A stretch of DNA of 64,000 nt from Cupriavidus oxalaticus. Lineage in GTDB: Bacteria; Pseudomonadota; Gammaproteobacteria; Burkholderiales; Burkholderiaceae. Positions within the stretch are counted from its first letter, which is position 1. Each line of letters starts with the position of its first letter. The stretch lies in the NCBI RefSeq assembly GCF_016894385.1, contig NZ_CP069812.1, positions 2,666,001 through 2,730,000 of the forward strand, given 5' to 3'. The notes beneath the pieces were generated by a model. The model was not told where the DNA came from. It worked only from the letters and a program-made list of their open reading frames with translations, and did not search any database. This document shows positions 1-64,000 of this stretch, piece by piece. The position numbers and the translations under genes are program-made.

Positions 1-425
1 ACCACCGTCTGATAGCCCTGCGCGGCAAACTGCGGCGCGAAACGCCCGGATGTGCCGCCGTTGAAGCCGACGCGCTCGAGCGCCGGCGCCAGCTGGCGCA
101 GCCGCGTGAAATCGTTGGCCTGCGGGTAGCGGATATTGCTGTCCAGGCTGCCTTCGCGCATGCACGCGCCAAGCACGTCCCAGACGCCGATGCGATGGGC
201 CAGCAGCCGCACCAGCCGTTCGGCATACGGCAGCGCCGGCATCGGCTCGCCGGTGAGCGCGGCCATCAGCGGCCAGAACTGGTTGCGGGGATGGGCGTAA
301 TACTGGCGCGCGGCAAGCGAGGCGGCGCCGGGAAAGCTGCCCAGCACCAGCACGCGGGTGTGGGTGTCGATGACGGGCGGCAGGCCCTGGTGCAGGTCGG
401 CCTGGGGCGGGATGGTGTCTGGCAT
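1..425 (-). CDS. DNA-deoxyinosine glycosylase (uracil-DNA glycosylase superfamily), C-terminus cut by window edge
   Basis: Reading the minus strand from ATG at 425 gives about 141 residues without a stop up to the window edge. The N-terminal part contains LGSFPGAASLAARQYYAHP followed by RNQFWPLM, the signature of the hypoxanthine/deoxyinosine DNA glycosylase branch of the UDG superfamily. A second family block, GVWDVLGACMREGSLDSNI, follows near residue 80. The enzyme would excise deaminated adenine from DNA in the cytoplasm. It lies upstream of nothing on its own strand except the htpG terminator region, so it is probably a single gene. Assignment is by motif recognition only; the 3' end is not visible. 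Confidence 0.8.
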   Translation of the reverse strand, partial: MPDTIPPQADLHQGLPPVIDTHTRVLVLGSFPGAASLAARQYYAHPRNQFWPLMAALTGEPMPALPYAERLVRLLAHRIGVWDVLGACMREGSLDSNIRYPQANDFTRLRQLAPALERVGFNGGTSGRFAPQFAAQGYQTV

Positions 426-470
426 GGCAAAGAGCTCGGGCTGCCGGCAGCGCGAACGGCAGCGAGGGTT

Positions 471-510
471 GTCTCCCCTCTCCCATTTATGGGAGAGGCG
501 GGGGAGCGGG
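471..510. repeat. Palindromic intergenic repeat, copy 1 (CTCTCCC...GGGAGAG family)
   Basis: The arms CTCTCCC and GGGAGAG flank a 6 bp loop, followed by GGGGAGCAAACC. The same layout with GCGGGAGAG arms recurs at 12615-12634 and 21658-21677, so this is a dispersed REP-like element. It sits just 3' of htpG and may also act as its transcription end. Confidence 0.7.
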
Positions 511-531
511 GAGCAAACCAGCAGCAATGCC

Positions 532-2433
532 TCAGGCCAGCAGCTTGTTGACGCGCTGCACGTAGGCGGCCGGGTCTTCCAGCATGCCGCCTTCGGCCAG
601 CAGCGCCTGGTCGAACAGCACCTGCAGGCGGTCGCTGAAGGCATCGCCCTCCGGAAGATCGCGCAGCTTCTTGACCAGCGCGTGCTCCGGGTTCAGCTCC
701 AGGATCGGCTGGGCGTCCGGCGCCTTCTGGCCGGCCTGCTTGAGCAGGCGCTGCAGGTAGCCACTCATGTCGCCCTCGTCCGACACCAGGCACGATGCCG
801 ACTCGGTCAGGCGCAGCGTCACGCGCACGTCCTTGGCCTTGCCGGCCAGCACGGTCTTGGCGCGCTCGACCACGTCCTTCCAGTCGGCCTCGGCCTTCTC
901 CTGCTCGGCCTTCTCGGCTTCATCGGCCAGCTTGCCCAGGTCGAGGTCGCCGCGCGCCACCGACACCAGTTCCTTGCCGTCGAATTCGCGCAGGAACGAC
1001 AGCATCCACTCGTCGACGCGGTCGGTCAGCAGCAGGACTTCGATGCCCTTCTTGCGGAACACTTCCAGGTGCGGGCTGTTCTTGGCCGCGGACCAGGTGT
1101 CGGCCGTGACGTAGTAGATCTTGTCCTGGCCTTCCTTCATGCGGCCGACGTAGGCGGCCAGCGCCACGTTCTGCTCGGCGGTGTCGTTGTGCGTCGAGGC
1201 GAAGCGCAGCAGCCTGGCCACGCGCTCCTGGTTGGCCTGGTCTTCGCCTGCGCCTTCCTTCAGCGCCTGGCCGAACTGCTGCCAGAAGGTGTCGTACTTG
1301 GCGCGTTCGGCTTCGTCCTCGCTGTCGGCCAGCGACTCCAGCATCGACAGCACGCGCTTGGTGCAGCCTTCGCGGATCGCCTTGACGTCGCGGCTTTCCT
1401 GCAGCAGCTCGCGCGACACGTTCAGCGGCAGGTCGGCGGAATCGACCACGCCCTTGACCCAGCGCAGGTAGCCCGGCAGCAGTTGCTCGGCGTCGTCCAT
1501 GATGAAGACGCGCTTGACGTACAGCTTCAGGCCGGCCTTGTGGTTGCGGTCCCACAGGTCGAACGGCGCGCGCGCCGGGATGTACAGCAGCTGGGTGTAT
1601 TCGCTGCGGCCTTCGACGCGGTTATGGGTCCAGGCCAGCGGCGTCTCGTTGTCGTGCGCGATGTGCTGGTAGAACGCGGTGTACTGCTCGTCGGTGATGT
1701 CGGACTTGCTGCGGGTCCACAGCGCGCTGGCCTGGTTGACGCTTTCCCACTCGTCGGTGCGCTTGTAGCTGCTGGCCTCGGCATCCCACACTTCCTTGGG
1801 CATGCGGATCGGCAGCGAGATATGGTCCGAGTATTTCTGGATGATGCTCTTCAGGCGCCAGGCCGACAGGAAATCGTCCTCGCCCTCGCGCAGGTGCAGC
1901 GTGATGGTGGTGCCGCGCTCGGCACGCGCGATCGCGTCGACGCTGAACTCGCCGTCGCCGGTGCTTTCCCAGCGCACGGCCTCCTCGGCGCCCACGCCGG
2001 CGCGGCGGGTTTCCACCGTGACCTTGTCGGCGACGATAAAGGCCGAGTAGAAGCCCACGCCGAACTGGCCGATCAGCGCGGCGTCCTTCTGCTGGTCGCC
2101 GGACAACTGCTGGAAGAATTCCTTGGTGCCCGAACGGGCGATGGTGCCGAGGTTGCGGATCGCCTCGTCGCGGCTCATGCCGATGCCGTTGTCGGTGATC
2201 TTCAGCGTGCGCGCCGCGGCGTCGGCCTCGATGCGGATGGCCAGGTCGGCGTCGTTTTCCAGCAGGGAGGGATTGGCGATCGCCTCGAAGCGCAGCTTGT
2301 CAGTGGCGTCCGAAGCATTCGAGACCAGCTCGCGCAGGAAGATTTCCTTGTTGCTGTACAGCGAGTGGATCATCAGGTGCAGCAGTTGCTTCACTTCCGC
2401 CTGGAAGCTCATCGTCTCGTGCGGTGCGGTCAT
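532..2433 (-). CDS. htpG: Chaperone HtpG (bacterial Hsp90)
   Basis: A 633-residue protein of the usual HtpG length. The N-terminal GHKL ATPase domain starts with [20 protein letters not shown] and carries the conserved ELVSNASDA (ATP/Mg-binding Asn), DNGIGM and [11 protein letters not shown] boxes; the middle and dimerisation domains follow. It is an ATP-dependent cytoplasmic chaperone. I chose ATG 2433 because it is preceded by GAGGAGAA at a good distance and starts the conserved [10 protein letters not shown]; the open frame extends further upstream to 2868 without homology. A sigma-32-type promoter lies about 75 bp upstream. Confidence 0.97.
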
Positions 2434-2507
2434 GGTTCTCCTCTTGAATCTCGAAAAACAGGGGAATCTGGGATGGTCGGGTGGCCGTCGGGGGCCGGTG
2501 ACGGCAG

Positions 2508-2536
2508 AAATAGGGCCGCCCGGGCCATTTTTCAAG
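2508..2536 (-). promoter_or_regulatory. Heat-shock (sigma-32) promoter of htpG
   Basis: On the minus strand CTTGAAA (2536-2530) is followed after 14 bp by CCCTATTT (2515-2508). This matches the sigma-32 consensus CTTGAAA-N11-16-CCCCATNT at nearly every key position, and htpG is a classic member of that regulon. Confidence 0.75.
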
Positions 2537-2572
2537 GCCCGGGGAATGTAACGCGTGCAGGGCAACGAGGGC

Positions 2573-4111
2573 TCAGAGCCGCTCCAGCTGGCGCGCGAGG
2601 AAGCGCAGCATGTCCGGGTCGCCGCTGCTGGCGACATTGAAGCGCATCCATCCCGACGGCATCTGCGACGGCGAGAACAGGCTGCCGGGGGCGAACAGGT
2701 AGCCCTCTTCATGCCCGGCGGTGGCAATCGCGTTGGTATCGCGGCCGGTATCCGCCCACAGGTACATGCCGGCGTGCTGGCCCGGGAACAGGCGCAGGCC
2801 CAGCCGCTCCAGTTCGCGCCGGGTTTCGTCGCGGGCGCGGTCCAGCCGGGTGCGCACGCGCTCGACATGCTTGCGGTAATGCCCCTCGGTCAGCACCTTG
2901 TACAGCACCCGCTCGTTGATCTCGGGCGAGGCCAGGCCCGCCAGCAGCTTGCTGTCGGTCAGCGCCGATGCCATCTCCGGGGGCGCGGCGATAAAGCCCA
3001 CGCGCAGGTTGGCCGCCAGCGTCTTGGAGAAGCTGCCCAGGTAGATCACCCGGCGCAACTGGTCCAGGCTGGCCAGCCGGGTAGCGGCGTGGCCGGGCGG
3101 GCACAGGTCGCAGTAGATATCGTCCTCGACGATCAGGAAGTCGTACTGCTCGGCCAGCTTCAGCAGCTGGAACGCCTTGGCGGCGGACAGCGAGGTGCCG
3201 GTCGGGTTGTGCAGCACCGAGTTGATCACGAACAGCTTCGGCCGCCGCGCCTGCACGATGCGCTCCAGCGCCTCCAGGTCCGGCCCCTCGGCGGTGTACG
3301 GCACGCCGATCACCTGCGCGCCCTGCGCGGCAAAGCGCGCGAACATCACGAACCACGCCGGGTCACCGACCAGCACGGCGTCGCCGGGCTGCAGGTAAAG
3401 CCGGGCGATCAGGTCGAGCGCCTGGGTAATGCCGGAGGTCAGCACGATCTGCTCGGCGCCCGCGCGGATCTCCAGCTCCTCCAGCCGGGTGCGCAGCTGC
3501 TGGCGCAGCGGCAGGAAGCCCTGCGGCGTGCCGCTGGCCAGGAAATGATTGCCCGGCTGGCGCCCCAGCCCGCGCAGCGCGCTGGCGATCAGTTCGCCGT
3601 CGAGCCACTCGTTGGGCAAGAAGCCCAGCCCCGGCGCCTTGTGCGCCTCGGCGGTATGGAACATGCTGCGCAGCAGCCAGGTGACGTCGATATTGCGCGC
3701 CTCGGCCGCGTTGGACGACACCGGCGCGGCGGGGACGGCCGGCGTACGCTCGCGCACGTAGAAGCCCGAGCCACGGCGCGATTCGAGGTAGCCAAGCGCC
3801 ACCAGCCGCTCATAGGCCTCGACCACGGTAAAGCGCGAGATGCCTTTTTCCTGCGCCAGCTGGCGGATCGACGGCATGCGCATGCCGGCGCGGAACACGC
3901 GTTCGTCGATGCGCATGCGGGCCCATTCGGTCAGTTGCTCGACCAGCGTCATCTGTGCCGAGGGGATGGGGTCGGGCAACCGCTCCGTGGGCGGCAGAAC
4001 CAGGCGCAGCGGGCGTCCCTCGGATGGTGCGGTGGTGCCGCGCGCGCCGCTTCCGCCATGCTGCTGGGGGTTCGCGGCGGTAGTGGCCGCGTCCCGGGTG
4101 TTCGTATCCAT
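2573..4111 (-). CDS. MocR-family transcriptional regulator (GntR HTH fused to class I aminotransferase fold)
   Basis: The protein has 512 residues. Residues about 50-125 form a GntR-type winged helix ([19 protein letters not shown], then [13 protein letters not shown]). Residues about 160-510 form an aminotransferase I/II fold with the PLP lysine in [15 protein letters not shown] and the [11 protein letters not shown] block. Such MocR regulators use PLP or an amino compound as effector. Its start faces the LysE/EamA/RidA/aminotransferase genes, so it probably regulates that divergent set. ATG 4111 (MDTNTRD) was chosen over the in-frame ATG 4405 because the latter runs through the promoter region and the neighbouring small ORF. 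Confidence 0.92.
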
Positions 4112-4125
4112 GTGCTGCTCCTGCA

Positions 4126-4167
4126 ACTGTACTGAAGACGATCCGCACAACTGTACCGGTACTGTAC
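4126..4167. promoter_or_regulatory. Probable MocR operator: three ACTGTAC repeats
   Basis: ACTGTAC occurs at 4126-4132, 4150-4156 and 4161-4167, all in the same orientation, in the gap between the regulator and the divergent exporter genes. The last two are 11 bp apart (one helical turn), and the overlap makes the palindrome GTACCGGTAC at 4153-4162. MocR regulators typically bind direct repeats next to their own gene, so this is the likely operator. Confidence 0.6.
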
Positions 4168-4261
4168 CGACTACCTTGGCTACCATCAAGCCTGACGCTG
4201 GCGCACTGTCAGCCCGAAACTGAAACCCCCGCAAGAAACAAGAATCCCCAAGGAGACACCG

Positions 4262-4396
4262 ATGTCCGCGACCCGCAAGCGTTCCGAAGACGATCGCTGC
4301 CTCGGTCCCCGCACAGCTGCCACGCTCGCTGCCAGCCCCGAAGGCATCGGAAGGAAGCGCCGCGCCAACCGCCGCGTGCTGGAGGCGTTCGCATGA
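4262..4396 (+). CDS. Small basic 44-residue protein, translationally coupled to LysE exporter
   Basis: A short ORF starts at ATG 4262 behind a near-perfect ribosome site (AAGGAGA ending 5 bases before the ATG). Its stop overlaps the exporter start as ATGA at 4393-4396. The product starts MSATRKRSEDDRCL, ends RRANRRVLEAFA, is rich in Arg and has no membrane segment. It could be a real microprotein or a coupling/leader ORF that sets exporter translation. I recognise no family. Confidence 0.45.
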   Translation: MSATRKRSEDDRCLGPRTAATLAASPEGIGRKRRANRRVLEAFA

Positions 4397-5040
4397 CCGC
4401 CGCAACCTCTGGCCTGCTTACCGGTTTGACGGCGGCGCAGTTCCTGGCCCTGCTGACGCTGCTGACGGTCGGCCTGTTCACGCCCGGCCCCAACACCACC
4501 ATTGCCGCGGTGACCGGCGCCAACTTCGGCCTGCGCGCGACGCTGCCGCACTGCCTGGGCGTGGCGTTCGGCTTTGCCAGCATCCTGGCCCTGTGCGCGG
4601 TGGGCGTGGGCGCGCTGATCCTTGGGCAACCGACGCTGTCGTCGGTGGTGCACCTGGCCGGCGTGGCCTACCTGCTGTGGCTGGCGTGGAAGATCGCGCG
4701 CAGCACGGCGCTGGCCGAAAAGCAGGTGCTGCGCCCGCTGAACGTGTGGCAGTCCGCCGTGCTGCAGTACGCCAACATCAAGGCGTGGATGCTGGCGCTG
4801 GCGGTGGCGGCGTCCTACATGGCAGGCGCCCCCGCGCCGCTGCAGCGCATGCTGCTGGTGTGCGGCGTGTTCGCACTGCTGGGCTTCGTCAGCAACGGCG
4901 TGTACGGCGTGCTGGGCGCGGCGCTGCGGCAATGGCTGCGCCAGGGCGAGCGCGTGCGCTGGTTCAACCGTGCCATGGGCGCGGCACTGGCGCTGACCGC
5001 GCTGTGGATCGCCGTCAGCGCCCGGCCCGGCGTGCATTGA
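4393..5040 (+). CDS. LysE/RhtB-family amino acid exporter
   Basis: The protein has 215 residues, the standard LysE/RhtB size. The family motif TPGPNTTIAAVTGANFGLRATLPHCLG follows the first helix, and about six hydrophobic segments follow. It would be an inner-membrane exporter of amino acids or related metabolites. A GGAGG precedes the ATG by 8 bases, although the start also overlaps the upstream small ORF. With the EamA exporter next to it and the MocR gene opposite, it looks like part of an amino-acid efflux response; the substrate cannot be read from sequence. Confidence 0.9.
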   Translation: MTAATSGLLTGLTAAQFLALLTLLTVGLFTPGPNTTIAAVTGANFGLRATLPHCLGVAFGFASILALCAVGVGALILGQPTLSSVVHLAGVAYLLWLAWKIARSTALAEKQVLRPLNVWQSAVLQYANIKAWMLALAVAASYMAGAPAPLQRMLLVCGVFALLGFVSNGVYGVLGAALRQWLRQGERVRWFNRAMGAALALTALWIAVSARPGVH

Positions 5041-5079
5041 ATCGAACGACAAGAAACACAGGAACACAAGAGGCCAACC

Positions 5080-6102
5080 ATGCCCGCTTCCTCCCGCACT
5101 TCTCCGCACACTTCCCTGCACACTTCTCCGCACACCTCCTCGCCTGCTTCGATACCCGCCGCGCCCCCTTCCGGAGGCATGCTGCTCGGCTTCATCGGCG
5201 TGGCCATCTTCAGCCAGACGCTGCCGTTCACGCGCCTGGCGGTGGCCGAGCTGGACCCGATTTTTGTCGCGCTGGCGCGCGCCGTCCTGGCCGCGCTGCC
5301 GGCGCTGGCGCTGCTGGCCATGCGCGGTGCGCTGGCCGCGGCACGCCGCCCGCGCGGCGGCCAGTGGCCGCGGCTGGCCGTGACGGCGCTGGGCGTGGTG
5401 GTGGGCTTCCCGGTGTTCTCGTCGCTGGCGATGCGCGAGGTGCCGGCCAGCCACGGTGCCATCGTGGTCGGCCTGCTGCCGCTCGCCACGGCCGTGTTCG
5501 CGGCCTGGTTCGGGCGCGAGCGGCCGTCGGCGGGGTTCTGGCTGTCGGCCGTGGCCGGCAGCGCGCTGGTGGTCGGCTTTGCCGTCTGGCAGGGCGCCGG
5601 CGGCCTGCAGCACGCCGACTGGTACCTGTTCGCCGCGGTGGTGCTGGGCGCACTGGGCTATGCCGAGGGCGGCAAGCTGTCGCGCGAGCTGGGCGGGCTG
5701 GAAACGATCAGCTGGGCGCTGGTGGCATCGCTGCCGGTGCTGGTGCCGGCGGTGGCCTGGCTGGCGCTGCGCGACCTGCCGGCGATCGCCGCGGCGTCGC
5801 CGCGTGCCTGGGCCGGCATGGCCTATGTTTCGGTGTTCTCGATGTTTATCGGCTTCCTTTTCTGGTACGCCGGCCTCGCAAAAGGCGGCGTGGCCCGCGT
5901 CGGGCAGATACAATTGCTGCAGCCGTTCCTGACGCTGGCGGGCGGTGCGCTGATCCTGGCCGAGCCGCTTGACGCCCCCACCATCGCCTTCGCGGTGGCG
6001 GTGATCGCCGTCGTGGCCGTCGGCCGCCGCGCCGCCGTGCGCCAGAGCGCACCTGCCCCCGCCCCGGAAACGTCCCCGGTCCTTCCAGGACGCATTCACT
6101 GA
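5080..6102 (+). CDS. EamA/DMT-family metabolite exporter
   Basis: The protein has 340 residues with ten predicted hydrophobic helices in two EamA halves (first half from GFIGVAIFSQTLPFTRLAVA, second from DWYLFAAVVLGALGYAEGG). It is probably an inner-membrane efflux carrier for amino acids or similar compounds. The first 33 residues are an unusual Ser/Thr/His/Pro-rich stretch made of repeats of SPHTS encoded by near-identical 15-20 bp units. An alternative start at Met 5179 (MLLGFIGV) would remove it. It is in series with the LysE gene (39 bp gap) and with the RidA gene (15 bp gap). Confidence 0.88.
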   Translation: MPASSRTSPHTSLHTSPHTSSPASIPAAPPSGGMLLGFIGVAIFSQTLPFTRLAVAELDPIFVALARAVLAALPALALLAMRGALAAARRPRGGQWPRLAVTALGVVVGFPVFSSLAMREVPASHGAIVVGLLPLATAVFAAWFGRERPSAGFWLSAVAGSALVVGFAVWQGAGGLQHADWYLFAAVVLGALGYAEGGKLSRELGGLETISWALVASLPVLVPAVAWLALRDLPAIAAASPRAWAGMAYVSVFSMFIGFLFWYAGLAKGGVARVGQIQLLQPFLTLAGGALILAEPLDAPTIAFAVAVIAVVAVGRRAAVRQSAPAPAPETSPVLPGRIH

Positions 6103-6117
6103 CCAGGAGTCCAACGC

Positions 6118-6573
6118 ATGTCCGTCTACGACACCCTTGCCCGCCTCGGCGTCGAACTTCCGACCGCCAATGCCCCTGCCGCCGCCTATGTGATGGCCGC
6201 GCAGACCGGCAACACCGTATTCCTGTCGGGCCATATCGCCCGCAAGGACGGCAAGGTATGGACCGGCAAGCTGGGCCAGGACATCGACACCGAATCCGGC
6301 AAGGCCGCCGCGCGCGCCATCGCCATCGACCTGCTGGCCACGCTGCACGCGCACGTGGGCGACCTGAACCGCGTCACCCGCATCGTCAAGGTGATGAGCC
6401 TGGTCAACTCCACCCCGGAATTCACCGAGCAGCACCTGGTGACCAACGGCGCGTCGGAATTCCTGGCCGAAGTCTTCGGCGACCAGGGCAAGCACGCGCG
6501 CAGCGCCTTCGGCGTGGCGCAGATCCCGCTGGGCGCCTGCGTCGAGATCGAGATGATCGTCGAAGTGCAGTAA
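6118..6573 (+). CDS. RidA/YjgF-family protein (Rid subfamily)
   Basis: The 151-residue protein has the RidA chorismate-mutase-like fold, recognisable from NTVFLSGHIARKDGK, the GDLNRVTRIVKVMSLVNSTP block and the C-terminal PLGACVEIEMIVEV. RidA proteins hydrolyse reactive enamines and imines made by PLP enzymes. Its position directly before a PLP aminotransferase and after amino-acid exporters fits that job. A clear AGGAG site precedes the ATG. It belongs to the longer Rid branch rather than archetypal 128-residue RidA. Confidence 0.9.
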   Translation: MSVYDTLARLGVELPTANAPAAAYVMAAQTGNTVFLSGHIARKDGKVWTGKLGQDIDTESGKAAARAIAIDLLATLHAHVGDLNRVTRIVKVMSLVNSTPEFTEQHLVTNGASEFLAEVFGDQGKHARSAFGVAQIPLGACVEIEMIVEVQ

Positions 6574-6650
6574 TTTCCGCCGGCCGGGCGACCGCGACCG
6601 GCCGGCCTTGCCACACAGAAACACCCTTCCCAGACCACAAGAGACACATC

Positions 6651-7841
6651 ATGAAATGGGCCATTTCCCGCCGGGCGCAGCAACTGACCAGCTCGGCCAT
6701 CCGCGAAATCCTCAAGGTCACCGAGCGTCCGGAAGTCATTTCCTTCGCCGGCGGCCTGCCCTCGCCGGCATCGTTCCCGGTAGCGGCCATGGAGGCAGCG
6801 ACGGCCCGCGTATTTGCCGACAACCCGCAGGCGGCATTGCAATACGCCGCGACCGAAGGCTACCTGCCGCTGCGTGAATTCGTCGCCAGGCGCCACGGCG
6901 TGGACGTCGAGCGCGTGCTGATCGTCACCGGTTCGCAGCAGGCGCTGGACCTGATCGCCAAGGTGATGATCGACCCGGGCAGCAAGGTGATGGTGGAAAC
7001 CCCCAGCTACCTCGGCGCGCTGCAAGCGTTCTCGCTGTTCGAACCCGAGTTCGTCTCGATCCCGACCGACGACAAGGGCCTGGTGCCCGAGGCGCTGACG
7101 CCCGAGCTGACCGCCGGCGCGCGCTTCCTGTACGCCCTGCCCAACTTCCAGAACCCGACCGGCCGCCGCCTGCCGCTGGAGCGCCGCCAGGCACTGGTGG
7201 CACGCGCGCAGGAACTGGGCGTGCTGGTGGTGGAAGACGATCCGTACGGCGCGCTCAGCTACACCGGCGACCAGCTGCCGACGCTGCTGTCGATGAACCC
7301 GGACGGCGTGATCTACATGGGCTCGTTCTCCAAGATCCTGGCCCCCGGCATGCGCCTGGGCTACGTGATCGCCCCGCCCGAGCTGCACTTCAAGCTGTGC
7401 CAGGCCAAGCAGGCATCGGACCTGCACACGCCCACCTTCACGCAGCGCGTGGCCTACGAGACCGTGCGCGATGGCCTGCTCGACCGCCATATCCCGACCA
7501 TCCGCGAGCTCTACAGCAAGCAGTGCCAGACCATGCTGGACGCGCTCAAGCGCCACATGCCCGAAGGCGTGACCTGGAACACGCCCGAAGGCGGCATGTT
7601 CATCTGGATGGAGCTGCCCGAGGGCCTGGACAGCATGGCTATCCTCGAAGAGGCGGTGAAGCGCAACGTGGCCTATGTGCCGGGCGCGCCGTTCTACGCC
7701 AGCAACCCGAAGCGCAATGCGCTGCGCCTGGCGTTCGTCACGGTGCCGCCCGAGCGCATCGAGCAGGGCGTGGCGATCCTGGGCGAGCTGTTCCGCGAGT
7801 CCATCGCCGCCGCTGCCGCCAGGCAAGCGCGCGCGGCCTGA
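6651..7841 (+). CDS. PLP-dependent class I/II aminotransferase (LysN / 2-aminoadipate transaminase type)
   Basis: The protein has 396 residues. The fold-type I core is complete: VTGSQQALDLIAKVMIDPG for cofactor phosphate binding, ALPNFQNPTGRRLP, VVEDDPYGALSY with the PLP-pyridine Asp, SFSKILAPGMRLGY with the Schiff-base Lys, and NALRLAFVTVPPE with the substrate-carboxylate Arg. The N-terminus MKWAISRRAQQLTSSAIREIL lacks a GntR domain, unlike the MocR protein at 2573. LysN-like enzymes act on lysine, 2-aminoadipate or branched-chain and aromatic amino acids; which one here is not decidable. It follows the RidA gene by 77 bp and probably shares its transcript. Confidence 0.9.
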   Translation: MKWAISRRAQQLTSSAIREILKVTERPEVISFAGGLPSPASFPVAAMEAATARVFADNPQAALQYAATEGYLPLREFVARRHGVDVERVLIVTGSQQALDLIAKVMIDPGSKVMVETPSYLGALQAFSLFEPEFVSIPTDDKGLVPEALTPELTAGARFLYALPNFQNPTGRRLPLERRQALVARAQELGVLVVEDDPYGALSYTGDQLPTLLSMNPDGVIYMGSFSKILAPGMRLGYVIAPPELHFKLCQAKQASDLHTPTFTQRVAYETVRDGLLDRHIPTIRELYSKQCQTMLDALKRHMPEGVTWNTPEGGMFIWMELPEGLDSMAILEEAVKRNVAYVPGAPFYASNPKRNALRLAFVTVPPERIEQGVAILGELFRESIAAAAARQARAA

Positions 7842-7874
7842 CGCCGACCGGGCACGCGTATTCCAGGAGCCGAC

Positions 7875-8519
7875 ATGCTGCGTATCTGGGGCCGACTCTC
7901 CTCCATCAACGTGCAGAAGGTGGTCTGGTGCGCGCGCGAGCTGCACCTGGACCATGAGCGCGTCGATATCGGCGTCAACAAGGGCGACCTCGACACCGAG
8001 GCCTACGTCCGCCTGAACCCGAACCGCCAGATCCCGGTAATTGAGGACTTCCGCGGCACGGACGTGGGCGGCGAGCCCTTCGTGCTGTGGGAATCGAATG
8101 CGATCGTGCGCTACCTGTGCGCGCGCTATGGCGAGGGCACGCTGTGGCCCGAAGACGTCAAGGCGCGCGCCTCGGCCGACCGCTGGATGGACTGGCAGAC
8201 CACGGCCTTCAGCCCGGCGATGGTGACGGCATTCCTAAACCTGGTGCGCAAATCCGCGGACGAGCGCGACGAGGCCGCGATCCAGGCCTCGTGCGTGCGC
8301 ACCGAGCCGCTGGCCGACTTGCTCGACAAGGCGCTGGCGGGCCGCGAGTTCATCGGCGGCGACCGCTTCACCATGGCTGATATCTCGCTGGCCTGCGCCG
8401 CGCACCGCTGGATGGGCCTGCCGCGCCAGCACCAGCCGCGGCCGAACCTGGAGCGGTGGCTGTCGGCAATGCGCGCCCGCCCCGCCGCCGGCGGCATCCT
8501 GGAACTGCCGCTGCGCTGA
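7875..8519 (+). CDS. Glutathione S-transferase family protein
   Basis: The 214-residue protein has an N-terminal thioredoxin-like half (LRIWGRLSSINVQKVVWCARELHL, then RLNPNRQIPVIEDF and LWESNAIVRYLCARYGEG, the glutathione-gamma-Glu ES motif) and an all-alpha C-terminal half with GDRFTMADISLAC (N-capping box). Ser in GRLSS is the likely catalytic residue. It is a cytoplasmic conjugation or detoxification enzyme of unknown substrate. A CCAGGAGCC site precedes the ATG, and it lies 33 bp after the aminotransferase, so it may be the last gene of this operon. Confidence 0.9.
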   Translation: MLRIWGRLSSINVQKVVWCARELHLDHERVDIGVNKGDLDTEAYVRLNPNRQIPVIEDFRGTDVGGEPFVLWESNAIVRYLCARYGEGTLWPEDVKARASADRWMDWQTTAFSPAMVTAFLNLVRKSADERDEAAIQASCVRTEPLADLLDKALAGREFIGGDRFTMADISLACAAHRWMGLPRQHQPRPNLERWLSAMRARPAAGGILELPLR

Positions 8520-8900
8520 GCGGCAGTTTTTCCTTCTCCGGCTTTACCTGCCTGCTTCGCGGCGCCCCTGTCCGCCTGCCCTCCGCCATGGCTGCCCGGC
8601 CAGTCATTCTGGCAACGCGCAGGCTGGCAGACTTTTGCAACAAGCGCCCTTTAGAGTACGCTGGCCGGTGTGCCGGGTACGCCCCAAGTGCGCTGCAATG
8701 CCCAGGGAAACCCTGATCCCTGAATGTGGCTCATGCCTGGCATGACGCAATGTACGGCAGCGAACACGGAACCCGTTCCTACAATCGCTGGTTCTTTCCC
8801 GCGCGCGGCGGACACCGCACGCCGGTGCAAAGCGCATGCGGATTGCCCAGGGCACGCAGACCGCCCGGGCGCCCGAGCCAACCTGAGGAGGATTTCGATC
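8520..8900. other. Intergenic region upstream of the lactate permease
   Basis: No convincing ORF is seen in these 381 bp. A possible promoter is TTGCAA near 8635 followed after 16 bp by TACGCT. The rest is a long GC-rich leader to the GTG start at 8901. No terminator stands out after the GST gene. Confidence 0.4.
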
Positions 8901-10583
8901 GTGTGGAGTCAAGTCTATGACCCGCTGGGCAATATGGCGCTGTCGACCATTGCCGCGGGCATTCCGGTCGCCGTGCTGCTGGCAGCGCTGGCGTTCTTTC
9001 ATATGCAGGCACACCTGGCCGCCGGGCTGGCGCTGCTGATCGGCATCGTGGTCGCATCCACGGTGTTCGGCATGCCTGCGGCAATGGCCGGCAAGGCCGC
9101 GGGACTCGGCATCGTGTCCGGGCTGTTCCCGATCGGCTGGATCGTGCTGAACATCATCTTCCTGCACCGGCTCACCACGCTGAACGGGTCGTTCAAGGTG
9201 CTGCAGAACTCGATCTCCGGCATCACCGAGGACCGCCGCCTGCAGCTCCTGCTGGTGGCGTTCAGCTTCGGCGCGTTCTTCGAGGGCGCGGCCGGCTTCG
9301 GCACGCCGGTGGCCGTGACCGGCGCCATCCTGATCGGGCTGGGCTTCTCGCCGCTGGCCGCCTCGGGGCTGGCGCTGATCGCCAATACCGCGCCGGTGGC
9401 CTACGGCGCGCTGGGCGCGCCGATCATCGGCCTGGCCTCGGTGACGGGGCTGGACCTGCTCGACCTGTCGGCCATGATCGGCCGCCAGCTGCCGTTCTTC
9501 TCGGTGATCGTGCCGTTCTGGCTGATCTGGGCCTTTGCCGGCTTCCGCGGCATGCTGGCGATCTGGCCGGCGATCCTGGTGGCGGGCGTGAGCTTCGCCA
9601 TCCCGCAGTTCCTGGTGTCGAACTTCCACGGCCCGTGGCTGGTGGACGTGATCGCGGCGCTGGTGTCGATGGGCGCGCTGACGCTGTTCCTGAAGGTCTG
9701 GCATCCGAAGGAAATCTGGACCTCGACCAGGATCCTCGGCCGCCACGACGACTCCAAGGTCGACCACCCCGAAGCGTTGGAAGCCGATGCACGCGCCAGC
9801 GCCGCCGCGGCCGGCATCTCGGTGGCCAAGGCCTGGATGCCCTGGGTGATCCTGACGGTGTTCGTGTTCGTCTGGGGCATTCCCGAGTTCAAGAAGCTGA
9901 TGGATAGCCTGTGGGCCTGGAAATTCCCGATCCCGGGTCTCGACAAGGCCATCGTCAAGGTACCGCCAGTGGTGCCCAGGGAAGTCATCGAAGGCGCCGT
10001 GTTCAACTTCAACGTGCTGTCGATGGCCGGCACCGGCATCCTTGTCTCGGCCATCGCCGGCGGCCTGCTGATGGGCTACTCGGTGCCGCGCCTGTTCAAG
10101 GAGTACTGGGAAACCATCAAGCTGGTGCGCTACTCGCTGCTGACCATCTGCGCGATGTTCGGCGTCGGCTACCTGACCCGCTACTCGGGCCTCGATGCCA
10201 CGCTGGGCCTGGCTTTCGCCCACACCGGCGTGTTCTACCCGCTGTTCGGCACCATGCTGGGCTGGCTGGGCGTGGCGCTGACCGGCTCGGACACGGCCTC
10301 GAACGTGCTGTTCGGCGGCCTGCAGAAGACCACCGCCGAACAGCTGGGCCTGTCGCCGGTGCTGATGGCGTCAGCCAACAGCTCGGGCGGCGTGATGGGC
10401 AAGATGATCGACGCGCAGTCCATCGTGGTGGCCTCCACGGCGACCAAGTGGTACGGCCACGAGGGCGACATCCTGCGCTACGTGTTCTTCCACTCGGTCG
10501 TGCTGGCGATCCTGGTGGGCCTGTTCGTGACGCTGCAGGCCTACGTGCCGCCGTTCACGCATATGGTGATCCACCATCCCTGA
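8901..10583 (+). CDS. lctP: L-lactate permease (LctP family)
   Basis: The protein has 560 residues with 12 or more membrane helices, matching LctP/LldP length. Family blocks include FSFGAFFEGAAGFGTPVAVTGA, ALIANTAPVAYGALGAPI, GSDTASNVLFGGLQ and the C-terminal ANSSGGVMGKMIDAQSIVVA. It is a proton-coupled uptake carrier for lactate and perhaps glycolate. I chose GTG 8901 (MWSQVYDPLGN) because it has a strong GAGGAGG site and begins the conserved region; the open frame reaches back to 8724 without homology. No lactate dehydrogenase gene is adjacent. Confidence 0.93.
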   Translation: MWSQVYDPLGNMALSTIAAGIPVAVLLAALAFFHMQAHLAAGLALLIGIVVASTVFGMPAAMAGKAAGLGIVSGLFPIGWIVLNIIFLHRLTTLNGSFKVLQNSISGITEDRRLQLLLVAFSFGAFFEGAAGFGTPVAVTGAILIGLGFSPLAASGLALIANTAPVAYGALGAPIIGLASVTGLDLLDLSAMIGRQLPFFSVIVPFWLIWAFAGFRGMLAIWPAILVAGVSFAIPQFLVSNFHGPWLVDVIAALVSMGALTLFLKVWHPKEIWTSTRILGRHDDSKVDHPEALEADARASAAAAGISVAKAWMPWVILTVFVFVWGIPEFKKLMDSLWAWKFPIPGLDKAIVKVPPVVPREVIEGAVFNFNVLSMAGTGILVSAIAGGLLMGYSVPRLFKEYWETIKLVRYSLLTICAMFGVGYLTRYSGLDATLGLAFAHTGVFYPLFGTMLGWLGVALTGSDTASNVLFGGLQKTTAEQLGLSPVLMASANSSGGVMGKMIDAQSIVVASTATKWYGHEGDILRYVFFHSVVLAILVGLFVTLQAYVPPFTHMVIHHP

Positions 10584-10627
10584 TTGCCCTGCTGCTGCAG
10601 CCGTTTCGGCATGGCGTTTCAGACAAG

Positions 10628-10650
10628 GCCCCGCCCCTGGCGGGGCTTTT
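10628..10650 (+). terminator. Rho-independent terminator after lctP
   Basis: GCCCCGC (10628-10634) pairs with GCGGGGC (10640-10646) over a 5-base loop and is followed by TTTT. Confidence 0.8.
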
Positions 10651-10756
10651 CCATTGGGCAACGCGCGTATCATGTTGCGTCTGATCCGCCGCAAGCGCCC
10701 CCCGGGATCCCACAAGGATGATTGGGCGTGCCGTGGCACACAACGGGGAACCTGCC

Positions 10757-12586
10757 ATGTTGCGTCGCCTGGAAAGACTGATCGACCCCTTCCGCCACAT
10801 GCCCGACCGCGAGCCGCCGGGCCAGGTCTTGCGTTTCTACACCTGGTACCTGCGCGAAGTCTGGGGCGTGTTCGTGCTGCTGTTGCTGGTGGGCCTGGTC
10901 GGGGCGCTGATCGAGGTGGCGCTGTTCAGCTTCCTCGGCCGGCTGGTCGACATGGCGCAGACCACGCCCGGCGCGGAATTCTTCAGCCGGCATCGCAATG
11001 AACTGATCTGGATGCTGGTGGTGGCGGTGCTGCTGCGGCCCGTCTTCTTCGGCCTGCACGACGTGCTGGTGCACCAGGTCATCAACCCCAGCCTGTCCAA
11101 CCTGATCCGCTGGCAGAACCACCGCTACGTGCTCAAGCAGAGCCTGTCGTTCTTCCAGAACGACTTTGCCGGGCGCATTGCCCAGCGCATCATGCAGACC
11201 GGCTTCTCGCTGCGCGACTCCGCCGTGCAGGCGGTCGACGCGCTGTGGCACGTGGTGATCTACGCGGTCAGTTCGCTGGTGCTGTTCGCGCAGGCCGACT
11301 GGCGGCTGGCGCTCCCGCTGCTGCTGTGGATCGCCTGCTACGTGGCCGCGCTGCTGTACTTCGTGCCGCGCGTGAAGGAGCGCTCGGTCGTCGCCACCGA
11401 ATCGCGCTCGCGGCTGATGGGGCGCATCGTCGACGGCTATACCAATATCACCACGCTCAAGCTGTTCGCCCATACCCGCCAGGAAGAAGACTACGCGCGC
11501 GACGCCATGGCCGAGCAGACCGACAAGACGCGGCAGGCCGGGCGCATGGTCAGCGGCATGGACGTCACCATCACCGCGATGAACGGCGCGCTGATCGCCG
11601 GCACCACCGGGCTGGCGGTGTGGCTATGGAGCACCGGGCATGTCACCACGGGCGCGATCGCGCTGACCACCGGGCTGGTGATCCGCATCAACAATATGTC
11701 CGGCTGGATCATGTGGGTGGTCAACGGCATCTTCGAGAACGTCGGTCAGGTGCAGGACGGCATGAAGACCATCGCCGTGCCGCGCAAGGTCACCGACCGC
11801 GCCAATGCGCAGCCGCTGCGCGTCACGCAGGGCGAAGTCCGCTTCGAGCAGGTGAGGTTCCACTACGGCAAGGGCTCGGGCGTGATCGAAGGCGTCAACC
11901 TGACCGTGCGGCCGGGCGAGAAGATCGGGCTGGTCGGCCCCTCCGGCGCCGGCAAGTCGACGCTGGTCAACCTGCTGCTGCGGCTCTATGACGTGGAAAG
12001 CGGCCGCATCCTGATCGACGGGCAGGACATCGCCGAGGTCACGCAGGAAAGCCTGCGCGCGCAGATCGGCATGGTGACGCAGGACACCTCGCTGCTGCAC
12101 CGCTCGATCCGCGAGAACCTGCTGTATGGCAAACCCTCCAGCACCGAGGCCGAGCTGGCCGAAGCGCTGCACCGCGCCCGCGCCGACGAGTTCATTCCCG
12201 GCCTGGTCGATGCCCACGGCAATACCGGGCTGGAGGCGCAGGTAGGCGAGCGCGGCGTGAAGCTGTCAGGTGGGCAGCGCCAGCGCATCGCTATCGCGCG
12301 GGTGCTGCTGAAGAACGCGCCGATCCTGATCCTGGACGAAGCCACCTCGGCGCTGGATTCGGAAGTGGAAGCGGCGATCCAGGACAGCCTGGAAACGCTG
12401 ATGCAAGGCAAGACGGTGATCGCCATCGCGCACCGGCTGTCGACGATCGCGCGCATGGACCGGCTGGTGTTGCTGGACAACGGGCATATCGTGGAGAGCG
12501 GCACGCACGCGGAATTGCTTGCGCATGGGGGGCTGTATGCGCGGTTGTGGGCGCATCAGACGGGGGGGTTTGTGGGGGTGGATTGA
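10757..12586 (+). CDS. ABC exporter, fused membrane and ATPase domains
   Basis: The 609-residue half-transporter has a six-helix membrane domain (about residues 25-320) and an ATPase domain with GPSGAGKST (Walker A), LSGGQRQRIAIA (signature) and ILILDEATSALD (Walker B), then the switch-His region IAIAHRLSTIAR. It resembles MsbA/YddA-like multidrug or lipid exporters and presumably works as a homodimer in the inner membrane. Start ATG 10757 (MLRRLERLID) was preferred to the in-frame ATG 10718, where AAGG abuts the ATG and leaves no spacing. No adaptor protein is adjacent, and the substrate is unknown. Confidence 0.9.
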   Translation: MLRRLERLIDPFRHMPDREPPGQVLRFYTWYLREVWGVFVLLLLVGLVGALIEVALFSFLGRLVDMAQTTPGAEFFSRHRNELIWMLVVAVLLRPVFFGLHDVLVHQVINPSLSNLIRWQNHRYVLKQSLSFFQNDFAGRIAQRIMQTGFSLRDSAVQAVDALWHVVIYAVSSLVLFAQADWRLALPLLLWIACYVAALLYFVPRVKERSVVATESRSRLMGRIVDGYTNITTLKLFAHTRQEEDYARDAMAEQTDKTRQAGRMVSGMDVTITAMNGALIAGTTGLAVWLWSTGHVTTGAIALTTGLVIRINNMSGWIMWVVNGIFENVGQVQDGMKTIAVPRKVTDRANAQPLRVTQGEVRFEQVRFHYGKGSGVIEGVNLTVRPGEKIGLVGPSGAGKSTLVNLLLRLYDVESGRILIDGQDIAEVTQESLRAQIGMVTQDTSLLHRSIRENLLYGKPSSTEAELAEALHRARADEFIPGLVDAHGNTGLEAQVGERGVKLSGGQRQRIAIARVLLKNAPILILDEATSALDSEVEAAIQDSLETLMQGKTVIAIAHRLSTIARMDRLVLLDNGHIVESGTHAELLAHGGLYARLWAHQTGGFVGVD

Positions 12587-12614
12587 TAATCTGGCCCGCT
12601 GGATGGAGGGCTCC

Positions 12615-12634
12615 CTCTCCCGCTTGCGGGAGAG
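12615..12634. repeat. Palindromic intergenic repeat, copy 2
   Basis: CTCTCCCGC-TT-GCGGGAGAG, followed by GGGAGCAAACCC. It has the same layout as the copies at 471-510 and 21658-21677. It lies between the convergent ABC exporter and parC and could end transcription on both strands. Confidence 0.75.
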
Positions 12635-12661
12635 GGGAGCAAACCCTCGCTCCGGCGAAAC

Positions 12662-15001
<2,340 letters not shown>

Positions 15002-15070
15002 GGATAGGCAAGAATTCGGCGCGCCATGTTGCAGCAGCGCGCCGGGTTGCTTGTGGTTCGGTCATGCCGG

Positions 15071-15883
15071 TCAGGGCATGTTGCGCCGTCCGCCGAGCAC
15101 CATCTTCACGCGCGGGCCGTCGGCACCGGCACTGGCGCGCATGGGCCCCGCGCCTTGCGCGGGCTGGTAGAACCGGTAAAACTGCAGCACGGTGCTGACA
15201 TACTGCTGCGTCTCGCGGTACGGCGGAATCCGGTTGTTGTAGCGCTGCACCGCGCCCTCGCCGGCGTTATACGCCGCCAGCACCAGCTCCAGGTTGTTCG
15301 GGAACAGCTGCATCAGCCAGCGCAGGTAGCGCACGCCGGCGGTGATATTGGTGCGCGGGTCGGCCAGCTTCTGCTCGACCGTGCGGCGCTGGTCGGCGCT
15401 GACGCCGAAGCGCGCGCCGGTGTCGGGAATCACCTGCATCAGCCCGATCGCGCCCTTGGGCGAGACCGCGCCGGGGTTGAAGCCCGACTCCACCGCCATC
15501 ACCGCCTTGACCAGCGCCGGATCGACGTCCTGCCTGCTGGCGATCTGGTGGATCAGTGGCTCGACGGTCTTGATGTTGGGATGGTTGACGACGTAGCGGT
15601 AGAGCTTGTGCTGCTCGAGGTCGATGTCATCCGCGCCGTCCGCGCCGACGGGCGCCTTGCCCCGCTGGATCGCCGCCAGCCGCGCGCTGTCGAGCTTGCC
15701 GCCGTCCTTCATGAACAGCTTGTAGCGCGCGTCGAGCTTCTGGTCGGCGAAGTGGGCAACACCGTCGGCATCGATATAGCCCCACAGCTCGGCATGCGCC
15801 GCCGGCACGAAGGCGAGCCCGGCCAGCGCCAGCACGGCGGCTACCGCGTTGCGCCATGGATTGCCGGGAGGTCTCTTCGTCAT
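15071..15883 (-). CDS. Secreted lytic transglycosylase (DUF4124 + SLT domain)
   Basis: The protein has 270 residues. A signal peptide (about 1-30, ending in FVPAAHA) precedes a DUF4124 segment (LWGYIDADGVAHFADQKLD). The SLT/lysozyme-like domain has the catalytic Glu in VMAVESGFNPGAVSPKGAIGLMQVIP, and AAYNAGEGAVQRY follows. It should cleave peptidoglycan glycan strands in the periplasm with 1,6-anhydro products. I chose ATG 15883 (MTKRPPGN) because it starts the signal peptide; the frame reaches 15931. It lies between parC and parE on the same strand. Confidence 0.92.
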   Translation of the reverse strand: MTKRPPGNPWRNAVAAVLALAGLAFVPAAHAELWGYIDADGVAHFADQKLDARYKLFMKDGGKLDSARLAAIQRGKAPVGADGADDIDLEQHKLYRYVVNHPNIKTVEPLIHQIASRQDVDPALVKAVMAVESGFNPGAVSPKGAIGLMQVIPDTGARFGVSADQRRTVEQKLADPRTNITAGVRYLRWLMQLFPNNLELVLAAYNAGEGAVQRYNNRIPPYRETQQYVSTVLQFYRFYQPAQGAGPMRASAGADGPRVKMVLGGRRNMP

Positions 15884-15926
15884 CGTGCGTTCCAGCAAAT
15901 TCAGTTGGGCACCTGCCGAATCTCCC

Positions 15927-15992
15927 GTCATTCCCGCGAAAGCGGGAATCCAGCGTCTTAAAAGCCGCTGGGTCCCCGCCTTCGCGGGGACG
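15927..15992. repeat. Pair of intergenic palindromes of the dRS3-like type
   Basis: ATTCCCGC-GAAA-GCGGGAAT lies at 15930-15949, in the context GTC...CCAGCG. A second palindrome, GTCCCCGC-CTTC-GCGGGGAC, lies at 15973-15992. Similar small palindromes are scattered widely in proteobacterial genomes (Neisseria dRS3 is the best known). A related short palindrome occurs at 61146-61163. Confidence 0.6.
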
Positions 15993-16046
15993 ACGAGCAG
16001 GTGAACTGGGCGATTATCTACCCAATCGCCGGCCGGTGCTCCCCAA

Positions 16047-18038
<1,992 letters not shown>

Positions 18039-18382
18039 GGAGTCGCTACGAAAGTGGATGTCCCGGCTGCCGCGGGCGTACAACTGTGCACGCGCCGGGG
18101 CACCGGGCACTGCATTGTAATGGATGCGCGGGGCGGCATTCCCGCTGGAAAGCGCCGGCGGCTGCCGCCAGCGTGCGCGCCGCCTTTGCCGCGGCGCCGG
18201 CACTTTTTGCCGCGCCGCCGGCATCAATGGGGTGGCGTACGCGTTTTCCGCGTCCGGGGTAAACTCGCCACCACCCGGCCCACGGCAAGCCAGATTGCCG
18301 TCCCGGCACGGTCCACAACAAGCACAGACAATCCATGCCGGCGCCGCGCCACCGCGCGGCCAGCCGCACACCGAGCCAAGAC
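18039..18382. other. Divergent intergenic region between parE and an MFS gene
   Basis: These 344 bp hold the promoters of both divergent genes. The sequence is extremely GC-rich, and I see no clear sigma-70 pair, RNA gene or ORF with coding character. Confidence 0.4.
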
Positions 18383-19594
18383 ATGCAAAACCGACAACTT
18401 TCCCTGACCACCGTGCTGGTGTGCGGGGGCCTGCTCGTCACGTTATCGATGGGCATCCGCCACGGCTTCGGCCTGTTCAACCTGCCGATCACGCAGGCGC
18501 ACGGCTGGAACCGCGAGACCTTCGCCTTCGCGCTGGCGCTGCAGAACCTGATGTGGGGCGCCAGCCAGCCCTTCGCCGGCGCACTGGCCGACAAGTTCGG
18601 CGCGCTGCGCATCATGCTGGTCGGCGTGGCGCTGTATGTGGCGGGCCTGGTGGTGATGGCGCTGGCGACCAGCGGCACGGCCTTTGCCACCGGCGCCGGG
18701 GTGATGATCGGCATCGCCCAGTCCGGCACCACCTACAGCATCGTCTACGGCGTGATCGGCCGCGTGGCCAGCCCCGAGAAGCGCGTGTGGGCGATGGGCA
18801 TCGCCGCCGCGGCGGGCTCGTTCGGGCAGTTCCTGATGATCCCGGTGGAACAGGGGCTGATTTCCGGCCTGGGCTGGCAGAACGCGCTCTATGTGATGGC
18901 GCTGATGGCCTGCGTGATGCTGCCGCTGGCGCTGACCCTGCGCGAGCCGAGCGAGATGGCGCACGGCGCCGGCCAGCACCAGACCATCGGCCAGGCGATC
19001 CGCGAGGCCTTCGGCAACCGCAACTACCAGTTGCTGACGCTGGGTTACTTCGTGTGCGGCTTCCAGGTGGTCTTTATCGGCGTGCACCTGGCGCCGTACC
19101 TGAAGGACCAGGGCCTGACCGACCCGAAGGTGGCGGTCGTGGCGCTGGCGCTGATCGGGCTGTTCAATGTGTTCGGCACCTATACCGCCGGCGCGATGGG
19201 CCAGCGGCTGCCCAAGCGCTACCTGCTCGCGTTCATCTACCTGGCGCGCGCGGTCGTGATCGCCGGCTACTTGCTGTTGCCCCTGACGGTGGCCAGCACC
19301 TGGGTGTTCGCGGCGCTGATGGGCTTCCTGTGGCTGTCGACGGTGCCGCTGACCAACGGCATCATCGCGCAGGTGTTCGGGGTGAAGTACCTGTCGATGC
19401 TGTCGGGGGTGGTGTTCTTCTCGCACCAGATCGGCAGCTTCCTGGGGGCGTGGCTGGGGGGCTATCTCTATGACCGCACCGGTGGCTACAACACCGTGTG
19501 GCTGATCTCGATCGGGCTGGGGGTGCTGGCGGCGCTGGTCAATCTGCCGATTCGCGAGCAGGCGCTGGTGCGTGGTCAGGCGGCGGCGGCGTGA
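18383..19594 (+). CDS. MFS transporter
   Basis: The 403-residue protein has 12 predicted helices. The N-terminal region LVTLSMGIRHGFGLFNLPITQAHGW and the loop GALADKFGALR (motif A-like) are typical of the oxalate/formate-antiporter and monocarboxylate-type branch of the MFS. It is probably an organic-acid or metabolite carrier in the inner membrane. ATG 18383 (MQNRQLSLTTV) was chosen because helix 1 starts just after it; ATG 18335 in the same frame would add 16 polar residues. Its stop overlaps the start of a small membrane protein. Confidence 0.88.
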   Translation: MQNRQLSLTTVLVCGGLLVTLSMGIRHGFGLFNLPITQAHGWNRETFAFALALQNLMWGASQPFAGALADKFGALRIMLVGVALYVAGLVVMALATSGTAFATGAGVMIGIAQSGTTYSIVYGVIGRVASPEKRVWAMGIAAAAGSFGQFLMIPVEQGLISGLGWQNALYVMALMACVMLPLALTLREPSEMAHGAGQHQTIGQAIREAFGNRNYQLLTLGYFVCGFQVVFIGVHLAPYLKDQGLTDPKVAVVALALIGLFNVFGTYTAGAMGQRLPKRYLLAFIYLARAVVIAGYLLLPLTVASTWVFAALMGFLWLSTVPLTNGIIAQVFGVKYLSMLSGVVFFSHQIGSFLGAWLGGYLYDRTGGYNTVWLISIGLGVLAALVNLPIREQALVRGQAAAA

Positions 19595-19734
19595 TGGCTG
19601 AGACTCGCGCGCGCGTGGCGAAGGCGGCCGGGCTGGCGGTGCTGGGCGGGCTGCTGGTGCTTGGGTTCGTGGGGTATTTGCGGCCTTCGTTTGTGGTTGA
19701 GCTTAGTAATATGGTGTTGGCTTGGTGTGGGTGA
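19594..19734 (+). CDS. Small single-helix membrane protein overlapping the MFS gene
   Basis: The 46-residue ORF starts at ATG 19594 and shares one base with the TGA of the MFS gene (TGATG), an arrangement typical of translational coupling. The product has a short basic N-terminus (MAETRARVAKAAG) and one hydrophobic helix (LAVLGGLLVLGFVGYL), then PSFVVELSNMVLAWCG. It is too short for most gene finders. It could be an accessory subunit of the transporter; no family is recognised. Confidence 0.6.
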   Translation: MAETRARVAKAAGLAVLGGLLVLGFVGYLRPSFVVELSNMVLAWCG

Positions 19735-19809
19735 GGTTGCCGTGGAGCCGCCGCTTTCGCTGTTTGTGACATGCTGCCGGCTGTTTAGGCGCTGGCCTGT
19801 CGCGGTTAA

Positions 19810-19884
19810 TGACATGCTGTCGGCTGTTGAACCGCCTGGTTCCGCCCTCCTGGGCGGGTCACTTTTTTGGCCGAGCGCCAAAAA
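19810..19884. repeat. Left arm of a 75 bp inverted repeat flanking the IS region
   Basis: This arm is the reverse complement of 21964-22037 with only about three substitutions and one single-base length difference. It contains the internal palindrome CCGCCCTCCTGGGCGG and the motif TTGGCCGAGCGCCAAAAA, and ends near the MFS operon. A shorter direct copy of its first 20 bases (TGACATGCTGCCGGCTGTTT) lies just upstream at 19768. Confidence 0.85.
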
Positions 19885-20040
19885 GATGGAATGAACGCGC
19901 CCCGGCCTGCGATCAAAGGTGCCGGTAGTCGGTTATGCATCCGGGAAACGTGACAGGGTAGGCGGGTCCCCCCTCACGAAACGGCATCGATGTGCCAGAG
20001 TGGGAGTGTGACCAACCACGCGAGGATGGAGGGACCCGAG

Positions 20041-21066
20041 ATGAATACTACGACTTACGGTCTGGACATTGCAAAGACTGTCTTCCAGCTCTATTGGGTC
20101 GAGCCTTCGGGCAAGTGTTTCAATCGTCGCTTCAGTCGGTCCAAGCTGCTGGAGTTCCTCGCGAATCGCGAGCCTGGACGCATCGCGCTGGAGGCCTGTG
20201 GCAGTGCGCACTGGTGGGCCCGCCAAGTGCGAGCCTTGGGTCATGAGCCGGTGCTGCTGCACGCCCGGTACGTGCGACCGTTCGTGCAGACGAACAAGAC
20301 CGATGCGGCCGACGCCCGTGCTATCTGGACCGCAGTCCAGCAGCCGGGCATGCCGGTCGTGGCAGCAAAGACCGAGTCCCAACAATGTGTGCTCGGCCTG
20401 CACGCCATGCGCCAACTGCGCGTGAAGATGCGCACCATGCTGGTCAACCAGCTGCGCGGCATGTTGTTCGAATTCGGGATCCGGATCCGTCCCGGGCTAC
20501 GAGCTGGCCTGAAGGAAATCGTACAAGGGATGGACGAAATCGAACGGGGCGTGCCGCCCCTGCTGTTCGAGTTCGTGCATGAGCAATTGCAAAGCATCGA
20601 AGGGCTCGATCGAGAGATAGCTCGCCTGGATCAACGCATTGATGCCTGGGGTCGGCAGAATCGGGCCTGCAAAACGATTCTGGCCATTCCTGGCATCGGC
20701 ATGCTGACCGCCACGGCCATGGTCGCCACCATTGGCGACGCGCGCACCTTCAAGTCCGGGCGGCAACTGGCGGCGTATCTTGGCCTGGTGCCCAAACAGA
20801 CCGGCACCGGGGGCAAGGTCTGGCTGAGCGGCATCAGCAAACGCGGCGACCCCTACCTGCGCACCTTGCTGATTCATGGCGCTCGGGTCGTGCTGAGTCA
20901 CCTGCGCAGAAAGAACCAGCCGGGCTGGAGCCTGCTGCTCGCGCAGCGACGGCCGAAGAACGTCGCGGCGGTTGCCTTGGCCAACAAGACGGTGCGTACC
21001 ATCTGGGCCCTGTTGACCCACGATCGGGCCTATGACCGAGACTACGTCTCGGTCAGGCCTGCCTGA
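20041..21066 (+). CDS. IS110-family transposase (DEDD recombinase)
   Basis: The protein has 341 residues. The N-terminal DEDD RuvC-like domain begins TYGLDIAKTVFQLYWVEP, includes EACGSAHWWARQV and KTDAADARAIWTA with conserved acids. The C-terminal Tnp2/transposase_20 domain includes ILAIPGIGMLTATAMVATIG, AYLGLVPKQTGTGGK and the catalytic-Ser region ISKRGDPYLRTLLIHGAR. It looks intact. Enzymes of this family move their element through an RNA-guided synapse. A GGAGGGACCCGAG site precedes ATG 20041; the frame extends upstream to 19990 into the element end. Confidence 0.93.
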   Translation: MNTTTYGLDIAKTVFQLYWVEPSGKCFNRRFSRSKLLEFLANREPGRIALEACGSAHWWARQVRALGHEPVLLHARYVRPFVQTNKTDAADARAIWTAVQQPGMPVVAAKTESQQCVLGLHAMRQLRVKMRTMLVNQLRGMLFEFGIRIRPGLRAGLKEIVQGMDEIERGVPPLLFEFVHEQLQSIEGLDREIARLDQRIDAWGRQNRACKTILAIPGIGMLTATAMVATIGDARTFKSGRQLAAYLGLVPKQTGTGGKVWLSGISKRGDPYLRTLLIHGARVVLSHLRRKNQPGWSLLLAQRRPKNVAAVALANKTVRTIWALLTHDRAYDRDYVSVRPA

Positions 21067-21203
21067 CGGCAGGCTGAGCTAGCAAGGAAGGAACCCGTCC
21101 ACAGGTTGCGACGGTAATGTCAGCGTGATGGCAAAACAGGTTGGACCGCGGGAGTGCAAGCTCAATTGGTTACTGGTGCTCAAAGCACGGCAAAAAGATA
21201 GGG
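21067..21203 (+). ncRNA. Candidate guide RNA (bridge/seekRNA) region of the IS1111-like element
   Basis: In IS1111-group elements the non-coding segment after the transposase encodes the RNA that pairs with donor and target DNA. Here the gap between the stop and the right inverted repeat is 137 bp, has no ORF and can form several short stems. The position is the only evidence; I could not identify the target-pairing loop. Confidence 0.4.
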
Positions 21204-21429
21204 ACACTCCCGGTGAAATCCATCAGGGCCCGCAGGCATGGCCTGCATCGCAAGGCCGGATATAAGTCTGCAGCCAATCCTGTCCAAGCCTGATGTTGGC
21301 GTTACCTTGCAAACCGGGGCGCGTTCATATAAGTAACCAAAAAGCGCGTTTACGGCCCTGCGGGCGGTCACTCTTATCGTAGTGTGCCTGGGATTTCGTA
21401 CGGGGCTTGGCTTCGTTGCAGAGCGGGAC

Positions 21430-21554
21430 TGCCTGACGCCTTGGTGCGCCACGGTGGCGCGGGATCGACGCGATGGTTGAACGAGCCCAGAGCTGGGCGT
21501 GGCCCCTGCTGCTGCCGTCAACGCGGGGACGCCTACGGCTGCGCTGCGCGCCGG
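21430..21554. repeat. 125 bp dispersed repeat, copy 1
   Basis: This segment, from TGCCTGACGCCTTGGTGCG to GCGCTGCGCGCCGG, is about 85 percent identical to 42199-42322. An inverted partial copy of its second half lies at 21739-21790 (GCGCAGCGCAGCCGAAGGCG). It encodes nothing recognisable in any frame and sits just outside the IS. Confidence 0.8.
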
Positions 21555-21657
21555 CAGCATCTCAGGTCAGGGGCTCTGGCGCGGAACGCATCGCTGCGCT
21601 CGCTTGGCGATTTCGCTGATGAGCCCACAGGCCCTTCCCTGCCCGTTGTTTGCTCCC

Positions 21658-21677
21658 CTCTCCCGCGAGCGGGAGAG
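21658..21677. repeat. Palindromic intergenic repeat, copy 3
   Basis: CTCTCCCGC-GA-GCGGGAGAG, preceded by GTTTGCTCCC. It belongs to the same family as 471-510 and 12615-12634. Confidence 0.75.
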
Positions 21678-21738
21678 GGGCGGGGGTGAGGGCCAGAGCC
21701 CCCACGGAGTGCCAGCGCACGAAACCTACGATACTGAT

Positions 21739-21790
21739 CGCGCGCAGCGCAGCCGAAGGCGTCCCCGCGTTGACGCCGGCAGCAGGCGGC
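21739..21790. repeat. Inverted partial copy of the 125 bp dispersed repeat
   Basis: The reverse complement reads CTGCTGCCGGCGTCAACGCG and then a GGGGACGCCTTCGGCTGCG block, matching 21505-21551 almost exactly. With copy 1 it forms a 47 bp inverted repeat around a 190 bp core that holds the REP palindrome. Confidence 0.75.
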
Positions 21791-21963
21791 CTACGCCCGG
21801 CATGGGGATCGTCCAATAGTGGGTCGACGCAGCCACGATCCCAAACTCACCTGGCGTAGCAGGTCCGAACCACCACCCACATCGAACGGAAATCACCACC
21901 GCCCGAACCACCCACACCGATGAATTGATAGCCAGCCGCTCAGGCGACGCGCTTTTTGGTTAT

Positions 21964-22037
21964 TTTTTGGCGCTCGGCCAAAAAGTGACCCGCCCAGGAG
22001 GGCGGAACCAAGCGGTTCAACGGCCGACAGCATGTCA
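21964..22037. repeat. Right arm of the 75 bp inverted repeat
   Basis: Reverse complement of 19810-19884. It borders the 3' end of uup. Inside the two arms, a further 15 bp pair (ATGAACGCGCCCCGG at 19891-19905 and its complement at 21314-21328) brackets the IS more closely. Confidence 0.85.
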
Positions 22038-22068
22038 TCAACAGCGACAACGCAACTTCAAAAAATCA

Positions 22069-24000
22069 TTATCCCCCTTCCCCCTTAACCTTCCCCTCCA
22101 ACACCTCCCACCTCTCCAACGCCTCCAGCAATTCCATCTCGATCTCATCATGCCGCGTGGCCAGCTGCGCAGCCTTGGCCGCGTCGCTGACATAAAGCGA
22201 GCCATCCTCCAACTGCCCCGAAATCGTCTTCTGCTCGGTTTCCAGCGCGGCGATGCGCTCCGGCAGGCCATCCAGCTCGCGCTGCTCCTTGTATGACAGC
22301 TTGACCGAACGATTGGCGCCGCGCGCCTCGCGCGACTCCTTGCCCCTGGCCGGCTCGGCCGCCTTCGGCTCCGGCTTGCGCGCTGCCTGGATCGCGGCGG
22401 CGCGGGCCGATTGCTCGACCCAGTCGGAATAGCCGCCCACCGACTCCCGCCACACGCCTTCGCCCTCGGCGGCAATGGTGGACGTCACCACGTTGTCCAG
22501 GAACGCGCGGTCGTGCGAGACCAGGAACACCGTGCCGCTGTAGTCCTGCAGCAGTTCTTCCAGCAGCTCCAGCGTATCGATATCGAGGTCGTTGGTCGGC
22601 TCGTCCAGCACCAGCACGTTGGCCGGCCGCGCGAACAGCCGCGCCAGCAGCAGGCGGTTGCGCTCGCCGCCCGACAGCGACTTGACCGGCGAACGCGCGC
22701 GCTCCGGCGCGAACAGGAAATCGCCCAGGTAGCTCATCACGTGCTTGCGCTGGCCGTTGACCTCGACCCAGTCGCTGCCCGGGCTGATGGTGTCGGCCAG
22801 CGACCTTTCCAGGTCGAGCGCGGTGCGCATCTGGTCGAAGTACGCCACCTGCAGGTTGCTGCCGTTGCGCACCGTGCCGCTGTCCGGCGCCAGCTCGCCC
22901 AGGATCAGCCGCAGCAGCGTGGTCTTGCCGGCGCCATTGGGGCCGATCAGGCCGACCTTGTCGCCGCGCATGATGGTGGCGGTGAAATCGCGCACCACCA
23001 CCTTGTCGCCATAGGCCTTGCTCACGTCGGTCAGCTCGGACACGATCTTGCCGGAGCGGTCGGCCTGCGACACCTCCAGCCTGACGTTGCCCTGGACTTC
23101 ACGGCGCGCGGCGCGCTCGGTGCGCATCGCCACCAGCCGCTGGATGCGCGACACGCTGCGCGTGCGGCGCGCCTCCACGCCCTTGCGGATCCAGACTTCT
23201 TCCTGCGCCAGCAGCTTGTCGAACTTGGCCTGCTCGACCTGCTCGGCGGCCAGCATTTCTTCCTTGCGCGCCTGGTAGGCGGCGAAGTTGCCCGGAAAGG
23301 ACACCAGCCGGCCGCGGTCCAGCTCGACGATGCGGGTGGCCACGCGGTCCAGGAAGGCGCGGTCGTGGGTGATCAGCAGCACGCTGCCGCGGAACGCCAG
23401 CAGCAGGTCTTCGAGCCAGCGGATCGCTTCGACGTCGAGGTGGTTGGTGGGCTCGTCCAGCAGCAGGATGTCGGGTTCGGCCACCAGCGCCTGCGCCAGC
23501 GCCACGCGCTTCTGCAGGCCGCCGGAGAGCGCATCGACGCGCGTGTGCGAATCCAGCCCCAGCCGCGCCAGCGTGGTTTCCACGCGGGTGCGCAGCTGCC
23601 AGGCGCCGGCGGCGTCCAGCTCGGACTGCAGCCGGTGCAGTTCGGCCAGCGCGGCTTCGTCGTCGTGGTGCTCGGCGACGCGATCGGCGGCCGCCTCGTA
23701 GCGCACCAGCAGGTCGTGCGCGTCGCCCATGCCCTGCGACACCGCGTCGAACACGGTGATGCCCGGCTCGAACTGCGGCTCCTGCGGCACGTAGGCGCTG
23801 GTCACGCCGCTCTGGCGCGCGATCAGCCCGTCATCCGGCGCCGACAGCCCGGCCACGATCTTCAGCAGCGAGGACTTGCCCGAGCCGTTGCGCCCGATCA
23901 GCCCCACGCGTTCGCCGGCCTCCAGCGAGAAATCGGCGTGGTCGAGCAAAGCCACGTGCCCGAAGGCGAGCTGGGCGTCGGTGATGGAAAACAGGGCCAT
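22069..24000 (-). CDS. uup: ABC-F ATPase Uup
   Basis: The 643-residue soluble protein has two ATPase domains and no membrane helices: GLIGRNGSGKSSLLK and ALSGGLQKRVALAQ first, GLIGPNGAGKTTLLR and SLSGGERNRLLLAR second. An ABC-F interdomain linker lies between, and a C-terminal Uup-type coiled-coil domain covers roughly residues 560-643 (KLSYKEQRELDGLPERIAAL...). Uup acts on ribosomes or branched DNA intermediates and reduces precise transposon excision. ATG 24000 (MALFSITDAQ) opens the conserved domain. Confidence 0.93.
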   Translation of the reverse strand: MALFSITDAQLAFGHVALLDHADFSLEAGERVGLIGRNGSGKSSLLKIVAGLSAPDDGLIARQSGVTSAYVPQEPQFEPGITVFDAVSQGMGDAHDLLVRYEAAADRVAEHHDDEAALAELHRLQSELDAAGAWQLRTRVETTLARLGLDSHTRVDALSGGLQKRVALAQALVAEPDILLLDEPTNHLDVEAIRWLEDLLLAFRGSVLLITHDRAFLDRVATRIVELDRGRLVSFPGNFAAYQARKEEMLAAEQVEQAKFDKLLAQEEVWIRKGVEARRTRSVSRIQRLVAMRTERAARREVQGNVRLEVSQADRSGKIVSELTDVSKAYGDKVVVRDFTATIMRGDKVGLIGPNGAGKTTLLRLILGELAPDSGTVRNGSNLQVAYFDQMRTALDLERSLADTISPGSDWVEVNGQRKHVMSYLGDFLFAPERARSPVKSLSGGERNRLLLARLFARPANVLVLDEPTNDLDIDTLELLEELLQDYSGTVFLVSHDRAFLDNVVTSTIAAEGEGVWRESVGGYSDWVEQSARAAAIQAARKPEPKAAEPARGKESREARGANRSVKLSYKEQRELDGLPERIAALETEQKTISGQLEDGSLYVSDAAKAAQLATRHDEIEMELLEALERWEVLEGKVKGEGG

Positions 24001-24147
24001 GGGAAAAGACGACGAATGGGAAGACGGAGCCGGATGGAACGGAGACGGTTGCCGGGCATCGCGCGGCAGCCCGCATTGTAGACGACCCCGGCCACAGGTG
24101 GCTCCGGACAAGCGGCTCCGGACAAGCGGCCCCGGCAGGCGGCGCAC

Positions 24148-24225
24148 AAAAAGAAGGGCCCGCGCATTGCGGGCCCAAGAGTCTCTCCTCGGTGCCCTGC
24201 TCGCAAGGCACGCAAGCAGAATATC
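24148..24225 (-). ncRNA. Candidate small RNA ending in a Rho-independent terminator
   Basis: On the minus strand a hairpin at 24219-24197 (CTGCTTGCG with TGCGAGCAG) is followed by unpaired GGCACCGAGGAGAGACTCTT. A strong terminator stem follows: GGGCCCGC (24176-24169) with GCGGGCCC (24163-24156), then TTCTTTTTG. No minus-strand gene lies upstream that this terminator could serve, since uup starts downstream of it. The promoter and 5' end are unclear. Confidence 0.4.
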
Positions 24226-24498
24226 AATGCGCCCTGTCCCGCTCCAGTCGGACAACTCCGTAAGGGAAAGCCCCGTCAACCCGGGCGCGCCCGCGTTGCT
24301 CGCCGGGCACGCCTGCCGCGCCGGCAGTTGTCCGCACCGGGCACGGCATGGAACAATGGCTTGTCCTGCACCCCGGGTGCCGGCACGACAATCAAGACCA
24401 CGCAGAGCCGGCGCCAACAGCCGGCCAGAAGGCGGAACGGGTGGTTGGCCTTCGGCCACCGCCCGCGCCGGTTCCAGTCATTTTTGTACGGGGGTTAC

Positions 24499-25497
24499 AT
24501 GTTCGATCCGGGTCCGGGGCGCCTGCCTTCCTGCGGGAAGCGCGCGCCCGTCTTGTCATGCCCTGCCTTGGCCGCGCTGGTGTTGGCGCTGCTGGCCACG
24601 GCCATGCCGGCACCAGCGGCCGCCACAACCACCACAACCGCCAACACCGACCCTGCCGCCACGGCGCCACCCGACGGCGCGCCGGTGCTGCGCCGGATCC
24701 GGCAGACCGGCGCCATCCGCATCGCCCACCGCGAAAGCTCGGTGCCGTTCTCCTTCGTCGCCGACGGCAAGCCGGTCGGCTATGCCGTCGACCTGTGCCT
24801 GAAGGTCGCCGACGCCGTGCGCGGCGCGCTGAAGCTGCCGTCGCTGCGCGTGGACTGGGTGCCGGTCACGCCCGCCAGCCGCATCCCGGCCATCGTCGAG
24901 GGCAAGGCCGACCTGGAATGCGGTTCCACCACCAACAACCGCGAGCGGCGCGAGCAGGTCGCCTTCACCATCCCGCACTACATCGCCGGCAGCCGCATGC
25001 TGGTCAAGGCGGCGTCGGGCATCAACAGGTGGCCGGACCTGCGCGGCAAGACCGTGGTCTCGACCACCGGCACCACGCCGCTGGCCACGCTGCGCAAGAT
25101 GGATGAGTCCGGCGCGCTGCAGCTGCGGCTGGTCGAGGCCAGGGACCACGCCCAGGCCTTCGCCATGGTCGAGGGCGGCAAGGCCGATGCCTTCGTGATG
25201 GACGACGTGCTGCTCTATGGCCTGCGTGCCAACGCGGCGCACCCGGACGACTACCGCGTCACCGGCGACCTGCTCACCATCGAGCCCTACGCCATCATGC
25301 TGTCGCGCCACGACACGGCCTTCAAGCAGCTGGCCGACAAGACGCTGGTGGCGTCGATCTACGACCAGGACACGCAGCGGCTGTACCGCAAGTGGTTCCA
25401 GGCACCGATCCCGCCGCACGGCACCCGGCTCGATATCCCGATGAGCTACCTGCTGCGCGACTCGTTCAAGTTCCCCAGCGACAAGGTGGCGGACTGA
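24499..25497 (+). CDS. Periplasmic amino-acid ABC-type solute-binding protein (SBP_bac_3)
   Basis: The protein has 332 residues. A long signal peptide (about 1-40, core LAALVLALLATAMPAPAAA) precedes a type II periplasmic-binding fold with IRIAHRESSVPFSF, GYAVDLCLKVADAV, DLECGSTTNNRERREQVAF and the hinge region KTVVSTTGTTPLATLRKMDE. It most resembles glutamate/aspartate-binding GltI-type proteins. No permease or ATPase genes are adjacent, so it is an orphan receptor or feeds a transporter elsewhere. Start at ATG 24499 has only a weak GGGGG site. Confidence 0.88.
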   Translation: MFDPGPGRLPSCGKRAPVLSCPALAALVLALLATAMPAPAAATTTTTANTDPAATAPPDGAPVLRRIRQTGAIRIAHRESSVPFSFVADGKPVGYAVDLCLKVADAVRGALKLPSLRVDWVPVTPASRIPAIVEGKADLECGSTTNNRERREQVAFTIPHYIAGSRMLVKAASGINRWPDLRGKTVVSTTGTTPLATLRKMDESGALQLRLVEARDHAQAFAMVEGGKADAFVMDDVLLYGLRANAAHPDDYRVTGDLLTIEPYAIMLSRHDTAFKQLADKTLVASIYDQDTQRLYRKWFQAPIPPHGTRLDIPMSYLLRDSFKFPSDKVAD

Positions 25498-25621
25498 CGC
25501 GGCCAGGCCAGGGGAAGGCGCGGCGGATGGTACGGCCAGGGCACTCGTGCGAAGATGTCGGCCTGCCTATGTGCGTGCCCCGTTCCGCGCCTTTTTCCGC
25601 GCCTTTTTCCGCGTCTGCCCG

Positions 25622-26800
25622 ATGACCACCGCTTCCCTGAAATTTTCCGACCTGTCGGTCTCCGCGCTCGTCGCGGGGCTGGTCGCCACGCTGACGGGCT
25701 ATGCCAGCTCGCTGGTGCTGATGATCCAGGCCGGCCAGGCCGCGCACCTGACCGACGCGCAGGTCTCGTCGTGGATCTGGGCGCTGTCGATCGGCATGGG
25801 CGTCACCACCCTCGGCCTGTCGCTGGCGTCGCGCATGCCGATCGTGGTGGCCTGGTCCACCCCCGGCGCCGCGTTGCTGATCGCCAGCCTGCCCGGCGTG
25901 CCTTATCCGGAGGCGATCGGCGCCTTCCTGATGGCCGCGCTGCTGATGGTGGCCGCCGGCATGACCGGCTGGTTCGACAAGCTGATGCGGGCGCTGCCGG
26001 CGAGCATTGCCTCGGCGTTGCTCGCCGGCATCCTGTTCCGCATCAGCGTGGATGTGTTCGTGCAGGCGCAGCACCAGACCGTGCTGCTGCTGGCGATGTT
26101 CGCCGCCTACCTGCTGGGCAGGAAGCTGTGGCCGGCCTACGCGGTGCCGGGCGTGCTGGTCACCGGCGCGGCGGTGGCGGGCGTGCTCGGCCAGCTCGAC
26201 TTTTCCAGCCTGCGGCTGGAACTGGCGGTGCCGGTGTGGACCACGCCGGCGTTCTCGCTGTCCGCCTTCATCAGCATGGCGATCCCGCTGTTTATCGTCG
26301 CGCTGGCGTCGCAGAACATCCCCGGGCTGGCGGTGCTGCGCGCTGACGGCTACCACGTGCCGGCCTCGCGCCTGATCACCGTGACCGGGCTGGCGTCGGC
26401 CGTGCTGGCGCCGTTCGGCTCGCACGGCATCAACCTCGCGGCGATCACCGCCGCCATCTGCACCGGCCCGCAGGCCGACCCGGACCGCAACCGCCGCTAT
26501 ACCGCCGCGGTGGTCTGCGGCATCGGCTACCTGGTGGCGGGCACGCTGGCCGCGAGCATCGCCGCGCTGTTCGCTGCCTTCCCCAAGGCGCTGGTGGTCG
26601 GCGTCACGGCGTTTGCGCTGCTGGGCTCGATCGCCAACGGCCTGACCGTCGCCATGCAGACGCCGGCCGAGCGCGAAGCCGCCCTGCTGACCTTCATGAT
26701 CACCGCCTCGGGCATGACCCTGGCTGGCATCGGCTCGGCGTTCTGGGGCGTGGTCGGCGGCATGCTGGCGTTCTACGTGCTGCGCCCGCGCTCGGCCTGA
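25622..26800 (+). CDS. benE: BenE-family benzoate/proton symporter
   Basis: The 392-residue membrane protein matches BenE length. The motifs LVATLTGYASSLVLMIQAGQAA, WSTPGAALLIASLPGVPYPEAIGAF and PFGSHGINLAAITAAICTGPQADPD are those of the benzoate transporter family, a branch related to nucleobase carriers. No benzoate degradation genes are nearby, so the real substrate may differ. ATG 25622 starts MTTASLKFSDL; the frame extends to 25547 through a run of CGCCTTTTTC repeats that look non-coding. Confidence 0.88.
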   Translation: MTTASLKFSDLSVSALVAGLVATLTGYASSLVLMIQAGQAAHLTDAQVSSWIWALSIGMGVTTLGLSLASRMPIVVAWSTPGAALLIASLPGVPYPEAIGAFLMAALLMVAAGMTGWFDKLMRALPASIASALLAGILFRISVDVFVQAQHQTVLLLAMFAAYLLGRKLWPAYAVPGVLVTGAAVAGVLGQLDFSSLRLELAVPVWTTPAFSLSAFISMAIPLFIVALASQNIPGLAVLRADGYHVPASRLITVTGLASAVLAPFGSHGINLAAITAAICTGPQADPDRNRRYTAAVVCGIGYLVAGTLAASIAALFAAFPKALVVGVTAFALLGSIANGLTVAMQTPAEREAALLTFMITASGMTLAGIGSAFWGVVGGMLAFYVLRPRSA

Positions 26801-26825
26801 ACGGATTGAACGGCCCCAGGCGCCG

Positions 26826-27329
26826 CTACAGCATCAGGAAGGCAACGTCGGCGGCACGGACCTCATCCGGCAGCACGCCCTTGCGGCGCTGGAACAGGAT
26901 GTGCTGCAGCACGCGGTCGCGGTGCGTGGCAAAGGTCTGCGGATCCAGCCGCAACGCCATGCGGGCGTAGTGCTCGGCCATCAGCTTGTAGACCCGGTGG
27001 CGCACCAGCAGCATCTCGTTCTCGGCCTTGAGCCGGCTCATCGCCCCGGTGTGGTCGTCTTCCAGCTGGCGCATGCCGACCACCACCCGCGCATGCATGC
27101 CCCGGTAGCGGTCGATTTCCGCATGGGCCTTGCGCAGCTCTTCACGCAGCGACCGGACCTCCTGCATCAGCTTCAGGTTGTGCTGCACGCCGCGCTGGAT
27201 GCGCGTGGCTTCTTCCAGCGCATGATCCGCCGCGGCGATGGTGTCCTGCCACGGCGTCGCGTCCGGCGCCGGCTCCCCGAACTGCGTCGTCGGCCAGACG
27301 GCCGTGTCCTCGATGCCGGTGTGATTCAT
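26826..27329 (-). CDS. Hypothetical coiled-coil protein
   Basis: The 167-residue protein is not recognised. It begins MNHTGIEDTAVWP; residues about 30-100 are strongly helical with heptad spacing (LKLMQEVRSLREELRKAHAE), followed by a basic segment (LQHILFQRRKGVLPDEVRAA). There is no signal peptide or membrane segment. It could be a cytoplasmic structural or regulatory protein. It is convergent with benE and divergent from the SMR gene, and appears to be a monocistronic unit. GC and codon use match the neighbours. Confidence 0.65.
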   Translation of the reverse strand: MNHTGIEDTAVWPTTQFGEPAPDATPWQDTIAAADHALEEATRIQRGVQHNLKLMQEVRSLREELRKAHAEIDRYRGMHARVVVGMRQLEDDHTGAMSRLKAENEMLLVRHRVYKLMAEHYARMALRLDPQTFATHRDRVLQHILFQRRKGVLPDEVRAADVAFLML

Positions 27330-27584
27330 ACCGCTCCCCTTACCCCAACAAGCCAGCCGCCGGCATCGTAAGGTTCGTGCCGGCTTGGTCAGGCCTCAAC
27401 TACCGCGACTGCCTGGTAACGCATGCCCGAGAAGGCCTGCTTTGTTCTGTATTTTGTTCCATTCAAAACCGCATTGGCGCTTTGCACAACCACCGCAACG
27501 GAGGGACGCGGCTTTGGCGCAACATGGCGGCGGCGCTAAGATGCCGGTTCGGCGCCTTGCCGCCCCCATTTTCCAGCACTGCCC

Positions 27585-27917
27585 ATGAACGGATACCTGC
27601 TCCTCGCCCTCGCCATCGTCGCCGAAGTCATCGCCACCAGCAGCCTGAAGGCCTCGCAAGGATTTACGCGGCTCGTGCCCAGCGTACTGGTGGTGGGCGG
27701 CTATGTGGCGGCGTTCTGGCTGCTGATGATGGTGATGCGGACCGTGCCGGTAGGGATCGCCTATGCGATCTGGAGCGGGGCCGGGATCGTGCTGGTGACG
27801 CTGATTGCGATCGTGCTGTACCGGCAGATCCCGGACCTTGCCGCTTGCCTGGGGATCAGCCTGATTATTGCCGGCGTCGCGGTCATCCAGCTGTTTTCGA
27901 AGACCAGCGCGCACTGA
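27585..27917 (+). CDS. Small multidrug resistance (SMR) efflux protein, EmrE-like
   Basis: The protein has 110 residues and four membrane helices, the full SMR length. The essential Glu is in LAIVAEVIATSSLKASQGFT (residue 13), and the conserved GIAYAIWSGAGIV block follows helix 2. It would be a dual-topology dimer exporting cationic drugs or quaternary ammonium compounds, or a guanidinium-type exporter. No paired SMR subunit is adjacent. About 250 bp upstream hold its promoter; no riboswitch of the guanidine type is evident. Confidence 0.92.
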   Translation: MNGYLLLALAIVAEVIATSSLKASQGFTRLVPSVLVVGGYVAAFWLLMMVMRTVPVGIAYAIWSGAGIVLVTLIAIVLYRQIPDLAACLGISLIIAGVAVIQLFSKTSAH

Positions 27918-27942
27918 GCCAGCGATGTGCCCGGCGGACCGC

Positions 27943-28125
27943 TTACCGCACCTCGCACGGCCCAGGTGTACATGTCACAGTGGATCCCGGCGGTACTATG
28001 ACCGTACGGCCGCTCGGAGGCGGATCGGAAACGGTTCGCTGCACCGAGATACAGCCGGCAAGCCCGAGAAGCCCGAGAAGCGGCAACAACGCTAGTGAAC
28101 GTACGAGAAGTCCGACGCGCGCCAT
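27943..28125 (-). CDS. Small lipoprotein
   Basis: The 60-residue precursor starts at ATG 28125 (MARVGLLVRSLALLPLLGLLG) and has the lipobox LAGC at about residue 24. The mature part of about 37 residues is ISVQRTVSDPPPSGRTVIVP followed by PGSTVTCTPGPCEVR, with two further Cys. It is likely anchored in a membrane facing the periplasm. No function can be given. The frame extends to 28209, but the signal peptide fixes the start; GGGAGATCACC precedes it. Confidence 0.75.
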   Translation of the reverse strand: MARVGLLVRSLALLPLLGLLGLAGCISVQRTVSDPPPSGRTVIVPPGSTVTCTPGPCEVR

Positions 28126-28267
28126 GGTGATCTCCCTGTCTGGCAAGGGCCGCTGCCGGCAGGTGGCCGGAACGCAACCTTTGCCCTTGCGGAAGTATAG
28201 GCAACGCAAGGCGCAATCAGCCCGGCTGGTGATTCGGCCCGGGATGAGAAGAATTTGCTGATGGATA

Positions 28268-28342
28268 TGGTCCCGCCGACAGGAATCGAACCTGTATCTA
28301 GCGCTTAGGAGGCGCTCGTTCTATCCATTGAACTACGGCGAG
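28268..28342 (-). tRNA. tRNA-Arg (anticodon CCT)
   Basis: The cloverleaf on the minus strand is complete. The acceptor CTCGCCG pairs with CGGCGGG (one G-U). The D arm is GTTC-AATGGATA-GAAC, the anticodon arm AGCGC-CTCCTAA-GCGCT with anticodon CCT, and the T arm ACAGG-TTCGATT-CCTGT. Discriminator A is followed by an encoded CCA (28270-28268). It reads AGG codons. No attachment-site duplicate of its 3' end was seen in the window. Confidence 0.97.
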
Positions 28343-28443
28343 GGGACCCTGAAGCAGGAGGGGAGTATATCAAAATCCTCTTGCCGGAAGTCACCCGGCA
28401 CAGGCGCCCCCTCCATCCAAGGATTCCGCGCCGCGACCGTGTC

Positions 28444-28617
28444 TCAGTGCGACTGGATGTCCGCCGCGAACGCCAGTGCCTGTCCCAGCGACTCGCATTC
28501 GATAAGGTTGCCGAAGTCGTCTGTCACGCATATGTCCCGATGCCCCCAGAAAGGTGTCCTCACGATGCTCAGCCCAAGGCGGTTCAGGGGTTCGACGATG
28601 GTCAGCACGATCAGCAT
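28444..28617 (-). CDS. Possible small protein of unknown function
   Basis: The 57-residue ORF from ATG 28617 reads MLIVLTIVEPLNRLGLSIVR, then TPFWGHRDICVTDDFGN and LIECESLGQALAFAADIQSH. The mix of hydrophobic start and acidic, well-balanced C-terminus looks more protein-like than the other frames of this gap. There is no strong ribosome site. It lies between tRNA-Arg and the first secreted peptide gene. A hairpin (GCCCTCGCAA...TTGCGTGAGGGC) sits just upstream at 28621-28644. Confidence 0.35.
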   Translation of the reverse strand: MLIVLTIVEPLNRLGLSIVRTPFWGHRDICVTDDFGNLIECESLGQALAFAADIQSH

Positions 28618-28717
28618 GACGCCCTCGCAATGTTGCGTGAGGGCTCAGTGTGGCTGCACGGCACGTGCCGCATCGGTGGTCTGCGTCACATAACACACGA
28701 ATATGACGATGGAAGCC

Positions 28718-28780
28718 GGCTTTTTCCCGCCAGCACTCCCGTGATGGGAAAAAGCCGACATCTGCTCGCGCAAGTGTCGG
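28718..28780. promoter_or_regulatory. Two inverted repeats upstream of a sigma-54 promoter (putative activator sites)
   Basis: GGCTTTTTCCC (28718-28728) is inverted at 28746-28756, and the directly adjoining CCGACA (28755-28760) is inverted at 28775-28780. They lie 110-170 bp before the -24 box at 28891, the normal distance for enhancer sites bound by a sigma-54 activator. The first repeat could also form a hairpin. Confidence 0.5.
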
Positions 28781-28890
28781 CGCCAGGCCAACGCAAATTG
28801 CCGGCCGCTGCTGGCGCTACGCCGTGCCGCCACCCCGTGGGCCGCGCCGGACGGCGCTCCGGCGCCAGCCCGGCCAGCTGCCGCCGTCCG

Positions 28891-28906
28891 TGGCACGCGC
28901 CTTGCT
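28891..28906 (+). promoter_or_regulatory. Sigma-54 promoter of secreted peptide A
   Basis: TGGCACG-CGCC-TTGCT is a perfect match to the -24/-12 consensus, with GG and GC separated by exactly 10 bp. It lies 51 bp before the ATG at 28958. Confidence 0.85.
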
Positions 28907-28957
28907 CTGTTCCGGTACCGCACCGGCACCACGCCGCTACCACCCGGAGACAGAAAC

Positions 28958-29251
28958 ATGGCCACCCTAGCTATCCACGACCTTGCCAGCTGCCGCGAAC
29001 TTGCTTCCGACGCCATGGCCCGTGTACGCGGCGCCGGCGGGCAGTGGGTGTTCGGGTGGATCCGCCCGTTCGTGCCGTCGTCGCCGGTGCCGGCCGGCGC
29101 AGTGTTCAACTTTTACGAGATCAACTACAGCTTCTATGCTGATCAGATGAACAACCAGTTCCAGAACATCGATATCCGCAACAACGCGCCCAACGCCAAT
29201 ATCAATGTCCAGGGCGACCAGGGCGCGAGGAACGACGGTCGCCTGGTCTGA
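28958..29251 (+). CDS. Double-glycine-type leader peptide A (secreted microprotein precursor)
   Basis: The 97-residue protein has the same 26-residue leader as six others in this locus (MATLAIHDLASCRELASDAM then ARVRGA). It keeps Leu at -12, Met at -7 and Val at -4 relative to a Gly-Ala cleavage site at residues 25-26. The 71-residue mature part is rich in Asn, Gln and aromatic residues (NFYEINYSFYADQMNNQFQN, then IDIRNNAPNANINVQGDQG). Its core differs from the others, so it is a distinct product of the same export system. ACCCGGAGACAG provides the ribosome site. The PP2C gene follows 76 bp later, possibly on the same transcript. Confidence 0.85.
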   Translation: MATLAIHDLASCRELASDAMARVRGAGGQWVFGWIRPFVPSSPVPAGAVFNFYEINYSFYADQMNNQFQNIDIRNNAPNANINVQGDQGARNDGRLV

Positions 29252-29283
29252 GCGCCCGTCGTGGCATGCCCCGGCGCGACGGG

Positions 29284-29326
29284 GCACGAAGAAGGGGCGC
29301 GACGAAGGGGCGCAAAGAAGGGGCGC
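29284..29326 (+). repeat. Short tandem repeat at the PP2C ribosome binding site
   Basis: The unit GAAGGGGCGC recurs three times in the 44 bp just before ATG 29328 (GAAGAAGGGGCGCGAC, GAAGGGGCGCAAA, GAAGGGGCGCG). Each unit carries an AAGGGG that can act as a ribosome site. Confidence 0.7.
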
Positions 29327-29327
29327 G

Positions 29328-30125
29328 ATGCGCGAACGGAGGCTAGATTTGGGTTTCGATTCGCACTTCCAGTGGACCTCGGCGGCCTGCACCGACGTCG
29401 GCCGCGTACGCGAACGCAACGAGGATGCGTGCCTGGACCTGCCCGCGCAGCAGCTGTGGGCGGTCGCCGACGGCATGGGAGGACACGCCGTCGGCGACTT
29501 CGCCAGCCAGGCCGTGGTCCAGGCGCTGGCGGCGCTGCCGCCGCAGCCGCTGCTGGAAGACCGGATGGAGGCCACGCGCGCGGCGATGCAGGGCGTCAAC
29601 CTGGCGCTGGTCGACGAAGCCGCGCGGCTGGGGGTGCGCTGCATCGGCAGCACGGTGGTGGTGCTGCTGGCCGGCGACCGCCGCTGCGGCTGCCTGTGGG
29701 CCGGCGACAGCCGGCTGTACCGGCTGCGCGGCGGCGAGCTGGTGCGGCTCACGCGCGACCATAACCAGGTCGAGCGCCTGCTGGCGCGCGGCCTGATCAC
29801 GCCCGAGCAGGCGCGCCACCATCCCGCGCAGAACACCATCACGCGCGCCGTCGGCGCCGCGGCAACGCTGGCGCCGGAGCAGCTGCTGACCGAAGTTGCC
29901 GATGGCGACATCTTCCTGCTGTGCAGCGACGGCCTGAGCAATGAGGTCGACGACCCCGACATCGCCGCGGTGCTGGCGCAGCAGGATCCGCCGCAGGCCG
30001 CGCAGACGCTGCTGAAGATGGCGCTCGATGCCGGCGGGCGCGACAACATCTCGGTGGTGGTGATCCGCGCCACCGATCCCTACGGCTCGGACAAGACGCT
30101 GGTCAATCCCGAGCTGGACACCTGA
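29328..30125 (+). CDS. PP2C-family protein Ser/Thr phosphatase
   Basis: The 265-residue soluble protein has all PP2C metal-binding motifs: TDVGRVRERNEDA, WAVADGMGGHAVGDFAS, GSTVVVLL, LCSDGLSNEV and GGRDNISVVVIR. It should remove phosphate from Thr/Ser in the cytoplasm. In type VI secretion loci such a phosphatase (PppA) opposes the kinase PpkA; here the presumed partner is the kinase at 44742 and the FHA protein at 36778. I chose ATG 29328 (MRERRLDLGFD); the frame runs back to 29205 into the peptide A gene. It is convergent with the sigma-54 activator gene, 9 bp apart. Confidence 0.93.
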   Translation: MRERRLDLGFDSHFQWTSAACTDVGRVRERNEDACLDLPAQQLWAVADGMGGHAVGDFASQAVVQALAALPPQPLLEDRMEATRAAMQGVNLALVDEAARLGVRCIGSTVVVLLAGDRRCGCLWAGDSRLYRLRGGELVRLTRDHNQVERLLARGLITPEQARHHPAQNTITRAVGAAATLAPEQLLTEVADGDIFLLCSDGLSNEVDDPDIAAVLAQQDPPQAAQTLLKMALDAGGRDNISVVVIRATDPYGSDKTLVNPELDT

Positions 30126-30134
30126 GCGCCGCCC

Positions 30135-31481
30135 CTACCCTTTGCTTCCATCCGCCTGCCGGCTGGCACGGAAATCCTTGGAATGGATGCCGTGCTTCTT
30201 CAGCAGCATCTGCAGGTGCGAGCGGTTCATGTCGCAGCGCCGCGCCAGCTCGGCAACGGTGCCGCCGACCTCCTGCAGCCCGCGCTCCAGGAAAGCGCGC
30301 TCGGCCTCGTCGCTGGCCGCGCGCTTGGCCTCGCTGAGCGAGGCCGGCATGGCGATGTCCGCCCCTGCGGATCCCATGCTCCCCACCACCGCCAGCGCGG
30401 CTGGTCTGGGCCGGATGTCCTGCGGCAGCTGCGCCAGGTCGGCGGTGTCGCCGGCCAGGCATGACAGCCGGTACATCAGGTTGCGCAGCTCGCGGATATT
30501 GCCCGGGTAGTCGTAGTGCAGCAGGAAGTCGCGCAGCCGCGGCGTCAGCCTGACCGGCGCGCGCTTGAGCATGCTGGCGGCCTCGTCGCTGAAGTAGGAC
30601 ACCAGCAGCGGGATCTCGTCGTGCCGCTCGCGCAGCGCGGGCAGGCTGACATGGATCACGCTCAGGCGGTAGAACAGGTCCTCGCGGAAGGTGCCGGCCT
30701 CGCTCATCTTGCGCAGGTCCTTGTTGGTGGCCGCGACGATGCGCGCATCGACCGAGATGATCTCGTCCGAGCCCACGCGCTGGATCTCGTGCGCTTCCAG
30801 CACGCGCAGCAGCTTGACCTGCCCCGTCAGCGGCAGCTCGCCGATCTCGTCGAGGAAGATCGTCCCGGTATGCGCGCTTTCGAACTTGCCGCGCCGGTCG
30901 TTGCTGGCGCCGGTGAAGGCGCCCTTCTTGTGGCCGAACAGCTCGGATTCGAGCAGGCTGTCGGGGATCGCGCCGCAGTTGACAGAGATGAAGGGCTTGT
31001 CGGTGCGCGAACCGTTGGCGTGGATCACCTTGGCCATCAGCTCCTTGCCGGTGCCGCTCTCGCCGTCGATCAGCACCGGCAGGTCGGTCGGCGCGGCTTT
31101 CTCGGCAATTTCCAGGGCTTCCAGCAGCCTGGGGTTGTCGCCAAAGGTGCCCTCGAAGATAAAGCTGCGCTCCATCAGCGCCTGGCGCCGCTCGCGCGGC
31201 ATGCGTTCGACCTCCTGCTGCGGCGGCGCGCTTTCGCCGGCGCTTCCGGCCGCGGCTTCGGCGGATGACGCTGCCTGCACGAAGCGCTCCTTGTGCGACA
31301 GCCCCATGACCTCGTCGCGCAGCGTGGTGGCCTGCTTGAGCAGCTTCTCGATCTCCGGGCGGTCGAGGCGCGAGGCCCAGCGCAGCGTCGAGCGCAGGAT
31401 CTCGATCTTCTCGATCAGCCCGGCGAACGACACCGGCGAGGTGACCGAGGCGGGGGTGGCACCCTGGTTATATAGCTTCAT
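30135..31481 (-). CDS. Sigma-54-dependent transcriptional activator without receiver domain
   Basis: The protein has 448 residues. Residues 1-100 are a helical domain I do not recognise, with no phospho-receiver Asp. The AAA+ domain (about 107-340) has GESGTGKE (140-147), the sigma-54-contact loop GAFTGA (187-192) and FLDEIGEL. A Fis-type HTH lies at about 405-440 (GTVAELARRCDMNRSHLQML). It should activate the sigma-54 promoters at 28891, 42002 and 47126. Its start overlaps the stop of the ABC exporter as ATGA, so it is the last gene of the export operon. Confidence 0.93.
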   Translation of the reverse strand: MKLYNQGATPASVTSPVSFAGLIEKIEILRSTLRWASRLDRPEIEKLLKQATTLRDEVMGLSHKERFVQAASSAEAAAGSAGESAPPQQEVERMPRERRQALMERSFIFEGTFGDNPRLLEALEIAEKAAPTDLPVLIDGESGTGKELMAKVIHANGSRTDKPFISVNCGAIPDSLLESELFGHKKGAFTGASNDRRGKFESAHTGTIFLDEIGELPLTGQVKLLRVLEAHEIQRVGSDEIISVDARIVAATNKDLRKMSEAGTFREDLFYRLSVIHVSLPALRERHDEIPLLVSYFSDEAASMLKRAPVRLTPRLRDFLLHYDYPGNIRELRNLMYRLSCLAGDTADLAQLPQDIRPRPAALAVVGSMGSAGADIAMPASLSEAKRAASDEAERAFLERGLQEVGGTVAELARRCDMNRSHLQMLLKKHGIHSKDFRASRQADGSKG

Positions 31482-34400
31482 GCTGCGCTCAGTTGCTTCT
31501 GCACCAGTTGGTAATACATGCCCTTGCGTTCCAGCAGCTCTTCATGCCGGCCCTGCTCGACGATCGCGCCTTCATACAGCACCAGGATCTTGTCGGCCTG
31601 CATGATGGTGCTGAGCCGGTGCGCGATGATGACCGCGGTGCGCCCGCGCAGGATCTCCTGCATGTTCGCCAGGATATTGCTCTCGGATTGCGTGTCGAGC
31701 GCCGAGGTCGCCTCGTCGAACACCAGCAGCCGCGGGTCGTGGTACAGCGCGCGCGCGATGCACAGCCGCTGGATCTGCCCGCCCGACAACCCCATGCCGC
31801 GCTCGCCCACCACCTGCTCGTAGCCGAGCGGCAGCTTGCTGATAAAGGCATGGGCATCGGCCATGCGCGCCACTTCCTCGATGCGGCGCCGGTCGGGGCT
31901 GTCGTCGCCGCAGGCGATGTTCTCGGCGATGGTGCCCGAGAACAGCAGGTTGGACTGCATCACATAGCCAACCTGCGCGCGGTAGAACGCGGCGTCGATC
32001 ACGTTGAGGTCGTAGCCGTCCACCGACATCGAGCCCTCGGTCGGCTTGTAGAAGCCCACCAGCAACTTGGCCAGCGTGGTCTTGCCCGAACCGCTGCGCC
32101 CGACGATGGCGACCATCTCGCCCGGCTGGATGGTAAAGCTGATGTTCTCCAGCACGTAGGGCGTGTCCTCGCCGCCATAGCGGAAGTACAGGTCCTTCAT
32201 CACGATCTCGCCCTGCAGGTCGGGCAGCATCACGCGCGACAGCACATCCTGCGGCTTCTGCTCGGGCTCCAGGTCGAGCACGTCGCCGAGCCGTTCCATT
32301 GCCACGCCCGCATCGTTGAGCTGACCCCACAACGCGACCAGGCCCATCAGCGGCGCCAGCACGCTGCCCATGAAGGCATTGAAGGCGATCAGCTGGCCGA
32401 TGGTCAGCTCGCGCTCCAGCACCAGTGTCGCGCCCACCCACAGCACCGCGATGGTGGTGGCCGCGTTGAGCAGCTGGCTCACCAGGCCCACCAGGATATG
32501 GAAGGCCTGCGCCTTGTATTGCGATTCCAGCGCCTTGGTGTACTTGCGCTCCCAGCGCAGCCGCACCGGACGCTCGATGCCCATGCCCTTGACGGTTTCG
32601 GCGCCGCCCAGCGTTTCCATCAGGTAGGCCTTGGCATCGGTCGAGGTGGCAAAGACCTCGCGCGCATACGTCTTGATCCTGGGCGTCACCAGCACCGTCA
32701 GCGCCGCGATCGGGATCACGAAGGCGATCAGCAGCAGCGTCAGCTTGACGTTGTAGAGGAACATGATGGTGAAGTAGATAAACACCATCAGCAGGTTCAG
32801 CGCCGTGGTCACCGTCGACTCGGTCAGGAAGGCGCGGATGGTCTGGTTCTCCTGGAAGCGCGCGAAGATGTCGCCGGTCTTGCGCTTGGCGAAGAACGAC
32901 AGCGGCAGCGACAGCGTGTGCTTGAAGAAGTGCGACATCATGGCGAAATCCATGTTGCGCACCATGAAGTTGGCCAGGTACGCGCGGATCGTCGACATCA
33001 GCTGCGAGAACACGTTGGAGATGATCAGCCCCACGATCAGCAGGTGCAGCAGCCCCACGTTCTGGTGCACCACCACGCCGTCGAGGATGTTCTGGATGAT
33101 CAGCGGCGGCACCACGCCCAGCATCTGGATCACGAAGGTCGCCAGGAACAGGTGCGCCAGGATCTTCTTGTACGGCGCCAGGTAGCCGATGAAGCGCAGC
33201 CACGGCGAGCGCTGCACCGACAGCTGCGTCATGCTCTCGCCCGGCGCGAACAGCAGGCAGGTGCCGCTCCAGCCGCGCTCGAACTCTTCCGCGCTCATCT
33301 TGCGGAAGCCGATGGCGGGATCGGCCACCCACACCCAGCGCGACGAGATGCCGTACACCACCACGTAGTGGTAGCCCTCCCAGTGCACGATGAACGGCAG
33401 CTCGAAGCCCATCAGCGAGTCGCGCGTGCATTGCACCCCGCGCGTGGTGAAGCCCAGCGACTCGCCAGCGCGCGCCAGGCTGTCGAGCGTGGCGCCCTGC
33501 GTGGTCACGTTGGCCAGCTCGCGCAGCTTGCCCAGCGTCATCGGGATGCCGTAGTGCCGGCAGATCATCGCCAGGCAGGCCGCGCCGCAGTCCATTTCCT
33601 CGGCCTGCTCGACCAGGCCGAAGCGGCGGATCAGCTTCTCGCCCAGTTCCGGCTTCGAATGCAGGTCCAGCAGCACGGGGCGCTTGCGCCGCTCGGCCAG
33701 CTTCTTCTGCCGGTGCAGCTCGCGGTCGAGCGCGCGGATGCGTTCCTCCAGCACCTCGCGCAGGCGCGGGTTGCGCTCCAGGATCAGCTGCACGGTCTTC
33801 TCGGGAATGACCAGCAGGCGCACGTCGGTCTCGGCGACGGCCGCTGCCAGCTGCTCCTGCCGCATCACGCAGGCGCGCTCGCCGAAGATATCGCCCTGCC
33901 CGAGTGTCGCCAGGGGAAACTCGCTGCCCTCTTCGCTGCGCACCACGCGCACGGTGCCCTGGCGCACCACGTACAGGCGCCGGTCCTCGCGCCCGTCCTG
34001 CTTCAGGATTTCCTTGCCGGCGCTGACGCGCTTGACGCCCACGCTGCGCACGGCATCGGCCAGTTCCTGCTTGTCGAGCTTGCCGCGCAGGTCGAACAGC
34101 CGCGCGACAAAGCCGCCGGCCGAACTGATCGCGACATAGCTGGTGACAAAGGCCAGCGCGGCCGGGTTGCCGGCGACCACCGGCTCGGCCACGCTGCGCG
34201 GGATCATCAGCAGCTCGGTCTTGCCCGAGGCGCGCACCGACGACTCGTGCCGGTACTCGCGCAGCAGCGCGATATCGGCAAAGACCTCGCCGGCCTTGCG
34301 CACGCCCATGCTGATTTCCTTGCCGTGCTCTTCGTTGAACACGCGCACGGATCCCGACTTGACGATGAACAGGCCAGGCGCCGCATCACCGGCATTGCAG

Positions 34401-34609
34401 ACGGTATCGCCAAAGCCAAAGGTCAGCACCTGCGCGGCATCGGCCAGGCGCGCCAGCTCCTCCGGCGTCAGCACCGACAGGATTTCGACCCCGGCCAGGA
34501 AAGTGGCCAGCGCGGATCCACCCTCGGGCAGCCTCTCCGGCGGCGGCGGGGCAGCCGGGGCAGCAGCGGCGGCGGCTTCGCCAGACTCGCTAGCGGGCTT
34601 CGATGACAT
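31478..34609 (-). CDS. Peptidase-containing ABC exporter (C39) fused to two cNMP-binding-like domains
   Basis: The protein has 1043 residues. Two cyclic-nucleotide-binding-like domains lie at about 40-155 and 175-295. A C39 peptidase follows at about 325-455, with oxyanion Gln335, catalytic Cys341 in EMDCGAACLAMI, His414 in EGYHYVVVYG and Asp430 in VADP. Then come a six-helix membrane domain (about 470-770) and an ATPase with GRSGSGKT (837-844), LSGGQ (941-945) and LLVFDE (961-966). Such exporters cut double-Gly leaders and push the mature peptide across the inner membrane. The N-terminal cNMP-like domains are an unusual addition. The start overlaps the PPIase gene by 20 bp, and the stop overlaps the activator start. 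Confidence 0.95.
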   Translation of the reverse strand: MSSKPASESGEAAAAAAPAAPPPPERLPEGGSALATFLAGVEILSVLTPEELARLADAAQVLTFGFGDTVCNAGDAAPGLFIVKSGSVRVFNEEHGKEISMGVRKAGEVFADIALLREYRHESSVRASGKTELLMIPRSVAEPVVAGNPAALAFVTSYVAISSAGGFVARLFDLRGKLDKQELADAVRSVGVKRVSAGKEILKQDGREDRRLYVVRQGTVRVVRSEEGSEFPLATLGQGDIFGERACVMRQEQLAAAVAETDVRLLVIPEKTVQLILERNPRLREVLEERIRALDRELHRQKKLAERRKRPVLLDLHSKPELGEKLIRRFGLVEQAEEMDCGAACLAMICRHYGIPMTLGKLRELANVTTQGATLDSLARAGESLGFTTRGVQCTRDSLMGFELPFIVHWEGYHYVVVYGISSRWVWVADPAIGFRKMSAEEFERGWSGTCLLFAPGESMTQLSVQRSPWLRFIGYLAPYKKILAHLFLATFVIQMLGVVPPLIIQNILDGVVVHQNVGLLHLLIVGLIISNVFSQLMSTIRAYLANFMVRNMDFAMMSHFFKHTLSLPLSFFAKRKTGDIFARFQENQTIRAFLTESTVTTALNLLMVFIYFTIMFLYNVKLTLLLIAFVIPIAALTVLVTPRIKTYAREVFATSTDAKAYLMETLGGAETVKGMGIERPVRLRWERKYTKALESQYKAQAFHILVGLVSQLLNAATTIAVLWVGATLVLERELTIGQLIAFNAFMGSVLAPLMGLVALWGQLNDAGVAMERLGDVLDLEPEQKPQDVLSRVMLPDLQGEIVMKDLYFRYGGEDTPYVLENISFTIQPGEMVAIVGRSGSGKTTLAKLLVGFYKPTEGSMSVDGYDLNVIDAAFYRAQVGYVMQSNLLFSGTIAENIACGDDSPDRRRIEEVARMADAHAFISKLPLGYEQVVGERGMGLSGGQIQRLCIARALYHDPRLLVFDEATSALDTQSESNILANMQEILRGRTAVIIAHRLSTIMQADKILVLYEGAIVEQGRHEELLERKGMYYQLVQKQLSAA

Positions 34610-35342
34610 GTTCCTGCGCCCTGCCCATCAGCCAGTCTTCGCGCAGCAGGCGCCGCACTTCCACCGCGACCTCGCTGTCGAGGGTGGCGGGATGCTTGGC
34701 GCGCACCAGGAAGACTTCGAAGAAAGAGCGGTCCGGCGCGGGGAACGGCCCCAGCAGGTCGCCCGGCTCCGCGTTGAACACCTTGGCCTCGATATCGGTC
34801 TTGAGCGAGCCGCGCAGCACCTTGCCGATCTCGCCGCCGTGCTCGCGCGTGTCGGCGATCGAATGCTCGCGCGCCATCTCGGCGAACGCCTCGGGATCGT
34901 CCTGCAGGTAAGAGATCAGCTCCTTGGCCTTGCCCTCGCTGTCGACCACGATATGGCTGACCTCGATGCTGTCGAAGCGCGGCGAGTTCAGCGCAAAGTA
35001 CTCCTGCACCGCGGCGTCGCTGCAGACCTGCTCCATCATCCGCTCCTGGTACAGGTTGTCGGTGATGAACGCCTCGAACTCGTCGAGGCTGACGTTGAGC
35101 GCGTCGAGATAGTGGTTCATGTCGGCGGCGCGGTGCAGGCCCTGCACGCGGCGGAACTGGTCGGCGCGCTCCTGGATTTCCTCGGGCGTGACCACCATGC
35201 CCTGCCGCTTCGCGGCGTGCACGGTCAGCTTGTCGCGCACCATCTGCTCGACCAGCCCTTCGAACTGCCCGGTCAGCTTGAGCAGCCGCACGAATTCCTC
35301 GACGCCGAGCACCTCGTCGTCGATACGGACAATGCCAGTCAT
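34590..35342 (-). CDS. Parvulin-type peptidyl-prolyl isomerase (SurA/PpiC-like) without signal peptide
   Basis: The protein has 250 residues. A SurA_N-like helical part (about 1-120) precedes a PpiC/rotamase domain (about 125-230) with VSHIVVDSEGKAKELISYL, AREHSIADTREHGGEIGKVL and GDLLGPFPAPDRSFFEVFLV. Parvulins of secretion operons help pass or fold exported peptides. There is no signal peptide, so as read it is cytoplasmic and could hold precursors for the exporter. ATG 35342 (MTGIVRIDDEV) is preceded by CAAGGAGCCTAGAC; the longer frame to 36626 is only the shadow of the HlyD gene. Confidence 0.88.
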   Translation of the reverse strand: MTGIVRIDDEVLGVEEFVRLLKLTGQFEGLVEQMVRDKLTVHAAKRQGMVVTPEEIQERADQFRRVQGLHRAADMNHYLDALNVSLDEFEAFITDNLYQERMMEQVCSDAAVQEYFALNSPRFDSIEVSHIVVDSEGKAKELISYLQDDPEAFAEMAREHSIADTREHGGEIGKVLRGSLKTDIEAKVFNAEPGDLLGPFPAPDRSFFEVFLVRAKHPATLDSEVAVEVRRLLREDWLMGRAQEHVIEAR

Positions 35343-35401
35343 GTCTAGGCTCCTTGTTGACTCTTGACGGCCCGCTGCGTGCGCACGGGCATCCGGATCG
35401 A

Positions 35402-36781
35402 TCAGCCAGCCACCTCGCGGAAGGGGTCGAGACCCAGGTCGATCAGGCGGCGCTCGCGCACCACGATCTCCGCCGTGGCGGTCATGCCATAGCGCAACGG
35501 ATACTTGTTGTCGGCCACGGTGTAGTAGTCGCGCGCCAGGCGCACCCTGCCCTCGTAGACCGGCTGCTTGTCGGGGCCCGGCTTGGTCGCGGGCGAGATG
35601 AATTCCAGCGTGCCTTCGATGATCCCGTAGCGCTGGTACGGGAACGCGCTGAACTTGAGCTTGACCAGCAGCCCCTCGCGCAGGAAGGCGCGGTCGCGCT
35701 CGGCAATGACGATCTTGACCACCGGGCGCGCATCCTTGGGCGCGATCCCGCCCAGCGGCGTGTTGGCCTGCACCTTGTCGCCGCGCTGGGTGGAGGTGAC
35801 ATCGGTGATCACGCCCGACACCGGCGCCAGGATCAGCAGGAAATTGTCCTTGTCGATATTCTCGAAGCGGATGCGCGCGGCCGCATCGGCCACCAGCCGC
35901 GCGGTCTGGACCTGCAGGCGCAGCTTGTCCTCGGTGCTGGCGATCTCGCGCAGCGCGGCGTCGTACTGCACGCGCAGCCCGGCCAGGTCCTGCCCGCTGC
36001 TTTCGAGCAGCGCACTGGCCTGGGTCATCTCGCGCGACAGGCGGGCATCGAGTTCGCTCAGCCGCGACTGCGCCACGCGCAGGTTGTTCTCGGCGTCCTG
36101 CGCCGCGGCGCGCTTGGCATCGAGCTGCGACTGCGACACGCCGCCGCCGCCGGGCAGCGCCAGCAGGCGCGCATAGCGGTCCTGCTCCTGGCGCGCGAAC
36201 TCGCGCGCGCGCCGGGCGTTTTCCAGGTTGCTGCGCGCCTCCTGCAGCTGCGCGCGCTGTTCCTCGGCCAGCCGCGTGGTGCCTTCGGCCAGGCGATTCT
36301 CGTGCTGGCGCGTGGCCACGTCGATCTGCTGCTTGAGCGCGTTGGCGCGGCGTTCCATCAGCGCCTTCTTCTCCGGGAACTGCTTCCAGTCGCGCTCGGA
36401 ATCCTCCAGCTTGAGCTGCGCCTCCAGCGCATTGGCGGCGGCCTCGATCGCCCCGCGCGCGTTCAGCCGCGCCAGCACGTCGTCCTTGGACACCGGCTGG
36501 CCTTCGGCGACATACAGGTCGGCCAGCTCGCCGTCGACCGGCGCATAGAAGCGCCGCACTTCCGATTCGGGCGCCAGCGTGCCTTGCGCGGTGACGATGA
36601 CGTCGGCGTGGCCGACGAAGGACCACACCAGCCCGCAGATCACCAGCGCAAACGTGGTGACGATGGTCAGCATGCCCAGCCGCGACGGTTCCGCGGTCAG
36701 CAGGCCGATGCCTTCGGCGCTGTGGTCTTCCAGCGCTTCGGACAGCGGCTTCAGGCCGGCCTGGCGGGAATCGTCCTTCAT
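35402..36781 (-). CDS. HlyD-family periplasmic adaptor protein
   Basis: The 459-residue protein has one N-terminal membrane helix (about 38-58, LTIVTTFALVICGLVWSFVG). A barrel-sandwich domain follows (VTAQGTLAPESEVRRFYAPV), then long coiled-coil hairpins (about 120-290, Ala/Glu/Arg-rich) and a beta-barrel C-terminus (VKLKFSAFPYQRYGIIEGTL is the typical T1SS adaptor motif). It connects the ABC exporter to the outer membrane factor. Its ATG overlaps the stop of the FHA gene (ATGA at 36781-36778), indicating tight coupling of signalling and export genes. Confidence 0.95.
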   Translation of the reverse strand: MKDDSRQAGLKPLSEALEDHSAEGIGLLTAEPSRLGMLTIVTTFALVICGLVWSFVGHADVIVTAQGTLAPESEVRRFYAPVDGELADLYVAEGQPVSKDDVLARLNARGAIEAAANALEAQLKLEDSERDWKQFPEKKALMERRANALKQQIDVATRQHENRLAEGTTRLAEEQRAQLQEARSNLENARRAREFARQEQDRYARLLALPGGGGVSQSQLDAKRAAAQDAENNLRVAQSRLSELDARLSREMTQASALLESSGQDLAGLRVQYDAALREIASTEDKLRLQVQTARLVADAAARIRFENIDKDNFLLILAPVSGVITDVTSTQRGDKVQANTPLGGIAPKDARPVVKIVIAERDRAFLREGLLVKLKFSAFPYQRYGIIEGTLEFISPATKPGPDKQPVYEGRVRLARDYYTVADNKYPLRYGMTATAEIVVRERRLIDLGLDPFREVAG

Positions 36782-39420
36782 GGCTGCCTCGCTGGCTGCG
36801 GCGACGCGGCGGTGGCGTCGGTGGTGGCGGTGGTGGCGGTGGTGGCTGCCTCCGCGGGCACCTTGCCGCTGTCTTCGCCGCCGATCAGCTCGAGCTTGGT
36901 CTTGAGGACGCCGGGATCGAGCACGGTGCGCAGCTCGCGCAGCGCATGGCGCTGCTGGTCGGCCTCGGCGCGGATTTCTTCCTCGACCTTGGCCAGCTGC
37001 GCCAGGTCCGCACTTTCGCCGGCGCGCAGCTGCGTAAAGATGCGCATGCCCTGGCGCGCATCTTCCTGCGCCTGCGACAACAGCCGGGCCTGCGCGCGGA
37101 ACCTGGGCGAGATGCCGGGCTCGAGCCGCTGCTCGCTGCCGATCACGCCGTTGCTGCGGTATTGCTTCCAGGCGGCAACGGCGCTTCCCATCAGCTCGCG
37201 CGCACGCCGCAGCGCACTGTCGCGCACGCCGTTGACATCGGCTTCCACCGCGCTGGCGAAGAACTTGTCTTCATCGGCGTCGAGCATGGCGTAGAAGCCG
37301 AGCAGGCGGTCTTCATAGCCCTTGCTGCCGCGCGCGGACTGCAGCTCGGCAAACTGCGCCGCCACCTTCTGCTTGTGCGCGAGGTCGCGCGCGAGATCAT
37401 CGCTCCACGCACCGCCTTGAATCTGCCTGAATCCCGCCAGTGCGGCGTTGCTGTCGCCCTTCTGCCACGCGCTGGCGGCGCTGGCGTACTGCGTTGCCAT
37501 CGCCGGCGGCGGCAGCCGCGGCGCCAGTTGCGCGAACTGCGCCTGGAACGGCGGCGTGGCGAAGCGGCTGTCGGCCAGCCGCGCCACCAGCGTGCCGGGG
37601 CGGCGCGCGCGCAAGGCCTGCAGCAGTGCGGTGTAGCGGTCCAGGTCGCCCTGCACCTGGTCCAGGCCCGCCAGGCGCGGGTATTTCTCGCGATAGTCGG
37701 CGATCACCGGCTGCAGCGCTTCGGGGCGGTCGCGGCCGAGTTCGGTGGCGATGCTGGTGTCGAGCCGCGCGATCGCCGCGAGGTAGACCGACGCATCGTT
37801 CTGCAGCCGGCGCACGTCGCTGAGCGCATCGGCATAGAGGTCGCGGAATGCCGGCACGTCGGCGGCGATGCGGCCCAGCGCGCGCTGGTGCGCGATGGTG
37901 TCCTGGTTCCAGTGCGCCAGCAGCTGGCGGATCGGCGCTTCGTCGGCGTAGAGGCGGATCGGCGCATCGGCGCCGCGCTGCGCGGCATAGCGCTCGAGCC
38001 GGCCGATCCATTCGAGTTCGGCCACCAGCGGCCGGGCGTCGGCGTTATGCGCGCCGAGCTGCCGCATCTGCGCGAGCGCGGCATCGGCGCCGCCGAAGTC
38101 GCCGGCCTTGAGCTTCGCGGCCCAGCCGGGCACGAAGGCGCGCAGCAACGCTTCGGTGCCGAGCGCCTGCACTTCGGTGTCGTCGGGATGGCGCGCGAGG
38201 TAGCCGTCGGCCGCCTTCGCGGCGCCGGCGTAGTCGCCCGCCGCATGCAGGGTCTGCACCGCGCGCTCGTCGGCGCCATGCCAGTAGAGCGCCACGCCGG
38301 CCAGCGCGGCCAGCAGCAACAGCGCGCCGCCCCAGCGCGCGGCGCGCCGCAGGCGTGCGCCGTCGTCGAGGCCGAAGCTGCGCGCCGCCTCTGCCAGCAG
38401 CAGCGCGACACGCCCGCGCTTGCGCGGCGGATGCGCGCGGTCGGGCGCGGCGGTCGCGGCCGCGGCCTGGGCTTCGGCGTCGGCGTTGACTTCATCTTCC
38501 TGGTGCGAGGCGTAGTCGACACAGAAGATGTCGAGGAAGGAATCGGCGGCACCGACAAAGGTGGTGCGGTCCTCCTCGTCTTGCGCGGCCGGTGCGGCCG
38601 GTGCGGCCGAGGCCGCCGGCATCGGCACGGCAGGCTCCAGCGTGGTCCGCGTCGCGGTGGCATCGTCATCGCCGGCGCGGCGGACCTCGGCCTTGTAGAC
38701 GAAATGGCTGCCGCCGAACGCTATGCGGTCGCCGTTGTCCAGCGGCACGCCGTGGTCCGCCAGGCGCCTGCCGTTGACGAAGGTGCCGTTGGTGCTGCCC
38801 AGGTCTTCCACGAACGGGACGCCGCCCTTCAGGTACACGTGCGCGTGCCGGCGCGACAGGTAGTTGACCTGCTGCGGATAGTTGTCGCGATAGCGCGCAA
38901 AGGCATCGTCGGCCTTGCTGATCAGGTACGGGAAGCCGTCGACATGGATCGGCTGCAGCCCGACATCGCTGCGTTCCGGCAACAGCGTCAAGGCGACCCG
39001 CGGCGGTTCCGGCTGCGGTGCGCGCGGCGACAACCGCACGCGGAACGACAGCGCGGGACCGAAGGCCACCTCGTCGCCATCGCGCAGCTGCGCCGGCTGC
39101 AACGCCACCGCCGCGCCATTCACGCGCGTGCCGTTCTTGCTGCCGAGATCGGCGACATAGACCGCACCCTGTTCGGCAAAGATGCGCGCATGGCGCCGCG
39201 ACAGCGGCGCCGCGAGGTCTTCGGGATAGGCGGCGAATGGCAGCTCGGTGCGGCCGACCGGGAACAGGTCTTCGTCGATGCGGATCTCGCCCAGGTCCGG
39301 CCGCGAGACCGGCGTCAGGAACACATCGAATTCCCTTGCCAGATCCTGGCTCGACTCCCGAGCGATCCCCTGGGCCATTTTCACCGGCATTTCCATGATC
39401 AGTGCTTCGTCAGGAGCCAT
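36778..39420 (-). CDS. Membrane protein with two FHA domains and a large periplasmic region
   Basis: The protein has 880 residues. FHA domain 1 (about 44-128) has SRRHARIF and DLGSKNGTRVNG; FHA domain 2 (about 160-245) has LSRRHAHVYL and DLGSTNGTFVNG. All phosphothreonine-binding residues look conserved. A linker carries DEEDRTTF (281-288). A single helix at about 363-380 (WGGALLLLAALAGVALYW) leads to about 500 residues of helical, TPR-like periplasmic sequence. It should sense phosphothreonine in the cytoplasm and transmit it to the export machine. It is the first gene of the operon with HlyD, PPIase, exporter and activator. Confidence 0.9.
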   Translation of the reverse strand: MAPDEALIMEMPVKMAQGIARESSQDLAREFDVFLTPVSRPDLGEIRIDEDLFPVGRTELPFAAYPEDLAAPLSRRHARIFAEQGAVYVADLGSKNGTRVNGAAVALQPAQLRDGDEVAFGPALSFRVRLSPRAPQPEPPRVALTLLPERSDVGLQPIHVDGFPYLISKADDAFARYRDNYPQQVNYLSRRHAHVYLKGGVPFVEDLGSTNGTFVNGRRLADHGVPLDNGDRIAFGGSHFVYKAEVRRAGDDDATATRTTLEPAVPMPAASAAPAAPAAQDEEDRTTFVGAADSFLDIFCVDYASHQEDEVNADAEAQAAAATAAPDRAHPPRKRGRVALLLAEAARSFGLDDGARLRRAARWGGALLLLAALAGVALYWHGADERAVQTLHAAGDYAGAAKAADGYLARHPDDTEVQALGTEALLRAFVPGWAAKLKAGDFGGADAALAQMRQLGAHNADARPLVAELEWIGRLERYAAQRGADAPIRLYADEAPIRQLLAHWNQDTIAHQRALGRIAADVPAFRDLYADALSDVRRLQNDASVYLAAIARLDTSIATELGRDRPEALQPVIADYREKYPRLAGLDQVQGDLDRYTALLQALRARRPGTLVARLADSRFATPPFQAQFAQLAPRLPPPAMATQYASAASAWQKGDSNAALAGFRQIQGGAWSDDLARDLAHKQKVAAQFAELQSARGSKGYEDRLLGFYAMLDADEDKFFASAVEADVNGVRDSALRRARELMGSAVAAWKQYRSNGVIGSEQRLEPGISPRFRAQARLLSQAQEDARQGMRIFTQLRAGESADLAQLAKVEEEIRAEADQQRHALRELRTVLDPGVLKTKLELIGGEDSGKVPAEAATTATTATTDATAASPQPARQP

Positions 39421-39486
39421 GTTTCCAGGGAGCCAACAGCACGGCTGCCGCGGCGGCCGGCCAAGGGGGGTGAAGCGACTAAGAAC

Positions 39487-39514
39487 ATAGTAGGCGACGG
39501 CTTAGGCTAGTCAA
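39487..39514 (-). promoter_or_regulatory. Sigma-70-type promoter of the FHA-HlyD-PPIase-exporter-activator operon
   Basis: TTGACT (39514-39509) and TACTAT (39492-39487) are separated by 16 bp on the minus strand, about 65 bp before the FHA start. The gap to the outer membrane factor gene also holds the palindrome GCAACGCGTTGC near 39602-39613, a possible operator. Confidence 0.6.
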
Positions 39515-39671
39515 TCGGCTGCGGCGCGCGTGCAGGCGCGTATTTTCACGGAACTGGGCAGGGAAAGAGACAAGGGCTGCACGCACCACGCGAGGCATTG
39601 CGCAACGCGTTGCGTACGCATGCGTCACACGGCGCACGAGGTCCGGCCCGCGCCGCGCGGCAGCGAGTGCA

Positions 39672-41099
39672 CTATTGCGGCTGGCTGGCCGCCGTGTTGC
39701 GCACTTCGGTGTCGGGCCAGCCGCCGCCAAGCGCCTTGTACAGCGTGACAGTGTCGGCCAGGATCTGTTGGTGGACCGCCAACAATTGCAGCTGGGCGTT
39801 CAGCAGCGAGCGCTCGGTCTCGAACACCTCGAGCTGCGAAACCACGCCTTCCCTGAGCTGCGCCTCGATCTGCGCCGAGACCACGCGCAGCTGCTCGACC
39901 TGCTGCTGCAGCTCGACGCGCTGCTTCTTGTGCGCATCGACGTTGACCAGTGCGCTCTCCACCTCTTCGAACGCCGTCATCACGGCGCGGCCATATTCGT
40001 TTTCCGCCACGCCCACCTGCGCCTCGGTGGTCTTCACGCGCGCACGCACGCTGGGATCGAGCATGGGCAGGTTGATGCTCGGCATGAAGCCGAAGGTGAA
40101 GGACTTGAGCAGGTCGCTCAGCGCAAAGCTGGCGGTGCCGCCGCGCGCGGTCAGGCTGATGCTGGGCAGCTGCGCCAGCCGCGCCTGGCCGACGATGTTG
40201 TAGGCCGCCAGCACGCGATACTCGGCCGCGACGATATCGGGCCGGCGCGCCAGCAGCTGCGACGGCAGGCCGGCCGGCACGCTCGGCGGCTGCACGCGGT
40301 CCTGCAGGCGTCCCGCCGGCACCTTGAGGTTGCCCGCGGGCACGCCCACCAGCGTCGCCAGCGCGTTCTCCGCCACATCGCGCGAACGGCGCAGCTCCAG
40401 CAGGTCCTTGTTGAGCCGGTTGATTTCCGCCTGCTGCTGCATCACGCGGATCTTGGGCACCAGCCCGTTCTGGTACATGGCCTGGTAGGTGCCGAGGATC
40501 TGCCCGTTCTTGGCGACGGTGCGCGTCTGCTGCTCGATCTGCTCGTCGAACTGCAGGATCGTGAAGTAAGTGGTCGATACATTGGACACCAGCGTCAGGT
40601 AGCCGGCACGCCAGTCAGCCTCGGTGGCGCGGAACTCGGCGGTCTGCGCCTGCACGCCCTTCTCGACCTTGCCCCAGATATCGATGTCCCAGTTCAGCTG
40701 CGCGCCGGCGTTGTAGGTCCAGGTGGACTTCTGCCCGGTGCTCTTCTCGAAGCTCGCCCCGGCGCCGATATCGATCACCGGCAGCCCGCCGGCACGCGCC
40801 TCCCCGATCTGCGCAGTGGCCACGCGGATGCGCGCGGCCAGCACCTTGATGTCGTAGTTGCCGGCCAGCGCCTGGTCGATCAGCCCGTCCAGGTACGGGT
40901 CGTTGAAGTTGTGCCACCAGTTGGGCTGCACCGCTTCCCTGGGCGACACCGTGATCGAATCCTGGCGCGACCATTCGGCCTTGGCCGGCGTTTCCGGGCG
41001 CTGGTACACCGGCGGCCGGAAATCGGCGCAGCCGGCCAGCAGCGCGGCGCATGCGGCGGAAGCGAGCCAGGCAAGGCGGCGCGAGCCTTGGGTCGGCAT
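39672..41099 (-). CDS. NodT-family outer membrane lipoprotein (TolC-like factor)
   Basis: The 475-residue protein has a lipoprotein signal (LAWLASAACAALLAGC; acylated Cys about residue 24) followed by DFRPPVYQRPETPAKAEW. Two outer-membrane-efflux repeats carry the typical NodT blocks VATAQIGEARAGGLPVIDIG and LARRPDIVAAEYRVLAAYNIVGQARLAQLPSISL. It should form the outer membrane channel of the tripartite exporter encoded downstream. I chose ATG 41099 (MPTQGSRR) because it starts the lipoprotein signal; the frame reaches 41231. NodT-type factors normally partner RND pumps, so its use in a peptide T1SS is notable, but no RND genes are present. Confidence 0.92.
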   Translation of the reverse strand: MPTQGSRRLAWLASAACAALLAGCADFRPPVYQRPETPAKAEWSRQDSITVSPREAVQPNWWHNFNDPYLDGLIDQALAGNYDIKVLAARIRVATAQIGEARAGGLPVIDIGAGASFEKSTGQKSTWTYNAGAQLNWDIDIWGKVEKGVQAQTAEFRATEADWRAGYLTLVSNVSTTYFTILQFDEQIEQQTRTVAKNGQILGTYQAMYQNGLVPKIRVMQQQAEINRLNKDLLELRRSRDVAENALATLVGVPAGNLKVPAGRLQDRVQPPSVPAGLPSQLLARRPDIVAAEYRVLAAYNIVGQARLAQLPSISLTARGGTASFALSDLLKSFTFGFMPSINLPMLDPSVRARVKTTEAQVGVAENEYGRAVMTAFEEVESALVNVDAHKKQRVELQQQVEQLRVVSAQIEAQLREGVVSQLEVFETERSLLNAQLQLLAVHQQILADTVTLYKALGGGWPDTEVRNTAASQPQ

Positions 41100-41287
41100 G
41101 ACCCGGGGAGCGGCAGTAAGGGATACGGGCACGGTGCGATCCTGCGTGCGTGCGCGGCGGGCGGGACGCACTGGCGTGCCGTGGCCACGGAGGTCTGTCT
41201 GTATTGTGGTGCGCGCGGGCGCGCGCTCCAACCCCGATCTGCATCAGGCGAAATCCGATGCAGTCGGCCATGGATGGGCACATGAAG

Positions 41288-41315
41288 CGCGCCGCGGGGA
41301 CACCCTCGCGGCGCG
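41288..41315 (-). terminator. Hairpin after the peptide B/C operon
   Basis: On the minus strand GCGCCGCGAGGG and CCCCGCGGCGC form a strong stem about 25 bp after the peptide B stop. There is no T-run, so it may be an attenuating or protective hairpin rather than a true terminator. Confidence 0.45.
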
Positions 41316-41335
41316 GCGCCATCTCAACAAGCTTC

Positions 41336-41605
41336 TCAACGATAGATATTGTTGCTGGCGTTCTGGTTGGTATCCACATGCGAACGGACATGGTCAAGGA
41401 AGGCCGAGCCGTTGCCATTCAGGTTGGTGACGGTCTGCATCTGCGCGATTTCCTGCGTGGCGGTGATGCTGCTGTCGAGCTTGAGCTTGATCGGGGCGTA
41501 GACCGCCGCGAAGGGCAGGTAGGCGAGACCGCCGCGCACGGCTTGCATGCGCTTGCTGTCGAGGGTTTCGGTGGCGGCCAGGTCCTTGATGGTCAGCGTG
41601 GTCAT
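41336..41605 (-). CDS. Double-glycine leader peptide B (secreted microprotein precursor)
   Basis: The 89-residue precursor has a leader of exactly 26 residues (MTTLTIKDLAATETLDSKRM, QAVRGG) with Gly-Gly at 25-26. The 63-residue mature part starts LAYLPFAAVYAPIKLKLDSS, contains QEIAQMQTVTNLNGNGSAFL and ends VDTNQNASNNIYR. It is a close paralogue of peptides C, D and E. It lies second in a two-gene operon behind the sigma-54 promoter at 42002. Exported and cleaved by the C39 exporter, by inference from the leader. Confidence 0.88.
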   Translation of the reverse strand: MTTLTIKDLAATETLDSKRMQAVRGGLAYLPFAAVYAPIKLKLDSSITATQEIAQMQTVTNLNGNGSAFLDHVRSHVDTNQNASNNIYR

Positions 41606-41655
41606 GATCGTTCTCCGGGTATCGGTATGTGTGTGGGGCAGCTATGGCGCGGGGC

Positions 41656-41925
41656 TCAGCCGTAGATGTTGTTGGTGGCGTTCTGGTTGGTGTGGACGTT
41701 CGACTTGACGTGGTCCAGGAAGGCGGAGCCGTTGCCGTTCATGTTGGTGACGGTCTGCATTTGCGCGATTTCCTGCGTGGCGGTGATGCTCTTGTCGATC
41801 GACAGCTTCAGCGGCATGTAGGCGGCGACGAACGGGACGTAGGCGAAGCCGCCGCGGACGGCGTGCATGCGCTTCTGGTCCAGGGTGTCGATGGTGGTCA
41901 GGTCGTTGATGGTCAGCGTGGTCAT
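41656..41925 (-). CDS. Double-glycine leader peptide C (secreted microprotein precursor)
   Basis: The 89-residue precursor has the leader MTTLTINDLTTIDTLDQKRM, HAVRGG (Gly-Gly at 25-26). Its 63-residue mature part starts FAYVPFVAAYMPLKLSIDKS, includes QEIAQMQTVTNMNGNGSAFL and ends NVHTNQNATNNIYG. It is the first gene after the sigma-54 promoter at 42002-42017 and is followed 50 bp later by peptide [15 protein letters not shown] is the ribosome site. No Cys is present, so disulfide-stapled bacteriocin structure is excluded. Confidence 0.88.
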   Translation of the reverse strand: MTTLTINDLTTIDTLDQKRMHAVRGGFAYVPFVAAYMPLKLSIDKSITATQEIAQMQTVTNMNGNGSAFLDHVKSNVHTNQNATNNIYG

Positions 41926-42001
41926 GATGGGCTCCTGGTGCGGATGGTGTTGCCTGGGTTGGATTCGAGCATCGGGTTGGTGTCGCGCTCGGTTGGGATA
42001 T

Positions 42002-42017
42002 CGCAGGGAGCGTGCCA
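42002..42017 (-). promoter_or_regulatory. Sigma-54 promoter of peptides C and B
   Basis: On the minus strand TGGCACG-CTCC-CTGCG, with GG and GC 10 bp apart. The sequence from -24 through about 55 bp into the transcript (to GATGCTCGAATCCA) is identical to that of the peptide D promoter at 47126. Confidence 0.88.
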
Positions 42018-42052
42018 GGAGGGGTTGGTTGGGGGTTGGCGTGTTGTAAACG

Positions 42053-42066
42053 CCTGAAAATAAGGG
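42053..42066 (-). promoter_or_regulatory. Conserved upstream box CCCTTATTTTCAGG
   Basis: CCCTTATTTTCAGG ends 36 bp before the -24 element. The same box (CCCTTGTTTTCAGG) lies exactly 36 bp before the -24 element at 47126. It could bind the sigma-54 activator or a bending protein such as IHF. Confidence 0.6.
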
Positions 42067-42198
42067 CTTTTTTGTTCGGCCTTGCCCTGCAGGCCTCAGG
42101 TCGATGCTGCTTGTGCAGGGCGGGAGTGGTGGGCTCGGCCCAACACGTCGAGGATGAGTGTTGGGTGTGCCGTGACAGCGGGGCCGGTGTTCCGGAGG

Positions 42199-42322
42199 TG
42201 CCTGACGCCTTGGTGCGCCACCGTGGCTGGGATTGACGCGATGTTTGAACGAGCCCGGAGCTGGGCGTGGCCCCTGCTGCCGGCGGCAACGTAGGAACGA
42301 CTTCGGCTGCGCTGCGCGCCGG
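42199..42322. repeat. 125 bp dispersed repeat, copy 2
   Basis: This segment matches 21430-21554 over its whole length with scattered differences (TGCCTGACGCCTTGGTGCG at the start, GCTGCGCTGCGCGCCGG at the end). It lies in the gap between peptide C and the DUF4399 gene and holds no ORF of note. Confidence 0.8.
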
Positions 42323-42338
42323 TCCTACGCGGATCCTT

Positions 42339-42767
42339 TTACTTTACGTAGATTGTGATGCGCTTTGAATACACGGGTGGATTTGTGGGGATGTGCTTGT
42401 CATCCCCCATGATCAGCTGCAACGTATGCTTCCCGGGCGGCAGCTCCAGCATGGTCTCCGTCTCGCCCGCGCCGAAATGCAGGTGATTCCGGTCGTTCGG
42501 GATCTCCTTGTCCATCGGCGGCAACTCGACATCGATCAGCAAATGGTGATGACCCGTGTTGGGATACTTCACATCCTTGGGCGCCACCCCCATGTTCCGC
42601 AATCCAAACCATACCTTGAACGGCTTGCCGGCAGGCATCACCTGCCCGTCATTGGGCCAGCCGATATAGAGATAGGCATTCGGCGGCGCCGGCGTAGGTC
42701 CGCCCTGGGCCGCGACCGATACCAGCACGCTGGCAGCCAGCGCAGCGGCAACAAGTAGTCTGGACAT
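42339..42767 (-). CDS. DUF4399-family periplasmic protein, copy 1
   Basis: The 142-residue precursor has a signal peptide (MSRLLVAAALAASVLVSVAA). Its mature domain carries the DUF4399 signature: [62 protein letters not shown] and [19 protein letters not shown]. The His cluster (GHHH and HLHFG) suggests metal or ligand binding. The function is unknown. It is about 70 percent identical to the copy at 42818, with 50 bp between them, a recent tandem duplication. AGGGGAGAGGG precedes the start. Confidence 0.88.
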   Translation of the reverse strand: MSRLLVAAALAASVLVSVAAQGGPTPAPPNAYLYIGWPNDGQVMPAGKPFKVWFGLRNMGVAPKDVKYPNTGHHHLLIDVELPPMDKEIPNDRNHLHFGAGETETMLELPPGKHTLQLIMGDDKHIPTNPPVYSKRITIYVK

Positions 42768-42817
42768 AACCCTCTCCCCTGGTGACCATGCCATGCCATG
42801 CCACGCCGCACGCAACG

Positions 42818-43243
42818 CTAGCGCACGGTGATCGTGATTTTCTTCGAATAGATCGGCGGCTCGAACGGTATGTGCTTGGCGTCGCCCATCAGCAGTTGCA
42901 GGGTGTGCTTGCCCGGCGGCAGTTCGATGCGCGCATCGGTCTCGCCCGCGCCGAAGTGCAGGTGGTTCCGGTCGTTCGGGATTTCCTTGTCCAGCGGCGG
43001 CAGCTCGACGTCGATCAACAGGTGGTGGTGGCCGCAGCGCGGCAGCTCGATGCCCTTGGGGCACACGCCCATGTTGCGCAGCCCCATGCGGATCCAGAAC
43101 TTGCCGCCGGTGATCACCGTGCCGTCGTGCGGCCAGATGATGTAGGCCTCGGCATTGGGTGGAGCGGCTGTCGACAGGGACAGCGATGGCGCGGCGGCGA
43201 ACACGGCAGCCGCCGCCAGGCGGAACAGGAATCGTCTGGACAT
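42818..43243 (-). CDS. DUF4399-family periplasmic protein, copy 2
   Basis: The 141-residue precursor has a signal peptide ([20 protein letters not shown]) and the same domain as copy 1 ([54 protein letters not shown]). It differs by a Cys pair ([16 protein letters not shown]) that copy 1 lacks. It is first of the two on the minus strand and divergent from the FGE-like gene. I chose ATG 43243, since it begins the signal peptide; the frame reaches 43279. Confidence 0.88.
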
Positions 43244-43523
43244 ACGCCCTCCCCGGAGATCTGCCCGAAACCCGATCACGTTGTCCCGTCAGCCCATTCT
43301 TGTTGCTTGTTGGCCAGCGCTCGGCGATTCGTCATTCAGGTTAGGACGCAAGCCCGGAAAATGCGACCCCGGCGAAGCGTGGCGGCTTTGCAATGCTTCG
43401 CCCGGGACACAGGCGCTGTGCTATCTTGAAGCAAGCCGGTCGAGGTCTCGGCAACACCACAATGCGCCCGCAGGGCATGTGCCGGCATGCAACGGGTTCG
43501 CTGCCGTCCGACGAGGTGTGAAG

Positions 43524-44729
43524 ATGTGGCGCAATCTACCAGTCGTGCATCTGGCCGCGATGGCCGGGATTCTCGCCTCCACAGCCCTTTCCATGGGTGC
43601 GGCGTCTGCTGCGTCCGCGGACCCGCTGCTGCTGGCCGGCATCATGCCGAAGAATACCGACGAGCAGTACGAGCTCAGCTTCTGGGAATCGATCAAGAAC
43701 AGCAACTACGCGAGCGACTACGAGGCATACCTGAAGCAGTATCCCAACGGGCGCTTCGCGGTGCTGGCCAAGGCCAGGCTCGAGCGGCTGCGTGCGTCGG
43801 CACCGGCGCCGGCACCGAAGGCACAGCAGCAGCCCGCGCCGCCACCCCGCTCCGGCACTTCCTCGGGCGGGCAGGTTTCGCGCGCGCCGGCTGCGTCGGC
43901 ACCTGCTGCCCGTTCGGCGCCCGCTCCTGCTCCGGCTCCGCCCTCGGCGGCAGCGCCCAAGGCCGCCACCGCTGCCGGCGGCGCGGTCAGTGTTGCGCCA
44001 CCGCCAATCCGCACCGGCGAAATTCGCGATTGCCCTGCCTGTCCGGTGCTGATCGCACTGCCCGGCGGCAGCTTCACCATGGGCAGCAACACCAGCGATC
44101 CGGCGGAAAGGCCGCCGCACCAGGTCACCATCAGCCAGCCGTTCGCGATCGGCCGCTTCGAAGTCACGGTCGAGCAGTGGAGTGCCTGTGTCGACGCCGG
44201 CGGCTGCCAGCGCGTGCCGACCATTGCTGAAAGCGCCAAGAACTCACCGATGCGCGATGTCAGCTGGGATGATGCGCAACAGTACGTGGAGTGGCTGAGC
44301 AAGACCACCGGCAAGGCCTACCGCCTGCCGACCGAGGCGGAATGGGAATACGCGGCGCGCGGCGGCACCGCCAGCGCGTTCTGGTGGGGCGACCAGATGC
44401 GCAAGGGCAACGCCAACTGCAAGGAATGCGGCGATCCGTGGAGCGGCGATGCGCCGGCGCCGGTGGGCTCGTTCGCCGCCAACCCGTGGGGCCTGCATGA
44501 CGTCAACGGCAGCGTGTGGGAATGGGTCGCCGACTGCTGGCACAGCTCGTACAAGGGCGCGCCCGTGGACGGGCGCGCATGGAACGAGAACGCCTGCGGC
44601 GCGCGCGTGATACGTGGCGGCTCCTGGCGCGAAGGGGTCAGCTACATGGTGTCCTCCACGCGCTTCAAGTACAGCCCGAGCGTGCGGCAGTCGCAGAACG
44701 GCTTCCGCGTCGCGCGCGACATGAAATAG
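43524..44729 (+). CDS. Secreted formylglycine-generating-enzyme-like (SUMF1/FGE-sulfatase) protein
   Basis: The protein has 401 residues. A signal peptide (about 1-34, [20 protein letters not shown]) is followed by a segment found in caspase/FGE-associated proteins ([20 protein letters not shown] then [18 protein letters not shown]). A Pro/Ala linker (about 95-160) leads to an FGE-sulfatase domain (about 170-400): [54 protein letters not shown] and [10 protein letters not shown]. Many such domains are binding folds without oxidase activity; related proteins occur in type VI secretion phosphorylation loci. It probably acts in the periplasm. Location beside the kinase suggests a signalling or export role. 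Confidence 0.88.
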
Positions 44730-44741
44730 CGCGTGGCGCCG

Positions 44742-46793
44742 TCAGCGCGCACGCGTCGAAATCTGCACTACGTCCGCGCTGATGCGGTCGCTGCCATAGG
44801 TGCGCGCCATCTGCGCCAGCGGCCTTTCCAGCGCGCGCAGGTAATCCTGCTGCCCTTCCACCTCGGTGCGGCGCCCTTCGAACAGCGGCACCGGCGTCGT
44901 CAGCAGTACCACCAGCTCCGTGCCGAAGGGAGCCGACACGACCCAGGCGCCGCCTTCTCCGATCGTCGCCTGGTGGCCTGCGGGGGCCTGGTGGGCCGAC
45001 ACCCGGCTGCTTGGCACCATGTGCGCGACCTTGCCGTCGGCCGCGAAGTAGTCGACGTAGACATACGACTCCTGCGCCGGCGTACGCAGCTCCAGCACCA
45101 GCGGCGAGCCATCGGTCAGCTGCGAGCTCTTGCCGCGCAGCCGCAATGACGAGGCGCTGCCGCCTTCGCGATTGCCGGACCAGTATGGCGCGACCAGCTT
45201 GGCGACATCGCACTTGTCGGCGGCAAAGGGCTGGGTCTCGACGGTCACGCCCTTCACGCCCGGCAACGCCGCGAGCTGCTCGCGCAGGCGCGCCTGCCCC
45301 ACGCTTTCGGCCAGGAAACCGCGCACGCGCAGCGTATGGGCTTTCTCACTGGCGCTGAGCAGCGAACACGGCACGGCGGCGAGCGCCCTGGTGACATCGG
45401 CCATGGAGAACACCGCGGGGCGCGCCGGGGCAGGCGTTACCGGCGTTGCCGCCGGCACCGGCGCGGATGGCGTGGCAGGCGCTTCCGCACGTGTCTCGGC
45501 GGGCGGCGCGGCGGGCTGCCGCTGCACATGCCAGGCGTAGTAGCCGATTGCCGACACCCCGGCAAGCACGGCGGCGACACCGCCGATCATCACCGGCGAG
45601 CGCTGCGACGGCGTGGTCATCGGCACCGCGCTCATGCCGTGCAGGAAGCGTGCGACGGTTGGCGTGCGCGTGGCGCGATCCAGCGACAATGCCTCGCGCA
45701 TGGTCTTCCACTGCGTGCGGCTGAGCTGCGGCGGCTGCGGCGGCTTGACGCCCGCTTCGCGCGCCTGGTTGGCCGACATGCGCTGGTACGGGTGCTTGCC
45801 CGTGATCAGTTCGTAGGTCACGCAGGCCAGCGCGTAGATGTCGTCGCGCGGGTCGGGCTCGCGATGCTCGAACATCTCGGGGCTCGCATACGCCGGCGTC
45901 ATGCCGCCCAGCGAACCGGGGTCGAACACGGTCCGGTCCGACTCGTCGGCCGGCGGCAGGAAGCCGCGCGCGATGCCGAAGTCGATCACCTTGACCTCGC
46001 CGCTGTCGGTCAGGAACACGTTGGCGGGCTTGAAGTCGCAATGCACGAAGCCGCGCTCGTGCGCATAGGCCAGTGCGTTGCCCATGCCGTTGATGATGGG
46101 CATGGCGCGCGCCATCGGCATGCCGCTGAAGCCGGGCGCCTTCAGCACATGGTTGAGCGAATTGCCCGACAGGTATTCCATGGTCAGGAAGACCACCGGC
46201 CCGTCGCGGTCGAAGTCGTAAACGGTGACGATATTCCGGTGCGCCAGCGTCTGTGCCTTGCGCGCCTCGCGCTGCAGCGCGATCAGAGACTTGGGGTGGC
46301 CGCTGAACTGCAGGTTCAGCACCTTGATGGCGATATAGGGCTTGCGGTCAGACGCTTCCAGCTTGCGCAGGTCGAGCGCCTTGTACACCGTGCCCATGCC
46401 GCCCACGCCCAGGCACTCTTCCAGCACGAAGCGGCCATTCAGCGTATCGCCCACGCCCTTGGCATGCGCCGCCGGCGGCAGCGTGCCGGCCTCGGGCGAG
46501 GTCGCGTAGAGCGAGCCTGTCTGCGGCCCGCTGGCCATGCGCGTGGCTTCGGTGACGCCCTCGTACCGGGTGGCGCTGCGGCGCTCGATGCGCCGCATCA
46601 CTTCGGCATAGACCGCGGGCGGAAACGGGAAGCGCGTGTTTTCCTCGATCACCACGCGCGCCGCCTGGCTGGGCGAGGTGGGATCCTGGGCCAGCGCCGT
46701 CTCGAACGACGCAACGAATTCGTCGTCGGACAGACCGCCGTTCTGGAACTTGCGGATCAGGTCTTTGAGACTGGTCACGGCTCGCCCTGACAT
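44742..46793 (-). CDS. Membrane Ser/Thr protein kinase with periplasmic DUF4384-like domain
   Basis: The protein has 683 residues. The kinase domain spans about 122-385: glycine loop GVGGMGTVY, Lys157 in AIKV, catalytic HCDFKPAN (251-258, Cys in place of the usual Arg), DFG (271-273) and activation loop with DESDRTVF (283-290). A single helix lies at about 401-421, then a Pro/Ala linker and a periplasmic part with a BON-like segment and a DUF4384-like domain (SYVYVDYFAADGKVAHMVPS). It resembles PpkA-type kinases of threonine-phosphorylation pathways. Convergent with the FGE-like gene (12 bp gap), opposite to the peptide D operon. The likely partners are the PP2C and FHA proteins. Confidence 0.93.
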   Translation of the reverse strand: MSGRAVTSLKDLIRKFQNGGLSDDEFVASFETALAQDPTSPSQAARVVIEENTRFPFPPAVYAEVMRRIERRSATRYEGVTEATRMASGPQTGSLYATSPEAGTLPPAAHAKGVGDTLNGRFVLEECLGVGGMGTVYKALDLRKLEASDRKPYIAIKVLNLQFSGHPKSLIALQREARKAQTLAHRNIVTVYDFDRDGPVVFLTMEYLSGNSLNHVLKAPGFSGMPMARAMPIINGMGNALAYAHERGFVHCDFKPANVFLTDSGEVKVIDFGIARGFLPPADESDRTVFDPGSLGGMTPAYASPEMFEHREPDPRDDIYALACVTYELITGKHPYQRMSANQAREAGVKPPQPPQLSRTQWKTMREALSLDRATRTPTVARFLHGMSAVPMTTPSQRSPVMIGGVAAVLAGVSAIGYYAWHVQRQPAAPPAETRAEAPATPSAPVPAATPVTPAPARPAVFSMADVTRALAAVPCSLLSASEKAHTLRVRGFLAESVGQARLREQLAALPGVKGVTVETQPFAADKCDVAKLVAPYWSGNREGGSASSLRLRGKSSQLTDGSPLVLELRTPAQESYVYVDYFAADGKVAHMVPSSRVSAHQAPAGHQATIGEGGAWVVSAPFGTELVVLLTTPVPLFEGRRTEVEGQQDYLRALERPLAQMARTYGSDRISADVVQISTRAR

Positions 46794-46970
46794 GGTTTTT
46801 CGGGCAGGGTCGCCCGCGCAGTGTGCAGTGCGAAGTTGCCCTGTCTTCGATGGATACTAGTGCGCACCCATGGCATGCGCAATCCGTGCGCTTGCGCCGC
46901 GCTGCCGGCACGCAACGCCGTGCGCATGCGGCGTCGGCGTGCGTCGGCCGCGATCGGCGCCGACTGTCGC

Positions 46971-47009
46971 TGCCGGGCCAACACCGGCGCCACAGGTGTT
47001 GGCCCGGCA
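46971..47009. promoter_or_regulatory. Perfect 15 bp inverted repeat in the kinase/peptide divergent gap
   Basis: TGCCGGGCCAACACC (46971-46985) is inverted at 46995-47009 around a 9 bp loop. It lies between divergent promoters, so it is not placed as a gene-end terminator. It may be an operator or a hairpin in the kinase 5' leader. Confidence 0.5.
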
Positions 47010-47076
47010 CCGCCATCCAAGGCGCTGCATCGGCGCGCGCGATCGGTGCCGCCAAGCCGACATGCAGTCAAAAAAC

Positions 47077-47090
47077 CCCTTGTTTTCAGG
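47077..47090 (+). promoter_or_regulatory. Conserved upstream box CCCTTGTTTTCAGG
   Basis: This matches the box at 42053-42066 at 13 of 14 positions and sits the same 36 bp before its sigma-54 promoter. Confidence 0.6.
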
Positions 47091-47125
47091 TATTTGCGCG
47101 CGGCGCGCGCCGCTGGCCGCAGCGC

Positions 47126-47141
47126 TGGCACGCTCCCTGCG
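47126..47141 (+). promoter_or_regulatory. Sigma-54 promoter of peptides D, E and probably F
   Basis: TGGCACG-CTCC-CTGCG with the exact GG-N10-GC spacing; identical to the minus-strand promoter at 42002-42017 and the first ~55 transcribed bases. It is 80 bp before the start of peptide D. Confidence 0.88.
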
Positions 47142-47220
47142 ATATCCCAACCGAGCGCGACACCAACCCGATGCTCGAATCCAGACCCAAACGCAATACC
47201 TTCCGCCATTGGAGACCATC

Positions 47221-47490
47221 ATGACCACGCTGACCATCAAGGACCTGTCCTCCGCCGAAACCCTGGACCGCAAGGGCATGCAAGCCGTGCGCGGCGGCAT
47301 GACCTACATGCCGTTCGCCGCGGTGTACAGCCCGCTGAAGCTGTCGTTCGACAGCAGCATCACCGCCGTGCAGGAAATCGCGCAGATGCAGACCGTCACC
47401 AACATGAACGGCAATGGCTCGGCCTTCCTGGATCACGTCAAGTCCAACGTGCACACCAACCAAAACGCCACCAACAACATCTCGCGCTAA
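47221..47490 (+). CDS. Double-glycine leader peptide D (secreted microprotein precursor)
   Basis: The 89-residue precursor has the leader MTTLTIKDLSSAETLDRKGM, QAVRGG. Its mature part starts MTYMPFAAVYSPLKLSFDSS, includes QEIAQMQTVTNMNGNGSAFL and ends NVHTNQNATNNISR. It is the first gene behind the sigma-54 promoter at 47126. The opposite orientation and matching promoter show that the B/C and D/E pairs arose by an inverted duplication. Confidence 0.88.
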   Translation: MTTLTIKDLSSAETLDRKGMQAVRGGMTYMPFAAVYSPLKLSFDSSITAVQEIAQMQTVTNMNGNGSAFLDHVKSNVHTNQNATNNISR

Positions 47491-47533
47491 GCCCCAACGC
47501 TGCCAACGCATCCACCGAGACCCGGAGACCATC

Positions 47534-47803
47534 ATGACCACGCTGACCATCAAAGACCTGTCCGCCGCCGAAACCCTCGACAGCAAGCGCATGCACGCCG
47601 TGCGCGGCGGCCTCGCCTACCTGCCCTTCGCGGCCGTCTATGCCCCGATCAAGCTCAAGCTCGACAGCAGCATCGACGCCACGCAGTCGATCGCGCAGAT
47701 GCAGTCCGTCACCAACCTGAACGGCAACGGTTCGGCCTTCCTGGATCACGTCAAGTCCAACGTGCATACCAACCAGAACGCCACCAACAACATCTACGGC
47801 TGA
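47534..47803 (+). CDS. Double-glycine leader peptide E (secreted microprotein precursor)
   Basis: The 89-residue precursor has the leader MTTLTIKDLSAAETLDSKRM, HAVRGG. Its mature part starts LAYLPFAAVYAPIKLKLDSS, includes QSIAQMQSVTNLNGNGSAFL and ends NVHTNQNATNNIYG. It is nearest to peptide B in the core and follows D by 43 bp with CCCGGAGACC as ribosome site, so it belongs to the same operon. Confidence 0.88.
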   Translation: MTTLTIKDLSAAETLDSKRMHAVRGGLAYLPFAAVYAPIKLKLDSSIDATQSIAQMQSVTNLNGNGSAFLDHVKSNVHTNQNATNNIYG

Positions 47804-47894
47804 TCCAGCCACGGCCGCGGCGCGCGGTGGACCTATGCAACCCCCGCGCCAGCCGCCCCGGAACACTCATCGCATTGCCTGAAGGAGCACCATC

Positions 47895-48167
47895 ATGTCA
47901 TCGATCATCGTTCGCGACCTCGCCGTCAGCAAAGACCTCGACCGTGCCTCGCTGCGCGCCGTGCGCGGCGGCAATTCCTGGCTGACCCGCGGTATCGGCA
48001 ACGTCGGCCCGCTGGCCAACGTCACCGTCAACGTCAACCAGAACATCGCCCAGCTGCAGAGCATCAATGTCAACACGCTCAACAACAGCTTCGTCGGCCA
48101 CGGTGTCGGCCCGGTGAAGGTCGACGTCAACCCGTCGCAATGGGCCGGCAACTTCGCCGCGGTCTGA
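47895..48167 (+). CDS. Double-glycine leader peptide F (divergent core)
   Basis: The 90-residue precursor has the leader MSSIIVRDLAVSKDLDRASL, RAVRGG (Gly-Gly at 25-26, Leu at -7). The 64-residue mature part is different from B-E but shares the QxIAQxQS motif: GPLANVTVNVNQNIAQLQSI then NVNTLNNSFVGHGVGPVKVD. Alternating Val/Ile and Asn suggests beta strands. It lies 91 bp after peptide E, with GAAGGAGCACC as ribosome site. Confidence 0.86.
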   Translation: MSSIIVRDLAVSKDLDRASLRAVRGGNSWLTRGIGNVGPLANVTVNVNQNIAQLQSINVNTLNNSFVGHGVGPVKVDVNPSQWAGNFAAV

Positions 48168-48196
48168 GCACCTGGGTATTACGGGGAGCGGCGGCA

Positions 48197-48221
48197 GGCC
48201 CGCGGCAAAGCACCGCGGGCC
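48197..48221 (+). terminator. Strong hairpin between peptides F and G
   Basis: GGCCCGCGG (48197-48205) pairs with CCGCGGGCC (48213-48221) around a 7 bp loop. There is no T-run, but a sigma-70-like -10 box TATACT follows at 48228-48233, so transcription of peptide G may start anew here. Confidence 0.5.
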
Positions 48222-48293
48222 GACGCCTATACTGAAGCGGTTCCGCGGCCGCATGGCCGTGGCGCCGCGTAACCGGAAACAGCGGAGACAGCC

Positions 48294-48545
48294 ATGGCAG
48301 TAATCGTCATCAAGGATTTGTCCGACAGCATGGATCTCGACCGGCAGGCCATGACCGCCATCCTGGGCGGCGGGCGCACTGCCGGCGGCCGGGGATGGCA
48401 TGGGCTGCGGCGCAGCGGACCGGCGCGCATCGTCGATTACCCGGGCGGCCTGCCCGGCAATCGCCATGTGATGCCACGGGAGGTCCCGCTGGGCCGGCTG
48501 CCCCGAAAACCGGCAGGGCCGGCAGACAAGGGCACGGGCGGCTAA
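48294..48545 (+). CDS. Double-glycine leader peptide G (Gly/Arg/Pro-rich core)
   Basis: The 83-residue precursor has a leader of the same length and pattern (MAVIVIKDLSDSMDLDRQAM, TAILGG). The 57-residue mature part is wholly different: basic, Gly/Arg/Pro-rich (GRTAGGRGWHGLRRSGPARI, then VDYPGGLPGNRHVMPREVP). It has no Asn/Gln repeats and could be antimicrobial or bind nucleic acid or cell wall. GGAGACAGCC precedes the ATG. Confidence 0.78.
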   Translation: MAVIVIKDLSDSMDLDRQAMTAILGGGRTAGGRGWHGLRRSGPARIVDYPGGLPGNRHVMPREVPLGRLPRKPAGPADKGTGG

Positions 48546-48590
48546 GCGCGGGCGGCAACGGGTAGAGAGAAAACGGTCGATCAAATGAAA

Positions 48591-48616
48591 AGCCCGCCAG
48601 TCACTGGCGGGCTTGG
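48591..48616. terminator. Terminator closing the peptide cluster
   Basis: AGCCCGCCAG (48591-48600) and CTGGCGGGCT (48604-48613) form a perfect stem with a 3-base loop. The plus-strand side is followed by TGGTT; the minus-strand side ends in TTTTC, so it works best on the minus strand. Confidence 0.65.
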
Positions 48617-48688
48617 TTGCGGACGGGCCCGGACCTTCTGGGTCACGCGGTCAACAGTTCGGTCATTCTTTTGCCAGGCAGGCTTCCC

Positions 48689-48958
48689 ATGATTCCGCCC
48701 ATGACGCGGACGCCCATCCGGACCACCCGGAGAGTCGCAGGAAGACTGGCGCTTGGGGCAATGACCGCAATGCTTGCCGCTAGCAGTGGCGCAATGCCGC
48801 TGGAGGAGGTCAAAGCGGGAACGTTTTCGTCCGCCCCGTGCGGGCATCCTGTATGCTCGCGCCTCCAGTATAGGCAGGGGCCGCGGGCTTTCAACCCGGC
48901 TGGCGCCTGCGACGCGCCAGTGTGGCGCCTGCGACGCATGCAGGTGACGCCAGGCTGA
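48689..48958 (+). CDS. Doubtful small secreted protein
   Basis: The frame from ATG 48689 (or 48701, MTRTPIRTTRRVAG) gives a basic N-terminus and a hydrophobic stretch (RLALGAMTAMLAASSGA) like a signal peptide. A Cys-containing tail follows (SSAPCGHPVCSRLQYRQ). The ribosome site is poor, minus-strand frames here are equally open, and the 3' part contains a 15 bp direct repeat (TGGCGCCTGCGACGC at about 48900 and 48921). It may not be a gene. Confidence 0.25.
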   Translation: MIPPMTRTPIRTTRRVAGRLALGAMTAMLAASSGAMPLEEVKAGTFSSAPCGHPVCSRLQYRQGPRAFNPAGACDAPVWRLRRMQVTPG

Positions 48959-49001
48959 CATATCTGGTTACGCTTTCGCAGTGCAACAAAAATTTCCCAC
49001 T

Positions 49002-49383
49002 CTGCTATAATCCGCGCCGTGAGTTTCGCAACTGTGAGATCCGCCAACCGCCCGGCACCAGCTTCACCTCAATGCCGCGGCGAATCCGCTGCCCTCCCAA
49101 GCTCTGTTTCCTCGCTGCCGGACGCCTAGTTGTTGTTTGCGCCAGCCGCCCAGCAGAACGCACCGCTCACCTGACGTCGCCTCGTCTCCGATCCTGTTGA
49201 ACAGCCTTTAACCTTGAGCTGTTTGCCTGCCAGGGACATGGCCGGACCGCCCCGCGGAACCAGCCAACGCCCTGCCTGCCGCCGTACTGCCAGCTGTGTC
49301 TGTCGTAACGGCCTCACCGATTGGCGCCGAAGCCTTTTTAAGACTTTGCACTGCGCCCACCCCATTCTGCGATTCGGGGTGCC
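49002..49383 (+). promoter_or_regulatory. Promoter and long 5' leader of the rhlE-type helicase
   Basis: An extended -10 element TGCTATAAT lies at about 49002-49010; the -35 is weak. The start codon at 49384 is about 370 bases downstream, leaving a long leader with no convincing ORF. Long leaders are typical of autoregulated or cold-induced DEAD-box helicase mRNAs. Confidence 0.55.
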
Positions 49384-51330
49384 ATGCATTTATTTGATCC
49401 TTACGACATGACCCAGCACGACATTCGTGCGGAGCAAGCTATTGCCTCCGCGACCGACGCTTCGATCACTTCCGACGCTGCCCAGATTATCGAGAGCCCG
49501 CTCGACAAGCTCGACGCCATGCTCAACGGCAACCCGGCAGCCGAAGCTGCGGCCGCCACGGAAACCACGCCGACTGAAAGCGGCTTTGCCAGGCTTGGCC
49601 TCGACGCGGCCATCCTGCGCGCGCTTTCCGAACTGAACTACAACACGCCGACCCCGGTGCAGGCGCAGGCCATCCCGGCCTTCCTGGCCGGCCGCGACCT
49701 GCTGGTGTCGAGCCAGACCGGCTCGGGCAAGACCGCCGCGTTCATGCTGCCCGCGATCCAGCGCATCAGCGAAATGCCGGCGCCGCAGCGCCCGACCGAG
49801 CCCGCCAAGCGCATGAAGGGCAAGCGCCCCCGTCCGTCGCCGGCCCAGCCCGCCCTGCTGGTGCTGACCCCGACGCGCGAACTGGCGCTGCAGGTGACCG
49901 AAGCTGCCGCCAAATACGGCCGCAACCTGCGCCGCATCGTCTGCGCCAGCATCCTGGGCGGCATGCCCTACCCCAAGCAACTGGCCGCGCTGGCCAAGAT
50001 GCCTGACATCCTGGTGGCAACGCCGGGCCGCCTGCTCGACCATATCGACGCCGGCCGCATCGACCTGTCGGCACTGCAGATGCTGGTGTTCGACGAGGCT
50101 GACCGCATGCTGGACATGGGCTTTGCCGACGACATCGACGCCATCGTCAACGCCACCCCGGCTTCGCGCCAGACGCTGATGTTCTCGGCCACGCTGGATG
50201 CGCGCATCGCCCAGCTCGCCTCGCGCCAGCTGAAGGATCCGCAGCGCATCGAGATCGCCGCGGCCCGCGCCGACCAGAGCCATATCGAGCAGCGCCTGCA
50301 CTACACCGACGACATGTCGCACAAGGAGCGCCTGCTGGACCACCTGCTGCGCGACGTCGGCCTCAAGCAGGCCATCGTCTTCACCGCGACCAAGCGCGAT
50401 GCCGACTCGCTGGCCGAGCGCCTGTCCGACACCGGCTTTGCCGCCGGCGCGCTGCACGGCGACATGACCCAGGGCGCGCGCAACCGCACGCTGACCGCAT
50501 TGCGCCGCGGCAACCTGCGCATCCTGGTGGCCACCGACGTGGCTGCGCGCGGCATCGACGTGCCCGACATCACCCACGTGGTGAACTTCGACCTGCCCAA
50601 GCAGGCCGAGGACTACGTGCACCGCATCGGCCGCACCGGCCGCGCGGGCCGCTCGGGCATCGCCATCAACCTGGTCAACCACGGCGACGTGTTCCAGTGG
50701 CGCCGCATCGAGCGCTTTACCAACCAGCGCATCGACGCTTCGGTGATCGAAGGCCTGGAGCCGCGCCGCTCGCCCAAGCCGCGCTCGAACTTCGGCGGCA
50801 AGCCGGGCGGCCGTGGTGATTTCCGTGGCAATGGCGGCGGCTACCGTGGCGGCGAACGCAGCTTCGGCGACCGCAAGTTCGGCGGCGGCGAGCGCAGCTT
50901 CGGTGACCGCAAGTTCGGCGGCGAAAGCCGCGGCTTCGGCAACCGCACCGAAGGCGCACGCCCGTTCGGCGATGACAACCGCGGCGGCTTCGGCAACCGT
51001 GAAGGCGGCTACCGTGGCCAGGGCGGCAACGGCGGCTACCGCAGTGCCAATGACGGCGCCCGTGGTTTCGGCAACCGCGAAGGCGGCCGCGAAGGCGGCC
51101 GCAGCTTCGGCGACGACAACCGCGGCGGCTTCGGCAACCGCGATGGCGCCCGCAGCTTCGGCGACGGCAATCGCAACAGCGGCGGCTACCGTGGCAACGG
51201 CGAAGGCCGCAGCTTCGGCAACCGTGACGGCAACCGCGGCTTTGGCGGCGGTTACGGTGGCAATGGCGGCAATGGCGGCAATGGCGGCAATGGCGGCAAC
51301 CGCAACAGCCGCTCGCGCTACGAGCGTTGA
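49384..51330 (+). CDS. rhlE: DEAD-box RNA helicase, RhlE type
   Basis: The protein has 648 residues. The helicase core (about 60-450) holds the Q motif, SSQTGSGKTAAF (motif I), TPTRELALQ (Ia), ATPGRL (Ib), VFDEADRMLDMGF (II), SATLD (III) and the C-terminal VATDVAARGIDVPD and HRIGRTGRAGR (V, VI). The tail (about 475-648) is a low-complexity run of GGYRG, RSFGD and GFGNR units rich in Gly, Arg, Asn and Phe, suited to RNA binding or phase separation. It is expected to unwind RNA in ribosome assembly or decay. Start ATG 49384 has GGGGTG upstream; Met 49408 is the alternative. Confidence 0.93.
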   Translation: MHLFDPYDMTQHDIRAEQAIASATDASITSDAAQIIESPLDKLDAMLNGNPAAEAAAATETTPTESGFARLGLDAAILRALSELNYNTPTPVQAQAIPAFLAGRDLLVSSQTGSGKTAAFMLPAIQRISEMPAPQRPTEPAKRMKGKRPRPSPAQPALLVLTPTRELALQVTEAAAKYGRNLRRIVCASILGGMPYPKQLAALAKMPDILVATPGRLLDHIDAGRIDLSALQMLVFDEADRMLDMGFADDIDAIVNATPASRQTLMFSATLDARIAQLASRQLKDPQRIEIAAARADQSHIEQRLHYTDDMSHKERLLDHLLRDVGLKQAIVFTATKRDADSLAERLSDTGFAAGALHGDMTQGARNRTLTALRRGNLRILVATDVAARGIDVPDITHVVNFDLPKQAEDYVHRIGRTGRAGRSGIAINLVNHGDVFQWRRIERFTNQRIDASVIEGLEPRRSPKPRSNFGGKPGGRGDFRGNGGGYRGGERSFGDRKFGGGERSFGDRKFGGESRGFGNRTEGARPFGDDNRGGFGNREGGYRGQGGNGGYRSANDGARGFGNREGGREGGRSFGDDNRGGFGNRDGARSFGDGNRNSGGYRGNGEGRSFGNRDGNRGFGGGYGGNGGNGGNGGNGGNRNSRSRYER

Positions 51331-51365
51331 TGAGCCGGTGCGCTGAGCGCACCTTGCCGCCGGCA

Positions 51366-51397
51366 GCAAGAAGGGCACCCTCGGGTGCCCTTCTTGC
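51366..51397. terminator. Bidirectional terminator between rhlE and egtB
   Basis: GCAAGAAGGGCACCC (51366-51380) is perfectly inverted at 51383-51397. A-rich and T-rich ends on both sides suit both convergent genes. Confidence 0.85.
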
Positions 51398-51415
51398 ATT
51401 CGCGCGGGACAGACG

Positions 51416-52675
51416 CTACAGCGCGCAGGTCCGGAAGCCGACGAACGCCAGGTCATCCTCCGGCATCAGCGCCCAGCGCGCCCGCGCATGGCGCAGCCGC
51501 GACGGACTGGCGAACGATACGCCGCGCACCGCCTGGTGCGTGCCGAAGCGGCCGACAAACTCGCCGTCCGACGGCGCCGCGGTGAAGCCCGCGTAAGGCT
51601 CATACGGCGTCGCCGTCCACTCGCGCAACGCGCCCCACTGCAGCCCGCGGTTCTGCGTGGCCGCCAGCTCCCATTCCGATTCCACCGGCAGGCGCCGGCC
51701 GGCCCAGGCACACCACGCCTGCGCTTCGAACAGCGTCACGTGGCGCACCGCCTCGTCGGGATTGAGCGTGCGCAGCGTGCCGAAGCGCTCCACCATCCAT
51801 TGGCGCGAGTCCGGGTGGCGTGACCAGTAGCGCGGGGACGAGCGCTCCTGCGTCATCAGCCACTGGCGGCCCGACGCCGACCACCACACGGGCCGCTCGT
51901 AGCCGCCGTCTTCGATGAATTCCAGGAACTGCGCGTTGCTGACCGGCGCGACATCCATCTCAAAGGCCGGCACATAGGTCGGTTGCGGCGGCAGTTCGTC
52001 GGGCCACGCAAAGCCGTCCGCCTCGCTCCAGCCCAGCGTGAAGCGCCCGCCCGGGAACTGCAGCGTGCCGCCGTGCCCGGCCGGCCGGGCAGCGGCCGTG
52101 GAAGGCGCCGATTCCGCGGGCGCCATGCCCAGCGCCTGCAGCAGCGCGGCCAGCCCCTCGCCCTGCGCATCTTCATGGAACAGCGCGCGGCGGTACGGGT
52201 ACAGGGTCAGGTCGTTGTCGTCGGGCAGCAATGCCACCCGGCGCAGCAAGCCGTCGAGCACCTCGGCGGCATAGCGCTTGACCACGGCCACGTCGGGCAG
52301 CGTGACCTCCCAGCGCTCGTCCGGGCCGATGCGGTCGGGATCGAACCATTCATCGGCGCCGTCGAGCAGCGAGGGCTCGGACGCCACCGGCACCGGCACG
52401 CCGCCGCGGTCGACCTGGCGCACGCCGCGCAGGCACCACCACTCGGCATGCCAGGCAACATGGCCCAGTGTCCACAGCGGCGGGTCGGCATCGTACTGGC
52501 GCGGCACATCCCAGGCGCGGCGGGTCTGGCCGAACGGTGCCAGCCATGCCAGCGTGCGGTTGCGCGTCTCGACCAGCGCCTGCGCCAGGCCTTCGCGCGG
52601 CAGCCGGCGCGGGTCGGACCAGGCCGCCTTGCCGCCGGTGAAATAGAGATCGGGAAGCATGGGAAAGCCGCTCAT
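51416..52675 (-). CDS. egtB: Ergothioneine biosynthesis protein EgtB (or selenoneine-type homologue)
   Basis: The protein has 419 residues. The N-terminal DinB-like domain carries the iron-ligand motif HVAWHAE (HxxxHxE). The C-terminal FGE-sulfatase domain has GGRFTLGW, AGRRLPVESEWELAA and AVRGVSFASPSRLRHARAR. EgtB is the non-haem iron sulfoxide synthase that joins a thiol to trimethylhistidine. Placement just before egtD on the same strand supports ergothioneine synthesis. The related selenoneine synthase SenA has the same architecture, but no senB/senC genes are next to it. No egtC or egtE is present. Confidence 0.85.
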   Translation of the reverse strand: MSGFPMLPDLYFTGGKAAWSDPRRLPREGLAQALVETRNRTLAWLAPFGQTRRAWDVPRQYDADPPLWTLGHVAWHAEWWCLRGVRQVDRGGVPVPVASEPSLLDGADEWFDPDRIGPDERWEVTLPDVAVVKRYAAEVLDGLLRRVALLPDDNDLTLYPYRRALFHEDAQGEGLAALLQALGMAPAESAPSTAAARPAGHGGTLQFPGGRFTLGWSEADGFAWPDELPPQPTYVPAFEMDVAPVSNAQFLEFIEDGGYERPVWWSASGRQWLMTQERSSPRYWSRHPDSRQWMVERFGTLRTLNPDEAVRHVTLFEAQAWCAWAGRRLPVESEWELAATQNRGLQWGALREWTATPYEPYAGFTAAPSDGEFVGRFGTHQAVRGVSFASPSRLRHARARWALMPEDDLAFVGFRTCAL

Positions 52676-52816
52676 CGGAAGGTCCGCGCAGGGGGATTGG
52701 AGGTGGTGGCCGCACCGGCGTGCAGCCTGCAGCGCACGCCGGTGCGGCCATTATGACACCACCTGCCGGCCCGGCCCGAAGGCGGCCCGAAGGCAGCCCG
52801 AGCCTGTCCGGCAGCC

Positions 52817-53923
52817 TCAGCCGCGCGCGTGGAACACCGCGAACCAGCCGCGCGGATCGGTCCAGCAGACCGGGTCGTCAAACCCCGCGGCCTCGAGCAG
52901 CAGCGCGAAGTCGTCCTGCTTGTACTTGTACGAGTCTTCGGTATGGATGCGCTCGCCCGCGCCGAACTCGCGCGCGCCGCCGTCCCACTGCACGCGCACG
53001 TCGCGGCATGCCTCCAGGTGCATCTGGATGCGCGACGCCTCGCGGTCGAAGCTGGCCACGTGGCGCCAGTCCGCCAGCACGAAGTCGGTGCCGACGATCC
53101 GGTTCACGTTGCGCAGCATGTTGCGGTTGAAGGCGGCCGTGACGCCCAGCGCATCGTCATAGGCGGACACCAGCGCGGCCTCGTCCTTGTGCAGGTCGAT
53201 GCCGATCAGCACGCCATCGCCGCGCCCGGCCGCGCCGCGCAGCCGCTGCAACAGCGCCAGCGCTTCCATCGGGGAGAAATTGCCGATGCTCGAGCCCGGG
53301 TAGAAAAACAACCGCCTGCCATGCCTCACGTTGCGCGGCAGGTCGAACGGCGCGCACAGGTCGGCGCCCAGCCCCAGCATCGGGATGCCAGGATGTTGCT
53401 GCTGTAGCGAGGACAGCGTCGCGCGCAGGAAATCGACCGAGATATCCAGTGCCACATACTGTGCCGGACGCAGGCTGCCGAACAGGCGCGCGGCCTTCTC
53501 GCAATTGCCGGCGCCCAGGTCCACCAGCACGCAGCCGCTGCCGGCGCGTGCCGCGATGGCGGGGGCGGCGCTGGCAAAGATGGCCGCCTCGGTGCGCGTC
53601 GGGTAGTACTCGGGCAGATCGGTGATCGCCTCGAACAGGCGCGAGCCGAGCACGTCGTAGAAGAACTTGGGACTGATCGCCGCCGGCTCGGCGCACAGCC
53701 CGGCCAGCAACTGCCGGCGCAGCGCGCCGCTGTCCTCGCAATACTGCTGCACGAACTCGGGCTGTGGCGGCGGCCGGTGCGCGTGGCCGTTGGCCAGTGC
53801 GACCAGCGCGGGCTGGGCGCCGGGCGCCGGCGACACGGCATGGCCGTTGTGGTGATGGTTGCGGGGAGTAGTCTGCGGGGTCTGCTGGGAAGAGGCGTTC
53901 GGCGGATTCGGGACAGCCGGCAT
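52817..53923 (-). CDS. egtD: Histidine N-alpha-methyltransferase EgtD
   Basis: The protein has 368 residues. After a low-complexity His/Asn/Pro N-terminus (about 1-50), the EgtD domain shows SPKFFYDVLGSRLFEAITDL, PEYYPTRTEAAI, the SAM-binding VLVDLGAGNCEKA and FFYPGSSIGNFSP, and a C-terminal histidine-site segment RIHTEDSYKYKQDDF. It trimethylates histidine to hercynine, the EgtB substrate. It is upstream of egtB with a 141 bp gap. ATG 53923 has AAGGAAACG; a start near residue 50 is possible if the low-complexity part is untranslated. Confidence 0.92.
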   Translation of the reverse strand: MPAVPNPPNASSQQTPQTTPRNHHHNGHAVSPAPGAQPALVALANGHAHRPPPQPEFVQQYCEDSGALRRQLLAGLCAEPAAISPKFFYDVLGSRLFEAITDLPEYYPTRTEAAIFASAAPAIAARAGSGCVLVDLGAGNCEKAARLFGSLRPAQYVALDISVDFLRATLSSLQQQHPGIPMLGLGADLCAPFDLPRNVRHGRRLFFYPGSSIGNFSPMEALALLQRLRGAAGRGDGVLIGIDLHKDEAALVSAYDDALGVTAAFNRNMLRNVNRIVGTDFVLADWRHVASFDREASRIQMHLEACRDVRVQWDGGAREFGAGERIHTEDSYKYKQDDFALLLEAAGFDDPVCWTDPRGWFAVFHARG

Positions 53924-54177
53924 GACGTTTCCTTGTGTGGTCGCGAATGGTTACTGCTTCACTGCGTATTCCCCAAGGCCGCGCTGTGCATGTCGTGCGC
54001 GCCGGTCTCCGCAACCCGCCCCTGTGCTGTCCGGTGCGCATCGGGCGGAGCCGAGCTTCAAGGATAGGTGCATCCGGCGGATTGCGCACCGTTGCATGTC
54101 CGGACGGGCATGATGCAGCACATGCAACGACTTGAGTCGGTATCTCCCCCAATGGGCCACACCGGCAACAGTTCGTT

Positions 54178-54183
54178 TATAAT
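54178..54183 (+). promoter_or_regulatory. -10 box before the riboswitch
   Basis: A consensus TATAAT lies about 35 bp upstream of the riboswitch aptamer; the -35 element is not clear. Confidence 0.55.
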
Positions 54184-54217
54184 GCCGCCCAGCGCGGCCT
54201 CAGTGGCCCGCGACCCT

Positions 54218-54363
54218 CAAAGGGGAGTAGCTCCGGGGCCCGATGCCCTTAGCACAATCGTCATTCCGGGACTCGCGTCCCCGGTTGTGCTGACCGCCGG
54301 TGCGCATACCGCACCTGTGGTCGAGCAAGACCTTTGCAACCTGGACTTCATGGTTTGCAAAGG
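54218..54363 (+). promoter_or_regulatory. yybP-ykoY (manganese) riboswitch with expression platform
   Basis: The aptamer begins CAAAGGGGAGTAGCTC and ends GAGCAAGACCTTTGC, the conserved ends of the yybP-ykoY Mn2+-sensing RNA, with internal stem-loops (GGGACTCGCGTCCC, GGTGCGCATACCGCACC). The 3' strand CCTTTGCAA (54331-54339) can instead pair with TTGCAAAGG (54355-54363), which would give a ligand-dependent switch. It controls the TerC-family gene 100 bp downstream. Confidence 0.9.
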
Positions 54364-54461
54364 CGCCCCCATGCTCCCGTGCTCCACGAATCCAGGCGAA
54401 CCAACGTTAAGCGTGCGCATCTGCGCTGTTTTATACCCTGATTTGTACCTGAGGAGAGTTC

Positions 54462-55166
54462 ATGGAGTGGCTTACCGATCTGTTCACGATGCAGTTCCTG
54501 ACGGCGCTGCTGTCGATTGTCGTCATTGACCTGGTGCTGGCCGGCGACAACGCCATCGTGATCGCACTGGCGGCACGCAACCTGCCGCCGCACCTGCAAA
54601 AGAAGGCCATCATCTGGGGCACCATCGGTGCCGTGGTGGTGCGCTCGGCCATGACGATCGGCGTGGTCTGGCTGCTGAAGATTCCGGGGCTGCTGCTGGT
54701 CGGCGGCCTGGCGCTGGTGTGGATCGCCTACAAGCTGCTCTCCGACGACAGCGGCGAAGAAGGGCACGGCGCGGGCGCCGCGACCCTGTGGGGCGCGATG
54801 AAGACCATCATCATCGCCGACGCGGTGATGGGCGTGGACAACGTGCTGGCCGTGGCCGGCGCCGCGCACGGCAGCTTCCTGCTGGTGGTGCTGGGCCTGC
54901 TGATCAGCATCCCCATCGTGGTGTGGGGCTCGAGCCTGGTGCTCAAGCTGATGGCGCGCTTCCCGGCCATCATCTACGTCGGCGCGGGCGTGCTGGCCTT
55001 CACGGCGGTCAAGATGATCGTGCACGAGCCGCTGGTCAAGGCCTTCTTCGAAGCCAACCCGGTGGTCAACTGGGGCCTGTACGTGCTGATCATCGGCGGC
55101 GTGCTCGGTGCCGGCTACCTGGTGCAGAAGCGCCGCGACCAGCAGGAGCCGGCCGGCAGCCACTAA
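54462..55166 (+). CDS. TerC/YjbE-family membrane protein, probable Mn exporter
   Basis: The protein has 234 residues and seven or so helices. The acidic metal-binding motifs are [19 protein letters not shown] and [20 protein letters not shown], characteristic of TerC proteins, and [14 protein letters not shown] is also conserved. With the manganese riboswitch in its leader it is most likely a Mn2+ exporter or a metal loader for exported enzymes. GAGGAGAG precedes ATG 54462. Confidence 0.92.
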
Positions 55167-55209
55167 GGCTTGCCGCCGCGCCGGGGCAGCCGCCCCGGTC
55201 CGCTGAAGG

Positions 55210-55243
55210 AAGGGCCGCCCGGAGGGGCGGCCCTTCTTGCTTT
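55210..55243 (+). terminator. Terminator after the TerC gene
   Basis: AAGGGCCGCCC (55210-55220) pairs with GGGCGGCCCTT (55225-55235) over GGAG, followed by CTTGCTTT. Confidence 0.8.
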
Positions 55244-55297
55244 AAAATGCCTGCTTTGCGGGTCCAGCGCCCGCGTCACATCCCCTGCCCCGCGCCG

Positions 55298-56092
55298 ATG
55301 AAACAGTATCTCGACTTCATGCGCCATGTGTACCAGCATGGCACCGACAAGGCCGACCGCACCGGCACCGGCACGCGCTCGGTGTTCGGCTACCAGATGC
55401 GCTTCGACCTGCGCGAAGGCTTCCCGGTGGTGACCACCAAGAAGCTGCACCTGAAGTCCATCATCCTGGAACTGCTGTGGTTCCTGCAGGGCTCGACCAA
55501 TGTGCGCTGGCTGCAGGAAAACGGCGTCAGCATCTGGGACGAATGGGCCGACGAGAACGGCGAACTGGGCCCGGTGTACGGCTCGCAGTGGCGCTCGTGG
55601 CCGGCGCCGGACGGCCGCCATATCGACCAGATCTCCGACCTGATGGCGCAGATCCGCGCCAACCCGGACTCGCGCCGGCTGATCGTGTCGGCCTGGAACG
55701 TGGCCGATATCCCGCGCATGAAGCTGCCGCCCTGCCACGCGTTCTTCCAGTTCTATGTGGCCGACGGCAAGCTGTCGTGCCAGCTGTACCAGCGCAGCGC
55801 CGACATCTTCCTGGGCGTGCCGTTCAATATCGCCAGCTATGCGCTGCTGACGCACATGATCGCGCAGCAGGCCGGGCTGGAAGTGGGCGACTTCATCTGG
55901 ACCGGCGGCGACTGCCATCTCTACAACAACCACTTCGAGCAGGTGCAGACCCAGCTGGGGCGCTCGCCGCTGCCGCTGCCGCGGCTGAAGATCCTGCGCA
56001 AGCCCGACAGCATCTTCGACTACCGCTATGAAGACTTCCAGCTGGACGGCTACCAGTCGCATGCCGCCATCAAGGCACCGGTGGCCGTATGA
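55298..56092 (+). CDS. thyA: Thymidylate synthase
   Basis: The 264-residue protein equals the E. coli length. It contains [18 protein letters not shown], the active-site Cys in [34 protein letters not shown] and the C-terminal [10 protein letters not shown]. It methylates dUMP to dTMP using methylene-tetrahydrofolate. Start ATG 55298 begins MKQYLDFM; there is almost no Shine-Dalgarno sequence. The stop overlaps folA (ATGA), a natural pairing because ThyA makes the dihydrofolate that FolA reduces. Confidence 0.97.
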
Positions 56093-56589
56093 CGATCCTG
56101 ACCCTGGTTGTCGCCAAGGCCCGCAACGGCACCATCGGCCGCGACAACACGCTGCCGTGGCGCCTGCCGGAAGACCTCGCGCATTTCAAGCGCACCACCA
56201 TGGGCGCGCCGGTGATCATGGGCCGCAAGACCTGGGACTCGATCGGCCGCCCGCTGCCGGGCCGGCGCAATATCGTGGTCAGCCGCAATCCGGACCTGCG
56301 CATCGAAGGCGCCGAAGTGGCAACGTCGCTGGAGGACGCGCAGCGCTTGTGCGTGGGCGCCGACCAGATCTTTCTGATCGGTGGCGCGCAGCTGTATGCC
56401 GAGGCGATGCCGAGTGCCGACAGGCTGGTCGTGACCGAGATCGATGCCGACGTGGAAGGCGACGCGTTCTTCCCGCCGATCGACCGCACGCAATGGCTGG
56501 AAACCGCGCGCGAGACGCATCATTCCGAGGCCAACGGCTTCGATTATGCGTTTGTCACCTATGATCGGCCGCCTTCGGAAGAGTCCTGA
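56089..56589 (+). CDS. folA: Dihydrofolate reductase
   Basis: The protein has 166 residues. The DHFR fold is seen in [55 protein letters not shown], and [25 protein letters not shown]. It reduces dihydrofolate to tetrahydrofolate and is the trimethoprim target. It starts inside the thyA stop and so is translationally coupled. Confidence 0.96.
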
Positions 56590-56605
56590 GCCGATGGCGG
56601 CGGCA

Positions 56606-56634
56606 TTGACAAATCCCGCCGCATCGCCCAGAGT
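56606..56634 (+). promoter_or_regulatory. Probable promoter of the ilvA leader
   Basis: A consensus TTGACA (56606-56611) is followed after 17 bp by CAGAGT (3 of 6 matches). Initiation would fall about 56641, next to the leader-peptide ATG. Confidence 0.45.
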
Positions 56635-56641
56635 CTGTGCC

Positions 56642-56704
56642 ATGGACCGCCGTCACTTCCCCATCGCGCGAATTATTCGCACCATTCTCCGAATGGTGGG
56701 TTAG
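56642..56704 (+). CDS. Candidate Ile-rich leader peptide for ilvA attenuation
   Basis: The 20-codon ORF encodes MDRRHFPIARIIRTILRMVG, with four Ile codons (ATC, ATT ATT, ATT) plus Leu, Val and Thr codons in its second half. A hairpin ACCATTC-TCC-GAATGGT (56681-56697) overlaps the Ile region, and a terminator follows at 56731. That is the layout of a ribosome-mediated attenuator, with isoleucine being the end product of the pathway started by ilvA. No ribosome site is seen; the frame also stays open back to ATG 56594. Confidence 0.55.
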   Translation: MDRRHFPIARIIRTILRMVG

Positions 56705-56730
56705 CGCGCGTCCAGAACCAGTTTTCCGCA

Positions 56731-56762
56731 AACACCCGCCCTGCAGGCGGGTGTTTTGTTTT
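56731..56762 (+). terminator. Putative attenuator terminator before ilvA
   Basis: ACACCCGCC and GGCGGGTGT flank a 5-base loop (CTGCA) and are followed by TTTGTTTT. It lies between the leader peptide and the ilvA start (56804), so it can only act on transcripts entering ilvA or on those from folA. Confidence 0.8.
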
Positions 56763-56803
56763 CCGGCTCCAGGGCAACCGACAACGAACCCCGGAGCCGC
56801 ACC

Positions 56804-58375
56804 ATGCATGCCACCGCCGAAGTCGCCGAAGTCGCCACCGACGACGCCGCATCCGACCATCACGCCTACCTGAAGCGCATCCTGACCGCGCGCGTCTACG
56901 ATGTGGCGCGCGAGACCGAACTGGACTTTGCCAGGCACCTGTCCGCGCGGCTGCACAACAAGGTCTACCTCAAGCGCGAAGACACCCAGCCGGTGTTCTC
57001 GTTCAAGCTGCGCGGCGCCTACAACAAGATGGCACACTTGAGCCCCGAGGCACTGCGGCGCGGCGTCATCACCGCCTCGGCGGGCAATCATGCGCAAGGC
57101 GTGGCGCTGTCCGCGGCGCGGCTCGGCGTGCGCGCGCTGATCGTGGTGCCGACCACGGCGCCGCAGGTCAAGGTCGACGCGGCGCGCGCGCACGGCGGGC
57201 CCACCGTCGAGGTGGTGCAGGCCGGCGACTCCTATACCGATGCCTACCGTCATGCGATGCAGCTGCAGGCCGAGCAAGGGCTGACTTTCATCCCGGCATT
57301 CGACGACCCCGATGTCATCGCCGGTCAGGGAACCGTCGCAGCGGAAATCCTCAACGCGCACCGCGGCCCGATCCACGCGATCTTCGTGCCGATCGGCGGC
57401 GGCAGCCTCGCTGCCGGCGTGGCCACCTACGTCAAGGCGGTGCGGCCGGAGATCAGGGTCATCGGCGTGCAGACGGAGGACTCCTGCGCGATGGCGCAAT
57501 CGATCCGCGCGGGACGGCGCGTCGAACTGGAGGAAGTGGGACTGTTCTCGGACGGCACCGCGGTCAAGCTGGTCGGCGCCGAGACCTTCCGGCTGTGCCG
57601 CCGCTACCTGGACGAGATCGTCACCGTCGACACCGACGCGCTGTGCGCGGCGATCAAGGACGTGTTCGAGGACACCCGCAGCGTGCTGGAGCCCGCCGGC
57701 GCGCTGGCGGTGGCCGCGGCCAAGCAGTACGCGGCGCGCGAGGGCCTGTGCAACCAGACGCTGGTGGCTGTGACCTCCGGCGCGAATATCAACTTCGAGC
57801 GCATGCGTTTCGTCGCCGACCGCGCCGAACTGGGCAACGCGCGCGAAGCCATGTTCGGCGTGACCCTGCCCGAAGCCTGCGGCGCGTTCCGCCGCCTGTG
57901 CGCACGCGTGGGCGACAGGCAGATCAGCGAGTTCACCTACCGGATTGCCGATGCGCACACCGCGCACGTCTTTGTCGGCATGCAGCTGCGCGCGGCCGGC
58001 GAGGCGACGGAGATCCTCGACACGCTGCACGCCGACGGCCTCCCGGCGATCGACCTGACCGCCGACGAGGTGGCCAAGGAGCACGTCCGCCACATGATCG
58101 GCGGCCGCTCGCCGCTGGCGCACGGCGAGCGCCTGTTCCGCTTTGAGTTCCCCGAGAAGCCCGGGGCATTGATGGCCTTCCTGTCGACGCTGGCGCCGGA
58201 CTGGAACATCAGCCTGTTCCACTACCGCAACCAGGGCGGCGATACGGGGTCGGTGCTGGCCGGCATCCAGGTGAGCGACGGCCAGGCGCAGGCGTTCCGC
58301 GAGCGGCTGGCCACGCTGGGCTATCCGTGGCAGGAAGTCAGCGACAACGCGGCGTACCGCATGTTCCTCGCGTAA
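56804..58375 (+). CDS. ilvA: Threonine ammonia-lyase, biosynthetic
   Basis: The protein has 523 residues. The PLP domain (about 20-345) has the Schiff-base Lys in PVFSFKLRGAYNKM, SAGNHAQGVALSAARLG and the phosphate-binding GGGSLAAGVATY. Two ACT-like regulatory domains (about 355-523) follow, as in the long, isoleucine-inhibited biosynthetic enzyme. It converts threonine to 2-oxobutanoate, the first step to isoleucine. ATG 56804 (MHATAEVAEV) is preceded by CGGAGC; the frame reaches 56756 into the terminator. Confidence 0.96.
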   Translation: MHATAEVAEVATDDAASDHHAYLKRILTARVYDVARETELDFARHLSARLHNKVYLKREDTQPVFSFKLRGAYNKMAHLSPEALRRGVITASAGNHAQGVALSAARLGVRALIVVPTTAPQVKVDAARAHGGPTVEVVQAGDSYTDAYRHAMQLQAEQGLTFIPAFDDPDVIAGQGTVAAEILNAHRGPIHAIFVPIGGGSLAAGVATYVKAVRPEIRVIGVQTEDSCAMAQSIRAGRRVELEEVGLFSDGTAVKLVGAETFRLCRRYLDEIVTVDTDALCAAIKDVFEDTRSVLEPAGALAVAAAKQYAAREGLCNQTLVAVTSGANINFERMRFVADRAELGNAREAMFGVTLPEACGAFRRLCARVGDRQISEFTYRIADAHTAHVFVGMQLRAAGEATEILDTLHADGLPAIDLTADEVAKEHVRHMIGGRSPLAHGERLFRFEFPEKPGALMAFLSTLAPDWNISLFHYRNQGGDTGSVLAGIQVSDGQAQAFRERLATLGYPWQEVSDNAAYRMFLA

Positions 58376-58391
58376 GGAAGGGGAAACGCAA

Positions 58392-58415
58392 GCGAGCCGC
58401 CCGCAGGCGGCTCGC
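58392..58415. terminator. Bidirectional terminator between ilvA and pmbA
   Basis: GCGAGCCGCC (58392-58401) and GGCGGCTCGC (58406-58415) form a perfect stem with a 4-base loop between convergent genes. No long T-run follows. Confidence 0.7.
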
Positions 58416-58445
58416 CATGTCCGTCAGTTGCCGATCAGTCGCCGA

Positions 58446-59813
58446 TCAGTTGCCGGCGATGGTCATCTGCTCGATCAGGATCGAGCCGGTTTCCTTGGTG
58501 CCGCGGATCAGCGAATCGGCGCCGATCGCGACGATCTGCCGGAACATCTCGGCCATATTGCCGGCAATGGTGATTTCCTCCACCGGGTACTGGATCACGC
58601 CGTTCTCGACCCAGTAGCCCGACGCGCCGCGCGAATAATCGCCGGTCACGTAGTTGACGCCCTGCCCCATCAGCTCGGTCACCAGCAGGCCGGTGCCGAG
58701 CTTGCGCAGCATCGCCGGGAAGTCGTCGCCGGGCTCGGTCAGGTTGCTGTGCAGCGTCAGGTTATGCGAGCCGCCGGCATTGCCGGTGGTCTTCATGCCG
58801 AGCTTGCGCGCCGAATACGTCGACAGGAAGTAGCCCTGCACCACGCCGTCGCGAACCACGTCGCGCTCGCGCGTACGCACGCCTTCTTCGTCGAACGGGG
58901 CGCTGCCCATCGCGCCCGGGGTGTGCGGCTGCTCGTGGATCTGCACGTGCGGCGCGAATACGGCCTTGCCCAGCGTATCGCACAGGAAGGTGGACTTGCG
59001 GTACAGCGCGCCGCCCGACACCGCCTGCACGAAGGCGCCCAGCAGGCCCGCGGCCAGCGGCGCCTCGAACAGCACGGGGCAGCGGCGCGTGGACAGCTTG
59101 CGCGCCTGCAGCCGCGCCAGCGCGCGCTCGGCCGCGTAGCGGCCGATGTCCTCGGGGTTGGCCAGTGCCAGCGGCGAGCGCTTGGACGAGTACCAGTCAT
59201 CGCGCTGCATGCCGCCGCCGCTGCCGGCGATCGGCGCGCACGAGATGAAATGGCGCGAATACGGATAGCCGCCCGAGAAACCGCGCGTGGTCGCCAGCAC
59301 GAACTGCGAATGCTGCGCCGACACGCTGGCGCCGTCGCTGTTGCGGATGCGCGGCGACACCGCGAAGGCGGCGGCCTCGGCGCGGGTGGCGATGTCGATG
59401 GCGGCCTCGGCATCGATGGTCCAGGGATGGAACAGGTCCAGGTCCTGCGGCGAGCGCTCCAGCAGTTCTTCCTCGGCCAGGCCCGCGCACTCGTCTTCCG
59501 CGGTGAAGCGGGCGATGTTGTAGGCCGCCTCGGCAGTGGCGCGCAGCGCGGCCGGCGAGAAGTCCGAGGTGCTGGCGTTGCCCCGGCGCTTGCCGATCAT
59601 CACCGTCACGCCGACCACCTTGTCGCGGTTCTGCTCGATCGTTTCCACCTGTCCCTTGCGCACCGATACGGACAGCCCGCTGCCTTCGGAGATCTCCGTG
59701 GCGGCATCCGTCGCGCCCAGTTCGCGTGCCACACGCAGCACATCGGCGGCCATCTCGCTGAGCTGGGCCTGGGTGTAGGTGAAATGCGCGGTCTGTTCTG
59801 CGATCTGGTCCAT
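58446..59813 (-). CDS. pmbA: Metalloprotease subunit PmbA (TldE)
   Basis: The 455-residue protein matches PmbA. It has the TldD/PmbA N-terminal part (EISEGSGLSVSVRKGQVETIEQN) and the C-terminal blocks APHVQIHEQPHTPGAMGSAPFDEEGVRT and YVTGDYSRGASGYWVENGVIQYPVEEITIAGN. PmbA forms a heterodimeric protease with TldD, which holds the HExxxH metal site; TldD is not in the window. It matures some peptide microcins and degrades unfolded peptides. ATG 59813 (MDQIAEQTAH) is preferred; ATG 59840 would add nine residues. A role with the secreted peptides of this window is possible but unsupported. Confidence 0.93.
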   Translation of the reverse strand: MDQIAEQTAHFTYTQAQLSEMAADVLRVARELGATDAATEISEGSGLSVSVRKGQVETIEQNRDKVVGVTVMIGKRRGNASTSDFSPAALRATAEAAYNIARFTAEDECAGLAEEELLERSPQDLDLFHPWTIDAEAAIDIATRAEAAAFAVSPRIRNSDGASVSAQHSQFVLATTRGFSGGYPYSRHFISCAPIAGSGGGMQRDDWYSSKRSPLALANPEDIGRYAAERALARLQARKLSTRRCPVLFEAPLAAGLLGAFVQAVSGGALYRKSTFLCDTLGKAVFAPHVQIHEQPHTPGAMGSAPFDEEGVRTRERDVVRDGVVQGYFLSTYSARKLGMKTTGNAGGSHNLTLHSNLTEPGDDFPAMLRKLGTGLLVTELMGQGVNYVTGDYSRGASGYWVENGVIQYPVEEITIAGNMAEMFRQIVAIGADSLIRGTKETGSILIEQMTIAGN

Positions 59814-59870
59814 GGGGGATCCGTGCCTGGGGGTCATCAAAAGTCCAAGCGGGAATCATAGCAAGATAAA

Positions 59871-60485
59871 ATGCCGGTCATGACGCGAAATTCCCGTAAT
59901 TCCCAAGGCTCGCGCTTCCCCGGCGCGTTTTCGCCGGAGCCCGAAGACGACGAACCGAAAAGCAAGTCGCAGCGCAAGCGCGACATGACCGCCCTGCAGG
60001 ACCTTGGCGCCGAGCTGGAAAGCCTGGCCAAGGACCGGCTGGCGCGCGTGCCCATGCCCGAGACGCTGGCCGATGCCATCCACGAGGCGCGCCGCATCAC
60101 CAGCCACGAAGGCAAGCGCCGCCAGATGCAGTACGTGGGCAAGGTCATGCGCGGCCTCGACGACGACGAGGTCGAGGCGATCCGCGCCGCGCTGGAAGGC
60201 TTCAAGGGCACCAGCAAGGCCGAGACCGCGCGCATGCACCTGATCGAGCGCTGGCGCGAGCTGCTGCTGGCCGACGATGCGGCGCTGACGCGGTTCCTCG
60301 GCGAGCACCCGGTCGCCGACGTGCAGTCGCTGCGCAACATCATCCGCAACGCACGCAAGGAGAAGGAGCAGGCCAGGCCGCCGCGCTACTTCCGCGAACT
60401 GTTCCAGGCCATCAAGGCAGCGCTCGACGCCAAGGACGGCGCTGCCTCCAGCGACGCAGCCCCTTCCCCGGAGCCCGAGGCATGA
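59871..60485 (+). CDS. darP: Ribosome-associated assembly factor DarP/YjgA (DUF615)
   Basis: The 204-residue highly charged helical protein shows the DUF615 blocks [40 protein letters not shown] and [12 protein letters not shown]. coli DarP (YjgA) helps assemble the 50S subunit. ATG 59880 ([10 protein letters not shown]) is an alternative; a -10-like TAAAAT lies only 3-8 bp upstream of the first ATG, which suggests a nearly leaderless mRNA or a start further inside. It is coupled to mog by an ATGA overlap and divergent from pmbA. Confidence 0.92.
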
Positions 60486-61129
60486 CCCAGACCACGCAGT
60501 CCACGCAGCCGGTATCCCGCAACCATCCCGACGAGCTCGTCGTCGGCTTTGTCTCGGTCTCGGACCGCGCCTCGGCCGGCACCTACCAGGACGAAGGCAT
60601 CCCGGCGCTGCGCGAGTGGTTCGGCCGCACGCTGACCTCGCCGTGGCAGGCGGTGGAGCGGCTGATCCCCGATGAGCAGGCGCAGATCTCGCGCACGCTG
60701 ATCGAGCTGGTGGACGTGGCCGGCTGCGACCTGGTGCTGACCACCGGCGGCACCGGCCCGGCGCGACGCGATGTCACGCCGGAGGCCACGCTGGCGGTAG
60801 CCACCAAGGAAATGCCGGGCTTCGGCGAGCAGATGCGGCAAGTGAGCCTGCACTTCGTGCCTACCGCGATCCTGTCGCGCCAGGTGGCCGTGATCCGCGA
60901 GACCGCCAGCCGCGCCGCGCTGATCATCAACCTGCCCGGCCAGCCGCGCGCCATCCGCGAGACGCTGGAAGGCCTGCGCGATGCAGACGGCAAGCCGGTG
61001 GTGCAAGGCATCTTTGCCGCGGTGCCGTATTGCATCGACCTGATCGGCGGGCCTTACATGGAAACCGACGAGGCCGTGGTCAAGGCCTGGCGGCCTAAGA
61101 ACGCCGTGCGCGCCAAGCCTGCGGGCTGA
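60482..61129 (+). CDS. mog: Molybdopterin adenylyltransferase
   Basis: The 215-residue MoaB/Mog-family protein has [40 protein letters not shown] and [17 protein letters not shown]. It adenylates molybdopterin so that molybdate can be inserted. It overlaps the darP stop by 4 bp. Its C-terminal region ([20 protein letters not shown]) is like MogA rather than short MoaB. Confidence 0.93.
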
Positions 61130-61141
61130 TCTCCCGGCGAA

Positions 61142-61165
61142 CGTCGTTCCCGCGCAGCGGGAACG
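61142..61165. repeat. Palindromic repeat between mog and the AEC permease
   Basis: CGTTCCCGC-GCA-GCGGGAACG sits between convergent genes and is related to the palindromes at 15927-15992. It may end transcription on both strands. Confidence 0.6.
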
Positions 61166-61176
61166 ACAGCAAGGAC

Positions 61177-62058
61177 TCAGCGCAATCCCAGGTACAACCC
61201 CACCGGCACGAACACCACCGCGGCAATATTGCCGAGCAGCACGATCGACGCGACCTGGTCGGGCTCCTGCCGGAAATGGTCGGCGATCAGGAAGTTCAGC
61301 ACCGCCGGTGGCAGCGCCGCGAAAACGAACAGCAGCCCGCGCTGCAGTTCTGTCAGCGGCACCCACTGCGCCAGCAGCAGCGCCACCGCGACGCCGGTCA
61401 GCGGGCATGCCACCGCGCCCACCACGCCCATGCCCCAGTTGCGCAGGCTCACGTCCTTCATGCGCACGCCCAGCGCGAACAGCATCAGCGGCACAGTGGC
61501 ATCGCCCAGCAGCTTGACCGACTGGTAGACCGGGTCCGGCAAGGTGAACCAGGGCCGCGCCAGCGACAGCCCGACGCCGGCTACCGTGGCCAGCACCATC
61601 GGGTTGCGCGCGATCTGCGCCATCGACGCATGCCGGTTGACGATCTTCAGGCCGAGGGTGAAGTGCATCAGGTTCGACGCCGCGAACAGCGCCACCGCCG
61701 GGGCCAGCCCGGCGTGGCCGAAGGCAAAGACCGACAGCGGCAAACCCATGTTGCCGCAGTTGTTGAACATCATCGGCGGCACGAAGGTGCGGGGATCGAC
61801 CTTGAGCAGCCGCGCCACCGCCCACGCCAGCACGCCCGAACCCAGCACCACCGCCACCGCGCAGGCCAGCAGCACCAGCTGGTCGGCCAGCACGAATTCC
61901 TTGCTGACAAAGGCCGATACGACCAGCAGCGGCGCGATCACATCGAGCGTGGCGCGGTTGATGCCGGCCATGTCCGGATGGGCCTTGCGCCCGTACAGCC
62001 ACCCGACCAGGATGATCAGGATGACCGGCGTGATGATGGATACGATGCGCTCGAACAT
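61177..62058 (-). CDS. AEC-family (auxin efflux carrier-like) permease
   Basis: The 293-residue protein has ten predicted helices in two halves. IITPVILIILVGWLYGRKA, PPMMFNNCGNMGLPLSVFAFG and the second-half FALGVRMKDVSLRN identify the AEC/Mem_trans family. It is probably an inner-membrane carrier for malonate, malate or other organic acids; the substrate is unknown. ATG 62058 starts MFERIVSII. It is downstream of orn on the same strand with a 99 bp gap. Confidence 0.9.
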   Translation of the reverse strand: MFERIVSIITPVILIILVGWLYGRKAHPDMAGINRATLDVIAPLLVVSAFVSKEFVLADQLVLLACAVAVVLGSGVLAWAVARLLKVDPRTFVPPMMFNNCGNMGLPLSVFAFGHAGLAPAVALFAASNLMHFTLGLKIVNRHASMAQIARNPMVLATVAGVGLSLARPWFTLPDPVYQSVKLLGDATVPLMLFALGVRMKDVSLRNWGMGVVGAVACPLTGVAVALLLAQWVPLTELQRGLLFVFAALPPAVLNFLIADHFRQEPDQVASIVLLGNIAAVVFVPVGLYLGLR

Positions 62059-62157
62059 GGCAGGCTCGACGGGAGGTGCCCGGGAGGGCAGCGCGCGCCC
62101 CGTCGGTGGTGGTTGGTTGTTGTTGTCGGAGGCCGGGAAGCCGCTTGTTGCGCCGGC

Positions 62158-62796
62158 TTATTGTGCCGGGGTGTCGGCAGCCGGGGTGTCGGCAGCCGGA
62201 GCAGCGGCGGCCGGTGCGCCCGGCGGCGTGTGACGGATAAAGTGCGTGCGGTAGTAGCGCAGCTCTTCCACCGATTCCAGGATGTCGGCCAGCGCCGTGT
62301 GCAGCTGGCGCTTGACGAAGCCCTTGTGGATGACCGGCTCCCAGCGCTTGCACAGCTCCTTGAGCGTGGACACGTCCAGGTTGCGGTAGTGGAAGAACGC
62401 CTCCAGCCTGGGCATGTAGCGCGCCATGAAGCGGCGGTCCTGGCAGATCGAGTTGCCGCACATCGGCGACTTGCCGGCCGGGACCCAGCGCTTGAGGAAG
62501 GCCAGCAGCTCGGCCTCGGCCTGCTCCTCGGTCAGCGTGGACGCCTTGACCTTGTCGATCAGGCCGGAGCGGCCGTGGGTGCCCTTGTTCCAGTTGTCCA
62601 TGCCGTCGAGCACGGCATCGCTCTGGTGGATCACCAGCACCGGGCCCTCGGCCAGGATGTTCAGTTCGGAGTCGGTAATGACGATCGCGATCTCGATGAT
62701 GCGGTCGGTATCCGGCTGCAAGCCGGTCATTTCCATGTCCAGCCAGATCAGGTTGTGTTCGCTCTTGACGGACTTGGCGGCGGCGTGGGTGGTCAT
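62158..62796 (-). CDS. orn: Oligoribonuclease
   Basis: The protein has 212 residues. The DEDDh exonuclease core has [20 protein letters not shown] (DxE), [31 protein letters not shown] and [18 protein letters not shown]. It degrades 2-5-mer RNA and pGpG. A 20-residue Ala/Pro-rich tail (two AADTPA repeats) follows the core and is unusual compared with the 181-residue E. coli enzyme. ATG 62796 begins [11 protein letters not shown]; the frame extends far upstream across the divergent M48 gene without meaning. Confidence 0.95.
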
Positions 62797-62892
62797 CGGG
62801 ACTGCTGAGAAAGGGATTTGGGGAAGCGGCCGCGGCGGAGGCGGACACGAACAACTTATAATTCTCGCATATCCGTCCCAAGGCTCTTGCCG

Positions 62893-64000
62893 ATGTTCAC
62901 GATTGTCTTCCTCGCCGCGCTGGTGCTGATGGTGCTGACCAAGCTCTGGCTGGCCGCGCGCCAGGTGCGCCATGTGGCACAGCACCGCAACGCGGTGCCG
63001 GCGCGCTTTGCCGACACCATCTCGCTCGACTCCCACCAGAAGGCGGCCGACTACACCATCGCCCGCACCCGGCTGTCGATGCTCGAAGTGCTGGCCGGCG
63101 CCGCGGTGCTGATCGGCTTCACCATGCTCGGCGGGCTGCAGTGGCTCAACCAGGCCTGGCTGGAAACCTTCGGCCCGGGCTATGCGTATGGCGTGGCGCT
63201 GGTGGCCAGCGTGGCGGTGATCGGCGGGCTGGTCGACCTGCCCTTCTCGCTCTACGGCCAGTTCGGCATCGAGGAGCGCTTCGGCTTCAACAAGATGATT
63301 TTTGGCCTGTGGCTGGCCGACATGGTCAAGATGCTGCTGGTTGCGAGCGTGCTGGGCCTGCCGCTGCTGCTGGCGGTGCTGTGGCTGATGGAGCGCGCCG
63401 GCTCGCTGTGGTGGCTGTGGACGTGGCTGGTGTGGATGGGCTTCAACCTGTTCCTGCTGGTGGTGTTCCCGACCTTTATCGCGCCCCTGTTCAACAAGTT
63501 CGAGCCGCTCACCGACGAAGCGCTGCGCCAGCGCATCGAGGGCCTGATGCAGCGCTGCGGCTTTGCCAGCAAGGGCCTGTTCGTGATGGACGGCAGCAAG
63601 CGCAGCGCGCACGGCAATGCCTACTTCACCGGCTTCGGCGCGGCCAAGCGCATCGTCTTCTTCGACACGCTGCTGGCGCGGCTGTCGGGCGACGAGATCG
63701 AGGCGGTGCTGGCGCACGAACTCGGCCACTTCAAGCGCCGCCACGTGGCCAAGCGCATCGCGGTCACCTTCGCACTGAGCCTGGTGTTCCTGGCGCTGCT
63801 GGGCTGGCTGGCGACACGCACGTGGTTCTACACTGGCCTCGGCGTGGCGCCCAACCTGGGCGTGTCCAACCATGCGCTGGCACTGGTGCTGTTCTTCCTG
63901 ACGCTGCCGGTGTTCACCTTCCTGCTCGGCCCGCTGTCGAGCCAGTCGTCGCGCCGCCATGAATTCGAGGCCGACGCCTTCGCCGCCGACCAGACCAACG
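62893..64000 (+). CDS. M48-family integral membrane metalloprotease (Ste24/CAAX protease-like), 3' end beyond window
   Basis: From ATG 62893 about 369 codons are open to the window edge. A hydrophobic N-terminus ([20 protein letters not shown]) and further helices precede [19 protein letters not shown], typical of Ste24-like M48 proteases. The zinc site is [14 protein letters not shown] (HExxH), and the downstream Glu ligand is in [11 protein letters not shown]. It should be an inner-membrane quality-control protease. It is divergent from orn across a 96 bp gap containing a TATAAT-like sequence (ACTTATAATTC). Confidence 0.92.

Follow-up and report, generated by a model that had tools for sequence, protein, structure and literature searches.

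What is the role of a locus at which a peptide exporter, its putative cargo and a set of phospho-signalling proteins lie side by side? In the window analysed here (the whole stretch of DNA, 64 kb), about a dozen genes, co-inherited in many Burkholderia and Cupriavidus relatives, appear to provide for the production, cleavage and export of small proteins rich in asparagine, with control at two levels. Sequence comparison suggests that they probably constitute a single, dedicated type I secretion system that has regulation of its own, wherein a C39/ABC exporter would cut and export the peptides, a sigma-54 switch would govern their expression, and a kinase, a phosphatase and an FHA protein would tune the process. 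The parts that a preliminary description had named were all found, inside 28718..48545:

29328..30125, + strand: PP2C Ser/Thr phosphatase; the frame is open from 29205, 29328 being the likely start by comparison with relatives
30135..31481, - strand: sigma-54 activator, AAA+ with GAFTGA; first 110 residues without Pfam domain
31478..34609, - strand: ABC exporter; its domains are two cNMP-binding, one C39 peptidase (C341, H414, D430), ABC membrane and ABC ATPase
34590..35342, - strand: PPIC/SurA-type peptidyl-prolyl isomerase (PPIase); 35342 is the likely start by comparison with relatives
35402..36781, - strand: HlyD-type periplasmic adaptor
36778..39420, - strand: double-FHA protein with two FHA domains, one membrane helix and an all-helical C-terminal half
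39672..41099, - strand: NodT-type outer-membrane factor with a lipoprotein-like signal (LAGC); 41099 is the likely start by comparison with relatives
42339..42767, - strand: DUF4399 protein a, N-terminus hydrophobic and signal-like
42818..43243, - strand: DUF4399 protein b, N-terminus hydrophobic and signal-like
43524..44729, + strand: FGE-like protein, N-terminus signal-like
44742..46793, - strand: Ser/Thr kinase (K157, D253, DFG 271), with a hydrophobic helix near 399, then DUF4384

With an ABC exporter, an HlyD adaptor and an outer-membrane factor, the last matching TIGR01845 at 315.6 bits (cut-off 210.05), the type I secretion gene set is complete. The C39 residues were invariant in all nine aligned exporters, and peptides with double-glycine leaders are encoded within the same locus. 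Kinase, PP2C, FHA and FGE-like protein are all present as well, a periplasmic location of the FGE-like protein being predicted from its N-terminus. Formylglycine-generating enzymes carry their active-site cysteines close to the C-terminus; in the FGE-like protein (401 residues), no cysteine follows residue 358. When the FHA protein was put through a fold search, FHA domains dominated the match list, so that its helical C-terminal half was barely probed.

What would such a system export? Seven small genes at the locus encode candidate precursors:

28958..29251, + strand: pepA, leader ending in RGAGG; the core carries QWVFGW and has a tail rich in N
41336..41605, - strand: pepB, b-type precursor
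41656..41925, - strand: pepC, b-type precursor
47221..47490, + strand: pepD, b-type precursor
47534..47803, + strand: pepE, b-type precursor
47895..48167, + strand: pepF, precursor with NVNVNQNIAQLQ core
48294..48545, + strand: pepG, leader common to the other six, core basic and G/R/P-rich

Searching all six frames of the window for the leader pattern returned exactly these seven, and a leader profile run against the whole 6.7-Mb genome up to E = 10 recovered the same set, all at this locus and pepG by its leader alone (E 0.0037), which bears out the earlier count of seven leader-sharing microproteins. Of 121 sequences, 12 gave no match to the pattern although a pepA-like blastp match exists for some of these 12; the pattern hence misses some precursors. 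While the leader is common to all seven, the core is not: four are near-identical b-type precursors, and pepA, pepF and pepG each represent a type of their own. Cores are polar, N/Q-rich and on average 64–69 residues long; pepG and the leader peptides of locus L249 are exceptions to the asparagine richness. None of the seven peptides scored above cut-off in Pfam, nor did any of the five tried against NCBIfam, and when a b-type precursor was modelled with AlphaFold2 (pLDDT 53), the result contained the leader helix only, which is uninformative on the fold of the core.

How might the locus be switched on? Hints come from sigma-54 sites and enhancer-like dyads:

28755..28792, + strand: enhancer-like dyads upstream of pepA, CCGACA-N14-TGTCGG (28755-28780) and the overlapping GTCGG-N7-CCAAC (28776-28792)
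28891..28905, + strand: sigma-54 -24/-12 site TGGCACGCGCCTTGC, 67 nt upstream of pepA
42003..42017, - strand: sigma-54 site TGGCACGCTCCCTGC, 92 nt upstream of pepC
42140..42164, - strand: enhancer-like dyad CCAACA-N13-TGTTGG
46978..47002, + strand: enhancer-like dyad CCAACA-N13-TGTTGG
47126..47140, + strand: sigma-54 site TGGCACGCTCCCTGC, 95 nt upstream of pepD

The strict -24/-12 pattern has three sites in the 64 kb, each preceding the leading peptide gene of a group by 67–95 nt, and the dyad CCRACA-N8..16-TGTYGG likewise occurs three times in the window, upstream of these same sites; a second dyad form turned up at two further places, inside genes (39767, 48003). One sigma-54 promoter heads the run pepC-pepB-channel-FHA-HlyD-PPIase-exporter-activator. 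Together with the GAFTGA motif of the activator, sites and dyads substantiate, at the sequence level, the sigma-54 control already proposed for the locus, which we consider well supported. Half of the first-in-group precursors (68 of 136) were without a strict site, and a sigma-54 matrix exceeded the 99th percentile of the background for 57 of 62 pepA-type and 72 of 110 other precursors, figures that are partly circular as the matrix was trained on strict matches. A wider regulon was considered and dropped: TGTTGG combined with the sigma-54 pattern occurs at six places in the organism's own genome, two of them here, and in the 3-kb surroundings of the remaining four the pattern finds no leader peptide.

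Do exporter and phospho-signalling genes belong together? As the preliminary description had surmised, they behave as one system rather than being independently distributed. Of 299 genomes from the same family, taken as one fixed sample, 104 contain the exporter (the locus is thus kept by about a third), 106 the double-FHA protein and 106 the kinase; thresholds were unequal (1e-200, 1e-30 and 1e-90, respectively), and scoring was confined to the two or three top candidates in each genome. All three were present in 104 of 104 exporter genomes (phi 0.985), although these genomes are related to one another, hence not 104 independent cases, and the shuffle control takes no account of relatedness. 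Two further genomes (G260, G333) had FHA and kinase matches without an exporter match at E <= 1e-200. Presence and absence are mixed within the organism's own genus (31 to 9) and also within g33, g34 and g35. In 11 of the 104 genomes the kinase lies 100 kb to 1 Mb off on the same contig, and in 21 more, all draft assemblies, on a different contig, as might be expected if peptide exporter and phospho-signalling set were two unrelated modules, mere neighbours here. Yet the kinase is retained in every exporter genome even when apart; that it is separated but never lost argues for functional coupling, and chance neighbourhood strikes us as extremely improbable.

Alternatively, the phospho-module might serve the cell's own type VI system; such systems are known to possess a kinase, PP2C and FHA proteins as well as a periplasmic activator (available text of PMC10482370). 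However, at least four genomes have the system but no VipA match (G010, G026, G074, G265; a lower bound, 79 genomes without VipA not being itemised), and 73 of 140 VipA-positive genomes are without the system. Moreover, no type VI structural gene had been noticed at the locus, and VipA/TssB, the sole marker used, indeed has one match in the genome, on the other contig (C1:91487). Service to type VI secretion is therefore hardly credible.

Locus sets picked by FHA matches or by exporter patterns are each biased toward their own bait, the fixed sample being fairer; with this in mind, the best 80 of 260 exporter loci contained the channel in 70, HlyD in 72 and a pepA family match in 73 cases. Relatives of the locus occur in Noviherbaspirillum and Aromatoleum, and in other orders of the class at 34–73% exporter identity. 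Its carriers include laboratory strains, namely Paraburkholderia xenovorans LB400 (L159) and strains of C. necator or C. alkaliphilus (L114-L116). Among six distant other-order relatives (34–37% exporter identity), four have activator, PPIase, HlyD and the cNMP-C39 exporter together, and four have an FHA protein; matches to kinase, FGE-like protein and DUF4399 were absent from nine of nine stretches in other orders. An order-wide search brought 33 of 399 genomes over threshold, three of them with a full-length exporter, the others aligning from residue 312 or later. In a plasmid collection, the FHA protein was found in four records (three Caballeronia, one Burkholderia stagnalis).

Together, this suggests a scheme in which the activator would bind the dyads and turn on peptides and machinery, the exporter would cleave after the glycines of the leader, and the cores would leave via HlyD and the NodT-type channel, with the PPIase aiding their folding or holding them unfolded. 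A membrane kinase with a predicted outer half, the putatively exported FGE-like protein, PP2C and the double-FHA scaffold may determine the time and place of exporter activity, much like PpkA/PppA/Fha in type VI secretion. By analogy with the EbfG peptides of Synechococcus, the N/Q-rich cores would most likely build surface or matrix material, which is the most uncertain part of this explanation. Tentatively, one may go further and envisage a secretion system of a new class, in which a type I exporter would be gated post-translationally both by its nucleotide-binding domains and by a relay of threonine phosphorylation (with membrane kinase, PP2C, double-FHA scaffold and FGE-like sensor as its parts) and would fire in response to a signal from the envelope or surface, laying down N/Q-rich fibres. 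If so, the recurrence of exporter genes and an FHA protein in distant orders would make this class old and wide.

The main rival to the surface or matrix reading is a role as bacteriocins (class II microcin- or CDZ-like) that kill neighbours, with immunity coming from the two DUF4399 proteins or from a gene at an unlinked site. C39 exporters acting on double-glycine peptides are the classic route of bacteriocin export, and several paralogous precursors per locus would fit. The phospho-module also resembles the one timing antibacterial type VI firing (PMC10482370, in part). Still, we consider this unlikely: the cores are polar and N/Q-rich, GxxxGxxxG occurs in 3 of 257, unlike in CDZ (PMC5380434, available text), and the system is conserved across genera. 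Nor did 34 small unannotated ORFs compared with 20 Cupriavidus regions yield a convincing immunity gene: none was matched in more than eight, and no membrane immunity protein was seen by eye among those matched. A further point against is that the DUF4399 pair, still a candidate for immunity, has matches in 65 of the best 80 of 260 exporter loci, although 10-kb flanks can cut these genes off. Alternatively, the peptides could be pheromones sensed by other cells. Quorum-sensing peptides, too, leave through C39 exporters (ComA, in the source text available), and an activator gene within the exporter operon would allow for feedback; with a receptor kinase missing from the genes identified at the locus and with several paralogous, N-rich cores averaging 64–69 residues, such a role appears very unlikely.

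Should the reading as a gated type I system be confirmed, gating by a phospho-relay of the kind known from type VI secretion would extend to type I secretion, and whether these conserved, N-rich exported peptides act as matrix, weapon or signal could be put to the test. A literature search over titles and the beginnings of abstracts found, among the papers listed, no description of the locus or its combination of parts, and the available portion of PMC13174018 mentions neither Burkholderia, Paraburkholderia nor Cupriavidus.

Several known systems share individual traits with the one described here. EbfG/PteB of Synechococcus elongatus likewise comprises paralogous small double-glycine precursors, whose efficient secretion needs a C39 protein; EbfG4 is found on the surface and in the matrix, and EbfG1-3 form amyloid (PMC9981879, PMC4997328, available text). 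In contrast, the cores here are unrelated by motif (EbfG hotspot in 0 of 257), and kinase/phosphatase/FHA set and sigma-54 control go unmentioned in the accessible parts of those papers. The contact-dependent bacteriocin CDZ of Caulobacter also consists of small type I-exported proteins, which remain on the surface of the producing cell in the form of insoluble aggregates, but involves glycine zippers and an immunity protein, CdzI (PMC5380434, in part); here, GxxxGxxxG is present in 3 of 257 cores, and no convincing immunity gene was found among the 34 small ORFs. NHLP/bacteriocin exporters share the C39-ABC architecture with HlyD; the exporter here has two extra cNMP domains and scores below the curated NCBIfam cut-offs of TIGR03796 (569.1 of 853.3) and TIGR01193 (494.7 of 523.85), the peptide leader is unmatched, and the PPIase is distantly related to TIGR04500 (86 of 180 bits). 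TagR of the type VI threonine phosphorylation pathway is FGE-like. This pathway (PpkA, PppA, Fha, TagR) combines Ser/Thr kinase, phosphatase, FHA protein and periplasmic kinase activator much as our locus does, and sigma-54 control also occurs in type VI secretion (PMC10482370, available text); here, however, the set is tied to a type I peptide exporter without a type VI machine, and the FHA protein differs from Fha in its two FHA domains, membrane helix and helical C-terminal half. Lastly, in the Fap functional amyloid a C39 peptidase (FapD, by its NCBIfam name) is tied to the amyloid subunits. These subunits are N/Q-rich. As a separate observation, the organism's own genome has a FapD-like gene at another place (L002). 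FapD is a stand-alone peptidase, whereas the C39 domain at the present locus is fused to the ABC exporter itself.

The preliminary description counted seven leader-sharing peptide precursors at this locus, and the number held: the leader pattern, run over all six frames of the 64 kb, returned exactly seven open reading frames, and a profile built on 14 b-type sequences (the type of pepB to pepE) recovered the identical seven from the whole genome (two contigs, 6.69 Mb) up to E = 10. Searching with the pepE protein matched 59 proteins, the window's own included, and all matches bearing organism names came from Pandoraea terrae or from Cupriavidus, to which the closest named relatives of the window belong. 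Across 121 sequences (the window, 40 regions and 80 named loci, with partly overlapping genomes), the leader pattern identified 288 precursors, 257 of them distinct, and none in 12 sequences. Asn makes up 13–15% of the peptide cores, as compared to 2.6% of seven large window proteins; pepG combines the leader with a basic core. The motif Q-x3-Q-x-Q-x4-8-N occurs in 176 of the 257 distinct cores (61/72 pepA-type, 115/185 others), far above 200 shuffles that ignore relatedness (mean 1.5, maximum 5). Thus pepA-type and many other cores have one element in common, set behind differing flanks.

Domain and profile matches located every other part that had been named within the expected 20-kb range. 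The features with window coordinates are:

19990–21066, transposase-like open reading frame with lower third-position GC, IS110-like by our reading
28268–28342, tRNA-Arg (anticodon cct), ~600 nt ahead of the locus
28718–48545, the proposed peptide secretion locus
41230–41335, stable hairpin of 106 nt in the gap between pepB and the NodT-type channel gene (z = -2.99; 1/200 shuffles equally stable)

Because neighbouring genes overlap (by four bases for HlyD/FHA and again for exporter/activator, by 20 for PPIase/exporter), the run from FHA through HlyD, PPIase and exporter to the activator looks like a single transcript. Ahead of it, on the same strand, lie pepC, pepB and the channel gene, and the hairpin may reduce expression of the machinery relative to the peptides.

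Sigma-54 control, likewise proposed beforehand, gained support. Counting both strands, the 64 kb contain three copies of the strict pattern TGGCA[CT]N5[CT]TGC, which precede pepA by 67 nt, pepC by 92 nt and pepD by 95 nt. The window and 80 loci together (81 sequences) contain 83 strict sites. Of the 174 precursors preceded by 150 nt or more of sequence, 68 have such a site within 300 nt upstream, where overall density predicts ~1.2. These were 68 of the 136 precursors standing first in their group (not closely preceded by another precursor on their strand) and 0 of the 38 followers. In the window, one palindromic dyad, CC[AG]ACA-N8..16-TGT[TC]GG, has three copies, one upstream of each sigma-54 site; another, GT[TC]GG-N6..8-CC[AG]AC, is found there at the pepA promoter and in two intragenic places. 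In the stretch 40–180 nt upstream of 83 promoters defined by a slightly relaxed sigma-54 pattern, the former marks 10/56 pepA and 14/27 other promoters, the latter 55/56 and 8/27. Strict sites, upstream dyads and a GAFTGA activator encoded in the operon together give the locus the typical layout of a sigma-54 regulon that depends on enhancers, wherein the activator would bind the dyads upstream of the peptide promoters.

Do these genes travel together? FHA-selected regions and exporter-selected loci have identical gene order, and a fixed sample of 299 genomes from the family offers a fairer test than either set. It contained FHA in 106 genomes, the exporter in 104 and the kinase in 106; exporter, FHA and kinase co-occurred in 104/104 exporter genomes, which speaks against the independent distribution that would have undermined the preliminary description. 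In two fragmented assemblies (G260 and G333) the exporter was unmatched at threshold, though FHA and kinase matched. FHA and kinase copies carry stops in G260, and FHA copies are split or contain in-frame stops in G195, G303, G260 and others, through decay or sequencing error. The distance between kinase and exporter is no more than 25 kb in 72 genomes; in 11 the two share a contig but are separated by 100 kb–1 Mb, and in 21 they are on different contigs. Of 40 genomes sampled from the window's own genus, 31 have the system and 9 lack it, and three groups (g33, g34, g35) mix presence and absence. Further exporter genomes had the kinase in 16/16 cases (12 as a single full-length match, four in two pieces, far apart in G700) and the FHA protein in 10/10, the G700 copy in two places.

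Among the best 80 of 260 relatives, named loci come from Cupriavidus, Paraburkholderia, Caballeronia, Trinickia, Noviherbaspirillum, Herbaspirillum and Aromatoleum, as well as from records labelled Burkholderia or Ralstonia and from an Oxalobacteraceae MAG. Loci of Aromatoleum and this MAG encode a second FHA protein (L138, 1422–3356, with GAF and HD_5 domains; open reading frames also in L152, L188 and L190). Class-wide (370 genomes, the class being Gammaproteobacteria in GTDB), nine genomes besides our own have a full-length exporter. Three relatives at 64–73% identity all retain PPIase, HlyD, FHA and channel, and two of them the activator. One of these, L249, has two leader peptides whose cores are not N-rich, each with a sigma-54-like site 71 nt upstream; they are nearly identical and flank the exporter genes 11 kb apart (3422 and 14650, minus strand). 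The six relatives at 34–37% have activator, PPIase and HlyD in 4/6, the FHA protein in 4/6 and PP2C in 1/6. Since they stay together at such distances, activator, PPIase, HlyD and cNMP-C39 exporter are an association of long standing. Kinase, FGE-like protein and DUF4399 had no match in the nine class-wide stretches (12–20 kb each), so the kinase may have joined later or be encoded beyond the sequence covered, and the same may hold for the N-rich peptides. At L252 (3612–4601), a RimK-like ATP-grasp protein is encoded next to PP2C and to a locus distantly related to the exporter locus, which suggests that some relatives modify their peptides. In one related locus (L248, 12479–15178), a caspase-domain (C14) and Sel1 protein is encoded beside the channel gene.

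What are the peptides for? If the locus is a dedicated type I secretion system, matrix or surface material is their likeliest role, at about an even chance, given N/Q-rich, low-charge cores and no convincing immunity gene among the 34 small open reading frames tested. The main rival, a weapon, is kept in play by CDZ, whose type I-exported aggregates can also kill (PMC5380434). Elsewhere in the genome, a second C39 peptidase that resembles FapD/FilB, with scores below cut-offs, is flanked by G-rich proteins containing N/Q stretches and a KLD[DE][IM]RGG motif (L002, C1:49568–49975 and flanks), possibly a Fap-like amyloid locus. The parts are of known kinds and their combination was not found described in targeted searches of the open-access literature, so we place the novelty in the combination, and the system might be categorically new. 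For the matrix or surface role, the parallel is EbfG of Synechococcus: these double-glycine peptides need a C39 protein for efficient secretion, EbfG1–3 form amyloid, and EbfG4 is present both at the surface and within the matrix (PMC9981879, PMC4997328).
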